From: Palleronia pelagia
GTDB taxonomy: Bacteria > Pseudomonadota > Alphaproteobacteria > Rhodobacterales > Rhodobacteraceae
Direction: 5' to 3'
Length of the DNA stretch: 64,000 bases
Assembly (NCBI RefSeq): GCF_900110115.1
Contig: NZ_FOCM01000001.1
Location: 372,001 to 436,000 of the forward strand
The notes beneath the pieces were generated by a model that ran no database searches, was not told the origin of the DNA, and saw only the letters and a list, made by a program, of their open reading frames with translations. Below, piece by piece: positions 1-64,000 of the stretch; position 1 is the stretch's first letter, and every line of letters begins with the position of its first letter. The position numbers and the translations under genes were made by a program.

Positions 1-1785
1 CTTCGTCATTTCCAGGTCGTCGTCGAACACCGCGCGGGCGGTGAGGGCGAAGCGTGGGCCAATTCGCAGCTGCGCCGCCGCCAGCCAATCGGACTCGGTC
101 CCGAAAAGACCGCTGGCTGGCGAGAAACCGCCACCCGGACCCTGGGTCGTCAGGGCGCCCAGGTCGTTCACCGCGTCCTCGCGCCAGACGCGGCCCACCA
201 CGGCGCCCAGCGTCCAGCCCGATGGGGCGGTGCGTGTATAGCGGACGCCAAGATTGGCACGGACACCGGTTTCGACCCGGTCCTGGCCGGGAAAGCGGCT
301 GAGCGCGAACAGGTTGCCCTCGTCGAATTCCACCAGGATGCTGTCCTCGTTCGGCACGGCGTCGCCGCGGGTGTCGGACCAGGCCAGCTGGACCACCGGC
401 TCGATCAGGTGGCGCACGCCGCCCGCGCCGTTGCGCTGCAACGGCAGGCGCAGGGTCGCCGCGGCATGGGGCACGAGGCGCGCGTTGTAGTCGGGGAAGT
501 TGGGATCGTCGAAGGTGCGATAGACATCGGTATCGGCGCCGATGTTCAGATCGGCCAGCAGCCCGACCGGCGCCAGCCAGCTGCGCCGGTATTCCGCCGC
601 GAATCCGAGCCGCGCCGTGTCGCGCCCGTCCGTCGGCAGGGACGAGCGCCGCGACAGGACCTCGAGATCGCCGCCCAGCACCAACTGTCCGCCCCCCGCG
701 CGGATGGCCCGTTCGTAGGACACCGTGCCGTAGACGCCGGGCAGCTGGTCGCGGATGGGGATTTCCGAACTGCGCAGCGTCTCGAACCCCGCCAGCGATG
801 CGTCGAAAAGCGAGTCGCGCCGCGCCCGGAACAGCCGCGCGCCGGTTTCCAGGCGGTCGCGGTCCGAATATCCGTAATCGATCAGGTAGGCCTCGTCCGA
901 GACCTCCTCGATATCGAGCTCGAGCCGGAAGTCGCGTGGCAGGTCGAAGCGCCCGCGCCCGAACACGTAGTAGCGCGTGTCGTCCGGGAACAGGTCATCC
1001 CGGGTCAGCGCCGCGTCGAACTGAAGCGTGCCGAAGCGGAACGCCTGGCGGTAGCGCGCTTCGAGCGTGGTGGTCGATGTCGACAGGTAGGGCGTCAGCG
1101 TCAGGTCCGCGTGATCGCCCAGCCGAAAGAAATACGGCACTTTCACCCCGGTCCCGAGCTGCGACGTTGTTCGGATCGACGGGATCAGCAGGCCCGAGGT
1201 CCGCGTCAACGTGGGGTCGGGCAGCCGCAGGTAGGGGAAGAACGCGATGGGCAGGCCGAGCACCCGGAACTGTGCGTTCTCGAAATAAAGCTGCCGTTCC
1301 TGCTGGTCGTGAACCACGCGGCGGGCCCGGATCTCCCATGTCGGGATCGGGTTCTCGGCGCAGACCTCGCAGGACGAGGCGACGGTGTTCGACAGCTCGG
1401 TATAGCGGCCCGAGACCCGCGCCAGCTGGGTCGCGGCCAGTTGCAGTTGCTGGTCCAGCACCATCCGGGCCGACCGCAGCACACCGTTCTGAAGATCCGC
1501 GTCCAGCTCGGCCATGTCGGCCAGGACCACGGTATCCTCGCCGTCGCGCAGGGTGATCGGGCCCGTGATGATCAGCCGGTCGGCGGGCTGGTCATAGGTG
1601 ATCCGCGTGGCCTGTAGCCGCACGCCGTCATACAGAACCTCGACCCGGCCCTCGGCCACGAGCTGGTTGCCGGTCTCGACCTCGACCCGGTCGGCCACCA
1701 GCGTCGCCACGGGCGGGGCCGCCGCCTGCGCCAGCGCGGCCAGCGGCAGAAGCGCCGCGATCAGGGCAAGGCACAGCAAACGCAT
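1..1785 (-). CDS. lptD: LPS-assembly outer membrane protein LptD (3' end cut by window)
   Basis: Outer-membrane beta-barrel that inserts lipopolysaccharide into the outer leaflet at the end of the Lpt bridge. The visible 595 residues begin with a signal peptide ending near ALAQA, then an OstA/LptA-like N-terminal domain (residues ~28-100, with VEVETGNQLVAEGRVEV), then the long barrel rich in aromatic and charged alternation. A Cys pair (SCEVC) lies near residue 139, compatible with the disulfides the family needs. The ATG overlaps the lptG stop by one base, so the gene is the third of an lptF-lptG-lptD operon. The stop codon lies beyond base 1, so the C-terminus is missing. Identification is from domain order and context. 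Confidence 0.93.
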   Translation of the reverse strand, partial: MRLLCLALIAALLPLAALAQAAAPPVATLVADRVEVETGNQLVAEGRVEVLYDGVRLQATRITYDQPADRLIITGPITLRDGEDTVVLADMAELDADLQNGVLRSARMVLDQQLQLAATQLARVSGRYTELSNTVASSCEVCAENPIPTWEIRARRVVHDQQERQLYFENAQFRVLGLPIAFFPYLRLPDPTLTRTSGLLIPSIRTTSQLGTGVKVPYFFRLGDHADLTLTPYLSTSTTTLEARYRQAFRFGTLQFDAALTRDDLFPDDTRYYVFGRGRFDLPRDFRLELDIEEVSDEAYLIDYGYSDRDRLETGARLFRARRDSLFDASLAGFETLRSSEIPIRDQLPGVYGTVSYERAIRAGGGQLVLGGDLEVLSRRSSLPTDGRDTARLGFAAEYRRSWLAPVGLLADLNIGADTDVYRTFDDPNFPDYNARLVPHAAATLRLPLQRNGAGGVRHLIEPVVQLAWSDTRGDAVPNEDSILVEFDEGNLFALSRFPGQDRVETGVRANLGVRYTRTAPSGWTLGAVVGRVWREDAVNDLGALTTQGPGGGFSPASGLFGTESDWLAAAQLRIGPRFALTARAVFDDDLEMTK

Positions 1786-2879
1786 CAGCCGTCTTCCCAG
1801 TGCAACAGCAGGCCCAGCGGCAGCAGGATGGCGGCCACGGGCGGTCCCCAGGCGGCCAGGAGGATCGGGATCTGGCCGGTCTCTCCCAGGATTTGCGCGA
1901 AATTTCGGATGAAGAAAAGTGCGAAGCCCAATCCGAGTGCCAGGAGAACCATCAGCCCGGTGCGTCCGAACCGCGTGTGGCGCATGGTGAACCCCGCGCC
2001 CACCAGCACCATCGCGGCCAGCAGCAGCGGCATGGACAGCTCCATCTGCAGCCAGACCCTGTGCTTGCGGGCCGAGAAACCGGCGGATTCCAGCTGGTCG
2101 ATGAAGCGCGGCAGATCCCAGACCGGCACGCCCGACGGGTTCGCGAAGCTGTCGAGGATCTGCGTCGCCGTCAGTGTCGCGTCCACCACCAGATCCTCGT
2201 GGGTCCGCGCTCCCTGCTCGGGGTTGGGGCTGTCGAACCGCCATTCCTTGGCATCCGTCAGTCGCCACTCGGCGCCGTCGAGCCGTGCCTCCTCCGCCTC
2301 GATCCTGTAGGACGGCGCCCCGAAGCTGGTGAAGCCGAGGAAGCTTACCCCGTAAAGGATCGTGCCGTCGGGATTGGCCCGCACGGCGCGGATCACGGTC
2401 TGCTGTCCGTTGCCGCCCTGGCGCAGCCACAGGCCGTCCTCGCTGATCGTCAGCGCGGCCCGGTCGCCGCCCTGGATCAGCGTGACCTGCCGGTCGTATT
2501 GCTGGCTGGTGGCCGCGACGATGGGGTTCAGCACCGCCACGCCCAGCCCGCCCACGACCAGCGCGACCGCCACCGGTGCCGTCAGGCTGCGCAGGGCCGA
2601 GCGCCCCGAGGCCCGGGTGACCACCAGCTCGGACGTGCGGGCCAGGTTCAGGAACAGCGCCAGCGTCGCCATGATGACCAGCAGCGGCAGGATGCGGTAG
2701 AGCGTTTCGGGCACGCTCAGGGCCGTCAGTCCCAGAAGCCGCGCGAAGCTGACCCCGTCACCATCGAAGCGGCGCACCTGCTCCACCAGGTCCAGCAGCA
2801 TCAGGATGCCGAAGAAGATCGCGGCCACCATGAGGAAGGTGGTCAGGAACCGCCGCGCGAAATACCGATGCAGGATCAT
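1785..2879 (-). CDS. lptG: LPS export ABC transporter permease LptG
   Basis: Inner-membrane permease that, with LptF and the LptB ATPase, extracts LPS from the inner membrane. 364 residues in the YjgP/YjgQ family: two N-terminal membrane helices, a large periplasmic beta-jellyroll segment (~residues 130-265), and C-terminal helices including GLGFALFFIRNFAQILGETG. The start MILHRYFARRFL is chosen because it overlaps the lptF stop by four bases (ATGA); a longer in-frame reading would run into lptF. It is followed by lptD with a one-base overlap, so translation is probably coupled through all three genes. Confidence 0.95.
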   Translation of the reverse strand: MILHRYFARRFLTTFLMVAAIFFGILMLLDLVEQVRRFDGDGVSFARLLGLTALSVPETLYRILPLLVIMATLALFLNLARTSELVVTRASGRSALRSLTAPVAVALVVGGLGVAVLNPIVAATSQQYDRQVTLIQGGDRAALTISEDGLWLRQGGNGQQTVIRAVRANPDGTILYGVSFLGFTSFGAPSYRIEAEEARLDGAEWRLTDAKEWRFDSPNPEQGARTHEDLVVDATLTATQILDSFANPSGVPVWDLPRFIDQLESAGFSARKHRVWLQMELSMPLLLAAMVLVGAGFTMRHTRFGRTGLMVLLALGLGFALFFIRNFAQILGETGQIPILLAAWGPPVAAILLPLGLLLHWEDG

Positions 2880-3994
2880 GCCGCCGCCCGTGCCTGTCTT
2901 CGACGCGCGGGCCGGGCCGCCTGCCACAAGAGGATCGCGGTCAGCACCAGCCCGAACGCGGTCGCAGAATAGGCCATGACCATGGGTGCCCCGGACATCA
3001 CCATGTCGGCGGCCAGGTTGTCGATCAGCTCGACCGCGATCAGGCAACAGACCGCGCCCACGATCTGCGGCGTTGCGCCGAAGCGCGAGAACCGGCCCAG
3101 AAGCATCACGGCGAAGCCCACCAGGGGCGTGACCATGGCGGCCAGCGCCTGGGTGAAGCGCTCGTGACCTTGGAAGACGAGGGCGCGCCGGTCGTCTCCC
3201 GTTTCGGCCTGCAATTCAGGCGTGGCGCGGAACAGCTCGGCCGTGCTCAGCGCGTCGGCGTCCCGCGCGCGGCTCTGCATCGGGTCCACGAGGTCCGAGA
3301 TGTCGAAGGCGAAACTGTCGAACCGGGTGGTCGCCAGCCGCTGGGTGGCAAGGTCGAGCGTCTGGACCGTGCCGTCGTACATCACCAGCCGGGGCCCGAG
3401 ATCGGAGCGCACCAGCAGCCCCCGGCGGGCCGAGTAGGTCACGCGCCGCGTGTCGTCGCGGGCGTCGGACAGGAACAGGCCCATCAGCTCGGTCTCGGGC
3501 GTGATCTCGGCGATGAACACGGTGATGCCGTCGGAAGGATACAGGAACTCGCCGTCGGTCAGCAGGCCCGCGGTCACGTCCTCGGCGATCTCGGCGCTGC
3601 GCTGGTCCAGCCGGTCGGTCGAGATCGGCACCAGCACGTGGGTCAGCACCATCGCCAGCGTCGCGCAGATCAGCCCGAACACCGCCACCGGCCGCACCAG
3701 ACGCGCGGGCGAGAAGCCTGCCGCCTGGATGACCACCAGCTCGCTGTCGCCGCGCAGGCGGTTCGCCACGTAGACCGATGCCGCGAAGGCCGAGACCGGC
3801 AGCACGACGCGGATCACGTTCGGCAGCGACAGGGCCGTGAACTCGAGAAAGACCAGCGCCGACTGCCCGTTCGAGATCAGCCGGTCGAACAGGACGACGG
3901 CGCGGTTCACCCAATAGACCAGCACCAGGACAAGGCTGAAAAAGCCGAACAGCATCAAGAGCTGCGACAGCACGTAGCGATCGAACCGCGGCAC
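2876..3994 (-). CDS. lptF: LPS export ABC transporter permease LptF
   Basis: Partner permease of LptG in LPS transport. 372 residues, YjgP/YjgQ fold: N-terminal MPRFDRYVLSQLLMLFGFF helix, coupling segment with RGDSELVVIQAAGFSPARL (typical of LptF/G), periplasmic domain, then C-terminal helices and an Arg/Ala-rich tail. First gene of the lptF-lptG-lptD operon. It diverges from pepA across a 131-base gap, which must hold both promoters. Confidence 0.95.
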   Translation of the reverse strand: MPRFDRYVLSQLLMLFGFFSLVLVLVYWVNRAVVLFDRLISNGQSALVFLEFTALSLPNVIRVVLPVSAFAASVYVANRLRGDSELVVIQAAGFSPARLVRPVAVFGLICATLAMVLTHVLVPISTDRLDQRSAEIAEDVTAGLLTDGEFLYPSDGITVFIAEITPETELMGLFLSDARDDTRRVTYSARRGLLVRSDLGPRLVMYDGTVQTLDLATQRLATTRFDSFAFDISDLVDPMQSRARDADALSTAELFRATPELQAETGDDRRALVFQGHERFTQALAAMVTPLVGFAVMLLGRFSRFGATPQIVGAVCCLIAVELIDNLAADMVMSGAPMVMAYSATAFGLVLTAILLWQAARPARRRQARAAA

Positions 3995-4125
3995 GCTTCC
4001 CCCTCGATGGCCTGTCCCCTGGCGCGACCCTAGCGCAGGTCAGCGGGCGCGGAAACTGCCTTCTGGTCAACACGGCGGCGCGCGACTAGGTGTGCCGGGA
4101 CCCTACAATGATCCAGGAGCCGCCG

Positions 4126-5595
4126 ATGACCCGCCCCGCCACGTTGACCTTCCGCAAGACCGACACCGACGCCCTGGCCGAGCTCACCGGCCACGTGGTG
4201 GTGTTTCTCGGCGAGGATGGTGCGCTCGGGTCCGGTGCACAGGCCGTCGACAGCGCGGCGGGCGGCGCGGTGGCGCGGTTTGCGGCCAGCAAGAGCGGCA
4301 CGAAGATGAAGACCGGCGCCGCGCAGACCATCGCCTGGCCCGGCGGCATGAAGGCCGACAGCGTCATCGCGGTGAAACTGCCCGCCGATGCCTCCGCCGA
4401 AGATGCGCGGCGCGCGGGCACGGCCGCCATGCGCGCGGCCGGCGACGGCCCGCTCACCATCCTGGCCGAGGATCGCCCTGATGCCGAGCTGATCGCGCTG
4501 GGCGCGCTGCTGCGCGACTACGACTACACGGACCAGAAAACGCCCGGAAGCGACGGGCACCCGGGGCCGCGCGACGTCGTGGTCATGGCCGACCGCCCCG
4601 AAGGACTCGACGCCGCGGCGGTGCAGGCCGTGGCCGAGGGCGTGTTCTTCACCCGTGACCTCGTGAACGCGCCCGCGAACGTCCTGACCACGACCGAGTT
4701 CGCCGACCGGCTTTCGGCCCTGGGCGACCTGGGCCTTGAGGTCGAGGTGCTGGACGAGGACAAGCTCGGCGCGCTCGGCATGGGCGCGCTTCTGGCCGTG
4801 GGGCAGGGCAGCGACAGCCCGTCGAAGGTCGTGGTCATGCGCTGGAACGGGGGCGGGGACGAGGCGCCGCTGGCCCTGGTCGGCAAGGGCGTGGTCTTCG
4901 ACACGGGCGGCATCTCGCTCAAGCCCGGTGCGGGCATGGAAGACATGACCATGGACATGGGCGGCGCGGGCGTCGTCTCGGGCGTGATGAAGACGCTGGC
5001 GCTGCGCAAGGCGCGCGCCAACGTGGTGGGGCTGGTGGGCCTGGTCGAGAACATGCCGGGGCCGAACGCCACGCGCCCCGGTGACGTGGTCAAGTCCATG
5101 AAGGGCGACACGATCGAGGTTATCAACACCGACGCCGAGGGCCGGCTCGTCCTGGCGGACGTGATGTGGTACGCGCAGGACCGGTTCAAACCGGCGGCGA
5201 TGATCGACCTGGCGACGCTGACGGGTGCCATGATCGTGGCGCTGGGTCACGACACGGCCGGCTTTTTCAGCAATGACGACGCGTTGTCCGAGGCGTTGAG
5301 CGCGGCGGCGAAATCCGAGGACGAGGCCGCCTGGCGTCTGCCGCTGGGCAAGCCCTATGCCGATCTGCTCAAGTCGCGCATCGCGGACGTGAAGAACGTG
5401 GGTGGCCGGCCCGCCGGCGCGATCACGGCGGCCGAGTTCCTGCAGCGCTTCGTCACCGAGGGCACCGCCTGGTGCCATATCGACATCGCCGGTGTCGCGC
5501 TGACCAAGTCCGACAGCCCCTACGCCCCCAAGGGGGCCTCGGGCTGGGGCGTCCGCGCGCTCGACCGGCTGGTGCGCGACCGGTACGAGGGCTGA
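4126..5595 (+). CDS. pepA: leucyl aminopeptidase (M17)
   Basis: Cytoplasmic dinuclear-metal exopeptidase that removes N-terminal residues from peptides. 489 residues: a variable N-terminal domain and a C-terminal M17 catalytic domain with VGKGVVFDTGG (K254, D259), MDMGG and the diagnostic NTDAEGRL at residues 334-341. The start MTRPATLTF is preferred over two upstream in-frame starts (GTG 4090, ATG 4108) because AGGAG sits about seven bases before it. It diverges from lptF and is followed eight bases later by holC, the usual alphaproteobacterial arrangement. Confidence 0.95.
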   Translation: MTRPATLTFRKTDTDALAELTGHVVVFLGEDGALGSGAQAVDSAAGGAVARFAASKSGTKMKTGAAQTIAWPGGMKADSVIAVKLPADASAEDARRAGTAAMRAAGDGPLTILAEDRPDAELIALGALLRDYDYTDQKTPGSDGHPGPRDVVVMADRPEGLDAAAVQAVAEGVFFTRDLVNAPANVLTTTEFADRLSALGDLGLEVEVLDEDKLGALGMGALLAVGQGSDSPSKVVVMRWNGGGDEAPLALVGKGVVFDTGGISLKPGAGMEDMTMDMGGAGVVSGVMKTLALRKARANVVGLVGLVENMPGPNATRPGDVVKSMKGDTIEVINTDAEGRLVLADVMWYAQDRFKPAAMIDLATLTGAMIVALGHDTAGFFSNDDALSEALSAAAKSEDEAAWRLPLGKPYADLLKSRIADVKNVGGRPAGAITAAEFLQRFVTEGTAWCHIDIAGVALTKSDSPYAPKGASGWGVRALDRLVRDRYEG

Positions 5596-5603
5596 GCCCC
5601 GCC

Positions 5604-6062
5604 ATGGGCGTCGCGATGTTCTACCACCTGACGCGCCGCCCGCTCGAGGCGGTGTTGCCCACGCTGCTGGAGAAGTCGCTGGCGCAGGGGTGGCGGGTCT
5701 GCGTGCGCGGCGGCAACGCCGTCCGGCTCGACCAGCTGGACCAGGCGTTGTGGACCTATTCGGACGACAGTTTCCTGCCCCACGGGCGGGCGGGCGGCCC
5801 CCATGATGCGCTGCAACCCGTTCTGCTGGCCGATGGTCCGGACCTGCCGCCCCGGACCGCCTGCCTGATGAGCGTGGACGGGGCCAACGTGTCGCTGGAT
5901 GAGGTCAATTCACTGGAACGGGTCTGTATCCTGTTCGACGGCAACGATAACGGTGCGCTGGAAAAGGCGCGGTCCCAGTGGCGGGACCTGACGCGGGCCG
6001 GCGCGTCGGCGCAATACTGGTCCGAGGAATCGGGCCAGTGGCAGAAGAAAGCCGAGTCCTGA
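5604..6062 (+). CDS. holC: DNA polymerase III subunit chi
   Basis: Accessory clamp-loader subunit that links the DNA polymerase III holoenzyme to SSB. 152 residues with the family opening FYHLTRRPLEAVLPTLLEKSLAQG and the central VDQ/LW pattern (LDQLDQALWTYSDDSFLPHG). It lies eight bases after pepA and is probably co-transcribed with it. The start at 5604 (MGVAMFYH) is taken; an internal ATG at 5616 (MFYHL) is equally reasonable by family length. It converges with the protease gene that ends at 6069. Confidence 0.9.
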   Translation: MGVAMFYHLTRRPLEAVLPTLLEKSLAQGWRVCVRGGNAVRLDQLDQALWTYSDDSFLPHGRAGGPHDALQPVLLADGPDLPPRTACLMSVDGANVSLDEVNSLERVCILFDGNDNGALEKARSQWRDLTRAGASAQYWSEESGQWQKKAES

Positions 6063-6068
6063 CGCCCC

Positions 6069-6647
6069 CTACGGGCTGAGCGTCAGCCGGTCGTTCTCGA
6101 TCGAGATGCGGCCGAAGCGCTGGAGATAGCTCATCCCCAGAAGCGAACTGCTCATCTCGCCGCCATTGACCGAGGCGCGCACGTCCTCGGCCACGAACTC
6201 CCCCACCGACACTTCCGAGAGCATCACGAACGCCATGGGCACCGTGCCGTTCGCCGTGCGCGCGCGCCCGGTATAGGCCAGCTGTTCGGGGTCGAGCCCC
6301 ACGCGCCGCGCATCGCGCTGGCTCAGCACCATGTCCGACGCGCCGGTGTCGACGATGAAGTCGACGGAGATGTCCTGGATGTTCAGCGTGACGCGGTAGT
6401 GTCCGTCGAAGCTGCGCGGAACCACCAGTTCGCCCCGGCTGCTCAGAACCTGGGCGGGCGCGACGTCGTCGCGCAGATCGCTCCATAATCCCGCGACGGC
6501 GATGGCGCCGACGAAGATGAGGCCCCAGATGGCGGCCTGCTGCATGGTCTTGCCCAGGCTGTTTCGGTTCGAGACGAAGAAATACCCTGCAATCACCGAA
6601 CCAAGCAGGACCAGATACACAAGCGAAGCAATCGAATCACCATTCAT
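6069..6647 (-). CDS. retropepsin-like aspartic protease, membrane anchored (TIGR02281 type)
   Basis: 192 residues. Two N-terminal membrane helices (~8-26 and ~38-56) are followed by a single-lobe clan AA aspartic protease domain with the active-site motif DTGAS (residues ~101-105) and the hydrophobic partner SSSLLGMSYLQRF. Proteins of this type are thought to act as dimers like retroviral proteases. The natural substrate is not known from sequence. Monocistronic between holC (convergent) and marC (upstream, same strand, 36-base gap). Confidence 0.85.
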   Translation of the reverse strand: MNGDSIASLVYLVLLGSVIAGYFFVSNRNSLGKTMQQAAIWGLIFVGAIAVAGLWSDLRDDVAPAQVLSSRGELVVPRSFDGHYRVTLNIQDISVDFIVDTGASDMVLSQRDARRVGLDPEQLAYTGRARTANGTVPMAFVMLSEVSVGEFVAEDVRASVNGGEMSSSLLGMSYLQRFGRISIENDRLTLSP

Positions 6648-6683
6648 GCGCCTGATTTAAGGCCCGGAAAACGGTGTGCCAAG

Positions 6684-7316
6684 CTAGGCTTGCAGGCCAA
6701 ATCCGCGCAGCCCGTCCAGCACGAACTGAACCGACAGCGCCGACAACAGCATCCCCAGCAGCCGCGTGACCACAAGGACGCCGGTGTCGCCAAGCGCGCG
6801 TTCGATCCAGCCCGCGCTGAGAAAAAGGATGAAGCATATCCCGTAAACCACCGTGGCGACGCCGAAAATACCGGCCTGCAACAGCGGCTCGCCGCTGGCC
6901 TGATCGGTCAGCAGGATGATGGACGTGATCGATCCCGGCCCCGCCAGCAGCGGGATGGCTAGCGGGAAGACCGACGGGTCGTCGCCGGGATCGTGGTCGT
7001 CGGCCTCGGACTGGTCCTGCCGCCGCTGGGTGCGCCGGCCGAACAACATCTCGAGCGCGGTGAGGAACAGCAGGATGCCCCCCGCGATCCGGAAGGCGGG
7101 CATCGAGATGCCGACGAATCCCAGCACCGCCTCGCCGAACAGGCCGAACAGCAGCAGGATCCCCATGCCGATGATGCAGGCGCGGATGGCGATGGCACGG
7201 CGGCGCGCCCGCGCCATGCCCTGGGTCAGCGCCAGGTAGATCGGCGTGGTGCCCACCGGGTCGATGATGACGAACAGCGTCACGAAGGCGGTGACGTAGA
7301 AGTCGAGCTCGGTCAC
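6684..7316 (-). CDS. MarC family integral membrane protein
   Basis: 210 residues, six predicted membrane helices, MarC/UPF0056 family. The family signatures are FVIIDPVGTTPIYLALTQG near the N-terminus and PLAIPLLAGPGSITSIIL around residue 118. A charged cytoplasmic loop (RRTQRRQDQSEADDHD) separates helices 3 and 4. The start is GTG at 7316. No transport substrate is established for the family, and the historical link to multiple antibiotic resistance is not supported. It lies 55 bases after the ABC-F gene on the same strand. Confidence 0.88.
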   Translation of the reverse strand: MTELDFYVTAFVTLFVIIDPVGTTPIYLALTQGMARARRRAIAIRACIIGMGILLLFGLFGEAVLGFVGISMPAFRIAGGILLFLTALEMLFGRRTQRRQDQSEADDHDPGDDPSVFPLAIPLLAGPGSITSIILLTDQASGEPLLQAGIFGVATVVYGICFILFLSAGWIERALGDTGVLVVTRLLGMLLSALSVQFVLDGLRGFGLQA

Positions 7317-7371
7317 GCTGCGGACCCCGAAGCTGCGGACGGTCGCGACCCGTTATCCGGGCGTCCGACCG

Positions 7372-9222
7372 TCATGCCTCGGCCCGTTCCAGCCGTTCCA
7401 GCGCCGCCATCCACAGTGTTTCGGCCCGGTCGAGCCCTTCCATCACCTCGGCATACTTGCGGTTCCACGTCTCCAGCTCGCCGACGCGGCTGTCCTCGTA
7501 AAGCGTCGGGTCGGCCAGCTTCTTGGCCAGCTTCTCGCGCATCTCGGTCAGCTTCTCGACCCGCGCCTCGCCCTTGCGCACCTCGGATTTCAGCGCCAGC
7601 AGGTCCTCGCGGCTGGCCCGCTTGACCGGGGCCTTGGGCTTCTCGGCCTTCTTCTTCGGCTCGTCCGTCTGCAACAGCATCCGCCGATAGGCTTCGAGGT
7701 CGTCCTCGAACGGCGCGACGCGGCCATCCTTCACCAGCCACAGGCGGTCGGCCACCAGGCTCAGCAGGTGCATGTCGTGGCTGACGAGGATCACGGCGCC
7801 GGAATAGGCGGTCAGAGCGTCGACCAGCGCCTCGCGGCTTTCCATGTCCAGGTGGTTGGTCGGCTCGTCGAGGATCAGCATGTGGGGCGCGTCGATGGTG
7901 GCCAGCAGCAGGCTCAGCCGTGCCTTCTGCCCGCCCGACAGGCTGCCCACCAGCGTTTCGGCCTGGTCGGCGCCCAGCCCGAAGCCCGCAAGCCGCGCGC
8001 GGTGCCTGGCCGGCGTCTCGTCCGGGCGCAGGCGGCGGACATGGTCGATGGGCGTCTCGTCCACGTACAGCTCGTCCACCTGGTGCTGCGCGAAATAGCC
8101 CACGCGCAGCTTGGCGGCCTTGGTGATCCGCCCGCCCATGGGCGCGAGCTTGTCGGCCAGCAGTTTGGACAGGGTCGACTTGCCCTCGCCGTTCCGGCCC
8201 AGCAGGGCGATCCGGTCGTCCTGGTCGATGCGCAGGGTCATCTTGCCCAGCACCACGCGCTCGCCGTAGCCCACGCTGGCCGATTCCAGGTTCACGATGG
8301 GCGGCGACAGCTCTTCGGGTTCGGGGAAGCTGAAGGCACGCAGGGCGGCTTCCTGCGGGGACTGGATGGTTTCCAGCCGCTCGATCATCTTGATGCGGCT
8401 TTGCGCCTGCTTGGCCTTTGTGGCCTGCGCGCGGAAGCGGTCGACGAATTTCTGCAGGTGGGCGCGGCGGGCCTCGACCTTCTTGGCCTCGCTTTCCGCC
8501 GCGGCGCGCTGCGCGGCCTTGGTGCGGGCGAAGGTGTCGTAGTTGCCGGTGAACAGCGTCAGCTTCTTGGCCTCGAGATGGAGGATCGAGTTCACCGCCC
8601 GGTTCAGCAGCCCGCGGTCGTGGCTGATGATGATGACCGTGTGCGGATAGCGCGACAGGTAGTTTTCCAGCCACAGCGCGCCCTCGAGGTCGAGGTAGTT
8701 GGTGGGCTCGTCCAGCAGCAGCACGTCGGGCTGCGAGAACAGCACGCCGGCCAGCGCCACGCGCATGCGCCAGCCGCCCGAGAAGGCGCTGCAGGGCATG
8801 GCGATCTCGGCCTGGGTGAAGCCGAGGCCGCGCAACAGCTGGGTGGCGCGCGCCTCGCCCGACCAGGCGTCGATATCGGCCAGGCGGGTCTGGATCTCGG
8901 CGATGCGGCCGGCATCCGTCGCCGTCTCGGCCTCGGCCATGAGGCCCGCACGCTCGGTATCGGCGGCCAGCACCGTGTCCAGCAGCGACACGTCGGACGA
9001 CGGCACCTCCTGCCGCACGCCGCCGATGCGTGCGCGCGACGGCAGGCCGATGCTGCCGCTTTCCAGAACCAGCTCGCCCCGGATCAGCTTGAACAGGGTG
9101 GTCTTGCCGGTGCCGTTGCGGCCCACCACGCCGACCTTGTGGCCTTCGGGAATGGTGGCCGACGCGCCCTCGAACAGGGTGCGGCCCGCGACCGCGTAGG
9201 TGATGTCATGGATCCTGAGCAT
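7372..9222 (-). CDS. ABC-F family ATP-binding protein
   Basis: 616 residues with two ABC ATPase domains and no membrane segments. Walker A motifs are GRNGTGKTTL (~residue 34) and GRNGEGKSTL (~330). Signatures are FSGGWRMR and LSGGQKARL, each followed by LLLDEPTNYLD or LILDEPTNHLD. The inter-domain linker is rich in Lys/Arg, as in ABC-F proteins that bind the ribosomal E site. A C-terminal charged coiled coil (~530-616) resembles the Uup-type arm. Start MLRIHDITYAVAG at 9222 is chosen because an upstream extension lacks ABC character. It diverges from the GST gene across 96 bases. Confidence 0.92.
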   Translation of the reverse strand: MLRIHDITYAVAGRTLFEGASATIPEGHKVGVVGRNGTGKTTLFKLIRGELVLESGSIGLPSRARIGGVRQEVPSSDVSLLDTVLAADTERAGLMAEAETATDAGRIAEIQTRLADIDAWSGEARATQLLRGLGFTQAEIAMPCSAFSGGWRMRVALAGVLFSQPDVLLLDEPTNYLDLEGALWLENYLSRYPHTVIIISHDRGLLNRAVNSILHLEAKKLTLFTGNYDTFARTKAAQRAAAESEAKKVEARRAHLQKFVDRFRAQATKAKQAQSRIKMIERLETIQSPQEAALRAFSFPEPEELSPPIVNLESASVGYGERVVLGKMTLRIDQDDRIALLGRNGEGKSTLSKLLADKLAPMGGRITKAAKLRVGYFAQHQVDELYVDETPIDHVRRLRPDETPARHRARLAGFGLGADQAETLVGSLSGGQKARLSLLLATIDAPHMLILDEPTNHLDMESREALVDALTAYSGAVILVSHDMHLLSLVADRLWLVKDGRVAPFEDDLEAYRRMLLQTDEPKKKAEKPKAPVKRASREDLLALKSEVRKGEARVEKLTEMREKLAKKLADPTLYEDSRVGELETWNRKYAEVMEGLDRAETLWMAALERLERAEA

Positions 9223-9318
9223 GGCCCGCGCATTAGCAGAGCGTGCGGCCGCGCGAAAGCCACACTGGCCGGACAGGGCCAGGGTCTTTACGCTCGGCCC
9301 GACCAAGCGGAGGAATAC

Positions 9319-9933
9319 ATGACCATCACCCTGCATTCGCTGCAATATTCGCGGGCCGTCCGCATAGCCTGGCTGATGGAGGAACTGTCGGTCCCCTACA
9401 AGATCGTGCGCTACGAGCGGACCGACGCCTACCAGGCGCCGCCGGGCCTGCGGCAAATCCACCCGTTGGGCAAGGCGCCGGTGATCGTGGACGGCGACCT
9501 CGTGCTGGGCGAGTCGGCCGCGATCCTGCGCCATGTCCAGCGACGCCACGGCGACGGCCGTTTCGTGCCCGAAGGTGACCGGGATGCCTGGGCGCGCCAC
9601 GACGAGTGGCTGGACTACGTCGAAGGGACCCTCATGCGCCCGATCAGCGCCGCCTTTTGGGCGCGGCGCAACGACAGCGAGATCGACGCCAAGTCGCAAG
9701 GCCAGCTCGACCTGCATATGGGGCATTTGAACCGCCATCTTGGACAACGCACGTACCTGATGGGCGACGCTCTGACGCTGGCGGATATGCAGATGCTCTA
9801 TGCGCTGGCCATGGCACGGTATGCCGGCGTCTTGGGGGACGGGGCCGCGGCCGGGTATCTCGACCGGTTACTTGTGCTTCCGGCCGTCGAACGTGCCATC
9901 GCGGCCACGGGACCGATCATGCCGGGCGGTTAA
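9319..9933 (+). CDS. glutathione S-transferase family protein
   Basis: 204 residues: thioredoxin-like N-terminal domain (residues 1-80, with HPLGKAPVIVDGDLVLGESAAI, the glutathione gamma-Glu site pattern xES) and an all-helical C-terminal domain ending in TLADMQMLYALAMARY. The catalytic position near residue 10 reads LQYSRAVRIAW, so a Tyr/Ser type chemistry is likely. A purine-rich AGGA lies before the ATG. Substrate unknown. It converges with the alanine symporter gene ending at 9995. Confidence 0.88.
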   Translation: MTITLHSLQYSRAVRIAWLMEELSVPYKIVRYERTDAYQAPPGLRQIHPLGKAPVIVDGDLVLGESAAILRHVQRRHGDGRFVPEGDRDAWARHDEWLDYVEGTLMRPISAAFWARRNDSEIDAKSQGQLDLHMGHLNRHLGQRTYLMGDALTLADMQMLYALAMARYAGVLGDGAAAGYLDRLLVLPAVERAIAATGPIMPGG

Positions 9934-9994
9934 TCGAGGGAGAGCGGGCGAAGCTGTCATGCCAGCTCCGCCCGTTCCGGGAGGCGCCTTAGCC

Positions 9995-11449
9995 TTAGCT
10001 GCTCGAGCCGCCTTTAAGCTCCGCCTCGACATCGCGGTTCCAGATCGTCGCGTCGACGGTGTCGCCCAGTTCGGGGTATTCCTTGATCTGGAAAATCGGC
10101 TCCTTGCCCGCGCGACGCTGGGCGAAATAGTCCTTGGTCAGCTTTGCCACCGTCTTCGACAGGATCAGGATCGCGACCAGGTTCACCGTCGCCATCAGCG
10201 CCATGGAGGCGTCGGCGAAGTTGAACACGGTCGTCACCGCCTGCATCGATCCCCAGACCACCATGGCGATGGCCAGGCATTTCAGGATCAGAAGGGGCAC
10301 GCGGGTGCCGAGGCCGAGGAATTCCATCGCGTTCTCGGCGTAGGAATAATTGCCGATGATCGAGGTGAACGCGAAGAAGAGGATCGCGATCGAGATGAAG
10401 ATCGGCCCCAGCGCGCCGATATGTTCTTCCAGCGCGATCTGCGTCAGCGCCATGCCGGTGGCCGCGCCTTCCGAGTAGTCGACGACGCCCGACAGCAGGA
10501 TCATCAGCGCGGTGGCTGTGCAGATCACCAGCGTGTCGATGAAGACGCCCAGGCCCTGGACCAGCCCCTGGCTCGACGGGTGGTGCGGTTGCGGCACGGC
10601 CACGGCTGCGATGTTCGGGGCCGAGCCCATGCCGGCCTCGTTCGAGAACAGGCCCCGCTTCACCCCGTTCAGCAGCGCCGCCATGAACCCGCCGGTGAAG
10701 CCGCCCGCCGCGGCTTCGAACCCGAATGCGGATTTCACGATCAGCGCCAGCATGGCGGGCACTTCGGCGATGTTGATGAACACGATGATGAGCGCGACCA
10801 CGATGTAGATGCCGGCCATGGCGGGAATGATCCGTTCGGCCACGCGGGCGATGGTGCGGATGCCGCCGAAGATGACCACCCCCGCCAGCGCCGCGATCAC
10901 CAGTCCGGTGATCAGTTTCGGGATGGCGAAGGCCTCTTCCATCGCGACCGAGATCGAGTTGGCCTGCACCGCCGAAAAGATCAGCCCGAAGCTGACGATC
11001 AGGCAGATGGAGAACACGTATCCCATGGCGTTCGACCCGATGCCCTTGGCCATGTAGAAAGCGGGGCCGCCGCGATATTGCTCGTCCGCGTTGCGGACCT
11101 TGTAGAGCTGGGCAAGCGTCGACTCGGCATAGGCTGTCGCCATGCCCACGAGGGCCACCATCCACATCCAGAAGATCGCGCCCGGTCCGCCCAGGTAGAT
11201 GGCGACCGCGACACCGGCCAGGTTGCCGGTTCCCACGCGCGAGGCCAGCGAGACCGTCAGCGCTTGGAAGGGCGAAATGCCGTCATCCGAGGTTTCGCGC
11301 GACTTGGTGATGACCCGGAAGAACTCGGCGAAGTGACGGAACTGCAGAAATCCCGTGCGCCACGTGAAATACAGCCCCACGGCCAACAAGCCGTAGACCA
11401 GCACGTAGCCCCACAGCACGGTGTTCAGGAAATCAACGATTGCCGTCAT
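9995..11449 (-). CDS. sodium:alanine symporter family protein (AGCS)
   Basis: 484 residues, about eleven membrane helices, AGCS family that co-transports alanine or glycine with Na+. Family signatures are visible: FRVITKSRETSDDGISPFQAL, SRVGTGNLAGVAVAIYLGGPGAIFW, FSNEAGMGSAPNIAA, and the C-terminal SKTVAKLTKDYF. N-terminus MTAIVDFLNTVLWGYVLVYG. Single gene, divergent from ndk across 174 bases. Substrate assignment is by family only. Confidence 0.9.
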   Translation of the reverse strand: MTAIVDFLNTVLWGYVLVYGLLAVGLYFTWRTGFLQFRHFAEFFRVITKSRETSDDGISPFQALTVSLASRVGTGNLAGVAVAIYLGGPGAIFWMWMVALVGMATAYAESTLAQLYKVRNADEQYRGGPAFYMAKGIGSNAMGYVFSICLIVSFGLIFSAVQANSISVAMEEAFAIPKLITGLVIAALAGVVIFGGIRTIARVAERIIPAMAGIYIVVALIIVFINIAEVPAMLALIVKSAFGFEAAAGGFTGGFMAALLNGVKRGLFSNEAGMGSAPNIAAVAVPQPHHPSSQGLVQGLGVFIDTLVICTATALMILLSGVVDYSEGAATGMALTQIALEEHIGALGPIFISIAILFFAFTSIIGNYSYAENAMEFLGLGTRVPLLILKCLAIAMVVWGSMQAVTTVFNFADASMALMATVNLVAILILSKTVAKLTKDYFAQRRAGKEPIFQIKEYPELGDTVDATIWNRDVEAELKGGSSS

Positions 11450-11623
11450 GTCTCACCATTCCAATTCAATTTTAATCAACTCGAAGTGGAAGCGGACCGC
11501 AGCATGCTCCCCCAGTCAAGGCTAGTCCGGTGAATGGGTTTTCAACGCTTGGGGTGCATGGTATCGGAACGCGCAATATTCGGGCGGGCATTGGGCCTGC
11601 CCACGCTGAAAAATGAGGCACCC

Positions 11624-12046
11624 ATGGCCACCGAACGCACGCTGTCGATCATCAAGCCCGACGCGACCCGCCGCAACCTGACCGGCAAGATTAACGCGAA
11701 ATTCGAGGATGCGGGCCTGCGCATCATCGCGCAGAAGCGGATCCAGCTGACCAAGGCCCAGGCGGGCGAATTCTACAAGGTTCACGCCGAACGGCCCTTC
11801 TTCGACGAACTGACCACGTTCATGGCGTCCGAGCCGGTCGTCGTGCAGGTGCTGGAAGGCGAAAGCGCCATCGCGAAGAACCGCGAAGTGATGGGCGCCA
11901 CCAACCCCGCCGAGGCCGATGCCGGCACCATCCGCGCCGAGTTCGCCGAGTCGGTCGGCGAGAACTCGGTTCACGGGTCGGACGCGCCCGAGACCGCCAA
12001 GGAAGAAATCTCGTTCTTCTTCTCCGGCCTCGAGCTGGTGGGCTAA
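11624..12046 (+). CDS. ndk: nucleoside-diphosphate kinase
   Basis: Transfers the gamma phosphate from ATP to NDPs through a phosphohistidine. 140 residues, the normal length. The active-site loop is [12 protein letters not shown] with the catalytic His (~117). [13 protein letters not shown] near the N-terminus and the C-terminal EEISFFF are conserved. Monocistronic. Its last four bases overlap the 3' end of the opposing DUF4112 gene, and an intrinsic terminator hairpin lies 38 bases downstream inside that gene. Confidence 0.97.
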
Positions 12047-12477
12047 GCCCCGCCGCCCAATCCCGGGTGATGCGAAGACAGATGGCCCTCGCCCTTGGCG
12101 GGGGCCTTTTGCGTCGGGGTGGCGGTCGCCGCGCGACGTTCGAGATCCTCGCGCAGGATCGCGACGTTACGACGGTTCGCCTTGAAGCCGGCATCGAACA
12201 GGTCACCGAGGATCGGGACCGACCCGACGGCGAAGTCCACTGCGCAGTTGACGCCTTGGCGGACCAGCTTGTGGCGCGGCAGACCCATCCGGTGACTTTC
12301 CAGCACGATGTAAGCTGCGGGGGTCAGCGCCAGCGCATCGCCCACGCCGGGGACGAGGCCCAGCAGCGTATCCCAGCCGATGCGATACCGCGTGCCGGGG
12401 ATGCCGAAGGCCGTGTCCATGCGCGCGGCAAGGCGTTCGAGGCGGGCGAGACGGTCGAAATCGGGCAGTGTGTTCAT
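12043..12477 (-). CDS. DUF4112 domain-containing protein
   Basis: 144 residues. The conserved DUF4112 core is clear: [21 protein letters not shown], then a hydrophobic stretch, [27 protein letters not shown] and [12 protein letters not shown]. Likely a small membrane-associated protein; the function of the family is unknown. The C-terminal tail is low complexity and overlaps the ndk stop codon region on the other strand. It follows the TfoX-like gene by 21 bases on the same strand. Confidence 0.85.
12084..12110 (+). terminator. ndk intrinsic terminator
   Basis: Nine-pair stem (12084-12092 with 12098-12106, one G-U), five-base loop, then TTTT. It sits 38 bases past the ndk stop and inside the opposing DUF4112 coding region. 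Confidence 0.7.
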
Positions 12478-12498
12478 GCGATCCCAACCCGCGCCGGG

Positions 12499-12837
12499 TC
12501 AGCCGGTTCCGCGTGGGTCGCGCACACCGATTCTGTCCAGGAACGCCTCGAGCTCGGAGCGCGGCGGCGGTGCGGCAGACGCCTTGATCCGGTCGAACCG
12601 CAGTCTCAGCGTGGCCTTCTCTTCTTTCGTGCAATCGTTCCAGGGACGGCCCTGCAGCGCCATCTCGATCACGTAGAAGGGGATGAAATGCGGGCGTTCG
12701 CCGCTGGCCAGCAGCCGGGCATAGGCCGCGTCGGTGCCCAGGTCGCGCAGAGCCTCGGCGCTGTCGATGCCCGCGCGGGCAAAGGCCGTCTCCATGGCGG
12801 GGCCCATGTTGCGCAAGGTCGAGATCGGCGTGCCCAT
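12499..12837 (-). CDS. TfoX C-terminal domain protein
   Basis: 112 residues from the ATG at 12837 (a 27-base longer reading exists). Residues ~1-80 match the TfoX/Sxy C-terminal helix-hairpin domain: ISTLRNMGPAMETAFARAGI, DSAEALRDLGTDAAYARLL, and FIPFYVIEMALQGRPWND. There is no N-terminal TfoX domain, so this is the stand-alone form common in alphaproteobacteria. Its role is not established; the domain resembles helix-hairpin-helix DNA-binding folds. Same strand and probably same transcript as DUF4112 downstream. Confidence 0.8.
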   Translation of the reverse strand: MGTPISTLRNMGPAMETAFARAGIDSAEALRDLGTDAAYARLLASGERPHFIPFYVIEMALQGRPWNDCTKEEKATLRLRFDRIKASAAPPPRSELEAFLDRIGVRDPRGTG

Positions 12838-12889
12838 GACCGATGCTGACCCCGTGCCGCCCATCGGGTCAAGCGGGACCGCGTGCGGC

Positions 12890-12994
12890 CTAGATCTGTG
12901 CCCAGTCCTTGAAAGTGCCGGGCTTCGGCTTCTGGCCGTTGTCGGGTTTCTTCACCGGCTGCGGGGCCGGTTTTTCGTCTGCGTGACGGATCAT
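12890..12994 (-). CDS. small Pro/Lys-rich protein, 34 residues
   Basis: A 34-codon frame opening MIRHADEKPAPQPVKKPDN and closing GTFKDWAQI, then TAG. The ATG is preceded by AAGAAGGAG at seven-base spacing, the best Shine-Dalgarno in this neighbourhood, which is the main reason to call it. The composition is hydrophilic and disordered, with a short C-terminal amphipathic piece. It lies between the histidine kinase stop and the TfoX-like gene on the same strand. I do not recognise a family. Confidence 0.5.
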   Translation of the reverse strand: MIRHADEKPAPQPVKKPDNGQKPKPGTFKDWAQI

Positions 12995-13093
12995 CGGATC
13001 GCTCCTTCTTCTGGATGCGATCCGAACGCTGCGGGCGGATTGCGGCGATTCGCGGGCCATTCGGCGCCTCCGAACGCTATTGTGCTGACGATG

Positions 13094-15313
13094 TCACCGA
13101 TCTGCCGCAGGGCCCTCGTCGTCGATCAGCGCGATTAGGCTTGCGGCCTCCAGCGGCTTTGGCACCAGGTCCACGCCCGCGCGGCGGCATTTCTCGGCCA
13201 GCGCCCGGTCGCGGTTGGCCGTGATGATGCGCGCGGGGAGGGCGCCGAACTGGGCGCGCAGCCGCTCGTAGAGGTCGAGCCCCGTCATCCCGTCGCCTAG
13301 TTGGTGGTCCAGCAGCAGGCGGTCGGGGGCGATGTCGATCTCGTCCAGCAAGGCCAACGCCTGCTCGGCGGTGTGGGCGTGGACCACGTGGGATCCCCAT
13401 TCCTCGATCGTGAGGCTCAGCGCGCTGGCCAGTTCCTCGTCGTTCTCGACCAGCAGCACCACCAGCCCCTCCGCGCGCGGCCGCGCCTCGCGCCCCGAAC
13501 TGCGCCGCGGGGTCGGGCCGCGCTGCGCCAGACTGCTGCGGGTGACGGTGACGGCAAAGCACGATCCGCGCCCTCGCTCGGATCGCAGGGTCAGGTCGTG
13601 GCCCAGTGATGCACAGGCCAGGTCGACGATGGCGAGCCCAAGGCCCAGCCCCTTCGAGCCGGACATGTAGGGGCCCAACTGCTTGAATTCCTGGAAGATC
13701 GTCTTCTGGTCCTCGGGCGCGATGCCGGGGCCGGTGTCCCAGACCTCGACCCGCGCCGCGTCGCCCCGCCGCCGGACACCGACCACGACGCGGCCGGCGT
13801 CGGTATACCGGATCGCGTTGATCACCAGGTTCTGCAGGATCCGGCGCAGGAACACCGGGTCGGACCGCACGATGTGGTCGGTGTCCCGGATGTGCAGCGA
13901 CAGCCCCTCGGCCTCGGCCATGGGGGTGAGTTCGGTCCGGAGCGACGACAGGATCTCGTTCAGCGGCACGTCCTGCACGTTCATGATCGCCTGGCCAGAA
14001 TCGAGCTTCGAGATATCCAGAAGCGCCTCGATGATGTGCTCGACCGAGGCCAGGGCCGACACGGCCTTGTCGGCGGTGGCACGCGACAGGTCGTCGGTCG
14101 CCCGGTCCGACAGGAAGGACACGAACAGCTTGGCGGCCGACAGCGGTTGCAGCAGGTCGTGGCTGGCGGCGGCCACGAAGCGGGTCTTGGACGCGTTGGC
14201 GCGCCGCGCCTCGTCCAGGGCATGGCCCAGCTTCTCGGTCCGGTCGGCGACGCGGGCTTCCAGCGTCTCGTTCATCTCGCGCAGGGCGCGCGCGGCCTCG
14301 CGTTCGGTGGTGACGTCAGTGAAGCTGATGACGAAGCCCCGGTCGGGCATTTCTTGGGCGAATACGCTCAGGATCTGGGCGGGCCTGCGGGTCACCTCGA
14401 AGGTGATCGGGCGACGCGCCCGGCGCCTGTGGGCCCAGGCCAGCAGGTGGTCGCGGGTGAAGTGCTCGGAAAAGGTGATCTCGTCGTTCAGCCGCGCGAT
14501 AAGCGCATCGAAGGTGATGCCCACGAGTTGCCCGTGGATCGGGCGGTCCAGCAACGCCTCCATCCCCGTGTTCCAGCCCGCCAGCCGCAAATCGTTGTCA
14601 AAGATGCAGACGCCCTGGTTCAGATGATCGAGCGTGGCGCGCACCATCTGCGCCTGCCGGTCCATCAGTCGGTCGCGTTTCTCCCGCTCGGCGCGGATGA
14701 TGTCGCTCACGTCGGTCTGCAGGATCACGGTGCCGCCGGTCGCGGTCCGGTGTTCGCCCACCTGCAGCCAGCGGTCGCGCGTCAGGCGGACGTTGAAGAT
14801 CACCCGGTCGTCCTTGTGGCGCTGCATCCGGCGATCGCGCCACTCGCCCTTGGTGACCCCGTCGGGCAACGCCAGGTAGATCGACTGGCTGATCAGCTCG
14901 ACGTAGTGATGGAAGGACAGTCCCGGTTCGATATCGGGCACGACGTCCGCCAGGTCGCGGCAGAAGCGCGAGTTCGACATGACCAGCCGGTCGTCCTCGT
15001 CGAACAGGGCGAACCCCTCGTTGATCGATTCCACCGCCTCGGCCAGGTTGGCGCGCGCGGCCTCGGCGGCGCGGTTGGCGGCGCCCAGCCGTTCGTTGGT
15101 CTTGTGCAGAAGCTCCAGCGCGCGTTCCAGGTCCACGGTGCGCTGGCGCACCTCGCCCTCGAGGATGGCCGCGCGCTCGAACTGGGCGTAGGCGAGGCCC
15201 GATGGATCGCTGCTCTGCTCGATCTTCGCCATCAGCGCCTCGGAAATGGCGATGAGGCGGGCGTTCTGATCTTCGAGGCTGTCGGTGGGGTCGATCAGTT
15301 GGCTGGCGGTCAT
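13094..15313 (-). CDS. PAS-PAS hybrid sensor histidine kinase with C-terminal receiver
   Basis: 739 residues, no membrane helices, so a cytoplasmic sensor. In order: N-terminal coiled coil (~10-95), PAS-7-like domain (~95-205, INEGFALFDEDDRL), second PAS (~225-335, LNQGVCIFDNDLRL), coiled linker, HisKA with phospho-acceptor H385 in AAASHDLLQP, HATPase with N box (NLVINAIRY ~495), DTGPG (526-530) and KGLGLGLA (~554), then a receiver domain (~617-735) with phospho-acceptor D669 and K719. Its start overlaps the FIST gene stop by four bases and the LuxR regulator lies upstream, so the three form one signalling operon. The arrangement recalls the FlhS/RfdS-type kinases near methanol and formaldehyde oxidation genes. 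Confidence 0.92.
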   Translation of the reverse strand: MTASQLIDPTDSLEDQNARLIAISEALMAKIEQSSDPSGLAYAQFERAAILEGEVRQRTVDLERALELLHKTNERLGAANRAAEAARANLAEAVESINEGFALFDEDDRLVMSNSRFCRDLADVVPDIEPGLSFHHYVELISQSIYLALPDGVTKGEWRDRRMQRHKDDRVIFNVRLTRDRWLQVGEHRTATGGTVILQTDVSDIIRAEREKRDRLMDRQAQMVRATLDHLNQGVCIFDNDLRLAGWNTGMEALLDRPIHGQLVGITFDALIARLNDEITFSEHFTRDHLLAWAHRRRARRPITFEVTRRPAQILSVFAQEMPDRGFVISFTDVTTEREAARALREMNETLEARVADRTEKLGHALDEARRANASKTRFVAAASHDLLQPLSAAKLFVSFLSDRATDDLSRATADKAVSALASVEHIIEALLDISKLDSGQAIMNVQDVPLNEILSSLRTELTPMAEAEGLSLHIRDTDHIVRSDPVFLRRILQNLVINAIRYTDAGRVVVGVRRRGDAARVEVWDTGPGIAPEDQKTIFQEFKQLGPYMSGSKGLGLGLAIVDLACASLGHDLTLRSERGRGSCFAVTVTRSSLAQRGPTPRRSSGREARPRAEGLVVLLVENDEELASALSLTIEEWGSHVVHAHTAEQALALLDEIDIAPDRLLLDHQLGDGMTGLDLYERLRAQFGALPARIITANRDRALAEKCRRAGVDLVPKPLEAASLIALIDDEGPAADR

Positions 15314-16479
15314 GGGCGGGTCCGGGGCGGCGACAGGGCGACGCCGGTCATCGTCTGGTTCACGTGCATCGGGCCAATCTGTTCGCCGTAGGTGGAAAAG
15401 CCCACCACGTTGTTCCGCGACAGGACGTCCGACACCGCGCGTGCGCTCTGGCCCTGCTCGGCGGCGATGCGGCGCAGGATGCAGTCGCAAGCCAGGATGT
15501 CTGTGGGGCCGCGGTCGCGCGCGATCTCGTACAGCGCGCGATCCAGGTGGCTCGAAAGGTCGTCGGCCCGCGCCACGCGCAAAACCATCCCGGTTTCGAT
15601 CGCCGAGAAGAACACGAGCTCGCCCCGGTCGTTCACCCGCTGGATGGCGCGGACATGGTGTTGGTCGCCCAGCCGCACCACCACCGGGTGCGCGGCGAAG
15701 GTGAATTCGTTCAGCTGCTCGGGGTCCTTGCCGATCAGCCGCGCGTATTCGCGCGCGGCGGGCGCGCCGTTGATATGCGTGACCAGCCGCCGCTCGGGCA
15801 CCGCCCCGGTCACCACCAGCCGGGTCTCGGTCGGGTGCAGGTTGTTCAGACTGAAGACATGCGTCTCGCAATCGGTCGCCACCAGAGACAGGATCGCCGC
15901 GTTTTCCAGCACATCGCCGTTGAGACCCAGCCGGGTCTTGCGGAACGACTGCCCGTCGCCCGCCGACCCGCCGAACAGGGGCAGGGCGCCCATCCCGGGC
16001 GCGATGGCCGAAAGCAGCCGGTCTTCCTGCAACGACAGCCCGTCGACCAGCAGGAAGCCGAACCCGCCGGGCATCTCGGGCACATCCGCGCCGAGCTGCA
16101 TGCGTGCCTGCACGATCCGGTCCGACAGGTAGGTGCCGTCCAGATCGGTCAGCGGCGCGATGACGAACGGCGTCACGCGGAAGCGGGCGCGCGGCAGGGC
16201 GGTCGCCAGCACCGCATCCTCGCAATAGCCGTCGGGGCCGATCTCGCCCGCGGTCGTCACGAGGATGGTATTGCTGTTGGGAAACCTCTCGGCGGCCTGC
16301 CGCGTCAGCGTGTCGAAGTCGCTTGCGGGCGAGGCGAACAGGTACAGCGTGTCGATGTCCTGGTCCGAAAGCTGCTGCCCGACCTGGTCCACGACATCCG
16401 GCGCCCGCGCGGGCACCGCGCAGGACGGGATCAGCCGCTGGGGCGCGCCGTCGCGCTGGATCGAAGCCGTCGCGTCGAT
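15310..16479 (-). CDS. FIST domain sensory protein
   Basis: FIST_N plus FIST_C protein, a predicted small-ligand sensor that partners signalling proteins. Features: LYLFASPASDFDTLTRQAAERF and TTAGEIGPDGY (FIST_N), GGSAGDGQSFRKTR at mid-protein, and a C-terminal domain with CDCILRR and GFSTYGEQIG. The stop overlaps the kinase ATG by four bases. The start is unusual: GGAGG at 16487-16491 sits seven bases before an ATC codon at 16479, and no ATG or GTG lies at that spot. The nearest in-frame GTG is at 16416 (368 residues). An upstream ATG lies inside the response regulator gene and gives an unlikely N-terminus. I give 16479 as the best boundary. Confidence 0.8.
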   Translation of the reverse strand: MDATASIQRDGAPQRLIPSCAVPARAPDVVDQVGQQLSDQDIDTLYLFASPASDFDTLTRQAAERFPNSNTILVTTAGEIGPDGYCEDAVLATALPRARFRVTPFVIAPLTDLDGTYLSDRIVQARMQLGADVPEMPGGFGFLLVDGLSLQEDRLLSAIAPGMGALPLFGGSAGDGQSFRKTRLGLNGDVLENAAILSLVATDCETHVFSLNNLHPTETRLVVTGAVPERRLVTHINGAPAAREYARLIGKDPEQLNEFTFAAHPVVVRLGDQHHVRAIQRVNDRGELVFFSAIETGMVLRVARADDLSSHLDRALYEIARDRGPTDILACDCILRRIAAEQGQSARAVSDVLSRNNVVGFSTYGEQIGPMHVNQTMTGVALSPPRTRP

Positions 16480-16507
16480 GTGTCGTCCTCCCGCGCGAAA
16501 GGGTGGA

Positions 16508-17218
16508 TCAGCCGTCCGCGTTTGGCAAGATCGAGGCGAACTTGGCCTGCTGCGCCACCAGCACGGCCTGGGTGCGGCTCTGCACGCCAAGCTTGCGCAT
16601 GATCGCCGTGACGTGGGCCTTCACCGTGGTCTCGGCGATGGACAGGTCATAGGCGATCTGCTTGTTCAGCTTGCCGTCGCAGATCAGCTCGAGGATGCGG
16701 GCCTGCTGCGCGGTCAGCGAGCCCAGGCGCGTCACCGCGTCGGCGCGCCCCTCGGGCTGGGGGCAGGCGACGAAATGGTCGGGCAGGTAGGTCCGGCCCT
16801 CGGCGATGGCATCCAGCGCGTTGCGGAATTCCACGTGGGGCGAATGCTTGGGCACGTAGCCCGCCGCGCCGGCCTGGACGGCGGCCGAGATGATGGCGTT
16901 TTCCGTCATCGAGGACACCACGATCACCGGCGTGCCGGGCGCGCTGTTGCGGATGCGGATCAGGCCGTCCATGCCGGTCACGTCCGGCAGGTTCAGGTCC
17001 AGCACGACGAGGTCGGGCGCCCCGTCCTCGGCGATGATCTCCAGCCCCGATTTCAGGCTCTCGGTGGTCGCCACCGCCTTGAACAACGCGACGTTGCGCA
17101 AGGTCAGCTCGAGCGCGTCGCAAAACAGCGGGTGGTCGTCGATGACCAGCGCCCAGCCCGACGCGTCCATCCGCGGGGCGGTCTCGTCGGATCGGGTGTG
17201 GTGGGATGGTGCTTGCAT
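16508..17218 (-). CDS. LuxR/NarL-type response regulator
   Basis: 236 residues: receiver domain (~20-140) with acidic pocket D27-D28, phospho-acceptor D74 (VVLDLNLPDV) and conserved Lys in AGYVPKHSP. The C-terminal HTH_LuxR (~168-225) reads LTAQQARILELICDGKLNKQIAYDL. Start at 17218; a second ATG at 17170 (MDASGWALVIDDHP) would remove a non-conserved leader. First gene of the RR-FIST-kinase operon, 167 bases from the PQQ dehydrogenase stop on the same strand. By analogy with FlhR-type regulators it probably controls the neighbouring oxidation genes (inference). Confidence 0.9.
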   Translation of the reverse strand: MQAPSHHTRSDETAPRMDASGWALVIDDHPLFCDALELTLRNVALFKAVATTESLKSGLEIIAEDGAPDLVVLDLNLPDVTGMDGLIRIRNSAPGTPVIVVSSMTENAIISAAVQAGAAGYVPKHSPHVEFRNALDAIAEGRTYLPDHFVACPQPEGRADAVTRLGSLTAQQARILELICDGKLNKQIAYDLSIAETTVKAHVTAIMRKLGVQSRTQAVLVAQQAKFASILPNADG

Positions 17219-17312
17219 GATTTCACGCTAGGCCGGCTTCGCGCCGGATGCACCTGTCAAAAGGTCGATAGGGCGATCTCGGCACCGCCGCGCGCACGCC
17301 GTGCGAAAAGGA

Positions 17313-17346
17313 AAGGGGCGATGCGTTCCGCGACGCACCGCCCCTT
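17313..17346 (-). terminator. terminator downstream of PQQ dehydrogenase
   Basis: On the minus strand an eight-pair outer stem (17313-17320 with 17339-17346) continues into a five-pair inner stem, followed by TTTCCTTTT. A second GC-rich hairpin (17359-17376) lies between it and the stop at 17386. It separates the dehydrogenase from the regulator operon. Confidence 0.7.
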
Positions 17347-17385
17347 GGGATCGTTGGACCGGGCCTTGCGGCCCGGCCGCTTGTC

Positions 17386-19155
17386 TTATTCGGCCGAGGC
17401 CAGCTGCTTCGGCAGCTTGAAGGTCCAGAGAAGACCACCCTGGTTGAGGTAGTTGACCTTCTTGGCGACTTCGCCACCCCAGAGCGGCACCGCGCCGCCC
17501 CAGCCCGAGATCACGGTCACGTACTGCTCGCCGTCCTGTTCCCAGGTGACGGGCTGGCCGACGATGCCCGAGCCGGTCTGGAACGACCACAACTCTTCGC
17601 CGGTCTCGTCGTCATAGGCGACGAAGCGGCCTTCGGGGGTGCCGGTGAAGACAAGGCCGCCCGCGGTCGCCATCACGCCACCCCAGAGAGGCGCGTCGTT
17701 TTTGGCTTCCCAGACCCATTCGCCGGTATTGGGATCGATGGCCTTGAGCGACCCGATATGGTCCTCGTAGTTAGGCTTGATGGTGAAGCCCGAGCCCAGA
17801 TAGGCCGCGCCCTTCTTGTAGCTGATGGGCTCGTTCCAGATATCCATACCCCATTCGTTCGAGGGCACGTAGAACAGGCCCGTCTTCGGCGAATGCGCCA
17901 TGGGCATCCAGTTCTTGCCGCCCAGGAACGAGGGCGACGAGAACACGATCTCGCCCTTCCCGCCGTCGGCGGCCTCGGACGGATCGCCGGGGCGGTTGTC
18001 TTCGTTGAAGATCGGGCGGCCGGTGTCGTCGATGCCCTCGGCCCAGGTGATGTCCTTCACGAAGGGCGCGGCCGAGACGAAAGCGCCGTCTTCGGCGTTC
18101 AGAACGTAGAAGAACCCGTTGCGGTCGGCAGTGGCCAGGCGGTCGTTGCCCTCGGCGTCCTGGAAGGCGACGACCTCGTTCACGCCGTCGTAGTCCCACC
18201 CCTCGCGCGGGGTGGACTGGAAGTGCCATTTGATCTCGCCGGTGTCGGGGTCGATCCCCAGCCGCGAGGCGGCATAGAGGTTGTCGCCGGTGTTGCCCTC
18301 GGTGGGCTGGCCGGCGCCGCGCAGGTGGCTGTTCCACGGCGCGGGGTTGCCGGTGCCGAAGATCAGCGTGTTGGTGCGCGCGTCGTACGAGCCGCCCAAC
18401 CAGGTGGCGCCGCCACCCGTCTTCCACATATCGCCCGGCCAGGTGGCGTTCAGCTCGCCCGTCATGGTCGATTCTTCGCCGTTGAGGGTGCCCATGTGGC
18501 CCTCGATCACGGGGCGGGTCCAGACCATCTCGCCGGTGTCGGCGTCGCGGGCCTGCACTTCGCCGACGATGCCGAACTCACCGCCCGAGTTGCCGGTCAC
18601 CACCAGCCCGTCCACGATCAGCGGTGCGGCGGTGTAGGAATAGCCGGCCTTGTAGTCGGCGATCTTGTCGCGCCACACCACGTCGCCGGTCTTCAGGTCC
18701 AGCGCCACCAGGCGCGCATCCAGCGTGCCGAAGATGATCTTGTCGTTCCAGATGGCGGCGCCGCGGTTCACCACATCGCAGCAGGGCAGGATGCCCTCGG
18801 GCAGGCGCGCGTCGTACTGCCAGATCTCCTCGCCGGTCTTGGCGTCGATGGCGTAGAGGCGCGAGTAGGAGCCGGTGATGTACATGATCCCGTCATGGAT
18901 CAGCGGCTGGGTTTCCTGGCCGCGCTGCTTCTCGCCGCCCAGGCTGAAGGCGTAGGCGGGCACGAGGTTGGCCACGTTGTCCTTGTTGAGCATGTCTAGC
19001 GGCGAATAGCGCTGCAGGTCACGGCCCATGCCGTTGGTCAGCACGTCGCCGCCCGAGGCGGCGTCGCCCGCCAGCATCTCTTCGGTCACGCCCTGGGCGT
19101 GCGCGACGCCGGTGGCCAGAAGGCCCGCGGCGACGATGGTAACGAAACGATTCAT
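17386..19155 (-). CDS. PQQ-dependent alcohol dehydrogenase, lanthanide-type (XoxF/ExaF-like)
   Basis: Periplasmic eight-bladed quinoprotein that oxidises alcohols and passes electrons to cytochrome c. 589 residues with a signal peptide cleaved near AHA|QG. Visible signatures: vicinal disulfide C125-C126 in LPCCDVV, metal ligands E183 (GGEFG) and N260 (GTGNPAPW), and the catalytic region WDYDGVNE with D311 and D313. The second Asp two residues after the catalytic Asp is the recognised lanthanide-binding signature; calcium enzymes carry Ala or Ser there. The [11 protein letters not shown] segment looks more like ethanol-type than methanol-type enzymes, so substrate is open. GGGAGGA precedes the ATG. 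It diverges from an ABC importer gene. Confidence 0.9.
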
Positions 19156-19412
19156 TGGTGTCCTCCCTGATCGTTTGGGACGCAGACGCATCCCGGTCCG
19201 GACACGCTCGCAGTCGGCTCGATCATCGGCAGGCCTCTAGGCCACACATATTGAACAATGGTCGTACGACCCTGGGCGGGCGCGCGGTTGGCACGGAATT
19301 TCTTCTTGCGCTCAGTGGTTTGGCCGCGCGCCGCCGGCGCGTTTCGCCTTTGGTCGTATATGGATGCCGGCGCCCGCTGGTATCGTCGCGACAGCCACCC
19401 TGGGAGGAGATC

Positions 19413-20387
19413 ATGGGAGTCATCAAGGCATTCGGCGCCGCCGTTCTGGCGGGCGCCCTCGGTACGGTCGCGGCATGGGCCGAGACGCCGACATTGCGCG
19501 CCGCGGTCCTGAAGTTCGGCACCGTCAACTGGGAGCTCGACACGATCCAGCACTACGGTCTGGACGCCGAGCAGGGCTTCACGCTCGACGTGCAGGGCGT
19601 TGCATCGGGCTCGGCGGGCGAGATCGCGTTCCAGGGCGGCGAGGCCGACGTGATCGTGTCCGACTGGCTCTGGGTGGCGCGGCAGCGCGCGGCGGGCCGC
19701 GACTACGTGTTCATTCCGTATTCCAAGGCGGTGGGCGGCGTGCTTGTCCCGGAAGGCTCCGGCGCCATGACGCTGGCGGATCTCGCCGGTGGCAAGATCG
19801 GTATCGCGGGCGGCCCGTTGGACAAGTCCTGGTTGATCCTCCAGGCCTACGCGCGGTCCGAGCTGGGCATGGACCTGTCCGGCGAGACCGAGCAGGTCTA
19901 CGGCGCGCCCCCGCTCATCTACAAGACGGCGACGGGCGGCGACCTGGATGGCGCCATCAACTACTGGCACTTCATGGCCAAGATGGAAGCCGCCGGCATG
20001 CGCAAGCTGATCGATATCAGCGACGCGGCCATAGCCCTTGGACTCGACCCCGAGACGCCGCTGCTCGGATATGTGGTGAAGGGCGAGATGTTGCGTGATT
20101 CCCCCGAGTTGGTGCGCGGTTTGGCCGCCGCGTCGCGCGCCGCGAAGGACCTGCTGGGCACCGACGACAGCGCGTGGGACCGGCTGCGCGACCGCATGAA
20201 TGCCGACAACGACGCCGAATTCGCGGCACTGGTCCAGGGCTTTCGCGCGGGTATCCCGGCCGAGGGTCCGGTGGACGAGGCCGCGGCCACGCGCATGCTG
20301 TCGCTGATGGCCGAGCTTGGCGGGGACGAGCTGGTGGGCGAGGCGACCGAGCTGCCCGAGGGCACGTTCCTGCAACCCGGCAGCTGA
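19413..20387 (+). CDS. ABC transporter substrate-binding protein, NitT/TauT (SsuA-like)
   Basis: 324 residues with a Sec signal peptide ending near AWA|ET. The mature protein is an SsuA/THI5-like type II periplasmic binding fold: TLRAAVLKFGTVNWELDTIQHYGLD, then FQGGEADVIVSDWLWVARQRAAG and GGPLDKSWLILQAYARSELG. Family members bind small organic acids, sulfonates, nitrate or pyrimidine precursors; the ligand cannot be read here. GGGAGG precedes the ATG. Its stop overlaps the ATPase start (TGATG). The matching permease is not adjacent; the best candidate lies at 35312. Confidence 0.88.
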   Translation: MGVIKAFGAAVLAGALGTVAAWAETPTLRAAVLKFGTVNWELDTIQHYGLDAEQGFTLDVQGVASGSAGEIAFQGGEADVIVSDWLWVARQRAAGRDYVFIPYSKAVGGVLVPEGSGAMTLADLAGGKIGIAGGPLDKSWLILQAYARSELGMDLSGETEQVYGAPPLIYKTATGGDLDGAINYWHFMAKMEAAGMRKLIDISDAAIALGLDPETPLLGYVVKGEMLRDSPELVRGLAAASRAAKDLLGTDDSAWDRLRDRMNADNDAEFAALVQGFRAGIPAEGPVDEAAATRMLSLMAELGGDELVGEATELPEGTFLQPGS

Positions 20388-21067
20388 TGTCGGCCACCGT
20401 GACCGAACTCAGACCGGGCGGTTCCGATCGCCCGGTTCTGCATATCCGGATCAACGGATTGCGGCTGGACGGGCGGCCCGTCCTGGGCGCGATGGAGCTG
20501 CGGGTGAAGCGCGGCGAGACGGTGGCGCTGGTCGGCCCGTCGGGCATCGGCAAGACGACGCTGCTGCGCGCCGTGGCCGGGCTGCAACGCGGGGCCGAGG
20601 GGCATATCGACGCCCCCGCGCGGACCGCGATGATCTTCCAGGAGCCCACCTTGCTGCCCTGGCGCACGCTGACCGACAACCTGCGGGTCACGACCGGGAT
20701 TGATGCGGGCGCGGCCGACAAGCTGCTCGCCGAAATCGGGCTGGGCGGGCGCGGGGATGCTTTTCCGGGCCAGCTGTCGCTGGGCCAGCAACGCCGGATG
20801 GCGCTGGCCCGCGCCTTTGCCACGCGGCCCGAGCTGTTGCTGATGGACGAACCCTTCGTGTCGCTCGATCCCGGACTGGTGGACGAGATGATGGGCCTGT
20901 TCCTGCGCCTGCGCGCCGAGACTCAGGCCACCACGCTGTTCGTGACCCATGTGCGGGACGAGGCGGCGCGTCTGGCCAGCCGGATCGTCACGCTGGGCGG
21001 GCCGCCTGCGACGGTGGTCGACGACGCGCCCAACCGGGCCGGACCCAAGGGGGTGGGATACTGCTGA
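20387..21067 (+). CDS. ABC transporter ATP-binding protein, NitT/TauT type
   Basis: 226 residues. Walker A GPSGIGKTTL (~residue 48), Q-loop MIFQEPTLLPWRTLTDNL, a degenerate signature LSLGQQRRMALARA (LSLGQ in place of LSGGQ), Walker B LLLMDEPFVSLD and the switch His in FVTHVRDEA. Short for the family, and with a Gly-Pro-rich tail. The start codon overlaps the binding-protein stop, so the two are coupled. No permease follows; the next gene is on the other strand. Confidence 0.88.
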   Translation: MSATVTELRPGGSDRPVLHIRINGLRLDGRPVLGAMELRVKRGETVALVGPSGIGKTTLLRAVAGLQRGAEGHIDAPARTAMIFQEPTLLPWRTLTDNLRVTTGIDAGAADKLLAEIGLGGRGDAFPGQLSLGQQRRMALARAFATRPELLLMDEPFVSLDPGLVDEMMGLFLRLRAETQATTLFVTHVRDEAARLASRIVTLGGPPATVVDDAPNRAGPKGVGYC

Positions 21068-21103
21068 CCTGCGGATCGATCCCGCCCGTGCCGTTGCGGC
21101 GGC

Positions 21104-21643
21104 TCAGAACAGCGGCGCGAACCGCCACTCGTCCGCGTCTGGCGTGACCGCGTTCGGGTCGTAGTCCGCCGCCTGAAGGCGCTTGGCGATATCCAGACCG
21201 TCGCGCGCGGCGGCATCGACCATGCGGCGGCCTTCCTCGGCGTCCTTGGCGATGCCGTGGCCGCGCAGCAGGTTCATGCCGTGGTTGAACTTGCCCACCG
21301 GGTCGCCCAGGTCCGCGGCACGCCGGTCCCACGCGGCACTCGCGTCGGGGTCGTAGTCGCCGCCCAGCCCGTTGTTGTCCAGCTGGCTCATCCACGTCAT
21401 CGCGCCGGGATAGCCCGCCTCGGCGCAGCGCTCGAAAATCGCGCGGGCCGTGGCGTGGTCGCCGGACTTCGTCATCATGTAGCCCGACGCGCACAGGGTC
21501 ATCGAGGTCTCGCCCCGCGCCGCGCGATCACGCATGGATTGCCACGTCATCTCGTCTGGATTGAGGGTGCCCAACGGATCGTCCTCGGCCAGGGCGGGCA
21601 AGGCGATCAGGCAGGCGATGGTGCAGGACAGGATCTGTTTCAT
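21104..21643 (-). CDS. Sel1-repeat exported protein
   Basis: 179 residues with a signal peptide (MKQILSCTIACLIALPALA|ED). The mature part carries Sel1/TPR-like helical repeats: HATARAIFERCAEAGYPGAM, WDRRAADLGDPVGKFNHGMNLLRGHGI, EEGRRMVDAAARDGLDIAKRL. Probably a periplasmic scaffold. It is the last gene of the minus-strand ABC/beta-propeller operon, 60 bases after the permease. The start is placed at the signal peptide Met rather than an upstream in-frame Met with Arg-rich leader. Confidence 0.78.
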   Translation of the reverse strand: MKQILSCTIACLIALPALAEDDPLGTLNPDEMTWQSMRDRAARGETSMTLCASGYMMTKSGDHATARAIFERCAEAGYPGAMTWMSQLDNNGLGGDYDPDASAAWDRRAADLGDPVGKFNHGMNLLRGHGIAKDAEEGRRMVDAAARDGLDIAKRLQAADYDPNAVTPDADEWRFAPLF

Positions 21644-21703
21644 GGGTCCACACCTAGCACGATCGTCCCGGCGCACCCATCGCGCCATGGTCGTAGACCG
21701 GGA

Positions 21704-22492
21704 TCAGGCGCGCTTGCGGATCAGGCCGCGGGCCGGGTCGTATCCCCAGATCGCCAGGGCCCCGAAGGCCAGCGTGGCCAGCGTGACCCAAAGCAGCGCC
21801 CAGGGCTCGAGCCGCAGATACAGCGCGAAGCGGATCAGCTCGACCGCGTGGGTGAAGGGGTTCACCGCGCAGATGTCGTGCAGGAGTTCGGAAGATTCCG
21901 CCATCTTCCAAAGGGGATAGAGGGCGGAGCTGAGAAAGAACATCGGGAAGATCACGAAGTTCATCACGCCCGCGAAATTCTCGAGCTGGCGGATGAAGGA
22001 CGACAAGGCCAGCCCCAGGGCGCCCAGCATCAGGCCCGCCAGCGCAAGCGCGGGCAGCACCGTGACATAGCCCCAGCCCGGCACGGTGATGCCGAACAGC
22101 GCGGCGATGGCGAGGAAGGCGTAGACCTGCAGGATCGAGATCGCGGTGGCGCCCGCCAGCTTCGACAGCAAGAGCCACCAGCGCGGCAGCGGTGCGGTCA
22201 GCAACAGCCGCATGGACCCCATCTCGCGGTCGTAGACGAGGCTCAGCGCGCTCTGCATCCCGTTGAACAGCAGGATCATGCCGCACAGGCCCGGCACGAT
22301 ATAGGTCTCGTAGGTGATGTAGGTCTGGTAGGGCGGGATGATGCTGAGCCCCAGTGCGGCGCGGAACCCGGCCGCGAAGACCAGCAGCCACACGAGTGGA
22401 CGCACCAGCGCGGCGAGGAACCGCTCGCGCTGGTGGACGAAGCGCAGGGCCTCGCGCGCGACGATCGCCCTGAAGGCGGTGAGCCAGCTCAT
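21704..22492 (-). CDS. ABC-2 type transporter permease (PedC/LutF-like)
   Basis: 262 residues, six membrane helices, ABC-2 family. Clear blocks: VREALRFVHQRERFLAALVRP-type opening, PGLCGMILLFNGMQSALSLVYDREMGSMRLL (family core), and FPMFFLSSALYPLW. ABC-2 permeases of PQQ-alcohol-oxidation loci (PedC in Pseudomonas putida, lut genes of Methylobacterium) have been tied to lanthanide handling; similarity and context support that here, but it is an inference. The partner ATPase lies 94 bases upstream; the gap contains an interspersed repeat. Confidence 0.82.
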   Translation of the reverse strand: MSWLTAFRAIVAREALRFVHQRERFLAALVRPLVWLLVFAAGFRAALGLSIIPPYQTYITYETYIVPGLCGMILLFNGMQSALSLVYDREMGSMRLLLTAPLPRWWLLLSKLAGATAISILQVYAFLAIAALFGITVPGWGYVTVLPALALAGLMLGALGLALSSFIRQLENFAGVMNFVIFPMFFLSSALYPLWKMAESSELLHDICAVNPFTHAVELIRFALYLRLEPWALLWVTLATLAFGALAIWGYDPARGLIRKRA

Positions 22493-22545
22493 GGGTGTCC
22501 GGCCGACGAGGGGGGCCGCTCGCCCCCCGCGCTGCGCGCCCCCCC

Positions 22546-22570
22546 GAGAGGTATTTGGGGAAAGATGAAG
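22546..22570 (+). repeat. interspersed GTATTT/GATGAAG repeat, type A
   Basis: Copy of a short intergenic element: GAGAGGTATTTGGGGAAAGA followed by TGAAG, preceded by a GC-rich hairpin (22511-22528). It lies between the ABC ATPase and permease genes. Related copies are at 37175 and 62295. Confidence 0.65.
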
Positions 22571-22586
22571 GGGCGGGCGGCGCGGA

Positions 22587-23300
22587 TCATGCGGCCACCC
22601 TGGTCAGGGTGAGGAACGTGTCGGAAAGGTTTGATCCTGCGGTGATTTCGGCGGCGCGGCCGTCGCGCAGGATGCGCCCCCGGTGCAGGATCAGGAGATG
22701 GTCGTCGGCGCGCACCTCGTCCGTCAGGTGGGTGGCCCAGAGGACGGTCAACCCGTCGCCGCAGAGGTCGTGGACGTGGTCGGTGATGGCGCTGCGGCTG
22801 GCGGCATCGAGGCCCACGGTGGGTTCGTCCAGCAGCAGCACGCGGGGCCGGTGGACCAAGGCGCGCGCGATCTCGGCCCGGCGGCGGTGGCCGCCGTTGA
22901 GGGCCCGCGCCCGCTCGCCCGCCCGTGCCCGCATGTCCAGCCGGTCGAGCGCGGCGTCGATCCTTGTGTCGGCCTCGCGTCCCGAGATCCCGTGCAGCGC
23001 CGCGAAATAGCGCAGGTTCTGCCGCACGGTCAGGTCCAGGTCGAGCGTCGTCTGCTGGAACACGATGCCCATGGCCCCCAGCGCCCGGCGCGGCGCGGTG
23101 TCGAGGTCGTGCCCCGCCATCGTGATCCGGCCGCCGGCGGTCGTGAAAAGCCGCGTCAGCAGGCCGAACAGCGTGGATTTTCCTGCCCCGTTCGGGCCCA
23201 GAAGGGCGCAGAATCGGCCCGCCGGAATGTCGAAGGACACCCCGTCCAGCGCCTGCCGCGCGCCGTAGGAGAAGCTCAGATCCGCGACCGACAGGCTCAT
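22587..23300 (-). CDS. ABC transporter ATP-binding protein of PQQ-alcohol locus (PedB/LutE-like)
   Basis: 237 residues, ABC-2 type exporter ATPase. Walker A GPNGAGKSTLF, Q-loop GIVFQQTTLDLDLTVRQNL, a signature reduced to ALNGGHRRRAEIARAL (NGG in place of SGG), Walker B LLLDEPTVGLD and switch His in WATHLTDEV. It resembles the ATPase subfamily named after PQQ-dependent alcohol dehydrogenase systems (TIGR03864). The ATG overlaps the stop of the preceding small exported protein by four bases, so expression is coupled. Confidence 0.85.
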   Translation of the reverse strand: MSLSVADLSFSYGARQALDGVSFDIPAGRFCALLGPNGAGKSTLFGLLTRLFTTAGGRITMAGHDLDTAPRRALGAMGIVFQQTTLDLDLTVRQNLRYFAALHGISGREADTRIDAALDRLDMRARAGERARALNGGHRRRAEIARALVHRPRVLLLDEPTVGLDAASRSAITDHVHDLCGDGLTVLWATHLTDEVRADDHLLILHRGRILRDGRAAEITAGSNLSDTFLTLTRVAA

Positions 23301-23725
23301 TGGATGGTAATCTCGACCCTCTGGGTTTCGCCCTCGGTTCCGGGGATCGCCAGCGCGTAGCTGCCGGGCTTGATCGCGATGAAGCCGATTTCCATGGTGC
23401 CGGCCTCGTCGAATTCGACCGAATCAAGCCCCAGTGGCCGGATTTCCAGCCCGTTGATGACGATCTCGTCGATCCAGATGGCGCGAAAGAAGGCGGCGCC
23501 GGCCAGCGCCAGTTCCTGGCTGCCGTCCGCCTGGATCTCGATCTCGTAATAGGTGCCGGATTGCAGCGTCAGAGGACCGTCCGACACGGGCTGGCCGGCG
23601 GCAAGCGTCAGGGGCGGAAGGTCCTCTTTGTTGCCCGCGCTCAGGAGGCCGGCGAAGCCGAGATCGTGGGCGATGGCGGGGCCGGCGGCCAGCACCAGGG
23701 CAAGGGGCAGGGCGCGAAAGCGCAT
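23297..23725 (-). CDS. small exported protein, beta-rich, in PQQ-locus ABC operon
   Basis: 142 residues with a clear signal peptide (LPLALVLAAGPAIA|HD). The mature protein is predicted mostly beta: PLTLQSGTYYEIEIQADGSQ, AFFRAIWIDEIVINGLEIR, MEIGFIAIKPGSYALAIPG. It looks like a cupredoxin-type sandwich but has no Cys or Met copper ligand set, so it is not a copper protein. It lies between the beta-propeller gene (11-base gap) and the ABC ATPase (4-base overlap). A similar small exported protein occurs in lut-type loci; equivalence is a guess. Confidence 0.7.
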   Translation of the reverse strand: MRFRALPLALVLAAGPAIAHDLGFAGLLSAGNKEDLPPLTLAAGQPVSDGPLTLQSGTYYEIEIQADGSQELALAGAAFFRAIWIDEIVINGLEIRPLGLDSVEFDEAGTMEIGFIAIKPGSYALAIPGTEGETQRVEITIQ

Positions 23726-23736
23726 GTACGGTCCTT

Positions 23737-24708
23737 TCAGTTGGTGGGGCGGAAGGCGGCACCCCAGGGGAAGCGACCCACCTTGATGGTCTTCTCGGCC
23801 GTGCGCGAGGCCACGTCGACGACGGTCACGTCGCCCGACAGCCCGTTGGTGGTGAAAAGCTTGCTGCGGTCCGCGTTGAACGCCATGTGCCAGACCCGGC
23901 GGCCCACCAGGATGTAGTCCTCGACCTCGTAGGTCTCGGCATTGACCACGGCCAGGTGGTTCGATGGCCCCAGCGCGACGAAGGCGATCTCGTCTCCGTT
24001 GGTGAATTCGAACCCCACGGGTTGCACGCGGTCGGGATGGATGTTGGGCAGGTCGAAATCGATCTTCGCCTTCTCGGACTGCGTTTCGACGTCGAACACG
24101 GTGATGGTGCCGCCGATTTCCGAACTGACCCACAGCTCGGTTCCGTCCTTCACGAACTCGGCGTGGCGGGGGCGGCTGTCGACCAGCGTGTTGGCGAAAA
24201 GCTCCTGCGTCTCGGTGTCGATCCAGTGCGCCATGTTGGTGGTCTCGGACGTGGTGATGGCGATGGTGCCGTCGGGGCTGACCGCCATGCCTTCGGGCTC
24301 GATTCCGACGTCGATCTGGGCCACGACCTCGCGCGAGACGGTGTCGACCACGGTGGTGATCGCGTCGTCCTCGTTCGCGATGTAAAGGTGCCGGTTGTCG
24401 GGGTGCAGCACGAATTGCTCGGGGTCCTCGCCCGAGGGCAGGTCGTGCAGGATCTCGCCGGTTTCCGGGTCCATGACCTGCACCGCGTCACTGTCGGACG
24501 CGCAGATATAGACCACGCTGTGATCCTTGGCGAAGGTGATGCCGCGCGGGCGTTCGCCGGTGGGAATGGTACGCGTGACTTCGAGCGTCTCGATGTCGAT
24601 GACCGAGATCGTGTCGTCGAATTCATTTGTCACCCAGATCTCGTCGGCCTGTGCGGGCAGGGCGACTGCCAGGGCGAGCGCGCTGGTGGCAAGGGTGGTT
24701 CGGATCAT
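23737..24708 (-). CDS. PQQ-catabolism-associated beta-propeller protein
   Basis: 323 residues: signal peptide ending ALPAQA|DE, then YVTN/NHL-type seven-bladed propeller repeats such as IWVTNEFDDTISVIDIETLEV, VVYICASDSDAVQVMDPETG, HLYIANEDDAITTVVDT and KLFTTNGLSGDVTVVDVASR. This matches the periplasmic propeller recurrently found beside PQQ alcohol dehydrogenases (TIGR03866). Molecular role not established; a metal or protein-interaction chaperone role is possible. 75 bases after the binding protein gene in the same operon. Confidence 0.85.
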   Translation of the reverse strand: MIRTTLATSALALAVALPAQADEIWVTNEFDDTISVIDIETLEVTRTIPTGERPRGITFAKDHSVVYICASDSDAVQVMDPETGEILHDLPSGEDPEQFVLHPDNRHLYIANEDDAITTVVDTVSREVVAQIDVGIEPEGMAVSPDGTIAITTSETTNMAHWIDTETQELFANTLVDSRPRHAEFVKDGTELWVSSEIGGTITVFDVETQSEKAKIDFDLPNIHPDRVQPVGFEFTNGDEIAFVALGPSNHLAVVNAETYEVEDYILVGRRVWHMAFNADRSKLFTTNGLSGDVTVVDVASRTAEKTIKVGRFPWGAAFRPTN

Positions 24709-24783
24709 CGGCGTGTGTCTTTCTTGTTGCCGGGGAGGGGGTGCTGTCCCCGCTCGGGTATTACCGGACCGGCGAAGTTGGGT

Positions 24784-25947
24784 TCATTCGGAGAAGTCGG
24801 TGCATTGGGTTTCGGGGGCGTCGCGGCCCAGCGTGTCGAGTTCGGTCACCGGATGCAAAAAGCCTTCGAGCGGGGCTTGCGCCACCAATCCACGGGGATG
24901 GACCAGCGGGATCGGCTGGCGCATCTGGCCGTTCCACGCGCGGAAGCTGAGAGGGCGGCCAAGGAAGCCGCCGAGCTCGAAATCCGGGCCCAGGATGTAG
25001 TCGCGCAGTGCCTCCGGCTCGGCTGAACCAGTGCGCGTGGCGGCTTCGCCGAGGGTCCGGATGGCAGCCCAGGCGGCATAGTCGCGCGGCTGCATGGCGC
25101 GGCCCGCGATCTCGAGGAAGCGGTTCTGCAACTGCCGCGCGCCCCACTGCTCGACCACCGGGTGCCAGCCCGTGGGCACCAAGCCTTCCGAGCCCACGAT
25201 CGGCCGCGGCTCCCACGTGTTGTACAGCATGTAGCGGGCGAAGTCGTGGATCTCGTCGGCGACGATCAGTGCATCGTAGCGGCCGAACTCCTGCGTGAAG
25301 AGCGGCATCTCGGTCGTGGCGGCGCGGCGGATATCGGTGTCGTAGCGCCAGTCCTTCCTGTCGCCGACGCGCAGCCCGAATTTTCGCAGCGATTGCTCGA
25401 TGCTGGCCGCGAAGGCCTGGTCCGCCGGGTCGCCGCCCGTCACCATCGGCAGCTCGTCCCATCGCCGCAGCACCAGGAACTGCGCCAGCGCGTCGGTGCG
25501 CATGGCCGTGGAGGGCAGGGCGTGCAGCATGTTGGCGCGGCAGTCACCCTCGCGCAGGCGATTGTCCGGCGCGGCAACGTTGAAAACCAGCGCGTCGGCG
25601 GCGGCGGGCAAGTCCGTGACCGACAGAAGCGCGTCGGCGGGCGCGTCGACCAACAGCAGGTCCGTCCGCTCCAGCAGCGGCCCGGCGGCGGCCGCGATGT
25701 CCTCGCCCGGCGCGATGTCGACGAGGTCGAGCGCGTAGGTCTGGCCGGTGAAGCGGCCGGTCGTGGCGTTGTCCTCGATCCCCAGCCGCGCGCCGGCGAT
25801 GCCCAGGTCCGGCGGCGGCAGGTCCAGGTCCGACACGGTGGGCGGCGGCGTTTCCTGCAGCCGCAGGTAGCCGATGGTCAGGTCCTGCGCCCATGCCGGC
25901 GCGGCAAGAAGGGCGAGGGATACGGCCAATGAACGAAATTTCATCAT
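24784..25947 (-). CDS. periplasmic binding protein of PQQ-alcohol ABC system (TIGR03863-like, LutA/PedA-like)
   Basis: 387 residues from MMKFRSL, signal peptide ending PAWA|QD. The mature part is a type I binding-protein fold (LIVBP-like): LTIGYLRLQETPPP, LGIEDNATTGRFTGQTYALD, LLVDAPADALLSV, FNVAAPDNRLR, then a second lobe with IVADEIHDFARYMLYNTWEPRP and a long C-terminal part. This is the dedicated binding-protein family of PQQ alcohol dehydrogenase loci. First gene of the minus-strand operon; it diverges from cytochrome c550 across 133 bases. Upstream in-frame Met residues are ignored because they lack a signal peptide. Confidence 0.85.
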   Translation of the reverse strand: MMKFRSLAVSLALLAAPAWAQDLTIGYLRLQETPPPTVSDLDLPPPDLGIAGARLGIEDNATTGRFTGQTYALDLVDIAPGEDIAAAAGPLLERTDLLLVDAPADALLSVTDLPAAADALVFNVAAPDNRLREGDCRANMLHALPSTAMRTDALAQFLVLRRWDELPMVTGGDPADQAFAASIEQSLRKFGLRVGDRKDWRYDTDIRRAATTEMPLFTQEFGRYDALIVADEIHDFARYMLYNTWEPRPIVGSEGLVPTGWHPVVEQWGARQLQNRFLEIAGRAMQPRDYAAWAAIRTLGEAATRTGSAEPEALRDYILGPDFELGGFLGRPLSFRAWNGQMRQPIPLVHPRGLVAQAPLEGFLHPVTELDTLGRDAPETQCTDFSE

Positions 25948-26080
25948 CCGCTCAGCGTATGGTGCGCCGCGGGTCGGGGAATTCGACTTTGGTGCAGGCA
26001 GGCGAAGGTCGCATGGAGCGGATGCGTCCGCTGCAGTAGCCATGGTGCCAACGCAGACCATGCAAGTGGAGGAGCAGATC

Positions 26081-26773
26081 ATGCGGACCACATCGAAATT
26101 CGCCGTGGCGCTGACCGCCTTGGGGCTGGCCACCATGGCGTACGGCCACGGGGATGTCGCCCCGCAGGCCGTGGACACCGCCGGCCTGCCCGAGGTGGGC
26201 GAGGAATGGCTGACCGAGAACCCCTATCGCGTGGACGCGGCGGGCGAGGAGGTCTGGTTCAAGGCCATCCAGATCGGCGATTCGGGCTACAACCAGAACT
26301 GCGCCCGCTGCCACGGCCTGGGCGCCGTGTCGGGCGGGCTGGCGCCGGACCTGCGGTATCTCGAGGCCGAGGAATACGGCGACGAATGGTATGTCGAACG
26401 CTTCCGCCACGGGTACACCCAGAACGGCACCACCAAGATGCCGGCCTTCGGCGAGCTTCTGGGCCAGGAGGCCGCCTGGGCCATCCGCACCTATATCGAG
26501 ACCCGGCCCGACGGCGAACAGGTGGCCGAGCACTCGGACGCGCTGCGCAGCATCCGCGACCAGCTTGCGGCCTGGGCCGAGGGCAACGGCGACGCGGATC
26601 CCGACGCGGCCAAGGCCGAGCTCGACGCCATCGCGGCGGATATAGAGACCCTGTCCTATGCACCGGTGGCCGACTCGATCGCCTGGCGCGCGAGCCGCCA
26701 GATCGACGGCACCGACGCCGGCTACAGCACCGCCGCCGACACACTGACCGTCGGCCTGTCCGCCGCGCAATGA
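26081..26773 (+). CDS. cytochrome c550, PedF-like
   Basis: 230 residues, signal peptide to about YGHG. One c-type heme site C74-A-R-C77-H78 and a likely axial Met in TTKMPAFGELL (~118). The C-terminal ~90 residues form a helical extension (RSIRDQLAAWAEGN) seen in PedF-type cytochromes, the electron acceptors of PQQ alcohol dehydrogenases. GGAGGAG precedes the ATG. The stop overlaps the start of the XoxJ-like gene (ATGA). It diverges from the ABC operon and lies 6.9 kb from the dehydrogenase it probably serves. Confidence 0.87.
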   Translation: MRTTSKFAVALTALGLATMAYGHGDVAPQAVDTAGLPEVGEEWLTENPYRVDAAGEEVWFKAIQIGDSGYNQNCARCHGLGAVSGGLAPDLRYLEAEEYGDEWYVERFRHGYTQNGTTKMPAFGELLGQEAAWAIRTYIETRPDGEQVAEHSDALRSIRDQLAAWAEGNGDADPDAAKAELDAIAADIETLSYAPVADSIAWRASRQIDGTDAGYSTAADTLTVGLSAAQ

Positions 26774-27672
26774 GCCTGCGCGCCGTCCTTGCGGCGGGAC
26801 TGATCTGCCTTGGGCTGTCGCTGCCGGCGGCGGCCCAGGACCCCTGCGCCGATTACGTCCCGCAGCCCAAGCCGCAGAATACGGGCCGGGACGAGGTCGG
26901 TCAGGACCTCGAGACGATCATGGAGCGCGGGTTCATGACCTTCGCGCTCTACGAGGATTACCCGCCCTACAGTTGGGAAGAGGGCGGCCAGCCCCGCGGC
27001 GTCGATGTCGAGATCGCCAGGCTGATCGCCGAATACGTGGGCGTCGACCCGCAGTTCCGCTTCGTCGCGGCGGGCGAGAACCTGGACGCCGACCTGCGCA
27101 ACAATGTCTGGAAGGGTGGCATCGTCGGCGGGGCGGTGTCGAACGTGATGATGCGCGTGCCTTACGACAGCGCCTTCGCCTGCCGCCACGAGCAGGTCGT
27201 CTTCACCGGGCAGTACAGCGTCGAGCGCGTGGCCATCGCCTATCGCGAGGCGGAATATCCCGAGGAAAAGCCGGTGCCGGCCTATTTCCGCTTCGACACC
27301 GTGGCCGTCGAGAACGACTCGATCTCCGACTTCTACCTGTCGGCCTTCGCCGGCGGGCAACTGGCCCAGGGCGTGCGCCGCTTTCCCGACATGGAGGCCG
27401 CGATGGATGCCCTGGCGGCGGGCGAGACGATGGCCGCCATGGGGCCGCGCGGACAGCTGGAATGGGGCCTGGCCGACGGGCTCGGGCTGCACGAGCCGCC
27501 CCTGCCGGGCCTCGCGGTCGGCGACTGGACGCTGGGCGTGGCGGTGAACTTCCGCTTCCGGCCGCTTGCCTATACGGTTGACGACGCCATCCGCGACGGG
27601 CTGCAATCGGGCGCGATCGCCGGGATCTACGAGTCTTACGGGCTGAGCCTCGAGACGCCCGCCTACCGCTGA
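26770..27672 (+). CDS. XoxJ/MoxJ-like periplasmic binding protein
   Basis: 300 residues: signal peptide ending PAAAQ|DP, then an SBP_bac_3 fold with MERGFMTFALYEDYPPYSWEEGG, RGVDVEIARLIAEYVGVDPQFRFV, KGGIVGGAVSNVMMRVPYD and a C-terminal lobe DDAIRDGLQSGAIAGIYESYGL. Members beside quinoprotein dehydrogenases (XoxJ, MxaJ) are thought to help activate or load the dehydrogenase rather than import a solute. Coupled to cytochrome c550 by a four-base overlap; no ABC permease of the matching class is nearby, which supports the non-transport role. Confidence 0.83.
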   Translation: MSLRAVLAAGLICLGLSLPAAAQDPCADYVPQPKPQNTGRDEVGQDLETIMERGFMTFALYEDYPPYSWEEGGQPRGVDVEIARLIAEYVGVDPQFRFVAAGENLDADLRNNVWKGGIVGGAVSNVMMRVPYDSAFACRHEQVVFTGQYSVERVAIAYREAEYPEEKPVPAYFRFDTVAVENDSISDFYLSAFAGGQLAQGVRRFPDMEAAMDALAAGETMAAMGPRGQLEWGLADGLGLHEPPLPGLAVGDWTLGVAVNFRFRPLAYTVDDAIRDGLQSGAIAGIYESYGLSLETPAYR

Positions 27673-27751
27673 GCGCGGAAATTGGCCATTGGTCCTATAG
27701 GCGGGGCCGGGCGCCGCGCCTAGCGTAACCAACATAAAGGGAGACCCACCC

Positions 27752-28288
27752 ATGGAAATGACCGGAAGCCGCACGATCGAGGCGCCACGCGACGCGGTGT
27801 GGGACGCGCTTCTCGACCCCGAGGTGCTGAAGCAATGCGTGCCGGGCTGCACCGAGATGTCGGGCAACGCCGACGAGGGCTTCGAGGCCACGGTGGTGCA
27901 GAAGGTCGGCCCGGTGAAGGCGACCTTCAAGGGGGCCGTGACGCTGGACGACAAGGTGCGCCCCGAAAGCCTGACCATCTCGGGCGAGGGCAAGGGCGGC
28001 GCGGCGGGCTTCGCCAAGGGCGGCGCCGATGTCACCCTGCGCGAAGAAGGTGACGCCACGGTGCTGGACTACCGGGTCGAGGCCAAGGTGGGCGGCAAGC
28101 TCGCCCAGCTGGGCAGCCGCATCATCGACAGCTTCGCCGCCAAGATGGCGGACCAGTTCTTCAACAGCTTCAAGGAGGCGGTCGAAGGCCCCTCGGCGCC
28201 CGAGGGCGAAGGCGACGATGCCGCCGCGCCCGTGGAGGCGCAGAAAGAGAAAAAAGGTTGGTTCGGCCGAAAGAAGGCCGCAACCTGA
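27752..28288 (+). CDS. coxG: SRPBCC family protein, CoxG-like
   Basis: 178 residues. The CoxG/SRPBCC fold is plain: [73 protein letters not shown] Glu/Ala-rich linker and a Lys-rich C-terminal tail ([13 protein letters not shown]) follow. In Oligotropha, CoxG is needed to anchor CO dehydrogenase at the membrane; the basic tail here could do likewise (inference). GGGAGA precedes the ATG. First of four cox-type genes, 79 bases after the XoxJ-like gene. Confidence 0.88.
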
Positions 28289-28323
28289 CCGCGACGATCA
28301 TCGGACCATCCAGGGAGAAAGAC

Positions 28324-28809
28324 ATGAATTCCATCAAGCTGCGCGTGAACGGCAAGGAGGTGACCGGCCAGGTCGAGGGCCGGACCCTTCTGGTCGACTT
28401 CCTGCGCAAGGACCTGCGCCTGACCGGCACCCACGTGGGCTGCGACACCACCCAGTGCGGTGCCTGCGTGGTGCACGTGAACGGCGAGCCGGTGAAGGCC
28501 TGCGCGATGCTGGCGGCCGAGGCCGACGGCGCCGAGGTCGCCACGATCGAGGGCCAGGCCAATGCCGACGGTTCGCTGTCGGTGGTCCAGCAGGCGTTCC
28601 AGGACCACCACGGCCTGCAATGCGGCTTCTGCACGCCGGGCATGGTGATGGCGGCGACCGCGCTGCTGAAGGAGAACCCCAAGCCCTCCGAGGCCGAGAT
28701 CCGCGAATACCTGGACGGCAATATCTGCCGCTGCACCGGGTACCACAACATCGTGAAATCCATCATGGCGGCCTCCGGTCAGGACGTGCCCGCCATGGCG
28801 GCCGAGTAA
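28324..28809 (+). CDS. coxS: xanthine dehydrogenase-family small subunit (CoxS-like, 2x[2Fe-2S])
   Basis: 161 residues, cytoplasmic electron-transfer subunit. The N-terminal plant-type ferredoxin domain has C40, C45, C48 and C60; the C-terminal four-helix domain has C100, C103, C135 and C137 (QCGFCTPG and CRCTGY). Length and cysteine pattern are those of CoxS/NdhS-type subunits. GGGAGAAAG lies before the ATG. It precedes the large subunit by 69 bases. Confidence 0.94.
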
Positions 28810-28878
28810 TCCAGAACATCGTTTCAGGGGCCGGGATGTCGCGACGCGAGATCTGACCCCGCAGGGAGGAGATTCCAC

Positions 28879-31245
28879 ATGCCCAAAGACGGCGGCATCG
28901 GCAGCAGCACCAAACGGCGCGAGGACGTACGCTTCCTCAGCGGCACGGGGCGCTATACCGACGACATCAACCTGCACGGCCAGCTCTACGCGCATTTCGT
29001 GCGCTCGGACGTGGCCCACGGCAAGATCAACGGCATCAACGCGGACGCGGCCATGGCCATGCCCGGTGTGGTGCGCGTGTTCACCGCGAAGGATTTCGAA
29101 GGCGTGGGCGGCGTGCCCTGCGGCTGGCAGATCACGTCCATCGACGGCAGCCCCATGCAGGAGCCCAAGCACCCCGTCCTGGCCGAGGGCAAGGTGCGCC
29201 ACGTGGGCGACCCGATCGCCGTGGTCGTGGCCGAAAGCCTGGGCCAGGCCCGCGACGCGGCCGACGCGCTCGAGATCGATATCGAGATGCTGCCGGCGGT
29301 CATGGACATGAAGGAAGCCGTCAAGGATGGCGCGCCCAAGGTGCATGACGACCTGAGCTCGAACCTCTGCTACGACTGGGGCTTCGTCGAGGACAACAAG
29401 GATGCCGTCGCCAAGGCCATCGCCGATGCCGACCACGTCACCACGCTGGAGCTGGTCAACAACCGCCTCGTCGCCAACCCGATGGAGCCGCGCGTGGCCG
29501 TCGGCGACTACGACATGGCCAATGACGAGCACACGCTCTACACCACGTCGCAGAACCCGCACGTGATCCGCCTGCTGATGGGCGCCTTCGTGCTGGGCAT
29601 CCCCGAGCACAAGCTGCGCGTGGTCGCCCCCGACGTGGGCGGCGGTTTCGGCGCCAAGATCTTCCACTACGCCGAGGAAGCGTTCTGCACCTTCGCGGCC
29701 AAGCAGCTGCGCCGCCCGGTCAAGTGGACGTCCTCGCGCTCGGAAGCGTTCATGTCCGACGCCCACGGTCGCGACCACGTGACCAAGATCGAACTGGCGA
29801 TGGACAAGGACAACAACTTCACCGCCATCCGGACGGAAACCTACGCCAACATGGGCGCCTACCTGTCCACCTTCGCCCCGTCGGTCCCCACCTGGCTGCA
29901 CGGCACGCTGATGGCCGGCAACTACAAGACGCCGCTGATCTACGTGAACGTGAAGGCCGTCTTCACCAACACGGTGCCGGTCGACGCCTACCGCGGCGCG
30001 GGCCGCCCCGAGGCGACGTTCCAGCTGGAGCGGGTGATCGACAAGGCGGCGCGCGAGCGCGGGGTCAGCCCCATCGAGCTGCGGCGCCAGAACTTCATCA
30101 CCGAGTTCCCCTATGCCACGCCCGTGGCGGTGGAATACGACACCGGTGACTACCACGCGACCATGGACCGCGTGCTCGAGATGGCCGATCACGCCGGCTT
30201 CGAGGCGCGCGCCGCGGAAAGCAAGAAGAACGGCAAGCTGCGCGGCTTCGGCATCGCCCACTACATCGAGGCCTGCGGCATCGCGCCGTCGAACCTCGTG
30301 GGTCAGCTGGGCGCCCGGGCGGGTCTCTACGAATCCGCCACCGTCCGGGTGAACGCCACCGGGTCGATCAGCGTGATGACCGGCAGCCACAGCCACGGGC
30401 AGGGGCACGAGACCTCGTTCGCACAGGTGGTGTCCGAGATGATCGGCATCGACGCCACGCAGGTCGACATCGTCCACGGCGACACCTCGAAGACGCCCAT
30501 GGGCATGGGCACCTACGGCTCGCGCTCGATCGCGGTCGGCGGCTCGGCCATGGTCCGCGCCACCGAGAAGATCATCGCCAAGGCCAAGAAGATCGCGGCC
30601 CACCTGATGGAGGCCAGCGAGGGCGATATCGAGCTGAAGGACGGCCAGTTCACCGTCGCGGGCACCGACAAGTCGGTCGCCTGGGGCGACGTGACGCTGG
30701 CGGCCTACGTGCCCCACAACTACCCGCTGGAGGACATCGAGCCGGGGCTGGAGGAAACCGCGTTCTACGATCCGGCGAACTTCACCTATCCGAGCGGTGG
30801 CTATGCCTGCGAGGTTGAGGTCGACCCGGACACTGGCAAGGTCGACGTGCTGTCCTTCTCGGCCGCGGACGATTTCGGCAACGTCATCAACCCGATGATC
30901 GTCGAAGGCCAGGTCCATGGCGGTGTGGCGCAGGGCTTCGGCCAGGCGATGATGGAAAACTGCGCCTACGACGCGGACGGACAGCTGATCTCGGCCAGCT
31001 ACATGGACTATGCCATGCCGCGCGCGACCGATCTGCCGATGTTCAAGGTGGACCATTCCTGCCAGACGCCCTGCACCCACAACCCGCTGGGCGTGAAGGG
31101 CTGCGGCGAGGCCGGTGCCATCGGCTCGCCCCCGGCCTTCGTCAACGCGGTCATCGACGCGCTGCACCGGGGCGGCCACAAGGTCGAGCACATCAACATG
31201 CCGCTGACCCCCGACCGGGTCTGGACCGCCATCCAGAACAGCTGA
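28879..31245 (+). CDS. coxL: molybdopterin-binding large subunit, form II CoxL-type
   Basis: 788 residues, catalytic subunit of a xanthine dehydrogenase-family molybdenum hydroxylase. The N-terminal aldehyde oxidase a/b hammerhead domain begins [19 protein letters not shown]. The cofactor-binding domain has GGGFGAKIF, the active-site loop AYRGAGR at residues 370-376, [10 protein letters not shown] and the catalytic Glu E744 in GCGEAG. True CO dehydrogenases (form I) carry AYRCSFR with the Cys that holds copper; AYRGAGR marks form II, whose substrate is uncertain and may not be CO. GGGAGGAG precedes the ATG. Gene order here is G-S-L-M. Confidence 0.93.
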
Positions 31246-31266
31246 GGTCCAGGAACTGAAGGCGGA

Positions 31267-31291
31267 CCCCCGCGCGTGACCCGCGCGGGGG
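31267..31291 (+). promoter_or_regulatory. intercistronic hairpin between coxL and coxM
   Basis: Perfect ten-pair GC stem (31267-31276 with 31282-31291) with a five-base loop and no T-run, so not a classical terminator. It could protect the coxL message 3' end or dampen coxM expression. Confidence 0.55.
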
Positions 31292-31319
31292 CAACCCGAC
31301 CCAACAGGAGACAGAGAGA

Positions 31320-32108
31320 ATGCAGAATTTCGAATTCGTCCGGCCCACCAGCGTTGCCGACGCGGTCGCGGCCCTGAAGGGCGACGAGGCGCAGCCCATG
31401 TCGGGCGGCCAGACCTTGATGCCCACCATGAAGGCCCGGCTTGCCGCGCCCGAGATCCTGGTGAGCCTGACCGCCATCGACGAGATGAAGGGCGTCCGCA
31501 AGGACGGCGACCAGATCTGGATCGGCGGCGGCACCACCCACGCCACCGTCGCGCGCGAGACCGCCGAAAGCTTCCCGGCGCTGTCGTCGCTGGCGGGACG
31601 CATCGGTGATCCCAGCGTGCGATCGCGCGGCACCATCGGCGGGTCCATCGCCAACAACGATCCCTCGGCCTGCTACCCGGCGGGCGCACTGGGGTCGGGC
31701 GCCACCATCGTCACCGACCGCCGCGAAATCGCGGCCGACGACTTCTTCCAGGGCATGTTCATGACCGCGCTGGACGAGGGCGAGATCGTCACGGCAGTGA
31801 AGTTCCCGGTGCCGCAAAGGGCGATCTACCAGAAGTTCATCCAGCCCGCGTCGCGCTTCCCGCTGACGGCCGTGTTCGTCGCCCATTTCGGCGACGATGT
31901 CCGCGTGGCCGTCACCGGCGCGTCCTCGGACGGCGTCTTCCGCTGGACCGAGGCCGAGGAGGCGCTGAAAGGCAACTTCAGCGCCGACGCGGTGTCGGGG
32001 CTGAGCGTGTCGGCCGACACGATGATCTCGGACCTGCACGGCTCGGGCGCCTACCGCGCGCAGCTGACCAAGGTCATGACCCAGCGCGCGGTGTCCGCGC
32101 TGGCCTGA
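31320..32108 (+). CDS. coxM: FAD-binding medium subunit (CoxM-like)
   Basis: 262 residues, flavoprotein subunit that passes electrons from the Fe-S subunit to the acceptor. The FAD-binding motifs are GGQTLMPTMK (~residue 28) and TIGGSIANNDPSACYPA (~104). The C-terminal CO_deh_flav domain includes KFIQPASRFPLTAVFVA. It ends the coxGSLM run and is followed by a strong terminator. No separate acceptor subunit or CoxDEF accessory genes follow directly; MoxR/VWA homologues lie at 58-63 kb. Confidence 0.92.
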   Translation: MQNFEFVRPTSVADAVAALKGDEAQPMSGGQTLMPTMKARLAAPEILVSLTAIDEMKGVRKDGDQIWIGGGTTHATVARETAESFPALSSLAGRIGDPSVRSRGTIGGSIANNDPSACYPAGALGSGATIVTDRREIAADDFFQGMFMTALDEGEIVTAVKFPVPQRAIYQKFIQPASRFPLTAVFVAHFGDDVRVAVTGASSDGVFRWTEAEEALKGNFSADAVSGLSVSADTMISDLHGSGAYRAQLTKVMTQRAVSALA

Positions 32109-32132
32109 TCCCAGGGGTGAGACAGGATCGGG

Positions 32133-32160
32133 CGCCCCGCTGGAAACGGCGGGGCGTTTT
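32133..32160 (+). terminator. coxGSLM terminator
   Basis: Eight-pair stem CGCCCCGC/GCGGGGCG (32133-32140 with 32149-32156), eight-base loop, then TTTT, 25 bases past the coxM stop. Confidence 0.8.
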
Positions 32161-32207
32161 GCGTTGCGCCCACATGTGAACGGCGCACGGGTCGGCAGCG
32201 GATCGCC

Positions 32208-32229
32208 GAGTATTTGAAGACCAGTGATG
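32208..32229 (+). repeat. interspersed repeat, type B
   Basis: Element GAGTATTTGAAGACCAGTGA followed by TG, between the cox terminator and the convergent apbE gene. Nearly identical copies lie at 45077 (inverted), 50780, 50873, 50914 (inverted) and 55376 (inverted). Confidence 0.7.
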
Positions 32230-32245
32230 CGAGGGGCGTGGCGCG

Positions 32246-33103
32246 TCAGATCCGGCGGTGGCGGCCGTTGGCATCGACCGTGTGGATGGCCGTGGCGCCG
32301 GCGCCTTCCAGCAGACCGGGAAGCTCCCCGGGCGCCATGAACAGCGCGGCAGTCGACAGGGCGTCGGCCAGGGTGGCGTCCGGCGCCTCGACCGACACCG
32401 TGGCGTGGCGGGACGCCCTGCCATCGGGCGCGATCAGGTGCGGCGCCGCGCTGGTGGTGGCGATGGCGCCACCGGTGAGGGTCGTCCGGGCGACGAGGCC
32501 GGCGGCGGGGTCGGCGATGCCCAGCTGCCAGGGGCCGCCAAGCGCCGCGAATTCCCCCATGTTGACCAGGATCTCGCCCAGGCCCAGCGCGGCGAGACGC
32601 GCGCGCACCCTGTCGGTGGCGAAGCCCTGGGCGATGCCGTTGAAGGTCAGCGACTGGCCCCGCCGCAAGGCCACGGTCCCGGGCGCGCGATGGACGCGGT
32701 GCCACCCCACCGCGGCACGTGCGGGCGCCGGGTCGCGGCCTTGCGCCAGGGCCGCCCAGACGGCTTGCACGGTCGGGTCGAACAGGCCGCCGGTCAGCGC
32801 GTGCGCGCGGTCCACCTGCTGCGCGAGCTCGGTGAACAGGGGCGAGGGCCGCAAGATGCGCGAGGTGTTCAGCTGCACGAGTTCGCTGTCCTCGCGGTAG
32901 AAGCTGAAGGCCCGTTCGACGGTCTCGATCTCCTCGCGTGCGGCGGCGATGGCGTCGCGGGCCAGCGCGGGGGGCGCGCGCAGGGTCATCGACAGTTCGG
33001 CCCCCAGCCCGAAGCCGCGCCAACGGGTCTCGGGCCAGGCCGGGGTCGCGGCGGGCGCGGCCAGCGCCGCGGCGCTGAGGGCGAGGAAGCGGCGGCGTCT
33101 CAT
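32246..33103 (-). CDS. apbE: FAD:protein FMN transferase, ApbE family
   Basis: 285 residues. A Tat-like or Sec signal (MRRRRFLALSAAALAAPAA) marks a periplasmic enzyme. ApbE core: VERAFSFYREDSELVQLN, GLFDPTVQAVWAAL, LTFNGIAQGFATDRV, ILVNMGEFAALGG, and the C-terminal AALFMAPGELPGLLEGAGA. The enzyme attaches FMN covalently to a Thr in an S/TGAT-type motif of a partner. Its start overlaps the stop of the NosR-like gene by four bases, and that protein has such a motif, so this pair is a modifying enzyme and its target. Confidence 0.9.
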   Translation of the reverse strand: MRRRRFLALSAAALAAPAATPAWPETRWRGFGLGAELSMTLRAPPALARDAIAAAREEIETVERAFSFYREDSELVQLNTSRILRPSPLFTELAQQVDRAHALTGGLFDPTVQAVWAALAQGRDPAPARAAVGWHRVHRAPGTVALRRGQSLTFNGIAQGFATDRVRARLAALGLGEILVNMGEFAALGGPWQLGIADPAAGLVARTTLTGGAIATTSAAPHLIAPDGRASRHATVSVEAPDATLADALSTAALFMAPGELPGLLEGAGATAIHTVDANGRHRRI

Positions 33104-35223
33104 TCGGCGGGCACCGGGCCGGCATTGGGGTGGGCGGCGGTCGCGCGGGCCCGCCGCTTGGCGTCCACGATCAGCGGCACGCATTGGCGCGGGTCGTCGT
33201 GGATCGTCACGCAGTCGAGGCATTGGAAGCATTCGGAATAATCCACGCGGCCCGATTTCTCGATGCTGCCATAGCGGCATTTCACGCGGCAGAGCTGGCA
33301 GGGCGAGCCGCATTCCGCCCGCCGCGCGATCCAGTCGCGTCCGCGCAGGACGCCGCCGATGGCCATGAGCGCGCCCAGCGGGCAGACATAGCGGCAGAAC
33401 CCCTTGAAGAGCGTCATGGACAGCACCAGCCAGAAGACGGCGTAGGCCACGTAGTACCATTCGCGCACGAAGAAGGTGGTGATCGCGGTCTTGAACGGCT
33501 CGACCTCGGCGGCCTTGTCGATGCGGGCGGGCGCGGTGAAGACGACGACCACCAGCGCCAGCAGCACCGCGTATTTCAGCCATTTCAGCCGCGCGTCCCA
33601 CCGCGCCGACGGCTCGACCTGCGGCACGCGCAACAGGCGGCCCAGATGCGCGGCGAACTCCTGCAACGCGCCGAAGGGGCAGAGCCACCCGCAGAACAGG
33701 CCGCGCCCCCAGGCCACCAGCCCGGCGATGGCCACGGCCCAGATCACCAGCGAGAAGGGGTCGTAGGCCAGGAACATGAAACTGCCGCCCTCGACGCCCG
33801 CGCGCAGCACGCCCATGGCCGTGACGATCGACAGCTGCCCCTGTCCCCACCAGCCGATGAAGACCGTGACGAAGGCCAGGATACCCAAGCGGATCGCCGT
33901 GAAGTGGCGATGCCCGGCCAGCCGGTTCATCGCCCCGCCCAGCAGCATCAGCAGCAGCGTGAGGAACAGACCCAGCACGACCAGATCGGGCGCACGGGTC
34001 TTCAGCGCCTCGAGCCAGGGCGGCGCGGGCTTGCGCAGCTCGGGCCGGGTGAAGAAGCGTTCGGGCGTCGATTGCGTGCTGCTGAGCGTGACGGATCCCA
34101 CCTCGGGCTTGAACATGCCGTGTTCGCGCACCGCCTTCACGTTCAGCGTCCAGTCCGACGCGGGGTCGAAGCCCAGCCGCCGGTCGGTGCGCAGGATCAG
34201 GGCGGATCCGAAATCCACCGCGTCGTGCAGCGCGTCCGGCACGTCGTCGGCCAGCGAGAACAGCAGGTCCGCGTCGCGCAGCGCCACCGGGAAGCCGCCC
34301 TGCTCGGCGCTGATCCAGTCGGGCGACGTATTGCGCGTAAACCCGTCAGAAACGAGGCCGTGGCGCGCGGTCTCGGCCACGAGGATCGGCTCGTCGTCGT
34401 TCGAGATCTCGAGGAAGGACTGCAGCGCCGCGAAGCCATCCTCGGACAGCACGGCGCGGGCGATGGCGGGCGGGCCGAGGTCGACCACCCACAGGTCCAT
34501 GTAGGGCGCGTCGGGGTCGTCGCGCGCGGCGGGGTCGTCATCCGCCCAGACGGTGCCCGCGAATTCCGCGTCGATCTCGGCATTCGTCACCGTCAGGCGC
34601 CGCACGATGCCCTGGTCGACCAGGTCGGCCCAGCTCAGCGCCTCGTCATGGGTCGGGTCGGGATAGGCGGGCGGGCCGCTGCTGATCCCGCCCATCTTCT
34701 CGCGCGCGACCTGCAGCGTGGCGGCCAGAAGCGACTCGTGCGCGATCCGGACCGAGGCGGTGGCCTTGGTCACCCCGTCCAGGTAGACCAGCGCGCTGCT
34801 CTCGTCCGCCTCGCCGTAGGGGTTGCCCACCACCAGCGTGTCCGAGATCGACAGGCCGCGGTACTGGTCGAAGAAATCGTAGAACAGGTGCTCGGGCAGG
34901 CCCGAGACGAAGATCGGCTCGTTATGGTCCAGAAGCCGGACGTCCAGGAACCGGCCGTCGAGATCCAGCACCACCAGCACGTTCACCGGTGCACCGGAGA
35001 AGCCGGGCAGGGGGGCCATGGGCCGCGTCTCAAACACGTAGCCCGCCGCCGCGCCGCCCGAGTTCAGAAGGCTGTAGACCCCCTGGTCGTTCAGCGCCGG
35101 GCCCAGCTCCATGGGCGCGCGGATATGGGCGGCGATCTCGTCGCGCGGCGTGACCTCGGCGCGGGCGGCATGGGCCGCCACGGCCAGAGCAAGGGCAAGG
35201 ATCAGTGACAGCACCCGCGACAT
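33100..35223 (-). CDS. NosR/NirI-like flavo-iron-sulfur membrane protein
   Basis: 707 residues: signal peptide; periplasmic FMN-binding domain (~80-175) with DGVTKATASV, where T155 is the likely flavinylated Thr; a second periplasmic region to ~420; then five to six membrane helices carrying two CxxxCP motifs (FCGWLCPFGAL and FCRYVCPLGAL); and a C-terminal cytoplasmic ferredoxin-like segment with CGSPCQLCRVKC and CFQCLDC for two [4Fe-4S] clusters. Family members move electrons between quinol and the periplasm (NosR for N2O reductase). There are no nos genes here, so the partner is probably the PQQ/cytochrome system or a cofactor-repair step (inference). It diverges from the permease gene at 35312. 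Confidence 0.87.
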   Translation of the reverse strand: MSRVLSLILALALAVAAHAARAEVTPRDEIAAHIRAPMELGPALNDQGVYSLLNSGGAAAGYVFETRPMAPLPGFSGAPVNVLVVLDLDGRFLDVRLLDHNEPIFVSGLPEHLFYDFFDQYRGLSISDTLVVGNPYGEADESSALVYLDGVTKATASVRIAHESLLAATLQVAREKMGGISSGPPAYPDPTHDEALSWADLVDQGIVRRLTVTNAEIDAEFAGTVWADDDPAARDDPDAPYMDLWVVDLGPPAIARAVLSEDGFAALQSFLEISNDDEPILVAETARHGLVSDGFTRNTSPDWISAEQGGFPVALRDADLLFSLADDVPDALHDAVDFGSALILRTDRRLGFDPASDWTLNVKAVREHGMFKPEVGSVTLSSTQSTPERFFTRPELRKPAPPWLEALKTRAPDLVVLGLFLTLLLMLLGGAMNRLAGHRHFTAIRLGILAFVTVFIGWWGQGQLSIVTAMGVLRAGVEGGSFMFLAYDPFSLVIWAVAIAGLVAWGRGLFCGWLCPFGALQEFAAHLGRLLRVPQVEPSARWDARLKWLKYAVLLALVVVVFTAPARIDKAAEVEPFKTAITTFFVREWYYVAYAVFWLVLSMTLFKGFCRYVCPLGALMAIGGVLRGRDWIARRAECGSPCQLCRVKCRYGSIEKSGRVDYSECFQCLDCVTIHDDPRQCVPLIVDAKRRARATAAHPNAGPVPAE

Positions 35224-35311
35224 GCGCCAACGCTACGTCCGCGCCGCGCGCGGTCCCATGCGACGAAGGTCGGGATGCGTTGCGCAGCCCCCACGGGCGA
35301 ATGTCGAACCC

Positions 35312-36097
35312 ATGCAGCAGCACGCCTCCTCCGACCGCAATCCCGGCCCCGTGACCATCGCGGTGTCGCTGCTGGCGCTGGTCGTTGCGTGGGCGCTGGC
35401 GGCGCGTATCTCGGCCGACCCCGAGATCCTGCCGGGCCCGGACGAGGTCTGGCGCATCTTCACCTCCGAGGTCGCGAAGGGCGCGCTGCAGTTCCACGTG
35501 GCGGCCACGCTGGCGCGGATGGCGGCGGCCTTCGCCATCGCCATGGGGGCGGGCGTTGCGTTGGGGCTGGCGCTGGGACTGGTACCACGGCTGAACCGCT
35601 GGCTGGGCCCGTGGGTAGTGGTGGCGCTGAACGTGCCCGCGCTGGTGGTGATCGTCCTTTGTTATCTCTGGATCGGCCTGAACGAGGTGGCGGCGATCAC
35701 CGCCGTCGCGCTGAACAAGACCGCCATGGTGACGGTAAACATCCGCGAAGGGATCTGGGCGCTGGATCCCCGCGTGTCCGAGATGGCGCGCGCCTTCCGC
35801 ATGTCGCCCGCGGCGCGGCTGCGCCACGTGATCCTGCCGCAGCTCTGGCCGTTCCTGGCGGCCAGCACGCGCAACGGGCTGGCGATCATCTGGAAGATCG
35901 TGCTGGTGGTCGAGTTCCTGGGACGCTCGAACGGGGTCGGCTTCCAGATCCACCTGTATTTCCAGCTGTTCGAGGTCGGCTACGTCTTGGCCTACGCCTT
36001 CGCCTTCGTCGCGGTGATGCTGCTGATCGAGTACGCTTTGCTGCAGGGCTGGGAACGGCGGACCACCGCCTGGCGCAGGGCCGCCGTCACCGGCTGA
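35312..36097 (+). CDS. ABC transporter permease, NitT/TauT (SsuC-like)
   Basis: 261 residues, six membrane helices, BPD_transp_1 fold. The EAA-like loop is EMARAFRMSPAARLRHVILPQLWPFL; the opening and FLGRSNGVGFQIHLYFQLFEVGYV are typical SsuC. It has no ATPase or binding protein beside it. The window's only matching pair is at 19413-21067 on the same strand, 14 kb away, so together they probably make one importer split by the PQQ/cox block. Start at 35312 lacks a strong ribosome site. Confidence 0.85.
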   Translation: MQQHASSDRNPGPVTIAVSLLALVVAWALAARISADPEILPGPDEVWRIFTSEVAKGALQFHVAATLARMAAAFAIAMGAGVALGLALGLVPRLNRWLGPWVVVALNVPALVVIVLCYLWIGLNEVAAITAVALNKTAMVTVNIREGIWALDPRVSEMARAFRMSPAARLRHVILPQLWPFLAASTRNGLAIIWKIVLVVEFLGRSNGVGFQIHLYFQLFEVGYVLAYAFAFVAVMLLIEYALLQGWERRTTAWRRAAVTG

Positions 36098-36326
36098 TCC
36101 ATGCGCGGCCCGCCGCTGGTCAGGCGCGGGCCGATGGGTCGGAACCCGCCACCGCTTCGACGTTGTTCCGGCGCGCGCGATGCGGCGCCGATTGCAGGCA
36201 GTGTGGCCGGCGTGGGACCGCCGGAAACATGTAGTCCGGGGTGTGGTCGCTGACGGGTCCCTTCGGCCGGGCGAATGTACGGATGCCTGGCCTTCGCGCC
36301 CGGCGCCGAATTCACGGAGAGCACAG

Positions 36327-36554
36327 ATGACCCGATATATCCTGATCCTTGCCTTCTCCAGCCTGTGGATGTCGTCATCCCACGCCCAGGAGATCGACGC
36401 CGATGGCGACGGACTACTGAGCCTGCGCGAGGCGCAGACCGCCATCCCGGAACTGACCGAAGAGGTCTTCTTGATGGCCGACACCGACGGCAACGGGCTG
36501 CTTAGCCAAGCCGAACTCCTTTCAGCCAACGAGCGTGGCCTGCTGCCCAGCTGA
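36327..36554 (+). CDS. small exported EF-hand protein
   Basis: 75 residues: signal peptide (LILAFSSLWMSSSHA|QE), then two EF-hands in ~52 mature residues. The loops are DADGDGLLSLRE and DTDGNGLLSQAE, each with acidic positions 1, 3 (and 5 or Asn 5) and a Glu at 12. That makes a paired calcium-type site in the periplasm. Loop position 2 is Ala or Thr, not the Pro of lanmodulin, and there are two loops instead of four. Even so, a secreted EF-hand protein next to a lanthanide-type dehydrogenase locus is suggestive. GGAGAG lies before the ATG. Its stop is 37 bases from the convergent ilvN. Confidence 0.8.
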   Translation: MTRYILILAFSSLWMSSSHAQEIDADGDGLLSLREAQTAIPELTEEVFLMADTDGNGLLSQAELLSANERGLLPS

Positions 36555-36591
36555 CTGCCCGCGGCGCCCTGCTATCCGTCCGCCGACCGGC

Positions 36592-37149
36592 CTAGCCGCG
36601 CGCCAGGGCCGCGACGCCGGTCCGCGCCATCTCGACCAGGCCCAGCGGGCGCATCAGGTCGGCGAAGGCGTCGATCTTGCCGGGCGCGCCGGTGATCTCG
36701 AAGGTGAAGTTCTCCAGCGTCGAGTCCACCACGCTGGCGCGGAAGATATCGGCAAGGCGCAGCGCCTCGACACGCTTGTCGCCGCCGCCGGCGACCTTGA
36801 ACAGAGCCAGTTCACGCTCGACCGATGCGCCCTCGACGGTCAGGTCGTGCACCTCGTGCACCGGCACGATCCGGCCAAGCTGCGCCTTGATCTGCTCGAT
36901 GATGGCGGGCGTGCCAGCCGTCACGATGGTGATGCGCGACGTGTGGCCGGTGTGGTCGATCTCGGCCACGGTCAGCGACTCGATGTTGTAGCCGCGTCCT
37001 GAAAACAGGCCGATGACGCGGGCCAGCACGCCCGCTTCGTTGTCGACGATCACGGCCAGCGTGTGCCGTTCGATGACGTCGGAATGCGGGTCGCGCAGGT
37101 CGTAGGCCGAATGCTTCGACGTGCCCTTCTTGATCTTCAGCGTGCTCAT
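36592..37149 (-). CDS. ilvN: acetolactate synthase small (regulatory) subunit
   Basis: 185 residues. An ACT domain (~27-100) with RHTLAVIVDNEAGVLARVIGLFSGRGYNIESL is the valine-binding regulatory module; the C-terminal ALS_ss domain has RELALFKVAG and FTFEITGAPGKIDAFADLMRPLG. Start MSTLKIKKG has GGAGG at good spacing, and the upstream in-frame extension has no such site. It follows ilvB by 87 bases that contain an interspersed repeat and hairpin. Confidence 0.95.
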   Translation of the reverse strand: MSTLKIKKGTSKHSAYDLRDPHSDVIERHTLAVIVDNEAGVLARVIGLFSGRGYNIESLTVAEIDHTGHTSRITIVTAGTPAIIEQIKAQLGRIVPVHEVHDLTVEGASVERELALFKVAGGGDKRVEALRLADIFRASVVDSTLENFTFEITGAPGKIDAFADLMRPLGLVEMARTGVAALARG

Positions 37150-37174
37150 ACTGTCCTCCGGCGCGCCGGCGCCT

Positions 37175-37200
37175 GCTTTATCTTTCCAGAAATACCTTGG
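37175..37200 (-). repeat. interspersed repeat type A with hairpin, in ilvB-ilvN gap
   Basis: On the minus strand it reads GGTATTTCTGGAAAGATAAA and G, the same motif as at 22546 and 62295. A hairpin GGGGGGCTGGCCCCCC (37208-37223) adjoins it on the ilvB side, giving the composite hairpin-plus-GTATTT layout seen in the other type A copies. Confidence 0.65.
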
Positions 37201-37236
37201 GGGGCGCGGGGGGCTGGCCCCCCGCATCCCGGCGTC

Positions 37237-38991
37237 TCAGACCAGCACCGCGCCCGGGGCGGTGATCTGGCCCTGGGTCTCGGCATTGGCCAGCAGCATC
37301 TTGTTATGCGGCTCGCCCGACGGGATCATGGGGAAGCAGTTCTCGTGCTTCTCCACCAGGCAATCGAACAGCACCGGGCCGTCATGGGCGATCATCTCGC
37401 GGATGGCGTCGTCCAGATCGTCCGGATCGCTGACCTGGATGCCCTTCGCGCCGAAGGCCTCGGCCAGCTTGACGAAATCGGGCAGCGCCTCGGACCAGCT
37501 GTGGGAATAGCGCTCGCCGTGCAGCAGCTCCTGCCACTGGCGCACCATGCCCAGGCGTTCGTTGTTGAGGATGAACTGCTTCACCGGCAGGCGATACTGC
37601 ACCGCGGTGCCCATCTCCTGCATGTTCATCAGCCACGAGGCCTCGCCCGCCACGTTGATGACCAGGGCGTCGGGATGGGCCAGCTGCACGCCGATCGAGG
37701 CCGGGTGGCCATAGCCCATGGTTCCCAGGCCACCGGACGTCATCCAGCGGTTGGGGTCCTCGAACCCCATGTATTGCGCGGCCCACATCTGGTGCTGGCC
37801 CACCTCGGTGCAGACATAGCGGTCGTGGTCCTTGGTCAGCGCCTCGAGCCGGGCCAGCGCGTGCTGGGGCTTGATGGTCTTGGCCGAGGGATCGAAGGCC
37901 AGGCAATTCACGGCACGCCACTGGTTGATCTGCTCCCACCACTTGGCGATCGCCTCTTGGTTGGTCTTGCGGCCCTTGGCCTTCCAGATGCGCAGCAGGT
38001 CCTCGAGCACGTGGGCCACGTCGCCGAGGATCGGCATGTCCACGTGGATCACCTTGTTGATCGAGCTCGCGTCGATATCGATATGGGCCTTCTTCGAGTT
38101 CGGGCTGAAATCCTGGATTCGGCCGGTGATGCGGTCGTCGAACCTCGCGCCGATGTTGATCATCAGGTCGCAGCCATGCATCGCCAGGTTGGCCTCGTAG
38201 AGACCGTGCATGCCCAGCATCCCCAGCCAGTTATTGCCCGACGCGGGGTAGGCGCCCAGCCCCATGAGGGTCGAGGTGACGGGGAAGTCGGTCTCGGCCA
38301 CCAGCTCGCGCAGCAGCTGCGACGCCGCGGGGCCCGAGTTGATGACGCCGCCGCCCGAGTAGATGATCGGGCGCTTGGCCTTGGCCATGGCGTCGGCCAG
38401 CTCGGCGATGATGTCGGGATCGCCCTTCACCCGCGGCTGGTAGCGGCTGACATTGGCCTTCTGTTTGGGCGTGTACTTGCCCGCGGCGAATTGCACATCT
38501 TTCGGGATGTCGATCAGGACCGGGCCCGGGCGGCCCGACGCTGCCACGTGGAATGCCTCGTGCAGGACACCGGACAGGGCGTCGGTCTCCTTCACCAGCC
38601 AGTTGTGCTTGGTGCAGGGGCGGGTGATGCCGACGGTATCGGCCTCCTGGAAGCCGTCAGTGCCGATCATGAAGGTCGGGACCTGCCCGGTCAGCACGAC
38701 CAGCGGGATCGAATCCATCAGCGCGTCGGTCAGGCCGGTCACCGCGTTGGTGGCGCCCGGGCCCGAGGTCACCAGCGCAACGCCGACCTTCCCGGTGGAG
38801 CGCGCGTAGCCTTCGGCCGCGTGAACGGCCGCCTGTTCGTGGCGGACGAGCACGTGGCGGATGTCGTTTTGCAGGAAGATCTCGTCATAGATCGGCAGGA
38901 CCGCGCCGCCGGGATAGCCGAACACGACCTCGACCCCCTGGTCCCTCAGCGCCTGAACCACCATCTTCGCGCCTGTCATCGGCTTCGTCAT
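37237..38991 (-). CDS. ilvB: acetolactate synthase large (catalytic) subunit
   Basis: 584 residues, thiamine-diphosphate enzyme that condenses pyruvate (or pyruvate with 2-oxobutyrate) in the first common step of valine, leucine and isoleucine synthesis. TPP N-domain with the activating Glu in [22 protein letters not shown]; middle FAD domain with [11 protein letters not shown]-domain with [15 protein letters not shown] and the Mg motif [11 protein letters not shown]...[13 protein letters not shown]. Position two of that motif reads GEA where GDG is usual, worth noting but close to AHAS variants. Start [10 protein letters not shown] is taken; a longer reading would include the attenuator hairpin. 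Confidence 0.94.
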
Positions 38992-39029
38992 CGTCCTGGT
39001 CTCCGCAATTCGCGCCATCTTCGGCGCAT

Positions 39030-39058
39030 AAAAAAGCCCCCGAGGGTCAATCGAGGGC
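39030..39058 (-). terminator. ilvB leader attenuator (intrinsic terminator)
   Basis: On the minus strand an eight-pair stem (39051-39058 with 39036-39043, one G-U) with a seven-base loop is followed by six U's (39030-39035). It ends 39 bases before the ilvB ATG and 25 bases after a short leader frame. Its place inside the leader of a biosynthetic operon is that of a transcription attenuator. Confidence 0.8.
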
Positions 39059-39082
39059 GCGTCCTTCCGTGATCGGGTCCGG

Positions 39083-39133
39083 CTACCGGTCCCTGCGCCC
39101 TGTCGATCTGCGTACGACGTCAATAAGCGGCAT
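39083..39133 (-). CDS. ilv leader peptide (16 residues, Leu-Ile-Val-Val run)
   Basis: Reads [16 protein letters not shown] then TAG. The first seven codons include Leu, Ile, Val, Val, exactly the end products of the pathway encoded downstream. It lies between a sigma70-like promoter and the terminator hairpin ahead of ilvB. Scarcity of charged branched-chain tRNAs should stall the ribosome at codons 3-7 and disturb terminator formation. Called from context and codon content; too short for family evidence. Confidence 0.7.
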
Positions 39134-39164
39134 CACGATCTCGATCCTTTCATCGGTCCTGAGC

Positions 39165-39193
39165 CTGATAGTCAGAGCCGAACGGAGGGTCAA
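39165..39193 (-). promoter_or_regulatory. sigma70-type promoter of the ilvB leader
   Basis: On the minus strand, -35 TTGACC (39188-39193), 17-base spacer and -10 TATCAG (39165-39170). The expected start is near 39158, about 25 bases before the leader peptide ATG. Confidence 0.65.
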
Positions 39194-39366
39194 CCGCCTG
39201 TCGGGGAAAACATGTCCTCGAATTGCATTTTCTTGAACTTTTGTTGCGCAGAGGGGCGTGAAGAAGAACTTTTGTGAAAATCTGCTGGGCGAAACAGCGT
39301 TTTTCCCGGTGTCGGAACGGCCCCCGCTCCCACGCGTTCGCAATTTGAGAGAAGGGGTGCCACGAG

Positions 39367-40236
39367 ATGACGGACACGATGACACACAGCACGGCCCGCC
39401 CGCAGGGCGTCATGGGACTGGCCAAGGGCGTGAAGGCCGAGGCCGACCGGATGAAGCTGACGCTCGTCGGCGCCGGCGTCGCTTTCTTCGGCCTGCTGGC
39501 GCTGTTCCCCGGCATCGGCGCGATGGTCGCCATCGCCGGCCTGTTGGTCGATCCCGCCATGGTCGTCGACCAGATGGAGACCCTGTCATCGGTCCTGCCA
39601 GCGGCGGCGGCCGAGATCATCGTCGGGCAGGCGCAGGAGGTCGTGTCGAACCGGTCCGGCGGGCTGGGGCTGGCGGCGGCGGCCGGTCTGCTCCTGTCGC
39701 TCTACTCGGCATCGAAGGCGATGCAGGGGATCATGGACGGGCTGAACCTGGTCCACGGGGTCGAGGAACAGCGCGGGCTGATCCGTGCGACCGTGCTGAA
39801 GCTGTCCCTGACGCTGGGCCTGATCCTCGGCGTTCTCGTCTGCGTCGCGGTGGGGGCGGTGGTGCCCGCGGTCCTGGCGTGGCTGCCGCTGCCGGCGGGA
39901 CAGGAAACCTTGATCATGCTCGTGCGCTGGCCGCTTCTGCTGATCATCGCCGGGGCCGGCATCGTGCTGACCTACCGCGTCGCGCCCGCGCGGCATTTCC
40001 CGAGTTGGTCCATGCTCGTCCCGGGTGCGGCGCTGGCCTGCGTGCTCTGGATCCTCGGCAGCATCGGCTTCGCGATCTACGTGCGCAGCTTCGGATCCTA
40101 CAACGAAACCTTCGGCGCCATCGGCGGCACGATCATCCTTCTCATGTGGATGTGGCTGTCGGCCTGCATCGTCCTTCTGGGGGCCGTGGTGTCGAAACTC
40201 CTGGAAGAGCGATCGGAGAAAAGCGACACAACCTGA
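39367..40236 (+). CDS. YihY/BrkB family inner membrane protein
   Basis: 289 residues, about six membrane helices, UPF0761/BrkB family (formerly called ribonuclease BN by mistake). Family pieces: LTLVGAGVAFFGLLALFPGIGAMVAIAGL, LSLYSASKAMQGIMDGLNLVHG, and the C-terminal FAIYVRSFGSYNETFGAIGGTIILLMWMWLSA. Function unknown; transport of some kind is assumed. It diverges from the ilv leader across about 170 bases. Confidence 0.87.
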   Translation: MTDTMTHSTARPQGVMGLAKGVKAEADRMKLTLVGAGVAFFGLLALFPGIGAMVAIAGLLVDPAMVVDQMETLSSVLPAAAAEIIVGQAQEVVSNRSGGLGLAAAAGLLLSLYSASKAMQGIMDGLNLVHGVEEQRGLIRATVLKLSLTLGLILGVLVCVAVGAVVPAVLAWLPLPAGQETLIMLVRWPLLLIIAGAGIVLTYRVAPARHFPSWSMLVPGAALACVLWILGSIGFAIYVRSFGSYNETFGAIGGTIILLMWMWLSACIVLLGAVVSKLLEERSEKSDTT

Positions 40237-40420
40237 CATGGATTGACCCTGCGGCAACCTGAGCTTGCCGCCCGAAATCGAGACGACTGCGCAATAAAAC
40301 TGCGCTGGCCTGTCGCGATTCGGTATTTATTCCTCTCGCACCCTTGGCTAGGGTCCGCCCACTGCAACCGATCCGGGCGGGGCGCCAAGACCCCGTGCCG
40401 ATATCCTTGGGAGGAATGTA

Positions 40421-41512
40421 ATGGATCGTCGCTCTTTTCTGAAAAAGTCCGCTCTGGGCGGCTCGGCCGCCGCCGCCGCCTCGACGCTGGCCGCGCCGCT
40501 CTACGCGCAGGGCAACCGGACGCTGACCATGGTGACCTCGGTGCCGGACGGCTTCGCGATCTTCGATGACGCCGCGCAGCTGGCCGCCGACTACATCACC
40601 GAAATGACCGACGGTCAGGTGACCATCCAGAAGAACCCCGCCGGTTCGCTGGTTGGCGCGTTCGAGGTGTTCGACGCCGTGTCCGCCGGCCAGGCCGACC
40701 TGTATCACTCGGCCGACTACTACTTCCTGAACCAGCACCCGGGCTTCGCCTTCTTCACCGCCGTGCCGTTCGGCATGACCGGCCAGGAAATGGCGAACTG
40801 GTACTACCAGCGTGGCGGCCACGAGCTCCACAACGAGCTGGCCAGCCTGTTCAACCTGAAGTCGTTCCTCGCCGGCAACACGGCCATGCAGCCCGGCGGC
40901 TGGTTCAACCGCGAAATCACCTCGGCCTCGGACCTGCAGGGCCTGCGCTTCCGCATGCCGGGCCAGGGCGGCCAGGTGCTCAGCCGTCTGGGCGCGTCGG
41001 TGCAGAACATCCCCGGTGGCGAAATCTACCAGGCCCTGTCGTCGGGCGCGATCGAGGGCGCCGAGTGGATCGGACCCTACGCGGACGAGCGTCTGGGCTT
41101 CCAGGAGATCACCAAGATCTACTACACCGCCGGTTTCCACGAGCCGGGCTCGGCCCTGACCATCGGCATGAATCTCGACGTGTTCAACAGCCTGACCGCC
41201 GCCCAGCAGAAGATCGTCGAGGTCGCCTGCGCCGCGGTGCACCAGCACAACCTGTCGCTGTCGCTGGCCGAGAACGGCGCCGCGCTTCAGCGTCTGCAGG
41301 ACCAGGGTGTCCAGGCCAAGCAGTTCCCCGATGACGTGTGGGATGCCTTCGGCCGCGCTTCGGCCGAGGTCCGCGAGGAGAACATGTCGGACGAGCTGTA
41401 TGCGAAGATCGCGAACAGCTACTTCGAGTCGATGAATGAATCGGCCAGCTGGGCCGACATCGCCGACAACGAGTATGTGCGTCAGCGCAACCGCGTGAAC
41501 GCCAGCATGTAA
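40421..41512 (+). CDS. TRAP transporter substrate-binding protein (DctP family)
   Basis: 363 residues. The N-terminus MDRRSFLKKSALGGSAAAAA is a twin-arginine-like signal, cut near LYAQ. The mature part is the DctP fold: NPAGSLVGAFEVFDAVSAGQADL, FFTAVPFGMTGQEMANWYYQRGG, LRFRMPGQGGQVLSRLGASVQNIPGGEIYQALSSGAIEGAEWIGP (the conserved Arg that clamps a carboxylate is in the FRMPG segment). This subgroup is often labelled mannitol/chloroaromatic but usually binds 2-oxo or other carboxylates. Strong ribosome site (GGGAGG). First gene of the TRAP operon. Confidence 0.92.
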   Translation: MDRRSFLKKSALGGSAAAAASTLAAPLYAQGNRTLTMVTSVPDGFAIFDDAAQLAADYITEMTDGQVTIQKNPAGSLVGAFEVFDAVSAGQADLYHSADYYFLNQHPGFAFFTAVPFGMTGQEMANWYYQRGGHELHNELASLFNLKSFLAGNTAMQPGGWFNREITSASDLQGLRFRMPGQGGQVLSRLGASVQNIPGGEIYQALSSGAIEGAEWIGPYADERLGFQEITKIYYTAGFHEPGSALTIGMNLDVFNSLTAAQQKIVEVACAAVHQHNLSLSLAENGAALQRLQDQGVQAKQFPDDVWDAFGRASAEVREENMSDELYAKIANSYFESMNESASWADIADNEYVRQRNRVNASM

Positions 41513-41520
41513 GACCGGAG

Positions 41521-41588
41521 CCCGGGCCATCGTTGCCCGGGATCTTTGGACGCGGCGCTGCTCCCGATGGTTCGGGGGCAGCGCCTTT
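41521..41588 (+). terminator. two hairpins between TRAP binding protein and small permease
   Basis: First, CCCGGGC/GCCCGGG (41521-41527 with 41535-41541) followed by ATCTTT. Second, a 12-pair stem (41554-41565 with 41574-41585) followed by TTT. Partial terminators here would keep binding protein above permease levels, a common need in TRAP operons. Confidence 0.6.
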
Positions 41589-41632
41589 CCGCGAAACCGG
41601 CAACCATGGCCGGGCGCTGGAGGAGGGGCAAA

Positions 41633-42547
41633 ATGTTGGACGCGCTCGTCTGGTTCGTCAGCAATGTCGGGCTGGGCTTTTACAACTTTCTGTATGCGAT
41701 CACGCATCCCGCATCGTGGCTTGGCTGGGCCGACCGCGAGGCGCTGGTGCGTTTCATCTATTACGGCGCATCGGTCGAATTCTTCTTCGTGGTGTTCGAC
41801 ATCGTGCTGGTGCTGACGGCCATCGGGATCTGGCGGCAAAGGCTGCTCTGGGCCGGCGTGGTCACGCTCGAAGCGATATCCAACGGCCTCGGCCGGGTGG
41901 TCGCCTGGGCGGGCCTCATCATGGTGCTGCAGCAGATCGTCATCGTCTTCGTGCAGCGGATCTTCGCGACCTCCAGCATCACGCTGGGCTTCGGCACGTC
42001 GGTCACCTTCGACATCAGCTGGTGGGCCGAGGGGCTGAAGTTCTACAACGCCCTGATCGTGGCGCTCTGCGTGTCCTACACCTTCGTCCAGCGCGGCCAC
42101 GTGCGGGTCGACATCATCTATGCCGCGATCTCGTACCGCGCGAAGCGGATCATCGACATTATCGGCGCCATCATCTTCATGGTGCCCATCGTCGTGCTGA
42201 TCTGGCTCTACAGCTGGTTCTTCATGTGGCGTCACCTGATCGTGCCCGCGCCCTCGGCGTCGGATACGCTCGACCGCCTGATCCAGCGCTCGCAGATCCT
42301 GCGCTGGAACGTCGAGACCACCGGCTTCGCGCCGCAGGGCTTCTCGGCCTATTTCCTCTTCAAGATCCTGCTGGTGCTCTTCGCCGCGCTGGTCTTCCTG
42401 CAGGCGGTGACCGTCATCTGGCGCGCCATCGCCGAGCTGCGCGAAGGCCCCGAGGGCGAAAACAAGTACCTGGATCTCGACGTGCTGGAAGATACGACCG
42501 CCGGCACGCCCCCCACTGAAAAAGAACTCCAGTCAGGAGCGAACTAA
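41633..42547 (+). CDS. TRAP transporter small permease (DctQ family), enlarged
   Basis: 304 residues, against about 160-200 for ordinary DctQ. The DctQ core is in the middle and C-terminal part (FVQRGHVRVDIIYAAISYRAKRIIDIIGAIIFMVPIVVLIWLYSWFF). Extra N-terminal helices (LVWFVSNVGLGFYNFLYAI, AIGIWRQRLLW) precede it. The start at 41633 follows GGAGGAGGGG; an upstream in-frame ATG overlaps the terminator hairpin. One base separates its stop from the large permease start. Confidence 0.88.
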   Translation: MLDALVWFVSNVGLGFYNFLYAITHPASWLGWADREALVRFIYYGASVEFFFVVFDIVLVLTAIGIWRQRLLWAGVVTLEAISNGLGRVVAWAGLIMVLQQIVIVFVQRIFATSSITLGFGTSVTFDISWWAEGLKFYNALIVALCVSYTFVQRGHVRVDIIYAAISYRAKRIIDIIGAIIFMVPIVVLIWLYSWFFMWRHLIVPAPSASDTLDRLIQRSQILRWNVETTGFAPQGFSAYFLFKILLVLFAALVFLQAVTVIWRAIAELREGPEGENKYLDLDVLEDTTAGTPPTEKELQSGAN

Positions 42548-42548
42548 G

Positions 42549-44903
42549 ATGCCATTCGGTCTGGACGGGGTCGAAGTCGCCCTGATCATCACCTTCCTGT
42601 GCCTGTTCGGCGGGATCCTCTCGGGCTTCCCGGTGGCCTTCGCCATCGGCGGCGCGGGTGTCATTTCCTTCGGTATCGTCGCGGTGCTCGACAACGCGGG
42701 CCTGCTCATCCACCAGGCCATCGATACCAGCTCGGCCGAGTATACCGCGCTGGTGGCCGAGGGGGTCGCCCGCGACGCCATCTCGACCTTCCGATACCCC
42801 GACCTGCCACGGGTGAACGAGGCGATTTTCCCCCAAGGCTGGGAAGTCGCCATGGATCGCAACCTGTCCTTCGTGGTGAACCGCATCAACGAACGCGTGC
42901 TGGCGGGCCAGTCGATCGAGACGCTGCTGGCGGTGCTGATGTTCGTCCTGATGGGCATCACGCTGGAACGCTCGCGCATTGCCAACGACCTGCTGACCAC
43001 CATGGCGCGGGTCTTCGGCCCGCTGCCCGGCGGTCTCGCCGTTTCGGTGGTCGTCGTGGGCGCGTTTCTGGCGGCCTCGACGGGCATCGTCGGCGCGACA
43101 GTGGTGACCATGGGCCTGCTTTCGCTGCCCACCATGCTGCGCAACAACTACTCGCCGGAACTGGCGACCGGCGTCATCGCGGCGTCGGGCACCCTGGGCC
43201 AGATCATCCCGCCCTCCATCGTCATCGTGCTGCTGGGCACACTGGCGGGGGACCTCTACGCCACCGCGCAAGAGGCGCGGGCCCAGGCGCTGGGTTGCCG
43301 TGACGCGCTGACCCTGCTGGGCGAGGCGGCTGTGGTTTCGGTGGGCACCCTGTTCCAGGCGGCGCTGCTGCCGGGCATCTTCCTGGCGTTCCTCTACGGC
43401 GCCTATGCCTTCGGCTATGCCGTTCTGAACCCGCGCAAGGCACCGCCGGTCTTGGTCGACGGCGGCCCGGGCGAGATCATCACCCGCAACGAGGCGCTGA
43501 CCTGGTTCTTGGGCGTGCCCGTCGCGCTGATCGTCGGGCTGTTCGTGCTCAGCGGGGCAGGGATCATCGGCTCCCAGACCCTGGGGGATCCGACGCAGGA
43601 CACGACGGCCTCGGCATCGCTGCGCACCAACGTCTCCGAGCAGTGCCAGGCCTCGATGATCGAGCTGCACGGCCAGGACGCGTGGGACCGCGCGGTCGCC
43701 GAACAGGCGGCCATCTCCGAGGCCAGCTCCACCGCGACCGAGACAGTGGCACTGACCGAGGAAGAAACCGCCGCCGCCGAAGCCGCGCGCATGGCCGATC
43801 TCGCCCCAATGGGCACCGGCATCGCCATCGGCCTTCTGCTGGCGGGTCTCGTGCTGGCGCTGGCACGGGGCGTGGCGCCCACCGCGGACCACCGTCCGCT
43901 GGCCGTGGGTGCGCTGGGTCTGGTGCTGATCGCCCTGTGCGACCTGGTCTTCGTGGCCCCCACGACGACGCCGGGCGTGACCTTCCTCATCATCCTGCTG
44001 CCGCTTCTGCTGGTCCTCTACGGCCTCAAGAGCGCCGCGGGCCTCCTGGGCAAGAACGACCTGGTGCGCGTGGTCTTCCCGCCGCTGGTGCTGATCATCG
44101 CGGTGCTTGGCTCGATCCTGGGGGGCATCACCAACCCGACCCCGGCCGCCGCGCTGGGGGCGGGCGGGGCCATCATGCTGGCGGCCTATCGCCGGCTGCA
44201 GGAGGACGGGAAATCCGGCCGCATCATCCTGTGGACGACCTATGCCATCGTGCTGATGATCCTGATCGGGGTGAATTTCGACCTGCGCGTCAACGTCGGC
44301 GATGCCGGGTTCGAAACCTGGACGGCCTACATCCTGGCGCAGGCCGCGTATCTCTTCGCGATCTTCGGGATGCTCTACGCCTGCGCGGTGCTGTGGTTCG
44401 GCGGCGTGCTGCCGGCCGTGGTGCGCGAGACGGCGAAGGTCACGTCGATGGTGTTCACCATCCTCATCGGCTCGCAGCTGCTGAACCTGGTGGTGATCTC
44501 CTACGGGGGCGAGCACTATATTCAGCAGTTCCTGCGCAGCTTCGACAACGAGATGGTCGTCTTCCTGATCGTGATGCTGGTGCTGTTCTTCCTGGGCTTC
44601 GTGCTGGACTTCCTCGAGATCATCTACATCGTCATCCCCATCGTGGGCCCCGTCATCTACGGCGGCACCATGGACCCGAAATGGGTGACGATCATGATCG
44701 CGGTGAACCTTCAGACCAGCTTCCTGACGCCACCCTTCGGGTTCGCGCTGTTCTACCTGCGCGGCGTTGCGCCGAAGGAGGTCACGACGGGCCATATCTA
44801 CCGCGGAGTGCTTCCCTTCGTGCTGATCCAGGTGATCGGTCTGGCGCTGCTCTGGACCTTCCCGGGCATCGTCACGCTGGTGCCCTCGCTGTTCCCGAAC
44901 TGA
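42549..44903 (+). CDS. TRAP transporter large permease (DctM family), oversized
   Basis: 784 residues, nearly twice the usual DctM length of about 430. N-terminal DctM segments (VEVALIITFLCLFGGILSGFPVAFAIGG; MGITLERSRIANDLLTTMARVFGPLPGG; ASGTLGQIIPPSIVIVLLG) and C-terminal segments (DFLEIIYIVIPIVGPVIYGG; FLTPPFGFALFYLRGVAP) are intact. Between them, residues ~330-540 add an Ala/Glu-rich soluble stretch (ATETVALTEEETAAAEAAR) flanked by several extra membrane helices. CAGGAG precedes the ATG. Strong terminator follows. Confidence 0.9.
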   Translation: MPFGLDGVEVALIITFLCLFGGILSGFPVAFAIGGAGVISFGIVAVLDNAGLLIHQAIDTSSAEYTALVAEGVARDAISTFRYPDLPRVNEAIFPQGWEVAMDRNLSFVVNRINERVLAGQSIETLLAVLMFVLMGITLERSRIANDLLTTMARVFGPLPGGLAVSVVVVGAFLAASTGIVGATVVTMGLLSLPTMLRNNYSPELATGVIAASGTLGQIIPPSIVIVLLGTLAGDLYATAQEARAQALGCRDALTLLGEAAVVSVGTLFQAALLPGIFLAFLYGAYAFGYAVLNPRKAPPVLVDGGPGEIITRNEALTWFLGVPVALIVGLFVLSGAGIIGSQTLGDPTQDTTASASLRTNVSEQCQASMIELHGQDAWDRAVAEQAAISEASSTATETVALTEEETAAAEAARMADLAPMGTGIAIGLLLAGLVLALARGVAPTADHRPLAVGALGLVLIALCDLVFVAPTTTPGVTFLIILLPLLLVLYGLKSAAGLLGKNDLVRVVFPPLVLIIAVLGSILGGITNPTPAAALGAGGAIMLAAYRRLQEDGKSGRIILWTTYAIVLMILIGVNFDLRVNVGDAGFETWTAYILAQAAYLFAIFGMLYACAVLWFGGVLPAVVRETAKVTSMVFTILIGSQLLNLVVISYGGEHYIQQFLRSFDNEMVVFLIVMLVLFFLGFVLDFLEIIYIVIPIVGPVIYGGTMDPKWVTIMIAVNLQTSFLTPPFGFALFYLRGVAPKEVTTGHIYRGVLPFVLIQVIGLALLWTFPGIVTLVPSLFPN

Positions 44904-44948
44904 TCCCGGTGGCCGCGCCTCGCGCGGCCCCCGATCTCCGAAAGACAG

Positions 44949-44989
44949 GGGGGCGCGCCGGACAGATCCCGGCGCGCCCCCTTCCTTTT
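44949..44989 (+). terminator. TRAP operon terminator
   Basis: Thirteen-pair GC stem (44949-44961 with 44969-44981), seven-base loop, then TTCCTTTT; 45 bases after the large permease stop. Confidence 0.85.
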
Positions 44990-45076
44990 GCCGCACTGTA
45001 AGACGCCGACGCCAGCGAACGGAACCCGCCCGTACGACCAGCGGAGACCGCGCCCGTCCAAGGGCGCGCCTCGCCA

Positions 45077-45098
45077 CATCACTGGTCTTCAAATACTC
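45077..45098 (-). repeat. interspersed repeat, type B (inverted)
   Basis: Plus strand reads CATCACTGGTCTTCAAATAC and TC, the reverse complement of the element at 32208. It sits in the gap between the TRAP terminator and the 3' end of bpt; I see no gene in that gap. Confidence 0.7.
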
Positions 45099-45189
45099 GA
45101 ATCCGACCAAGCGCCGTCCGCAGACGCCCGCCTGGATGGAAAGCCGAGGCTGCCTTGACGGCCGCCCGCGCGGAACGCGAGCAGGGTCG

Positions 45190-46023
45190 TCAGTCGCGCC
45201 CGTTCATCGTGTCGGGCAAATCGATCCGGGCCACCTGTTCGGCGATCGGATCGGTCGACAGGGGCTGGGTCTTGGCCGAGAACGCCTCGGGCGAGGTCAG
45301 GGTCTGCCAGCGCCGGTCGGCATACACCTCGAGCGCGTCGAACTTGGCCTTGTAGCCCATCTTGGGGCTGCCCGGCACCCAGTAGCCCAGGTAGACATAG
45401 GGCAGGCCGGCCTCGCGCGCGATCTCCACGTGGTCGAGGATCGCGAAGGTCCCCAACGAGTCGCCCGCCAGGTCCGGGTCGAAGAACGAATAGACCATGG
45501 ACAGCCCGTCATCGAGCACGTCGGTCAGGCACACGGCTGCAAGGTCCGAGCTGCCGTCGTTCGCGTCGGTCGCGGCGTATTCCACCACGCGGCTGCGGAT
45601 GGGCGTCTCCTCGATCATCGCCGCGAATTCGAAGATATCCATGTCGGCCATGCCGCCATCGGCGTGTCGGCTGTCCAGATAGCGGCGGAAAAGGGCGTAT
45701 TGATCTTCGGTCGCCCAGGGTGCGTTGGCCCGGCGGCTCAAATGCGCGTTGCGCTTGAGAACCCGGCGCTGGGTGCGCGATGGCTTGAAATCGGCCACCC
45801 GGATCCGCGCCGACAGGCAGGCCGAACATTCGGCGCAGCTGGGACGGTAAAGCACGTTCTGCGACCGGCGGAAGCCCTGTTTGGACAGGCTGTCGTTCAG
45901 CAATTGCGCCTCGTCGCCCTGCAGGGACGTGAACAGCTTACGCTCCATGCGGCCCGGCAGATACGGACAGCTTTGGGGCGCCGTCACGTAGAACTGCGGC
46001 GCAAGTGGTAACGAATGGCGCAT
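45190..46023 (-). CDS. bpt: arginyl/leucyl-tRNA--protein transferase (Bpt/Ate family)
   Basis: 277 residues, N-degron pathway enzyme that adds an amino acid from aminoacyl-tRNA to N-terminal acidic residues, sending proteins to ClpAP. The N-terminal ATE domain has the Cys set [14 protein letters not shown] and [12 protein letters not shown]; the C-terminal domain has [24 protein letters not shown] and [15 protein letters not shown]. Bacterial Bpt usually transfers leucine, while databases often say arginyltransferase. Monocistronic, upstream of nothing on its strand within 286 bases. Confidence 0.92.
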
Positions 46024-46102
46024 ACGACCCCCGGGGCTGACGAAACGGAGCCTAGCAACGCATCATCTGCCCGCCAAGCCCCGCAGTGGTCGCGTTTTTC
46101 GC

Positions 46103-46546
46103 TCAGCCCGCCGCGCGGTTGATCGCCGCCGTGCCGATCACGTGGTCGGTCAGACCCTGCGCCCGCGGGGTGGCCAGCATCATCACGCCCGAGACCAGCT
46201 GCAGCGGGAAGACCGCCATCGAGGCCGCGTAGCCGGCCGTGTGAAGAAATGCCGCGGTCAGGTCCAGCGGCAGGCCGCGATGGTCGCGGATCTCGATCGC
46301 CATGAGGCGCATGCCCCAGGTCGCCGACCCCCGTGCGAGGGTTGCCGTGCGATAGGCGAAGCCGACGCAGGCCGCGAAGAACGGAAAGTAGAAGATCGAG
46401 GTGAACAGCGTCAGCGGCGTCAGGACCAGCGACAGCGCGAAGATCGCGCAGATATCCACCAGCCACGCCAGGGCGCGCTTGGTCGGCACGCCCGCGTAGA
46501 ACGCGTCGTGCAGGTCCGGGTCGGGCAGGCCGGGATGGGGCGTCAT
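46103..46546 (-). CDS. RDD family membrane protein
   Basis: 147 residues, RDD domain: RALAWLVDICAIFALSLVL, FRTATLARGSATWGMRLMAIEIRD-type core (here FAYRTATLARGSATWGMRLM) and LTDHVIGTAAINR. Three membrane helices. Start at 46546 (MTPHPGLPDPD) is preferred because AAGGA lies before it; the longer frame to 46615 overlaps the upstream gene stop by four bases and remains possible. Function unknown. It is in an operon with DUF2852 upstream. Confidence 0.82.
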   Translation of the reverse strand: MTPHPGLPDPDLHDAFYAGVPTKRALAWLVDICAIFALSLVLTPLTLFTSIFYFPFFAACVGFAYRTATLARGSATWGMRLMAIEIRDHRGLPLDLTAAFLHTAGYAASMAVFPLQLVSGVMMLATPRAQGLTDHVIGTAAINRAAG

Positions 46547-46611
46547 GTCGGGTCCTTCAACGGGGCGCCGCCCCCCGAGGGGGGCGGTGTCGCTTGTCTG
46601 GGTGATCGGGG

Positions 46612-47022
46612 TCATGCGTCTTCCGATTCACGCTGGTCGTTGTCGCGCTTCTTGGCGCGTTCGTCCATGAACTGGTCGAACTCGGCCTTGTCCTTCGCTT
46701 CGCGCAGGCGCTTGAGGAACTTCTCGAAGGCCTCCTGCTCGTCTTCCAGCCGGCGCAGCGTCTCGGTCCGGTAGGCGTCGAACGCGGCGTTCCCGCTCGA
46801 CCCGTGCGCGGTGAACCGGGCCCGGCGCGTGGCGCAACCGCCGCCCTGGAACTTGCCGCGGAACAGCATGAAGGCCAGTAGCGCGAGACCCACGGGCCAG
46901 AACAGGATGAAACCCAGCACCATGGCCGCAATCCAGGCGCCCTTGCCGCGGGCGTCGAGCCAGGCTTCGGTGCGCGACAGGTAACTGCCGGTCTGCTGCG
47001 GGACGTCTGCGAATGTGGTCAT
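46612..47022 (-). CDS. DUF2852 domain-containing protein
   Basis: 136 residues. One or two N-terminal membrane helices (GAWIAAMVLGFILFWPVGLALLAFMLF) are followed by a charged coiled coil (NAAFDAYRTETLRRLEDEQEAFEKFLKRLREAKDKAEFDQFMDERA), the hallmark of DUF2852 in Rhodobacterales. Function unknown. Its upstream region holds a long inverted repeat shared with the 3' end of ybaK. Confidence 0.85.
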   Translation of the reverse strand: MTTFADVPQQTGSYLSRTEAWLDARGKGAWIAAMVLGFILFWPVGLALLAFMLFRGKFQGGGCATRRARFTAHGSSGNAAFDAYRTETLRRLEDEQEAFEKFLKRLREAKDKAEFDQFMDERAKKRDNDQRESEDA

Positions 47023-47050
47023 TGTCTTCGGTCCTTTCCGAATTGCCGTG

Positions 47051-47130
47051 AATGTAAATTCCTTTCACATCACTCCAGATGCGCATCCGGGCTCGACCCT
47101 GCAAGGGCCGATGTGAAAAGAATTTACATT
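47051..47130. repeat. 21-base inverted repeat between ybaK and DUF2852 gene
   Basis: Arms 47051-47071 and 47110-47130 are inverted copies with one mismatch, separated by 38 bases. They are AT-rich in a GC-rich genome (arm opens AATGTAAATTC and ends CACATC). The right arm overlaps the last two codons and stop of ybaK. It could be a long hairpin, a pair of operator sites, or the remains of a small mobile element. Confidence 0.75.
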
Positions 47131-47609
47131 TGCGGCGAAGGACCCGCGAAATCAGCCACTTGCAGTCCGAATTTCTCGACCAGGACACCCGATGCGATGG
47201 GGAAATTATGCCGCGGGGTGCCGGCGGCGCACCAGATCACGTCGAAATCGAGCAACCGGCGGTCCAAGAAGGCCGGGCAGGGCGACAGGTGGCCCACGGG
47301 CGCGACCCCGCCGATGGCGAAGCCCGTCTGCGCCCGGATCAGCGCCGCATCGGCCTTGCCCAGCGGCTCGCCCACCAGGGCAGCGGCGCGGTCCGGATCC
47401 ACCCTGTTGCCGCCCGCGGTCAGGAACAGGACGGCCCGGTCGCTGTCCTCGGCGCGGAAGATGATGGATTTGCCGATTTGGTCGGTTTCGACCCCCAGCG
47501 CGGCGGCGGCCTCGGCCGCGGTGCGGGTCTGGGTCGTGGCCTCGGTCGGGGTGACGTCGAGACCGGCATCGGACAGTGCGCGCATCACGCGTTTCAGGCT
47601 TTTGCTCAT
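47124..47609 (-). CDS. YbaK/EbsC (aminoacyl-tRNA deacylase) family protein
   Basis: 161 residues, YbaK/ProX-type editing domain that hydrolyses mischarged tRNA. Features: TRTAAEAAAALGVETDQIGKSIIFRA (with the family Lys), LTAGGNRVDPDRAAALVGEPLGKADAALIR, and the substrate loop GFAIGGVAPVGHLSP. Start MSKSLKRVMRALSDAG is chosen over a longer Cys/Pro-rich frame. It diverges from glnE across 79 bases. Specificity (Cys-tRNA-Pro or other) cannot be set from sequence alone. Confidence 0.86.
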   Translation of the reverse strand: MSKSLKRVMRALSDAGLDVTPTEATTQTRTAAEAAAALGVETDQIGKSIIFRAEDSDRAVLFLTAGGNRVDPDRAAALVGEPLGKADAALIRAQTGFAIGGVAPVGHLSPCPAFLDRRLLDFDVIWCAAGTPRHNFPIASGVLVEKFGLQVADFAGPSPQM

Positions 47610-47688
47610 GGCGCCAAGTGGTGCCAGCAGGCCGCATGGGCCGCAAGGGTGCTTGACCATTCCGGCCGGGCAGCGTCACGGTCGCCCC

Positions 47689-50460
47689 ATGGATTTCGCC
47701 AGCCGCCTGTCCCGACAGCCCCGCCCCTACGACACCGACCGAGCCGCCGAGGCCGCGGCGCTGTTCGACGACCAGGCGCCGGTGCTGCGGGACCTTCTGT
47801 CCGGCACGGCGGGCTGCAGCCCGTACCTTTGGGGGCTGATGACGCGCGAGGCCGAGTGGCTGCGCGCGACGCTGGCGGACAGCCCCGAGGCCGCGCTCGA
47901 CCAGACGCTGGCCGCCATCGACGGTGACCTGTCCGTCGCGTTGCGGGTGGCCAAGCGGCGGGTGGCGCTGATCGCCGCGCTCGCTGATCTCGGCGGGATC
48001 TGGAGCCTCGAGGACGTGACCGGCGCGCTCACGCGCATGGCCGATCGGGCAACGCACCTGGCGCTCAGCAGCGAGGTCGCCCGCCTGGTCGACCGGGGCA
48101 AGCTGCCCGGCTTGATGGAGGCGGATGTCGAGACTGCGGGCGGGCTCACGGCGCTGGCCATGGGCAAGCAGGGCGCGTTCGAGCTGAACTATTCCAGCGA
48201 TATCGACCTGATCGTTCTGTTCGACGACGACCGTTTCGCGCGCGACGACATCCCAGACGCGCAGGCGGGCTTCGTCCGGGCCACCCGCGCCGCCTGCAAG
48301 CTGCTGAGCGAGCAAACCGCCGAAGGGTACGTCTTTCGCACCGACCTGCGGCTGCGCCCCGATCCCAGCGTTACGCCCGTGGCCATGGCCATGTCGCGGG
48401 CCGAGCGGTACTACGAGTCGCTCGGCCGCACCTGGGAGCGGGCGGCCCATATCAAGGCGCGTCCCTGCGCGGGCGATCTCGTCGCGGGGCAGGGGTATCT
48501 AGACCGGCTGCGCCCCTTCGTGTGGCGGCGGCACCTGGACTTCGCCGCGATTCAGGACGCCCACGATATGCGCCTGCGCATCCGCGACCACAAGGGGCTG
48601 GGCGGGCCGATCACGCTGCCCGGGCACGACATGAAGCTGGGCCGTGGCGGGATCCGCGAGATCGAGTTCTTCACCCAGACTCGGCAGATCATCGCGGGGG
48701 GCCGCGATCCATCGCTGCGCGTGCGCGGCACGCTGGAAGGATTGGCGCGGCTGGTCGACGCGGGCTGGATCCCGTCCGAGATCGCGGACGAGTTGACCGG
48801 GCACTACCGCTTCCACCGCACGGTCGAACACCGGCTCCAGATGGTCGCCGACGCGCAGACCCACGCGCTGCCCGATAGCGACGAGGGCTTTCACCGCCTG
48901 GCCGCGATGATGGACCGCGACGTGGACGACTTGCGGGGCGAGCTGCGCGACCGGCTGCACCGCGTGTCCGAGCTGACCGAGGGCTTCTTTGCCGGCGACG
49001 ACCGCGCCGTGGCGCAGATGCCCGAGCTGAGCGCGCAGCAGGAAGAGATGATGGAGGCCTGGCGCGGTCTGCCGGCCCTGCGCTCGGAACGCGCGCTGGA
49101 CATCTTCGACCGGATCAAGCCGGCGCTGCTGCGCCGCCTGCTGGGCAGCGCACGGCCCGACCAGGCGCTGGCGCGGTTCGACGATTTCCTGCGGGGCCTG
49201 CCGGCCGGCGTGCAGCTGTTCTCGCTCTTCGAGGCCAACCCGCAGCTGATCGACCTGATCGCCGACATCGCCGGCACGACGCCCGACCTTGCGGGGTATC
49301 TGTCGCAGAACTCCTCGGTGCTCGACGCGGTGATCGGCGGGGCGTTTTTCGCGGACTGGCCAGGGCAGGCCGCGCTGGAAACCGCTCTGGCCCGCGCGCT
49401 GACCGAGGCCGATGATTACGAAGAACGGCTCGACGCCGCGCGGGCCTGGGCGCGCGATTGGCATTTCCGGGTGGGGGTGCATCACCTGCGCGGTCTCATC
49501 GATGGGGCCGAGGCGCAGCGGCAGTATACCGACCTCGCCCGCGCGGTCGTGGCGCAGATCTGGCCCGTGGTGATCGCCGATTTTGCGACCCGCCACGGCG
49601 CGCCGCCGGGACGCGGCGCCATGGTGCTGGGCATGGGGTCGGTGGGGGCCGGGGCGCTGAACGCGCGCTCGGACCTGGACCTGATCGTGATCTACGACGC
49701 CGACGGGCAGGAGTCCTCGGACGGGCGGCGCCCGCTGGGCGCCCGCGTCTACTACACGCGGCTTACCCAGGCGCTGGTCACCGCGCTGCAGGCGCCCATG
49801 GCGCAGGGGCGGCTTTACGAGGTCGACATGCGGCTGCGGCCCTCGGGGCGGCAGGGGCCGGTGGCCGTGTCGCTGGCGTCCTTCCGCAATTACCAGCGCG
49901 ACGAGGCCTGGACGTGGGAGCACCTGGCCCTGACCCGCGCCACACCACTGGCGGGCCCCGAGCCCCTGTGCCGCGCGGTCGATGGGGTGCGCGACGCGGT
50001 GCTGGCACAGGACCACGCCCGGGAGGATGTCGCGCGCGACGTGTCCGAAATGCGCCGCCGCCTGCACGACGCCCGCCCCCGCGCGGCGTGGGAGGCAAAG
50101 GACGGCCCCGGCGGGTTGCAGGATATCGAGCTGCTGGCAACGGCGCTTGGTCTGTTGTCGGGCGCTGCCGGTCGCGACGTGGCGGGACAGGTGCAGGCGG
50201 GCCGCGCCGCAGGGCTGATTCAGCGCGACCCGGCGGACGCCCTGCTGGCCGCCCACGCCACCCTGTCGGCCTTTCGCATGGCGGCAAGGCTGCTGGGCCC
50301 CGGCGCGCCGGATGCCGAAACCACCGGCAGTTCCGGCGAGGCGCTGATCCTGCGTGCGCTGGGGCAGGACAGCCGCCCGGAGGCGGGGCACGAGCTGGTG
50401 AGGTTGCAGGACAGCGCCGCACGCCTCATCGAGGATTGCCTTGCGGGCTGGGCGGAATAA
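47689..50460 (+). CDS. glnE: bifunctional glutamine synthetase adenylyltransferase/deadenylase
   Basis: 923 residues, nitrogen control enzyme that adenylylates or deadenylylates glutamine synthetase in response to PII. Two nucleotidyltransferase halves: the N-terminal one with GKQGAFELNYSSDIDLIVLFDDD and the C-terminal one with GMGSVGAGALNARSDLDLIVIYDADG. Each is followed by a GlnD-PII-uridylyltransferase-like helical domain (GRGGIREIEFFTQTRQI and GPGGLQDIELLATALGLL). The start MDFASRLSRQP is used because the upstream frame is antisense to ybaK. Confidence 0.95.
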   Translation: MDFASRLSRQPRPYDTDRAAEAAALFDDQAPVLRDLLSGTAGCSPYLWGLMTREAEWLRATLADSPEAALDQTLAAIDGDLSVALRVAKRRVALIAALADLGGIWSLEDVTGALTRMADRATHLALSSEVARLVDRGKLPGLMEADVETAGGLTALAMGKQGAFELNYSSDIDLIVLFDDDRFARDDIPDAQAGFVRATRAACKLLSEQTAEGYVFRTDLRLRPDPSVTPVAMAMSRAERYYESLGRTWERAAHIKARPCAGDLVAGQGYLDRLRPFVWRRHLDFAAIQDAHDMRLRIRDHKGLGGPITLPGHDMKLGRGGIREIEFFTQTRQIIAGGRDPSLRVRGTLEGLARLVDAGWIPSEIADELTGHYRFHRTVEHRLQMVADAQTHALPDSDEGFHRLAAMMDRDVDDLRGELRDRLHRVSELTEGFFAGDDRAVAQMPELSAQQEEMMEAWRGLPALRSERALDIFDRIKPALLRRLLGSARPDQALARFDDFLRGLPAGVQLFSLFEANPQLIDLIADIAGTTPDLAGYLSQNSSVLDAVIGGAFFADWPGQAALETALARALTEADDYEERLDAARAWARDWHFRVGVHHLRGLIDGAEAQRQYTDLARAVVAQIWPVVIADFATRHGAPPGRGAMVLGMGSVGAGALNARSDLDLIVIYDADGQESSDGRRPLGARVYYTRLTQALVTALQAPMAQGRLYEVDMRLRPSGRQGPVAVSLASFRNYQRDEAWTWEHLALTRATPLAGPEPLCRAVDGVRDAVLAQDHAREDVARDVSEMRRRLHDARPRAAWEAKDGPGGLQDIELLATALGLLSGAAGRDVAGQVQAGRAAGLIQRDPADALLAAHATLSAFRMAARLLGPGAPDAETTGSSGEALILRALGQDSRPEAGHELVRLQDSAARLIEDCLAGWAE

Positions 50461-50469
50461 GACTTGGGC

Positions 50470-50745
50470 ATGCGCCGCGACACCGACCCCATGGACCCCA
50501 AGGGCCTGATTCGCGAATCCTTCGCGATCGAGGGCATCAGCCCGCCGGAATGCCGGTCGATCCTGATGGACTGGGCCCTGTCGCTGCCGGACGACATGCC
50601 GCCCGAACGCGCGATCCGCGCGCTTCTGTCACGCCACCAGGGCGCACCCCGCGACCACCCCATGCAAACGGTCCTGCGCGAGGGGCTCAATACGCCGCCC
50701 GCGCCCCGGCGCCGGGGCGGGCGGGCCGGGCGGCTGTCGAACTGA
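50470..50745 (+). CDS. small conserved-type hypothetical protein
   Basis: 91 residues from ATG 50470; ATG 50491 (MDPKGLIRESFAIEGISPPE) gives 84 and may be the true start, since the earlier residues look like linker. The core ECRSILMDWALSLPDDMPPERAIRALL is acidic-helical, the tail Arg/Pro-rich. Proteins of this look occur in roseobacters as unnamed short proteins; I know no function. Nine bases after glnE, so probably co-transcribed. Confidence 0.65.
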   Translation: MRRDTDPMDPKGLIRESFAIEGISPPECRSILMDWALSLPDDMPPERAIRALLSRHQGAPRDHPMQTVLREGLNTPPAPRRRGGRAGRLSN

Positions 50746-50779
50746 TCCAGCGTCCTACCCGTGGCGAGCGCTTCGCCGT

Positions 50780-50801
50780 GAGTATTTCCGGACCAGTGAT
50801 G
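50780..50801 (+). repeat. interspersed repeat, type B
   Basis: GAGTATTTCCGGACCAGTGA and TG; two-base variant of the copy at 32208. One of three copies within 160 bases. Confidence 0.65.
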
Positions 50802-50872
50802 TGGAGGGACGGCGCCATCCTCGGGCGATGTTCCAAGACGCCGAAGTCGCGCCTGCTGTATCCGTCTGGACC

Positions 50873-50895
50873 AGATACTTGGAAGACCAGTGATG
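50873..50895 (+). repeat. interspersed repeat, type B
   Basis: AGATACTTGGAAGACCAGTG and ATG. Faces the inverted copy at 50914, so the two could pair into a cruciform or hairpin of about 60 bases. Confidence 0.65.
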
Positions 50896-50913
50896 CAGGA
50901 CGCGCGGACTTTG

Positions 50914-50935
50914 GCATCACTGGTCTTCAAATACT
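50914..50935 (-). repeat. interspersed repeat, type B (inverted)
   Basis: Plus strand GCATCACTGGTCTTCAAATA and CT, identical over 20 bases to the copy at 45077. It lies 57 bases past the eda stop. Confidence 0.7.
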
Positions 50936-50992
50936 TCTGCCGGAGGGCCGCAACCGGCGGTCCGACCGAACCTTTCGCGCTTACGGGGGCGA

Positions 50993-51634
50993 TCAGCGCG
51001 CCAGCGCGGCGGCCTCGCGGGCCAGCTCGGTGATTCCGTCCCAGTCGCCCGCCTCGACCTTGTCCTGCGGCGCGACCCAAGAGCCGCCCACGCAGAGCGT
51101 GTTGGACAGGCCAAGGTAACCCGGCGCGTTCTTCAGGCTGACGCCGCCCGTGGGGCAGAACCGGATCTGCGGCAGCGGCGCCCCGATGGCCTTCAGCGCG
51201 GGCGCCCCGCCGCTTGCCTCGGCGGGGAAGAATTTCTGCACGGTGTAGCCCCGCTCGAGCAGTGCCATCGCCTCGGTCGAGGTCGCGGCGCCCGGCAGCA
51301 TGGGCAGCTCGGCCTCCTCGGCCGCATCCAGCAGCTTGGCGGTCGAGCCGGGCGAGACGCCGAAGCGCGCCCCGGCCTTGACCGCCGCCGAAACGTCCGC
51401 CGGGGTGAGCAGCGTGCCCGCGCCGACAGTGCCGCCCTCGACCGTGGCCATCTCGGCGATCACCTCCAGCGCGGCGGGGGTGCGCAGGGTGACCTCCAAC
51501 GCCGGAAGGCCGCCCGCCACCAGCGCGCGGGCGAGCGGCGCGGCGTGGGCGGGGTCGTGGACCACCAGCACCGGGATCACCGGGGCCAGGCGGCAAATCT
51601 GTTCGGCCTGGGCCGAGGCTTGGCTGGGGTTCAT
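50993..51634 (-). CDS. eda: KDPG aldolase (2-dehydro-3-deoxy-6-phosphogluconate aldolase)
   Basis: 213 residues, second step of the Entner-Doudoroff pathway, splitting KDPG to pyruvate and glyceraldehyde 3-phosphate. Class I aldolase barrel with [13 protein letters not shown], the catalytic Glu in [38 protein letters not shown] and the Schiff-base Lys in [14 protein letters not shown]. Start MNPSQASAQ has GGAGAG upstream. It follows edd by 25 bases in the same operon. Confidence 0.96.
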
Positions 51635-51659
51635 GCTCTGCTCTCCTGATTGTCCTGTC

Positions 51660-53465
51660 TCAAACGACGGTACCTGCGCCCTGGCTGGCCAGGCCCACGT
51701 TCTGGCGGAAGACCTCGAACAGCTCGCGGCCGACGCCATGGCCGTTGTCGCTCAGATCCGCCGTGGCGACGTCGCGGCTGTCGAGATCCACGTCCAGCAC
51801 GTCGAGCGTACCGTTGGTCGCATCCACCCGCACGACGTCGCCGTCGCGCAGCCGCGCGAGCGGGCCGCCGAGCGCCGCCTCGGGCGAGACGTGGATGCAG
51901 GCGGGCACCTTGCCGCTGGCCCCCGACATGCGGCCATCGGTGACCAGGGCGACCTTGAGCCCCTTGTCCTGCAGGTTCGCCAGCAGGGGGGTCAGCGAGT
52001 GCAATTCGGGCATGCCATTGGCGCGCGGCCCCTGGAAGCGGACGACGACCACCGTGTCTTCCGTGATCTCGCCCGCGCGGCACGCGGCCTTGACCTGTTC
52101 CTGGTTCTCGAAGATCCGGCAGGGCGCCTCGATCACGTGATAGTCAGATTTCACGGCGGAGATCTTCATCGCGCCGCGGCCGAGGTTGCCCTTCAGATCC
52201 GCCATGCCGCCCGTGGGCTGGAACGGGTCCGACACGGGGCGCAGGATCTTGTCGTTATGGGTCGTGCGGTCGGCATCTTCCCAGACGATGCGGTCGTCCT
52301 TCAGCTTCGGCTCTTTCACGTAATCCTTCAGCCCGTCGCCCATCACCGTGAGCGTGTCGTCGTGTAGCAGGCCCCCGTCGATCAACTCGCCGATCATGTA
52401 GGTCAGGCCGCCCGCCGCGTGGAAGTGGTTCACGTCGGCAAGGCCATTGGGATAGACCTTCGCCATCAGCGGCACGGCGGACGAAATGTCGGCGAAATCC
52501 TGCAGGTCGAGCTGCACGCCCGCCGCCCGCGCCATGGCCGGCAGGTGAATGAGCAGGTTGGTAGACCCGCCCGTGGCCATCAGCCCGACGATCCCGTTCA
52601 CGAAGGCCTTTTCGTCCAGCACCTGGCCCGCGGGGCGATAGTCGTTGCCCATCTGGGTGATCTGCGTCGCCCGTTCGACCCCGGCGACGGTCAGCGCGTC
52701 GCGCAGCGGCGTGTTGGGGTTCACGAAGCTGGCGCCGGGCAGGTGCAGCCCCATGAACTCCATCAGCATCTGGTTGGAATTGGCGGTGCCGTAGAAGGTG
52801 CAGGTGCCCGGCCCGTGATAGGACGCCATCTCGGCCTCCATCAGCTTGTCACGACCGACTTCGCCGGCAGCGAATTGTTGGCGCACCTTCGCCTTCTCGT
52901 CGTTGGGGAGCCCGCTGGTCATCGGGCCGGCGGGCAGGAAAATCGCGGGGATGTAGCCGAAGGTCGCCGCGCCGATGACAAGGCCCGGCACGATCTTGTC
53001 GCACACGCCCAGGTACAACGCCGAGTCGTAGCAATTGTGCGACAGCCCCACGCCGGTGGCGAGCGCGATGACATCGCGCGAGAACAGCGAAAGCTCCATC
53101 CCGACCTGGCCCTGGGTGATCCCGTCGCACATGGCCGGGACCCCGCCCGCGACCTGCGCCGTGGCGCCGAAGTTGCGCGCCGCCGTGCGGATCAGGTCGG
53201 GGAACCGCTCGAACGGCTGGTGGGCCGACAGCATGTCGTTGTAGGCGGTGATGATCCCGATATTGGGCTGGTTCTCGGTGGCGAGCCTGTCCTGGTCCTG
53301 TCCCGCGCCTGCGTACGCGTGGGCTTGGTTGCCGCAGGTCAGGTGCGCGCGGCGGGGGCCTTCCTCGGCGGCGCGGGCCATGCGGTCGAGATAGGTCGAC
53401 CGGCTGTCCTTCGAGCGTTCGACGATGCGGGCGGTGACGTCTGCGATGGTGGCGTTCAGGGGCAT
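51660..53465 (-). CDS. edd: phosphogluconate dehydratase
   Basis: 601 residues, first Entner-Doudoroff enzyme (6-phosphogluconate to KDPG), an Fe-S dehydratase of the IlvD/Edd family. Cluster ligands appear in [31 protein letters not shown] and [21 protein letters not shown]. The C-terminal domain has [20 protein letters not shown]. Edd length (~600) and the Edd-specific [16 protein letters not shown] opening separate it from IlvD. It diverges from the methyltransferase gene. Confidence 0.96.
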
Positions 53466-53575
53466 GGGAATCCTCCTCTGTCGGCACTGTGCGTCCGTCG
53501 GGGCGACGGCTCAACAGCATTCCAGATAGCGCTATCATGGAATGCGCCCGCTTTCCAAGCCCCGGCCCATCGCCT

Positions 53576-54787
53576 ATGGCCGATGCCATGAACAGCGCCA
53601 TCGATCCGCCCATCATCCGCCTGCGCCCCAAGGCCAACGCCCGCGCGATCCGCCATGGCTTTCCGTGGGTTTACGCCAACGAGCTGGTCGTCGACCGCCG
53701 CACCGGCAAGCTGCCGGCCGGGACCATCGCCCGTCTGCAGGATGCCGACCGCGCCGACCTGGGGCTCGTGGCGCTCAGCCCCGGCTCGCAGATCATCGCC
53801 CGGATGCTCGACCGTGATGCGGATGCCCGGATCGACGGCGACTGGCTGGCGGGCAAGGTGCGCCGCGCGCTCGCCCATCGCGACCGGCTCTACGATGCGC
53901 CGTTCTACCGCCTGATCCACGCCGAAGCGGACGGCCTGCCGGGCGTGGTGGTCGACCGCTTCGGCGACACGCTGGTGGTGCAGCCCAACGCCGCTTGGGC
54001 CGAGGCGTTGCTGGATCCGCTGACCGAGGCGCTGCGTGCCACCGCCGGCGCGACCTGCATCGTGAAGAACGCCGCCAGCCGGGGCCGCGCGCGCGAGGGG
54101 TTGGACGATGTGACGAAGGTTATCCTGGGCGAGGCGCCCGGGGCGCCGATCCCGGTGCCCATGAACGGGGCGACCTACATGGCCGACATCATGGGCGGCC
54201 AGAAGACCGGGCTGTTCTTCGACCAGCGTGACAATCACCGCTTCGCCGCCGGTCTGGCCCGGGGCGGCCGGGTGCTGGACGTGTTCAGCCACGTGGGCGG
54301 CTTCGGTCTGGCCTGCCTCGCCGCGGGCGCCGAAAGCGCTTTGGCCGTCGACGGCTCGGCCCCGGCGCTGGAGCTTGCCGCGGCGGGCGCGGCGGCCTCG
54401 GGCCACGGCGACCGTTTCGCCACGCGCCAGGGCGACGCCTTCGCGACGCTCGAAGCGCTGGCCGAGGAGGGGGTGCAGTTCGACACCGTCATCTGCGACC
54501 CGCCCGCTTTCGCGCCGTCGAAATCCGCGCGCGAGGCGGGGTTGCGCGCCTACGAACGGGTGGCGCGCCTGGCCGCGCCGCTGGTGGCGCCGGGGGGCTA
54601 CCTGGGGCTGTGCTCGTGCTCGCACGCCGCGGACCTTGCCGCGTTCCGCGGCGCCAGCGTGCGCGGCATCGGGCGGGCCGGTCGGGCGGCGCAGCTGATC
54701 CACACGGGCTTTGCCGGGCCGGATCACCCGCAGCTGCCGCAGCTGGCCGAGACGGGCTATCTCAAGGCCCTGTTCTTCCGGCTGTGA
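53576..54787 (+). CDS. class I SAM-dependent rRNA methyltransferase (RlmI-like)
   Basis: 403 residues from MADAMNSAID (ATG 53588 also possible). N-terminal PUA domain (IIRLRPKANARAIRHGFPWVYANEL), EEHEE-like middle, then a Rossmann methyltransferase with ADIMGGQKTGLFFDQRDNH, VLDVFSHVGGFGLACLAAGA (SAM loop), and the catalytic-site motif ICDPPAFAPSK. This is the RlmI family that makes 23S rRNA m5C or related marks; the conserved Cys of the C-terminal part is in LCSCSHAAD. Its stop overlaps the GTG start of the PIN gene. Confidence 0.88.
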   Translation: MADAMNSAIDPPIIRLRPKANARAIRHGFPWVYANELVVDRRTGKLPAGTIARLQDADRADLGLVALSPGSQIIARMLDRDADARIDGDWLAGKVRRALAHRDRLYDAPFYRLIHAEADGLPGVVVDRFGDTLVVQPNAAWAEALLDPLTEALRATAGATCIVKNAASRGRAREGLDDVTKVILGEAPGAPIPVPMNGATYMADIMGGQKTGLFFDQRDNHRFAAGLARGGRVLDVFSHVGGFGLACLAAGAESALAVDGSAPALELAAAGAAASGHGDRFATRQGDAFATLEALAEEGVQFDTVICDPPAFAPSKSAREAGLRAYERVARLAAPLVAPGGYLGLCSCSHAADLAAFRGASVRGIGRAGRAAQLIHTGFAGPDHPQLPQLAETGYLKALFFRL

Positions 54788-55335
54788 GGGTCTGTCTCGA
54801 CGCCTGCGTGCTGTTTCCCACCGTCCTGCGGGAATGCCTGACGGGCTGGGCGGCGGCGGGGCTGTACACGCCGATCTGGTCGGACCGCATTCTCGAGGAA
54901 TGGGCCCGCGCCACGGTCAAGCTCGGCCCGGGGGCCGAGGACGTGGCGCGGGGCGAGATCGCGATGTTGCGCCAGGCCTTCCCGCGCGCCGGCGTCAGCC
55001 CCCGCGCGGGCGACATGGCGCGGCTGCACCTGCCGGACCCGAACGATATCCACGTTCTGGCCGCCGCCATCGCCGGGTCCGCCGACCTGATCTGCACCTT
55101 CAACGCGCAGGATTTCCCGCGCGCCGCGCTGGCCGAAGAGGGGATCGAGCGGGTGGATCCCGACCAGCTCGCCCGGCGCCTGCACGACCGGGATCCCGAC
55201 GCGGTCGCCGGGGTGGTCGGCCGCGTCCACGCGACCGCCGAGCGCTTGTCGGGCGAGACGCTGGACCTGCGCGCCCTGATGAAGCGCGCGCGTCTGCCCC
55301 GGCTGGGCAAGCGGCTGGCGCCCCCCGCGTCCTAG
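54784..55335 (+). CDS. PIN domain-containing protein
   Basis: 183 residues starting at GTG 54784, which overlaps the methyltransferase stop (GTGA). PIN fold with acidic metal ligands: VCLDACVLFPTVLREC (D), WSDRILEEWARA (E), LPDPNDIHVLAAAIAGSADLICTFNAQDF (D, D). A C-terminal helical extension follows (~130-183). It resembles the stand-alone PIN proteins seen in Rhodobacterales. There is no antitoxin gene next to it, so a toxin-antitoxin role is not supported; an RNA-processing role linked to the rRNA methyltransferase is possible. Confidence 0.82.
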   Translation: MRVCLDACVLFPTVLRECLTGWAAAGLYTPIWSDRILEEWARATVKLGPGAEDVARGEIAMLRQAFPRAGVSPRAGDMARLHLPDPNDIHVLAAAIAGSADLICTFNAQDFPRAALAEEGIERVDPDQLARRLHDRDPDAVAGVVGRVHATAERLSGETLDLRALMKRARLPRLGKRLAPPAS

Positions 55336-55375
55336 GCACCTTCGCGCAACGATCGGGCCTCGCACGGCCCGCCTG

Positions 55376-55397
55376 CATCACTGGTCGAAAAATACTC
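55376..55397 (-). repeat. interspersed repeat, type B (inverted)
   Basis: Plus strand CATCACTGGTCGAAAAATAC and TC, a variant of the 45077 copy. It lies between the convergent PIN and M48 genes. Confidence 0.65.
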
Positions 55398-55438
55398 CTG
55401 CCGACCGGTCCCGCCGCCGCCACGCCGGACTAGCGCGG

Positions 55439-56122
55439 TCAGACCCGCAACCACTTCGCCTCGTTCGCCTCGATGGCGGCGACCCGGTCGGCCGTCTTCG
55501 GGTGACTCATCAGCCAGGCGGGCGCGCGGCCGGTGGACCCGGTCAACGCGTCGAGCTTCGCGAACAGCGATTTCTGCCCCGCGGTGCCGATCCCCGACTT
55601 GATCAGAAGGGCCGAGGCGTAGGCGTCGGCCTCGTATTCATCGCTGCGCGACAGGCCCGCGGCGAGAAGCGAGGCCAAGGCGTTGGCGATCATCACCCCG
55701 ATCCCGGGGATGAACCGCCCCAGGATCATGGCCAGCGCGGTGCGCAGCGCGTTCTGGCCCGAGAAGTCGATCATGCGCCGCCGCGAATGGCCGAGGGCCA
55801 CGTGGCCCAGCTCGTGCGCGATCACCGAGGACATTTCCTCGCCCGTGACTTCGCCGGCGCGATACTTGTTGTAGAAGCCCCGCGTGATGAAGATGCGGCC
55901 ATCGGGCGCGGCAAGACCGTTCACCGGGTCGATCTCGTAGATATGCACCTTGATCCGCTCGAGATCGAGCGCCTGCGCCATCCGGTCGGTCAGCTTGCGC
56001 AGGGTCGGATCGGCCAACTCGGTCGATTTGGAATCCAGCTCCTTCGATGTGCGCCAGACCGAGAAGCGGTACATCGCCAGCGCATAGAGGATGGCCAGCA
56101 GGATCGGGGTGAATTTCAACAT
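55439..56122 (-). CDS. M48 family metallopeptidase
   Basis: 227 residues: one N-terminal membrane helix (PILLAILYALAMYRFSVW), then an M48 zinc protease with HELGH (zinc His and catalytic Glu), the downstream Glu ligand in SDEYEADAYASALL, and SHPKTADRVAAIE near the end. The active site should face the periplasm or lie at the membrane surface depending on topology. Short relative to HtpX, with one anchor only. Monocistronic. Confidence 0.87.
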   Translation of the reverse strand: MLKFTPILLAILYALAMYRFSVWRTSKELDSKSTELADPTLRKLTDRMAQALDLERIKVHIYEIDPVNGLAAPDGRIFITRGFYNKYRAGEVTGEEMSSVIAHELGHVALGHSRRRMIDFSGQNALRTALAMILGRFIPGIGVMIANALASLLAAGLSRSDEYEADAYASALLIKSGIGTAGQKSLFAKLDALTGSTGRAPAWLMSHPKTADRVAAIEANEAKWLRV

Positions 56123-56272
56123 GTATCGAAGATGGTGCGTGGCGCGCTTGCTTGCAATCGTTCGGACACCCCCGCGCGGCGCTTGGCCGCGTCCGCGCCC
56201 TATGGAAACAGGTAACGCCGGCCCTGTCCGGGGCCGGCGCCTGCATACTCCAGATACTCGTGAAGAACCTTG

Positions 56273-56701
56273 TCAGGCCATCTTGGCGTCCATCGTGATT
56301 TCGGCACCGGCCAGCACCTTGGACACCGGGCAGCCTTCCTTGGCGGCGTTGGTTGCGGTGTCGAACTGTTCCTGCGTGGCGCCGGGAACGCTCGCCGTCA
56401 CGTCCAGGTGGATCTTGGTGATGGCGAAACCGCCCTCGACCTCTTCCAGGCTGACGGTGGCCTTCGTGTCGATGTTGTCAGCCGTCAGGTCGTGCTGGCC
56501 GAGGATCATCGAAAGCGCCATGGAATAGCACGCGGCATGGGCGGCGCCGATCAGCTCTTCTGGGTTGGTGTTCGTGCCGTCTTCAAAGCGCGAGTTGAAG
56601 CCGTAATTCTGGGCGTCCAGCACCTTGGTCTGGGTCGAAACCGTGCCGGTCCCGTCCTTCAGTCCACCTTTCCAGTTCGCGGATCCGTGCTTCTTGATCA
56701 T
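56273..56701 (-). CDS. OsmC/Ohr family peroxiredoxin
   Basis: 142 residues, thiol peroxidase for organic hydroperoxides. Both reactive cysteines are visible, in HAACYSMALS and EGCPVSKVL, with NPEELIGAAHAACY as the family signature. Closer to OsmC than Ohr. GGAGG sits before MIKKHGSANW; the longer upstream frame is rejected. It diverges from the MarR-type regulator, the standard regulator/target layout for peroxide sensing. Confidence 0.92.
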   Translation of the reverse strand: MIKKHGSANWKGGLKDGTGTVSTQTKVLDAQNYGFNSRFEDGTNTNPEELIGAAHAACYSMALSMILGQHDLTADNIDTKATVSLEEVEGGFAITKIHLDVTASVPGATQEQFDTATNAAKEGCPVSKVLAGAEITMDAKMA

Positions 56702-56821
56702 CTTGCCTCCTTCGTCCGATCTAACGGACGGTGTGTGTCGGCTTCGGAAACGCGACACCCGGGCCTTCGTTCCAGCGAGCGGGCCCATTACTTGGAATCA
56801 TTGCACACGATCCTGTCGTGG

Positions 56822-56841
56822 CCGATGTAAATTCACATCGG
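56822..56841. promoter_or_regulatory. candidate operator palindrome between osmC and ohrR
   Basis: Perfect seven-base arms CCGATGT/ACATCGG around AAATTC, centred in the divergent intergenic region. The inner TGTAAATTCACA is AT-rich, like MarR/OhrR sites. Confidence 0.55.
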
Positions 56842-56867
56842 ATTTGACTTTCTTGCGACAAGATCGC

Positions 56868-56881
56868 ACACGATATAGTGT
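56868..56881. promoter_or_regulatory. second candidate operator at ohrR promoter
   Basis: ACACGATATAGTGT, arms ACAC/GTGT around GATATA, seven bases before the ohrR ATG and overlapping a possible -10 (TATAGT). It would allow autorepression. Confidence 0.4.
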
Positions 56882-56887
56882 AACAGG

Positions 56888-57364
56888 ATGATCGAGAATG
56901 TTCCTGAACACTACCTTACCCCCGAAGATATGCTGTGTTTCGACGTGCAAGCGGCGCATCAGGCATTCGGTCGTGTCTACAAGCCGCTTCTGGCGCCGCT
57001 GGGCCTGACCTATCCGCAATACGTGGTCATGTCCGTCCTGTGGGACGCTGCGCCGCTGGCCGTGGGCGGGATCGGCCGGCGCACGGGGATGGAGACGTCG
57101 ACCCTGACGCCCCTGCTGAAGCGGCTCGAGGCGCAGGGCCTCGTGACACGCACCCGCGCGCGCGAAGACGAGCGCCGGGTCGAGATCGCGCTGACCGACG
57201 CGGGGCAGGGCATGGCGGCGCGCACAGCCCACGTGCCGGAATGCGTGGGCCGCGCAACGGGGATGAGCGAAGCCGAAATCGCCGATTTGCGAGCCACGCT
57301 CGGCCAACTGCGCCGCACGCTTGACGCTCAGGCAGATGCGACTTCCAGCAGGTTTGCGGGCTGA
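56888..57364 (+). CDS. ohrR: MarR family transcriptional regulator (OhrR-type)
   Basis: 158 residues, winged helix-turn-helix repressor that senses organic hydroperoxides. The peroxidatic Cys typical of OhrR is in DMLCFDVQAAHQAFGRVYKPLL; the wHTH runs YPQYVVMSVLWDAAPLAVGGIGRRTGMETSTLTPLLKRLEAQGLVTR with wing REDERRVEIALT. Divergent from osmC with palindromes between. An ATG at 56888 has only AACAGG just before it, so translation may be weak or near-leaderless. Confidence 0.88.
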   Translation: MIENVPEHYLTPEDMLCFDVQAAHQAFGRVYKPLLAPLGLTYPQYVVMSVLWDAAPLAVGGIGRRTGMETSTLTPLLKRLEAQGLVTRTRAREDERRVEIALTDAGQGMAARTAHVPECVGRATGMSEAEIADLRATLGQLRRTLDAQADATSSRFAG

Positions 57365-57910
57365 CACTCCAACTCCGCGCATGCGGGCCAGCCACCCGAA
57401 CCGAACGCCGCGCACCTTGCCGGATTTCGGCAGCGACAGGCTCCGTTCGGCTATCCAGATCCGCGACGCCAATTCGCGTGACGTGATCCTGCGCCGCGCG
57501 AGAATCACGATAAGCCGGACGATGATCTGTCCAATCGTACGATTTCGCGCCGATCGTCGCAGAGGTCCGCCATGAGCCCAAGCACCACAGCGTGGAAGGC
57601 CACCGCCGCCGTGGCGATCAGGCCCAACGCCTGCGCCGGGCTGATCCCGACGGCGATTATGCGCCCGCGGTTCGGCAGCGAGCGTGTTCAGAAGCCAGAT
57701 CGGCACCGGTCCCATACATGGGCGGCGCGGCCGGGGTCACCGGCGGGCTTCTGCAAGCGCCTCTCGCGGTGGGCCTGCCTGTCCGCACCTTGCTGTCGGT
57801 CGACGGTGTGGCCTTGGTTCCGCTGACATAACGGGCGAACCCGTTCGACCGGCTGAGCGGCGACGAGGCCCGCGCCGTGCGGGAGCGTCTCGCGCCCTGC
57901 TGAAACGCGG
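57365..57910. pseudogene. gene-poor stretch with probable decayed coding fragments
   Basis: No intact gene. On the minus strand from 57716, MGPVPIWLLNTLAAEP passes after a one-base shift into IIAVGISPAQALGLIATAAV and AFHAVVLGLMADL, a plausible membrane helix pair, then stops. On the plus strand from 57715, GGLLQAPLAVGLPVRTLLSV and DGVALVPLT end at a TAA but continue in the same frame as RANPFDRLSGDEARAVRERL before a final TGA at 57901-57903. Both look like broken remnants. The families are not recognised, and the reading is tentative. Confidence 0.4.
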
Positions 57911-58207
57911 TCAGTCGATCTCGCGCCGTTCGCGGGCGATGGACCATTCGATCAGTTCGGACCACAGGCGTTCCGCCAGATCGGGGTCCAGGTCGCGCGC
58001 TTGGGCCAGCGCGCGCACGTTCGCCACGACCTCGGCCACCCGGTCCTCGGCCCGGGCCCTGATGCCTTCGCCGGGCTTCAGGGCGATGGCGCGGTCGATA
58101 TAGGTCGCGCGCTCGGCCAGCAGCGCGATCAGCTCGGCGTCCAGCGCGTCGATCTGAGTGCGCAGCTCGGCCATGGTCGCGCAGTTATCGGCGGGGGTGC
58201 GGGTCAC
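57911..58207 (-). CDS. chorismate mutase (AroQ type)
   Basis: 98 residues from GTG 58207, whose bases overlap the VWA gene stop (GTGA). All-helical AroQ fold: MAELRTQIDALDAELIALLAERATYIDRAIALK (Arg and Lys of the active site), then RVAEVVANVRALAQARDLDPDLAERLWSELIEWSIARE. The Gln/Glu and second Arg of the site lie in the last helix. It converts chorismate to prephenate for Phe and Tyr. An ATG at 58174 gives an 87-residue form. Last gene of an overlapped minus-strand run. Confidence 0.88.
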   Translation of the reverse strand: MTRTPADNCATMAELRTQIDALDAELIALLAERATYIDRAIALKPGEGIRARAEDRVAEVVANVRALAQARDLDPDLAERLWSELIEWSIARERREID

Positions 58208-59388
58208 GTCAGCGCCTTCATTCCCTGGCTCAGGCCCTGCAGGGTCATGGGCACCATCCGCTCGGGCCCGAAGATCTGCCGGATCATCTGGATCGACTGG
58301 GTATAGCCCCAGTATTTCTCGGGCGTCGGGTTGATCCAGAGATGGGCGGGCCACTGGTCGCGGGCGCGGGTCAGCCAGGTCTCGCCCGACTCGGGGTTCC
58401 AGTGCTCGTTCGCGCCGCCGGGATAGGCGACCTCGTAGGGGCTCATCGACGCGTCGCCCACGAAGATGCAGCGCCATTCCGGGCCATAGCGGTGCAGGAT
58501 GTCCCAGGTTGGGGTCTGCTCGGTCCAGCGGCGGCGGTTGTCGCGCCAGACACCCTCGTAAAGGCAGTTGTGGAAATAGAACTGCTCGAGATGCCGGAAC
58601 TCGGACTTGGCGGCCGAGAACAGGTCCGACACCGCGTGCACGTGGTCGTCCATGGACCCGCCCACGTCCAGGAACAGCAGCACGCGCACGGCATTGCGCC
58701 GCTCGGGCCGGGTCTTGACGTCGAGGTATCCCTGCGACGCGGTCGAGCGGATGGTGCCGGGCAGGTCGAGCTCTTCCGCCGCGCCCTCGCGCGCCCAGCG
58801 GCGCAGGCGCTTCAGGGCGACCTTGATGTTACGGGTGCCCAGTTCGCGGTCGTCGTCGAGATTGCGGAACTCGCGCTGGTCCCAGACCTTCACGGCGCGG
58901 CGATGGCGGCTTTCGTGCTGGCCGATACGCACGCCCTCGGGATTGTAGCCGTAGGCGCCGAAGGGCGAGGTGCCGGCGGTGCCGATCCACTTGTTGCCGC
59001 CCTGGTGCCGGCCTTCCTGTTCCTTCAGGCGCTGGCGCAGGGTCTCCATCAGCTTGTCGAAGCCGCCCAACGCCTCGATCTCGGCGCGCTCCTCGGGGCT
59101 CAGGTGCTTCTCGGCCATCTTGCGCAGCCAGTCGCCGGGCAGTTCCATCGCCTCGACCACCGCTTCGGGCGGGATGGACTCGATCCCCTTGAAGGCGGCG
59201 GCGAAGGCCTGGTCGAAGCGGTCCAGGTGGGCTTCGTTCTTCACCAGCGCGGTGCGCGCCAGGTAATAGAACCCGTCCACGTCGTAGGTGACGATGCCGG
59301 TCTTCAGAACCCCGAGGAAATCCAGGAATTCCCGCAGGCTGACCGGCACTTTGTGGCTGCGCAGCTGCTGGAAGAACGGCAGGAACAT
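58204..59388 (-). CDS. VWA domain protein, CoxE-like
   Basis: 394 residues. The N-terminal region FFQQLRSHKVPVSLREFLDFLG is typical of the CoxE/YehP-type VWA proteins that pair with MoxR ATPases. The C-terminal VWA domain has the metal-site strand LLFLDVGGSMDDH (Asp-x-Gly-x-Ser in place of DxSxS), TWDILHRYGPEWRCIFVGDASMSP, and ends GLSQGMKALT. MoxR-VWA pairs act as chaperones for metal-enzyme maturation. The MoxR homologue is 3 kb upstream at 62336-63175 on the same strand. Its start directly abuts the stop of the 54-residue gene. Confidence 0.87.
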   Translation of the reverse strand: MFLPFFQQLRSHKVPVSLREFLDFLGVLKTGIVTYDVDGFYYLARTALVKNEAHLDRFDQAFAAAFKGIESIPPEAVVEAMELPGDWLRKMAEKHLSPEERAEIEALGGFDKLMETLRQRLKEQEGRHQGGNKWIGTAGTSPFGAYGYNPEGVRIGQHESRHRRAVKVWDQREFRNLDDDRELGTRNIKVALKRLRRWAREGAAEELDLPGTIRSTASQGYLDVKTRPERRNAVRVLLFLDVGGSMDDHVHAVSDLFSAAKSEFRHLEQFYFHNCLYEGVWRDNRRRWTEQTPTWDILHRYGPEWRCIFVGDASMSPYEVAYPGGANEHWNPESGETWLTRARDQWPAHLWINPTPEKYWGYTQSIQMIRQIFGPERMVPMTLQGLSQGMKALT

Positions 59389-59553
59389 CTAGATCGACTT
59401 CTCCAGGATGATGGTCAGGATCAGTCCAAGAAGCGCGCCGGCAATGGCGGCGGCGGCGGCGTATTGCGCCATGTCCTTGCGGTTGCCGCCGCGACGGCGG
59501 GCCGTGGTGATGCCCCAGGCGATGCCGATGAGAACTCCGGCCAAAACGATCAT
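59389..59553 (-). CDS. 54-residue two-helix membrane protein
   Basis: Opens MIVLAGVLIGIAWGITTARR, then RGGNRKDMAQ, then a second helix AAAAAIAGALLGLILTII, ending LEKSI. Two membrane segments around a positive loop. The ATG overlaps the DUF2927 stop by four bases and its stop abuts the VWA ATG, so it is embedded in an operon with translational coupling. That placement is the best support. Function unknown. Confidence 0.75.
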   Translation of the reverse strand: MIVLAGVLIGIAWGITTARRRGGNRKDMAQYAAAAAIAGALLGLILTIILEKSI

Positions 59554-60926
59554 GCGGGTGGTCCCTCGCGGTTGCGTGGCGATATGGCGACGATCTCGGC
59601 CAGGCGCTGGCGCACCTCGTCGTCCGAGCCGAACCCGTATCGCGCCCAGCCCAGACCCTCAAGCCGGAGGCGGGCCGCCTCGGCGTCGCGGTCCAGAAGC
59701 TCCAGCGCCTCGGCCTTGACCAGCAGCAGGGTCGCCAGCAGCGCCGCGTTCTCGGCCGCCATCACGGCGTCGGTATTGGCGTCCACGATGCGCAGGGCCT
59801 GTTCGGCCTGGCCGGCCGACAGGGCGAAGGCGGCCAGTTGCATGGCGATATGGGCCTCGTGCACCTGGGTCGACGGGTCGGCGGCATAGATGCTGGCCGC
59901 TTGCAGGAAACTGCCCAGGGCGAGCTCCGGCTCGGCCCCCAGCGACAGGCGCCCGAGCGCGAAAAGCGAGAAGGCAAGGCGGTTGTCGTTCCACCCGCTG
60001 GCCCGCGCGATGGCCACCGCGCGCTTGGCCGCCGCGCGCCGCGCGTCGAGCCCCGCCCGCGGCCCCAGCGCGCGTTCGACCTGGTCGATCCAGGCGCGGC
60101 TAGTCGCGGTCCGCCCCCGGCTGCCCCGGCCTTCGCCGGCCGGGTTCAGCCGGGCCAGGATGCCGGGCAGCCGTGCCGCCACCTGCGCGCGGGTCATGCC
60201 GTTGGAAAGCTCGGGCGCGTAGTAGACCCGCAGGATCAGCATGTCGAAGCCGGTCAGCACGGTGTGGAAGTTGTCGTCGTTGAAGACCGAATCGGTCAGC
60301 CGGTAAAGGTCGTTCAGCGGACCCAGCGCCTGGGCCAGTTCCTCGTGCAGGCAATCGCGCAGCTCCTGCGGGGGCACGTCGCGGGGGATGAAGATCGCCA
60401 GCGTCTGCCGCTCGGTCAGGGTGGTCCAGTCGGTGACGCCTCCGCGGCGATTGGCGCGGAATTCGTCCCAGCTGGACACGCGGGGCACCACGAAGCAGGC
60501 CGCCTCGGGGACGGCGCGGCGCAGCTGGGTGCGCGGGATCGTCTGGATGGTGACGTTGGCGCGCTGCCCGGCGGGCACGCGGCGGATGGTGATCTGCGCC
60601 TCGTCCCGCAACCGCCCGAGCAGACGCTCCAGGTCCCGGTCCAGCGACGGGGTGTTGCCCAGCACCCGCAGGCTCACCGGCTCGCTGAAGCGGGTGAAGA
60701 CGGGCAGGGTGCGGCCCGATTCCAGCTGGAAGGTCAGGTCGAGGAAATCCTGCGCGATGTCGCGGTTGGACCGGGTGGGCCGGGTCACGCGCGGCCGCGC
60801 GAAGACCTTCATCGGCGGCAGCGCCACGCGCGTGGCTTCCGGCGCGGCGGCGGGGCGCGTGTCGACGGCGGCGCAGGCGGTCAGCCCGAGCGACAGCGTC
60901 AATGCGAGGAGGGAGCGGATGATCAT
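59550..60926 (-). CDS. DUF2927 lipoprotein
   Basis: 458 residues. The start MIIRSLLALTLSLGLTACAA gives a lipoprotein signal with lipobox LTAC (Cys ~18). The DUF2927 domain (~60-250) has DIAQDFLDLTFQLESGRTLPVFTRF, FRANRRGG and a short protease-like DCLHEELAQALGPLNDLY (HExxx-type, seen in the family). A TPR-like C-terminal half (~300-450) follows: LAFSLFALGRLSLG, LGSFLQAASIYA, QAEQALRIVDANTDAV. Its start overlaps the GNAT stop by four bases. Function unknown. Confidence 0.84.
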   Translation of the reverse strand: MIIRSLLALTLSLGLTACAAVDTRPAAAPEATRVALPPMKVFARPRVTRPTRSNRDIAQDFLDLTFQLESGRTLPVFTRFSEPVSLRVLGNTPSLDRDLERLLGRLRDEAQITIRRVPAGQRANVTIQTIPRTQLRRAVPEAACFVVPRVSSWDEFRANRRGGVTDWTTLTERQTLAIFIPRDVPPQELRDCLHEELAQALGPLNDLYRLTDSVFNDDNFHTVLTGFDMLILRVYYAPELSNGMTRAQVAARLPGILARLNPAGEGRGSRGRTATSRAWIDQVERALGPRAGLDARRAAAKRAVAIARASGWNDNRLAFSLFALGRLSLGAEPELALGSFLQAASIYAADPSTQVHEAHIAMQLAAFALSAGQAEQALRIVDANTDAVMAAENAALLATLLLVKAEALELLDRDAEAARLRLEGLGWARYGFGSDDEVRQRLAEIVAISPRNREGPPA

Positions 60927-61360
60927 GCCCTTTGATACTTGATGAAGGGCGTGCATTTGCCAATGCGGTCATAGAGCCGGCGCGCCACGTCGTTGTGCTC
61001 CTGCGTCATCCAGTACACATCCGGGCAGCCGTGGGCATCGGCGCGGGCATAGACGGCCTCGATCAGCGCGCGGCCCGCCCCGGTGCCGCGCAGATCGGGA
61101 CTGACGAACAGGTCCTGCAGGTAACAGACGCGGGTCAGCTTCCAGCCGTGGACGTGGAAGTGGTAGTGAACAAGGCCGCGCGGCGCGCCGTCGACTTCGA
61201 GCAGCAGGCCGCGCATCGTCGTGTCGTCGTCGGACATCAGCCGCGCCCATTGCGCCTCGAAGATCTCGGGCGGCAAGGTGGTTTCGTAGAAGGCAAGATA
61301 GTCGCGCCATAGCGCGTCCCAGGCAGGGCGGTCTTCGTGGGTCGGGGGGCGGATATGCAT
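60923..61360 (-). CDS. GNAT family N-acetyltransferase
   Basis: 145 residues. GNAT fold with LLLEVDGAPRGLVHYHFH, the acetyl-CoA loop VSPDLRGTGAGRALIEAVYARA (R/Q-x-x-G-x-G/A) and YWMTQEHNDVARRLYDRIG. Start MHIRPPTHED at 61360 shares a base with the AEC gene stop (TGATG). The substrate cannot be inferred; the family spans small molecules and proteins. Confidence 0.88.
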   Translation of the reverse strand: MHIRPPTHEDRPAWDALWRDYLAFYETTLPPEIFEAQWARLMSDDDTTMRGLLLEVDGAPRGLVHYHFHVHGWKLTRVCYLQDLFVSPDLRGTGAGRALIEAVYARADAHGCPDVYWMTQEHNDVARRLYDRIGKCTPFIKYQRA

Positions 61361-62259
61361 CAGGCGAGCCAGGCGAGCGAGAACAGGGACAGGATCGAGG
61401 TCCAGACGATCACCGGGGCGATGGTGTCGGTGCGCACGCCGTAAAGCAAGGCCAGCGCGAAGGGCATGGCGCCCGACGGCCCGGCGGCGGTCAGCACCAT
61501 CTGCGCCGACCAGTCCGACCCGGGCGCCAGCAGCGCCGCCAGCCCGAAGACCAGTGCCGGGAATCCCAGCAGCTTCAGCCCCGCGATGCCGGCGATGGCC
61601 GGGGTGGGCGCCAGCGCGGTGCCCGACAGGATGACCCCCAGGGCGAACAGCGTCATGGGCGCGGCGGCGGGACCGGCGAAGGCCAGCGCGTTCAGCACCG
61701 GCTGGGGCAGGGGCACGCCGCCCACATTGACCAGCGCGCCCACGGCGATGGCCAGCAGCACCGGGTTCAGCGCGATTCGGCCCAGGGTCGCCTTCCAGGC
61801 CTTGCCGCCCGCCATGACCTCCATGGACAGGATGAAGAACGAGAAGAAGATCGCGGTGTCGAGCAGCACCACCGCCGTGACCGGCAGAACGCCGTCCGCG
61901 CCGTAGATCAGCACCGTGATGGGCCAGACATAGAGCAGCGAGTTCACGAACATCGTCGCCATGCCCAGCAGCCAGGCCTCGCGCAGGTCGCGGCCGAAGA
62001 CGCGGCGCGCGATTGTGAAGGCCAGCACGAACATCAGCACCTCGCCCAGCGCGTAGGCGGCGAGCGGGCGGGGCGCCACGCCGCTCAGGTCCGCGCCGGC
62101 CATGAGCGGGAAGATCAGCGCGGGCTGCAGGACCAGGAAGGACACGCGGTTGACCGCCCGCGCCTCGACCGTGCCCACCACGCCGCCGCGCCCCATGGCG
62201 AAGCCCAGCGCCAGCATGGCGAAGACCGGCAGGATGTCGTGGGTGAGGATATGGATCAT
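61360..62259 (-). CDS. AEC family transporter
   Basis: 299 residues, about ten membrane helices, auxin efflux carrier/malonate transporter family. MIHILTHDILPVFAMLALGFAMGR is the usual opening; VLLAIAVGALVNVGGVPLPQPVLNAL and GLKLLGFPALVFGLAAL are family blocks. Substrates in bacteria are organic acids. First gene of the minus-strand run that continues GNAT-DUF2927-54aa-VWA-chorismate mutase. Confidence 0.87.
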   Translation of the reverse strand: MIHILTHDILPVFAMLALGFAMGRGGVVGTVEARAVNRVSFLVLQPALIFPLMAGADLSGVAPRPLAAYALGEVLMFVLAFTIARRVFGRDLREAWLLGMATMFVNSLLYVWPITVLIYGADGVLPVTAVVLLDTAIFFSFFILSMEVMAGGKAWKATLGRIALNPVLLAIAVGALVNVGGVPLPQPVLNALAFAGPAAAPMTLFALGVILSGTALAPTPAIAGIAGLKLLGFPALVFGLAALLAPGSDWSAQMVLTAAGPSGAMPFALALLYGVRTDTIAPVIVWTSILSLFSLAWLA

Positions 62260-62294
62260 CGACGGGACCAGCGGGGGCCAGCCCCCGCACCCCC

Positions 62295-62317
62295 GAGGTA
62301 TTTCCCGAAAGATGAAG
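62295..62317 (+). repeat. interspersed repeat, type A with hairpin
   Basis: GAGGTATTTCCCGAAAGATG and AAG, directly preceded by the hairpin GCGGGGGCCAGCCCCCGC (62271-62288). Same layout as at 22546 and 37175. It lies between moxR and the AEC gene. Confidence 0.68.
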
Positions 62318-62335
62318 AGGCCGCGTCGGGCGGCA

Positions 62336-63175
62336 TCATCCCTGTCGGCGGGCCATGAAGGCCAGGCGTTCGAACAGGTGGACGTCCTGCTCGTTCTTCA
62401 GGAGCGCGCCGTGCAGGCGCGGCAGGGCCGCGGCGCCGTCGCGCTTCAGATCCTCGGCGCTCAGGTCCTCGGCCAGCAGCAGCTTCAGCCAGTCGAGCAC
62501 CTCGGAGGTCGAGGGCTTCTTCTTGAGGCCCTGCTGCTCGCGCAGCTCGTAGAACTGCGTCAGCGCGGCCGTCAGCAGCTGCGACTTGATGCCGGGATGA
62601 TGCACCTCGACGATCTTCTTCATTGTCTCCATGTCCGGGAAGCGGATGTAGTGGAAGAAGCAGCGGCGCAGGAAAGCGTCGGGCAGCTCCTTTTCGTTGT
62701 TGGAGGTGATGATGACGATGGGGCGCTGGCGCGCCCGCACCGTTTCGCCGGTTTCGTAGACATGGAACTCCATCCGGTCGAGTTCCTGCAGCAGGTCGTT
62801 GGGAAACTCGATATCGGCCTTGTCGATCTCGTCGATCAGCAGCACGCAGCGGTCGTCACGCTCGAACGCTTCCCACAGCTTGCCGCGGCGGATGTAGTTG
62901 CGCACGTCGTGCACGCGCGCGTCGCCGAGCTGGCTGTCGCGCAACCGGCTGACGGCGTCGTATTCGTAAAGGCCCTGCTGGGCGCGGGTGGTGGATTTGA
63001 CGTGCCATTCGATCATCGGCAGGCCCAGCCCCGCGCTGACCTGTCGGGCGAGTTCGGTCTTGCCGGTTCCCGGCTCGCCCTTTACCAGAAGCGGGCGTTC
63101 CAGGGTGATGGCAGCGTTCACGGCCAGCGTCAGGTCTTCGGTTGCAACGTAGCCGTCGGTCGATTCAAATTTCAT
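62336..63175 (-). CDS. MoxR family AAA+ ATPase (CoxD-like)
   Basis: 279 residues. Walker A GEPGTGKTELARQ (~36), Walker B CVLLIDEIDKADIEFPNDLLQELDRMEF, sensor 1 IVIITSNNEKELPDAFLRRCFFHYIRFPD. MoxR ATPases work with VWA partners to mature or activate metal enzymes, including CO dehydrogenase-family enzymes (CoxD/CoxE). Start MKFESTDGYV is taken; upstream Mets lack similarity. The VWA partner is at 58204-59388, the coxL-type enzyme 31 kb away. Confidence 0.9.
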   Translation of the reverse strand: MKFESTDGYVATEDLTLAVNAAITLERPLLVKGEPGTGKTELARQVSAGLGLPMIEWHVKSTTRAQQGLYEYDAVSRLRDSQLGDARVHDVRNYIRRGKLWEAFERDDRCVLLIDEIDKADIEFPNDLLQELDRMEFHVYETGETVRARQRPIVIITSNNEKELPDAFLRRCFFHYIRFPDMETMKKIVEVHHPGIKSQLLTAALTQFYELREQQGLKKKPSTSEVLDWLKLLLAEDLSAEDLKRDGAAALPRLHGALLKNEQDVHLFERLAFMARRQG

Positions 63176-63353
63176 TGCTGATGCGTCCCGGATGCCAGAA
63201 TTTCGCGGACCATAGGTGTGGCAGAAAGAAGCCGCAACCGATGCAACATGAAGCGTGACAAGCATTTGTCCATGGGATAAGTCCCGCCGCAGGAGTAGCC
63301 AACGGTAAGCGGTGCGGTGGTGGTCATCCCGCACCCGGTAGGGGAGAACGGGG

Positions 63354-63775
63354 ATGAAATTGGATACAATCATTGCGGACGAATACACGCCGAGTGACGA
63401 CGAGCCGTTCATGAACGCACGTCAGACGGAGTATTTCCGTCGCAAGCTCATCGCGTGGCGCAACGATCTTCTGGACGAAAGCCGCAGCACCATCAACGGG
63501 CTGCAGGACGGCACCCGCAACATCCCCGACGTGGCCGACCGCGCCTCCGAGGAAACCGACCGCGCGCTGGAACTGCGCACCCGCGATCGCCAGCGCAAGC
63601 TGGTCGCCAAGATCGACGCCGCACTGCGCCGGATCGACGAAGGCGAATACGGCTATTGCGAGGTCACGGGCGAGCCCATCTCGCTCAAGCGGCTGGACGC
63701 GCGTCCCATCGCCACGCTCAGCCTCGAAGCGCAGGAGCGGCACGAGCGCGCGAGAAGGTGCATCGCGACGACTGA
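63354..63775 (+). CDS. dksA: RNA polymerase-binding protein DksA, apparent 3' frameshift
   Basis: DksA/TraR zinc-finger family coiled-coil protein that binds the RNA polymerase secondary channel with ppGpp. N-terminal MKLDTIIADEYTPSDDEPFM, coiled coil with the tip DVADRAS, then GYCEVTGEPISLKRLDARP (single-Cys variant, as in alphaproteobacteria). The reading frame as given runs on past the normal end to 63851 (165 codons), coding through the terminator. The expected ending EKVHRDD plus TGA is present in the next frame at 63775, so one base seems missing near 63751. GGGGAGAACGGGG precedes the ATG. Confidence 0.88.
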
Positions 63776-63803
63776 GACCGCGCCCATTACGGGCCGACTG
63801 ATG

Positions 63804-63830
63804 AACCGGGGCCCTCACGCCCCGGTTTTT
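63804..63830 (+). terminator. dksA terminator
   Basis: Nine-pair stem AACCGGGGC/GCCCCGGTT (63804-63812 with 63819-63827), six-base loop, T-run to 63830. It lies 29 bases after the in-register dksA stop. Confidence 0.88.
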
Positions 63831-63847
63831 CTTTGGGAAGAGTGCAT

Positions 63848-64000
63848 ATGAGCGAGGCGATCACCATCGTGGGCGGCGGGATCGGCGGGCTGACCGCCGC
63901 AATCGCGCTGGCCCGCCGCGGATTCGCGCCGACGGTGATCGAGCGCGCGTCGCGGATCGCCGAGGTCGGCGCCGGCGTGCAGGTCAGCCCGAACGGCTTT
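63848..64000 (+). CDS. FAD-dependent monooxygenase (5' end only)
   Basis: 51 codons visible, opening MSEAITIVGGGIGGLTAAIA, the FAD Rossmann motif GxGxxG, then VIERASRIAEVGAGVQVSPN typical of salicylate hydroxylase-type flavoprotein monooxygenases. GGAAGAG precedes the ATG. Cut by the window end, so the substrate class cannot be refined. Confidence 0.85.
   Translation, partial: MSEAITIVGGGIGGLTAAIALARRGFAPTVIERASRIAEVGAGVQVSPNGF

Follow-up and report, generated by a model that had tools for sequence, protein, structure and literature searches.

A lanthanide-signature PQQ alcohol dehydrogenase island in Palleronia pelagia with a putative PQQ importer and a NosR-like companion protein

The closest described counterparts of the locus analyzed here are the ped cluster of Pseudomonas putida KT2440, which combines the PedA1A2BC system, PedF and a PedH-type alcohol dehydrogenase (PMC12997753, PMC6839425), with a PedG/XoxJ-like gene placed after pedF (PMC12997753), and the lut cluster of Methylorubrum extorquens AM1, in which an ABC binding protein, ATPase and permease, together with exported proteins, serve a lanthanide quinoprotein and are accompanied by the TonB receptor LutH and lanmodulin (PMC7391723). 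Two described proteins bear on PQQ supply, namely PqqU, a TonB-dependent importer and outer-membrane receptor that serves PQQ scavenging (PMC12124388), and the binding protein PqqT of M. extorquens, which supplements the PQQ made by the cell (PMC12124388, PMC12828617), is reported to limit the loss of PQQ and to aid its capture (PMC12124388) and has also been crystallised with PQQ and Gd3+ (PMC12828617). As reported in the same account, PqqU is largely absent from the Alphaproteobacteria, for which it was inferred that they are mainly PQQ producers (PMC12124388).

The window, the whole stretch of DNA analyzed here, comprises 64,000 nucleotides of a Palleronia pelagia genome (G000) that is 99.96% complete. 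The genes of the island are open frames without internal stops, and a similar gene order is found in many relatives, which is more than chance would give; the island is conserved across these relatives and partly plasmid-borne, and on a Shinella plasmid its order is identical to that in the window except for the cox genes. The initial annotation described a lanthanide-linked PQQ oxidation module with its own metal or cofactor supply, to be doubted if related genomes had the genes scattered, which is largely not the case. All components that it named were found where it had placed them, by family profile searches and reading of the sequence. The lanthanide-signature PQQ island and the NosR-like/ApbE pair stand, whereas the cox genes, judged by presence, and the EF-hand gene do not belong; a supply system does exist, but the PqqT-type ABC importer itself had not been identified. 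The island is probably a system for lanthanide- and PQQ-dependent alcohol oxidation, with an alternative between making and importing PQQ and with a flavin/Fe-S partner.

At the center of the island is a PedH/ExaF-like PQQ alcohol dehydrogenase (ADH; 17386..19158, reverse strand), which scores 763.6 bits against TIGR03075 (cut-off 480). Its top PDB sequence matches are 6zcv and 6zcw (819 and 814 bits), which we take to be PedH, followed by 1flg (679 bits). The lanthanide signature of such enzymes, D-x-D, is a second aspartate two residues past the catalytic one, and the window enzyme has it as D-Y-D within the motif GWDYDG, along with a vicinal cysteine pair; together with the TIGR03075 score, this bears out the earlier call of a lanthanide-signature dehydrogenase. 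The D-[YF]-D motif is kept in all 18 related island loci that cover the site, three further loci ending before it. The ADH probably uses a lanthanide together with PQQ, and it would oxidise alcohol in the periplasm and pass the electrons to PedF.

The ABC system and the cytochrome reported earlier are both confirmed, all five families scoring above their cut-offs: the ABC-2 permease PedC (21704..22492, reverse; TIGR03861, 438 bits, cut-off 241), the ATPase PedB (22587..23300, reverse; TIGR03864, 344 bits, cut-off 302), the PedA2-type beta-propeller (23737..24708, reverse; TIGR03866, 505 bits, cut-off 287), the PedA1-type binding protein (24784..25953, reverse; TIGR03863, 468 bits, cut-off 414) and the cytochrome c550 PedF (26072..26773, forward; TIGR04494, 196.5 bits, cut-off 122). 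The four PedA1A2BC families lie in one gene run, in which a single small exported gene separates ATPase and propeller. The product of this gene (23297..23731, reverse) has no family match in profile searches and is predicted to adopt a cupredoxin-like fold (model pLDDT 88, Foldseek); no Cys, His or Met is conserved in its alignment. A small exported Sel1-like protein (21104..21688, reverse; Sel1 match below its cut-off) recurs in many ADH islands. Directly after pedF, a PedG/XoxJ-like periplasmic binding protein (26770..27672, forward) matches SBP_bac_3 alone in Pfam and, weakly, a cystine-binding family in NCBIfam, with no XoxJ or MxaJ named among its 12 weak PDB sequence matches. Relative to the P. 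putida cluster as described in the sources above, the window adds the PqqT-type importer, the NosR-like protein and ApbE, and the Sel1-like, cupredoxin-like and FIST proteins, and its genome has no match to pqqC or pqqE. Neither a LutH-like TonB receptor in the genome nor a lanmodulin in the island was matched; the genome has no match to the TonB-receptor family PF00593, and the ABC system is therefore Ped-like rather than a full Lut system. PedA1A2BC would take care of the lanthanide supply.

The second ABC system is split. A putative PQQ-binding protein of the NMT1 type (19413..20387, forward; start inferred, the searches using 19326-20384 as query) is followed by an ATPase (20384..21067, forward; ABC_tran) with a Walker A motif and an LSLGQ signature, as read from the sequence, whereas the permease (35312..36097, forward; BPD_transp_1) lies about 14 kb from its partners, unlike in the PqqT system. 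The ATPase gene adjoins the binding-protein gene in relatives, the permease orthologs are contiguous with both in L024, L026, L029 and other loci, and the importer genes are inherited all-or-none per locus (28 loci: 16 full, 12 none and no partial sets). A sequence search with the binding protein matches crystallised PqqT (PDB 9b1u/9b1v) with E 1.5e-65. The three best Foldseek matches of its AlphaFold model (pLDDT 90) are PqqT structures with PQQ, one with Gd3+ being among the matches (E 4e-32 to 7.6e-32, TMt 0.89-0.91), and the next fold follows only at E 1.6e-15. Tyr161 of PqqT corresponds to Tyr213 of the window protein (all 19 aligned rows have Y or F there), and Lys167 is invariant in the alignment, within GGPLDKSW. 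Against this identity, the protein is only about 41% identical to PqqT (PDB 9b1u, 9b1v, 9ooz). The likeness in sequence and fold is specific to PqqT, and PQQ is probably the ligand and the transported compound.

Palleronia, judging from its genome, apparently cannot make PQQ. There is no match to pqqC in a genome-wide search, nor to pqqE in a search of 36 genomes, across which the pqqC and pqqE calls agree. As Palleronia apparently does not make PQQ, the importer would catch PQQ from outside. The described comparator for such scavenging, the PqqU receptor, finds no counterpart here, a TonB-dependent receptor barrel being missing from the matches in this genome, and 8 of the 14 ADH-carrying genomes without pqqC, that of Palleronia included, have no TonB-receptor match. 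Among 30 ADH-carrying relatives, PqqT is present in 14 of 14 genomes without pqqC compared with 8 of 16 with it (Fisher p 0.0027), but the contrast is not significant when relatedness is controlled (sign test p 0.25-0.5; of five independent pairs on starred branches, none goes in the same direction, two to three go in the opposite one, and the rest show no difference). In a class-wide sample the rule fails, with PqqT in only 8 of 44 TIGR03075-positive genomes without pqqC; because, in addition, 28 of 36 TIGR03075-positive PqqT carriers have pqqC, PqqT also serves PQQ producers.

The importer permease lies 77-432 bp upstream of the NosR-like gene in 58 of 63 permease-carrying loci, and the nearest pqq gene lies 71-1612 bp upstream of the same gene in 28 of 30 pqq-carrying loci; PQQ supply in relatives is modular, with importer permease and pqq genes as frequent alternative occupants of the site immediately upstream of the NosR-like gene. 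In the 94-locus set, which includes duplicates, 52 loci have the permease without pqq, 22 the reverse, 5 both and 15 neither (p 2e-7); in the 72 named loci, the numbers are 38, 16, 5 and 13 (p 1.3e-4). The five loci with both all belong to Tateyamaria. A pair of plasmids illustrates the two options, with the importer in Shinella and pqqABCDE in the matching frame in Leisingera. A bolder reading, at slightly short of an even chance, is that Rhodobacterales either make or import PQQ, one conserved island taking up pqq genes or the importer, with scavengers that do without a TonB receptor and with the NosR-like subfamily as a new class of flavinylated redox partner for the quinoprotein. If so, a vitamin-like cofactor would be made or taken up through gene exchange inside one island, many marine Alphaproteobacteria would have a candidate PQQ importer, and it could be predicted which of them are PQQ auxotrophs relying on their neighbors; such TonB-free scavengers would run against the view of Alphaproteobacteria as mainly producers.

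One difficulty with import is that an inner-membrane importer carries PQQ toward the cytoplasm, yet the periplasm is where the ADH should reside. The importer might merely retain leaked PQQ, with Palleronia receiving PQQ by diffusion through porins, the loss of pqq being recent and the island on its way out. The description of M. extorquens PqqT as limiting loss, while helping capture, fits this scenario (PMC12124388), as does pqqC in many PqqT carriers. A Palleronia sibling (G066) is already without the ADH set: a genome-wide search finds no ADH ortholog, NosR-like protein or PqqT, and the importer ATPase and permease are present only as fragments, whereas PedBC and cox are retained and a XoxF-type enzyme and pqq genes are present, a near-natural deletion of the ADH/NosR-like/PqqT set that counts for the main reading as well. 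Retention in a decaying island is nevertheless unlikely, given the intact frames in the window, the importer kept in all 14 ADH-carrying genomes without pqqC and the D-[YF]-D motif kept in the island loci covering it.

The NosR-like membrane flavin/Fe-S protein (33100..35223, reverse), which adjoins the ApbE flavin transferase (32246..33103, reverse; PF02424), is assigned to an ADH-linked subfamily by orthologs, motif and Fe-S cysteines. Orthologs 59-74% identical occur in 30 other genomes of 149, the remaining hits, of the NosR/NirI type, not exceeding 39%. The subfamily is present in 29 of 30 genomes with the ADH and in 2 of 119 without it, co-occurs with the ADH even where the two are unlinked (G063 and G035) and is accompanied by ApbE at 77 of 80 named loci; the inclusion of both genes in the module, proposed at the outset, is thus upheld. 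NosR with ApbE/NosX is the nearest described system, by length, membrane part, Fe-S cysteines and adjoining ApbE (PMC7660919), from which the window protein differs in identity (no more than 39%), in T-K-A-T-A-S where NosR has SGATVT and in its link to a PQQ-dependent ADH. As a NosR of N2O reduction, it was rejected (465 bits, NosR cut-off 1000). Its C-terminal Fe-S cysteines, common to one NosR-type protein (L143), are invariant in 17 sequences, as are K153 and S157. A flavin role has against it that the motif departs from the canonical flavinylation site SGATxT. Presumably flavinylated by the neighboring ApbE, the protein may link the quinone pool to the ADH/PedF side as a second electron route; the quinoprotein ADH would thereby gain an apparently dedicated flavin/Fe-S membrane partner, of a kind not described in the literature cited here, as far as those sources go.

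The same genes could instead form a maturation apparatus for the dehydrogenase, NosR-like/ApbE acting with PedBC and the propeller as NosR/NosX does with NosDFY. An ABC-2 transporter, a periplasmic propeller and NosR/ApbE do resemble the nos cluster, and the near-constant company of the ADH would suit a maturation factor as well. This is rather improbable: the sibling genome retains PedBC and has a XoxF-type enzyme but no NosR-like match, five loci (L097, L099, L109, L126 and L128) have the ADH and the NosR-like gene with no PedBC in view, and in Paracoccus the assembly of the copper centre does not require NosX, and NosR is proposed to deliver electrons (PMC7660919).

Somewhat more doubtful is an ordinary ped/lut island in which the extra ABC system is a second metal importer, for a lanthanide-PQQ complex or a lanthanophore. 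The PqqT structure with PQQ and Gd3+ (PMC12828617) favors it, and so does the co-occurrence of PqqT with TIGR03075 enzymes at large, seen in 36 of the 38 PqqT genomes of the class sample, also near XoxF-type genes. In the family sample, however, PqqT is present in all 14 ADH genomes without pqqC and missing from 8 of 16 with it, and pqq genes occupy the permease position, although PQQ synthesis should not be able to substitute for a metal importer.

Of 78 loci in which the XoxJ-like gene and the NosR-like gene are both in view, 43 have between them the form II CODH-like molybdenum hydroxylase operon coxGSLM (27752..32108, forward; Pfam/NCBIfam profiles). Its CoxL has the motif AYRGAGR, which we take to mark form II, and was rejected as form I CoxL of aerobic CO dehydrogenase (633.8 bits on TIGR02416, cut-off 991). 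The exported EF-hand protein (36324..36554, forward; profile match) was likewise rejected as lanmodulin (LanM model 16.4 bits, cut-off 135). A single large lanthanide module including both, as first proposed, is highly improbable, since the presence of coxL orthologs (23 of 30 genomes with the ADH, 81 of 119 without; Fisher p 0.5) is independent of the ADH despite the shared place, and the EF-hand gene, confined to three Palleronia loci within the set compared, is judged to lie outside the module, leaving coxGSLM as a frequent resident of the island with no tie to the ADH by presence.

Left of the block lie a hybrid histidine kinase with PAS, HisKA, HATPase and receiver domains (13094..15310, reverse; Pfam, start approximate), a FIST-domain sensor protein (15310..16590, reverse; FIST and FIST_C, start approximate) and a LuxR-type response regulator (16508..17218, reverse; Response_reg and GerE). 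These three genes, along with the importer genes and the Sel1-like gene, were absent from the initial annotation. By domain content, the kinase is a likely regulator of the island, and the set as a whole is likely in control of it. The FIST and regulator genes adjoin the ADH in several relatives, and a PAS-domain gene stands beside them on the Shinella and Leisingera plasmids.

All genes named in the initial annotation, which proposed a lanthanide-linked PQQ oxidation island with its own metal or cofactor supply, were found within the block 17386-36554, and the island, along with the guess of its own cofactor supply, holds. The minus-strand run encodes the PQQ alcohol dehydrogenase (17386-19158), a Sel1-like protein, PedC, PedB, a small exported protein, a beta-propeller protein and a PedA1-type binding protein; the plus-strand run encodes PedF, a PedG/XoxJ-like protein and coxGSLM, after which ApbE and the NosR-like protein (33100-35223) are encoded on the minus strand. 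Two plus-strand features had been overlooked, an NMT1-type binding protein with an ATPase (19413-21067), located between the dehydrogenase and the Sel1-like gene, and a BPD-type permease (35312-36097) located after the NosR-like gene. A hybrid kinase, a FIST protein and a LuxR-type regulator are encoded immediately to the left of the block. The proposed extent of the module was too wide with respect to cox and the EF-hand gene, and the importer and the regulators are to be added to it. Neither tRNAs nor Rfam families at the gathering score were detected in the window. The island components are individually of known kinds; the combination of parts, the use of a single position for genes of either PQQ synthesis or PQQ import, and the dehydrogenase-linked NosR-like partner appear to be new relative to the literature searched.

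The dehydrogenase matches TIGR03075 with 763.6 bits, and its top solved relatives are 6zcv and 6zcw (819 and 814 bits), which we take to be PedH, ahead of 1flg (679 bits) and the XoxF entries (∼322 bits). The D-[YF]-D motif, presumably the lanthanide signature of the dehydrogenase, is present in the window protein and in all 18 island relatives that cover the site, with three more ending before it. This is the sole TIGR03075 match above the cut-off in the host genome. A second, distant quinoprotein (C3:21304-23082), ∼25% identical, scores 151 bits, below the cut-off. The host genome (99.96% complete) lacks matches to pqqC (at 1e-40) and pqqE (at 1e-30). The calls for these two genes are concordant across the 36 genomes compared, and the host seems incapable of making PQQ.

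The overlooked binding protein points to PQQ import. Assignment to the generic NitT/TauT nitrate or sulfonate transporters was rejected because it came from generic family-library matches only, whereas the PDB search retrieved PqqT instead (9b1u and 9b1v, E 1.5e-65; 9ooz, 1.1e-64). The AlphaFold2 model (pLDDT 90) has as its top three Foldseek matches ‘PqqT Y161W Variant with PQQ', ‘PqqT with PQQ and Gd3+' and ‘PqqT with PQQ' (E 4e-32 to 7.6e-32, TMt 0.89-0.91, 41% identity), the fourth match being at 1.6e-15. Y161 of PqqT corresponds to Y213 of the window protein, with Y or F in 19 of the 19 aligned sequences, among which the lysine of GGPLDKSW is invariant. According to PMC12124388 and PMC12828617, PqqT of M. 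extorquens binds PQQ in the periplasm, with a Kd of 50 nM. Among 28 loci with the dehydrogenase, PedC and the NosR-like gene in view, 16 contain all three importer genes, 12 none, and not one contains a partial set; two pairs of these loci represent one contig each, leaving 26 distinct loci (16 full and 10 empty), and one locus (L009) is cut off at the permease position. The three genes are contiguous in L024, L026, L029 and several PQQ loci without the dehydrogenase; in the remaining 13 full loci, the permease lies beyond the NosR-like gene, apart from its partners, as in the window. The importer is split in position, yet inherited as one unit.

Scavenging of the PqqU type was ruled out for the host genome, where a search for PF00593 TonB receptors gave no match, nor any candidate at first look, so that PQQ could cross the outer membrane only by diffusion or some other route. 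Such a match is absent in 8 of the 14 dehydrogenase-carrying genomes without pqqC, the host genome included.

Among the 94 NosR-like loci whose sequence extends 4 kb or more past the NosR start, duplicate contigs included, the permease occurs without pqq genes in 52, pqqB, pqqC or pqqE occurs without the permease in 22, both occur in 5 and neither in 15 (p 2e-7); the respective numbers for the 72 named loci are 38, 16, 5 and 13 (p 1.3e-4, uncorrected for kinship). All five loci with both come from Tateyamaria. Of the 63 loci that have the permease, 58 show its start 77-432 bp upstream of the NosR-like gene, and in the remaining five it lies alongside the binding protein. The distance from the NosR-like gene to the nearest pqq gene upstream is 71-1612 bp in 28 of the 30 pqq loci, the longest distances being those of Tateyamaria, with the permease in between; in L009 and L023, the pqq genes are on the opposite side of the NosR-like gene. 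Plasmid pShin-04 of Shinella has the order of the window including the importer, minus cox, and pBMJM1_4 of Leisingera has the same frame without the importer or the Sel1-like gene; on this plasmid, pqqABCDE immediately follows the NosR-like gene. Matches to parts of the island come from 98 plasmid records, not one of which holds more than 80% of it in one place, so that the island is partly plasmid-borne.

Of the 149 genomes of the Rhodobacteraceae surveyed, about one per genus, 30 have the dehydrogenase ortholog (77-86% identity, the window's own included in the count), 31 a NosR-like protein (at least 59%), 45 PedC over the cut-off, 38 a PqqT-like protein, 33 pqqC and 104 coxL (at least 66%). 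PqqT is present in 14 of the 14 dehydrogenase genomes without pqqC compared with 8 of the 16 with pqqC (Fisher p 0.0027), and in 11 of 11 compared with 8 of 14 (p 0.02) when less complete genomes are excluded (G147, G098 and G133 without pqqC, G078 and G124 with it). One further family member from the class sample (G399) has a TIGR03075 enzyme and PqqT and lacks pqqC. As a rule for the entire class, PqqT in all genomes without pqq genes fails: among 337 genomes of Alphaproteobacteria, PqqT occurs in only 8 of the 44 TIGR03075 genomes without pqqC, and a TIGR03075 match accompanies PqqT in 36 of its 38 carriers, 28 of these 36 with pqqC, which makes PqqT a companion of PQQ enzymes generally. 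That PqqT is constant in PQQ auxotrophs holds for this family but not for the class. Kinship was controlled for with a tree of NosR-like proteins (29 rows, 19 of the 26 inner branches not starred), on which at least 9 changes of state are needed for pqq and 4 for PqqT. In five independent pairs differing in pqq, PqqT differs in the predicted, opposite direction in two or three, in the same direction in none, and does not differ in the rest (sign test p 0.25-0.5, not significant); G020 was scored as having PqqT in this test although its PqqT-like gene is fragmented. This attempt to obtain phylogenetic support is underpowered.

The NosR-like proteins form a subfamily with 59-74% identity to the window protein, the remaining NosR/NirI-type matches not exceeding 39%. 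The dehydrogenase and the NosR-like protein occur together in 29 of the 149 genomes, the former without the latter only in G147 (73% complete) and the latter without the former in G020 (95% complete) and G122 (76%). The G020 contig starts close to the NosR-like gene; this genome contains the NosR-like gene, ApbE and the importer permease, with no dehydrogenase ortholog found. The best 80 of at least 587 named loci belong mainly to Rhodobacterales, along with Granulosicoccus, a Rhodospirillales MAG and Pelagibius, and 77 of these 80 include ApbE. Four contigs of the Granulosicoccus type (gammaproteobacterial; L110, L111, L112 and L126) carry the NosR-like gene with ApbE; an acetolactate-synthase-like gene (42% to ilvB) is nearby in L110-L112, and L126 has the dehydrogenase island with PedBC not in view. 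In L097, L099, L109, L126 and L128, the dehydrogenase and NosR-like genes are present, but PedB, PedC and the small exported protein are not in view between the propeller and the dehydrogenase.

The window protein shares the Fe-S cysteines with a NosR-type protein (L143), but the SGATVT of the latter is replaced by T-K-A-T-A-S, with K153 and S157 of this site invariant in 17 sequences. Searches for solved relatives gave marginal matches only, to RnfG and others. We infer that the NosR-like protein is a putative flavin/Fe-S conduit that may pass electrons between the quinone pool of the membrane and the dehydrogenase/PedF side. A maturation role, similar to that of NosDFY, is kept as a rival explanation; for nos systems, PMC7660919 presents NosR as probably feeding electrons rather than assembling copper centres. 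The small exported protein (23297-23731) has a cupredoxin-like fold without conserved copper ligands, and in many of its orthologs the signal peptide is followed by consecutive Asp residues.

A sibling Palleronia genome (G066) comes close to a natural deletion of the dehydrogenase set. Its locus retains the FIST and regulator genes, PedC, PedB, coxGSLM, the EF-hand gene and ilvHB in unchanged order, with fragments left of the importer ATPase and permease; no significant match was detected there to the dehydrogenase, the binding protein, the Sel1-like and small exported proteins, the propeller, PedA1, PedF, the XoxJ-like protein, ApbE or the NosR-like protein. Genome-wide, the NosR-like protein and PqqT are unmatched, and there is no dehydrogenase ortholog above 40%. 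Elsewhere (L137), this genome encodes an enzyme that, given its 37-40% identity, is probably of the XoxF type, accompanied by a separate PedA1, propeller and small exported protein. This pattern ties the NosR-like protein to the dehydrogenase, not to lanthanide use as such. The sibling has pqqC and pqqE, and loss of the importer is expected if PQQ synthesis makes it dispensable, this being one case in which several losses are confounded.

The dehydrogenase would oxidize alcohol in the periplasm with PQQ and probably a lanthanide, the electrons leaving via PedF and, presumably, via the NosR-like protein. PedA1A2BC would supply the lanthanide, after its P. putida counterpart, for which a part in lanthanide supply is reported in PMC6839425. 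PqqT would capture PQQ, to be drawn inward by the ABC importer; inward transport of a cofactor for a periplasmic enzyme might, at a guess, serve storage or a return path. In the portion of the open-access literature searched, NosR, ApbE and PQQ come together in a single paper, on N2O-respiring methanotrophs, and PqqT-type scavenging by Rhodobacterales did not come up; the word PQQ is absent from the main texts of the flavinylation surveys PMC8238504 and PMC10979944, and PMC11996626, on lanthanides in the ocean, has neither PqqT nor NosR.

A module including cox and the EF-hand gene, as initially envisaged, is rejected by the cox presence data and by the restriction of the EF-hand gene to Palleronia among the loci fetched. 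The loci in question are L036, L057 and L058, and scanning the first 56 loci for EF-hand motifs gave no convincing protein of this kind outside the genus; in many loci, the stretch past the permease is short. Identification of the EF-hand protein as lanmodulin-like was likewise rejected, with 16.4 bits on the LanM model against a cut-off of 135 and with EF loops that lack proline at position 2, which we take to be the lanmodulin criterion. Beyond the block, the translations of 40421-44903 read as the binding protein and the small and large membrane subunits of a TRAP-type transporter. coxL is found in 23 of the 30 genomes with the dehydrogenase compared with 81 of the 119 without it (p 0.5). 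The cox operon is a frequent resident of the island: of the 78 loci that show both the XoxJ-like and the NosR-like gene, some of these being duplicate contigs, 43 have it between the two. At this same place, coxL falls into two identity classes, ∼69% (L064, L067, L070, L076, L078 and others) and ∼80% or more (L057, L065 and L093) to the window protein, hinting at replacement or at two form II lineages.
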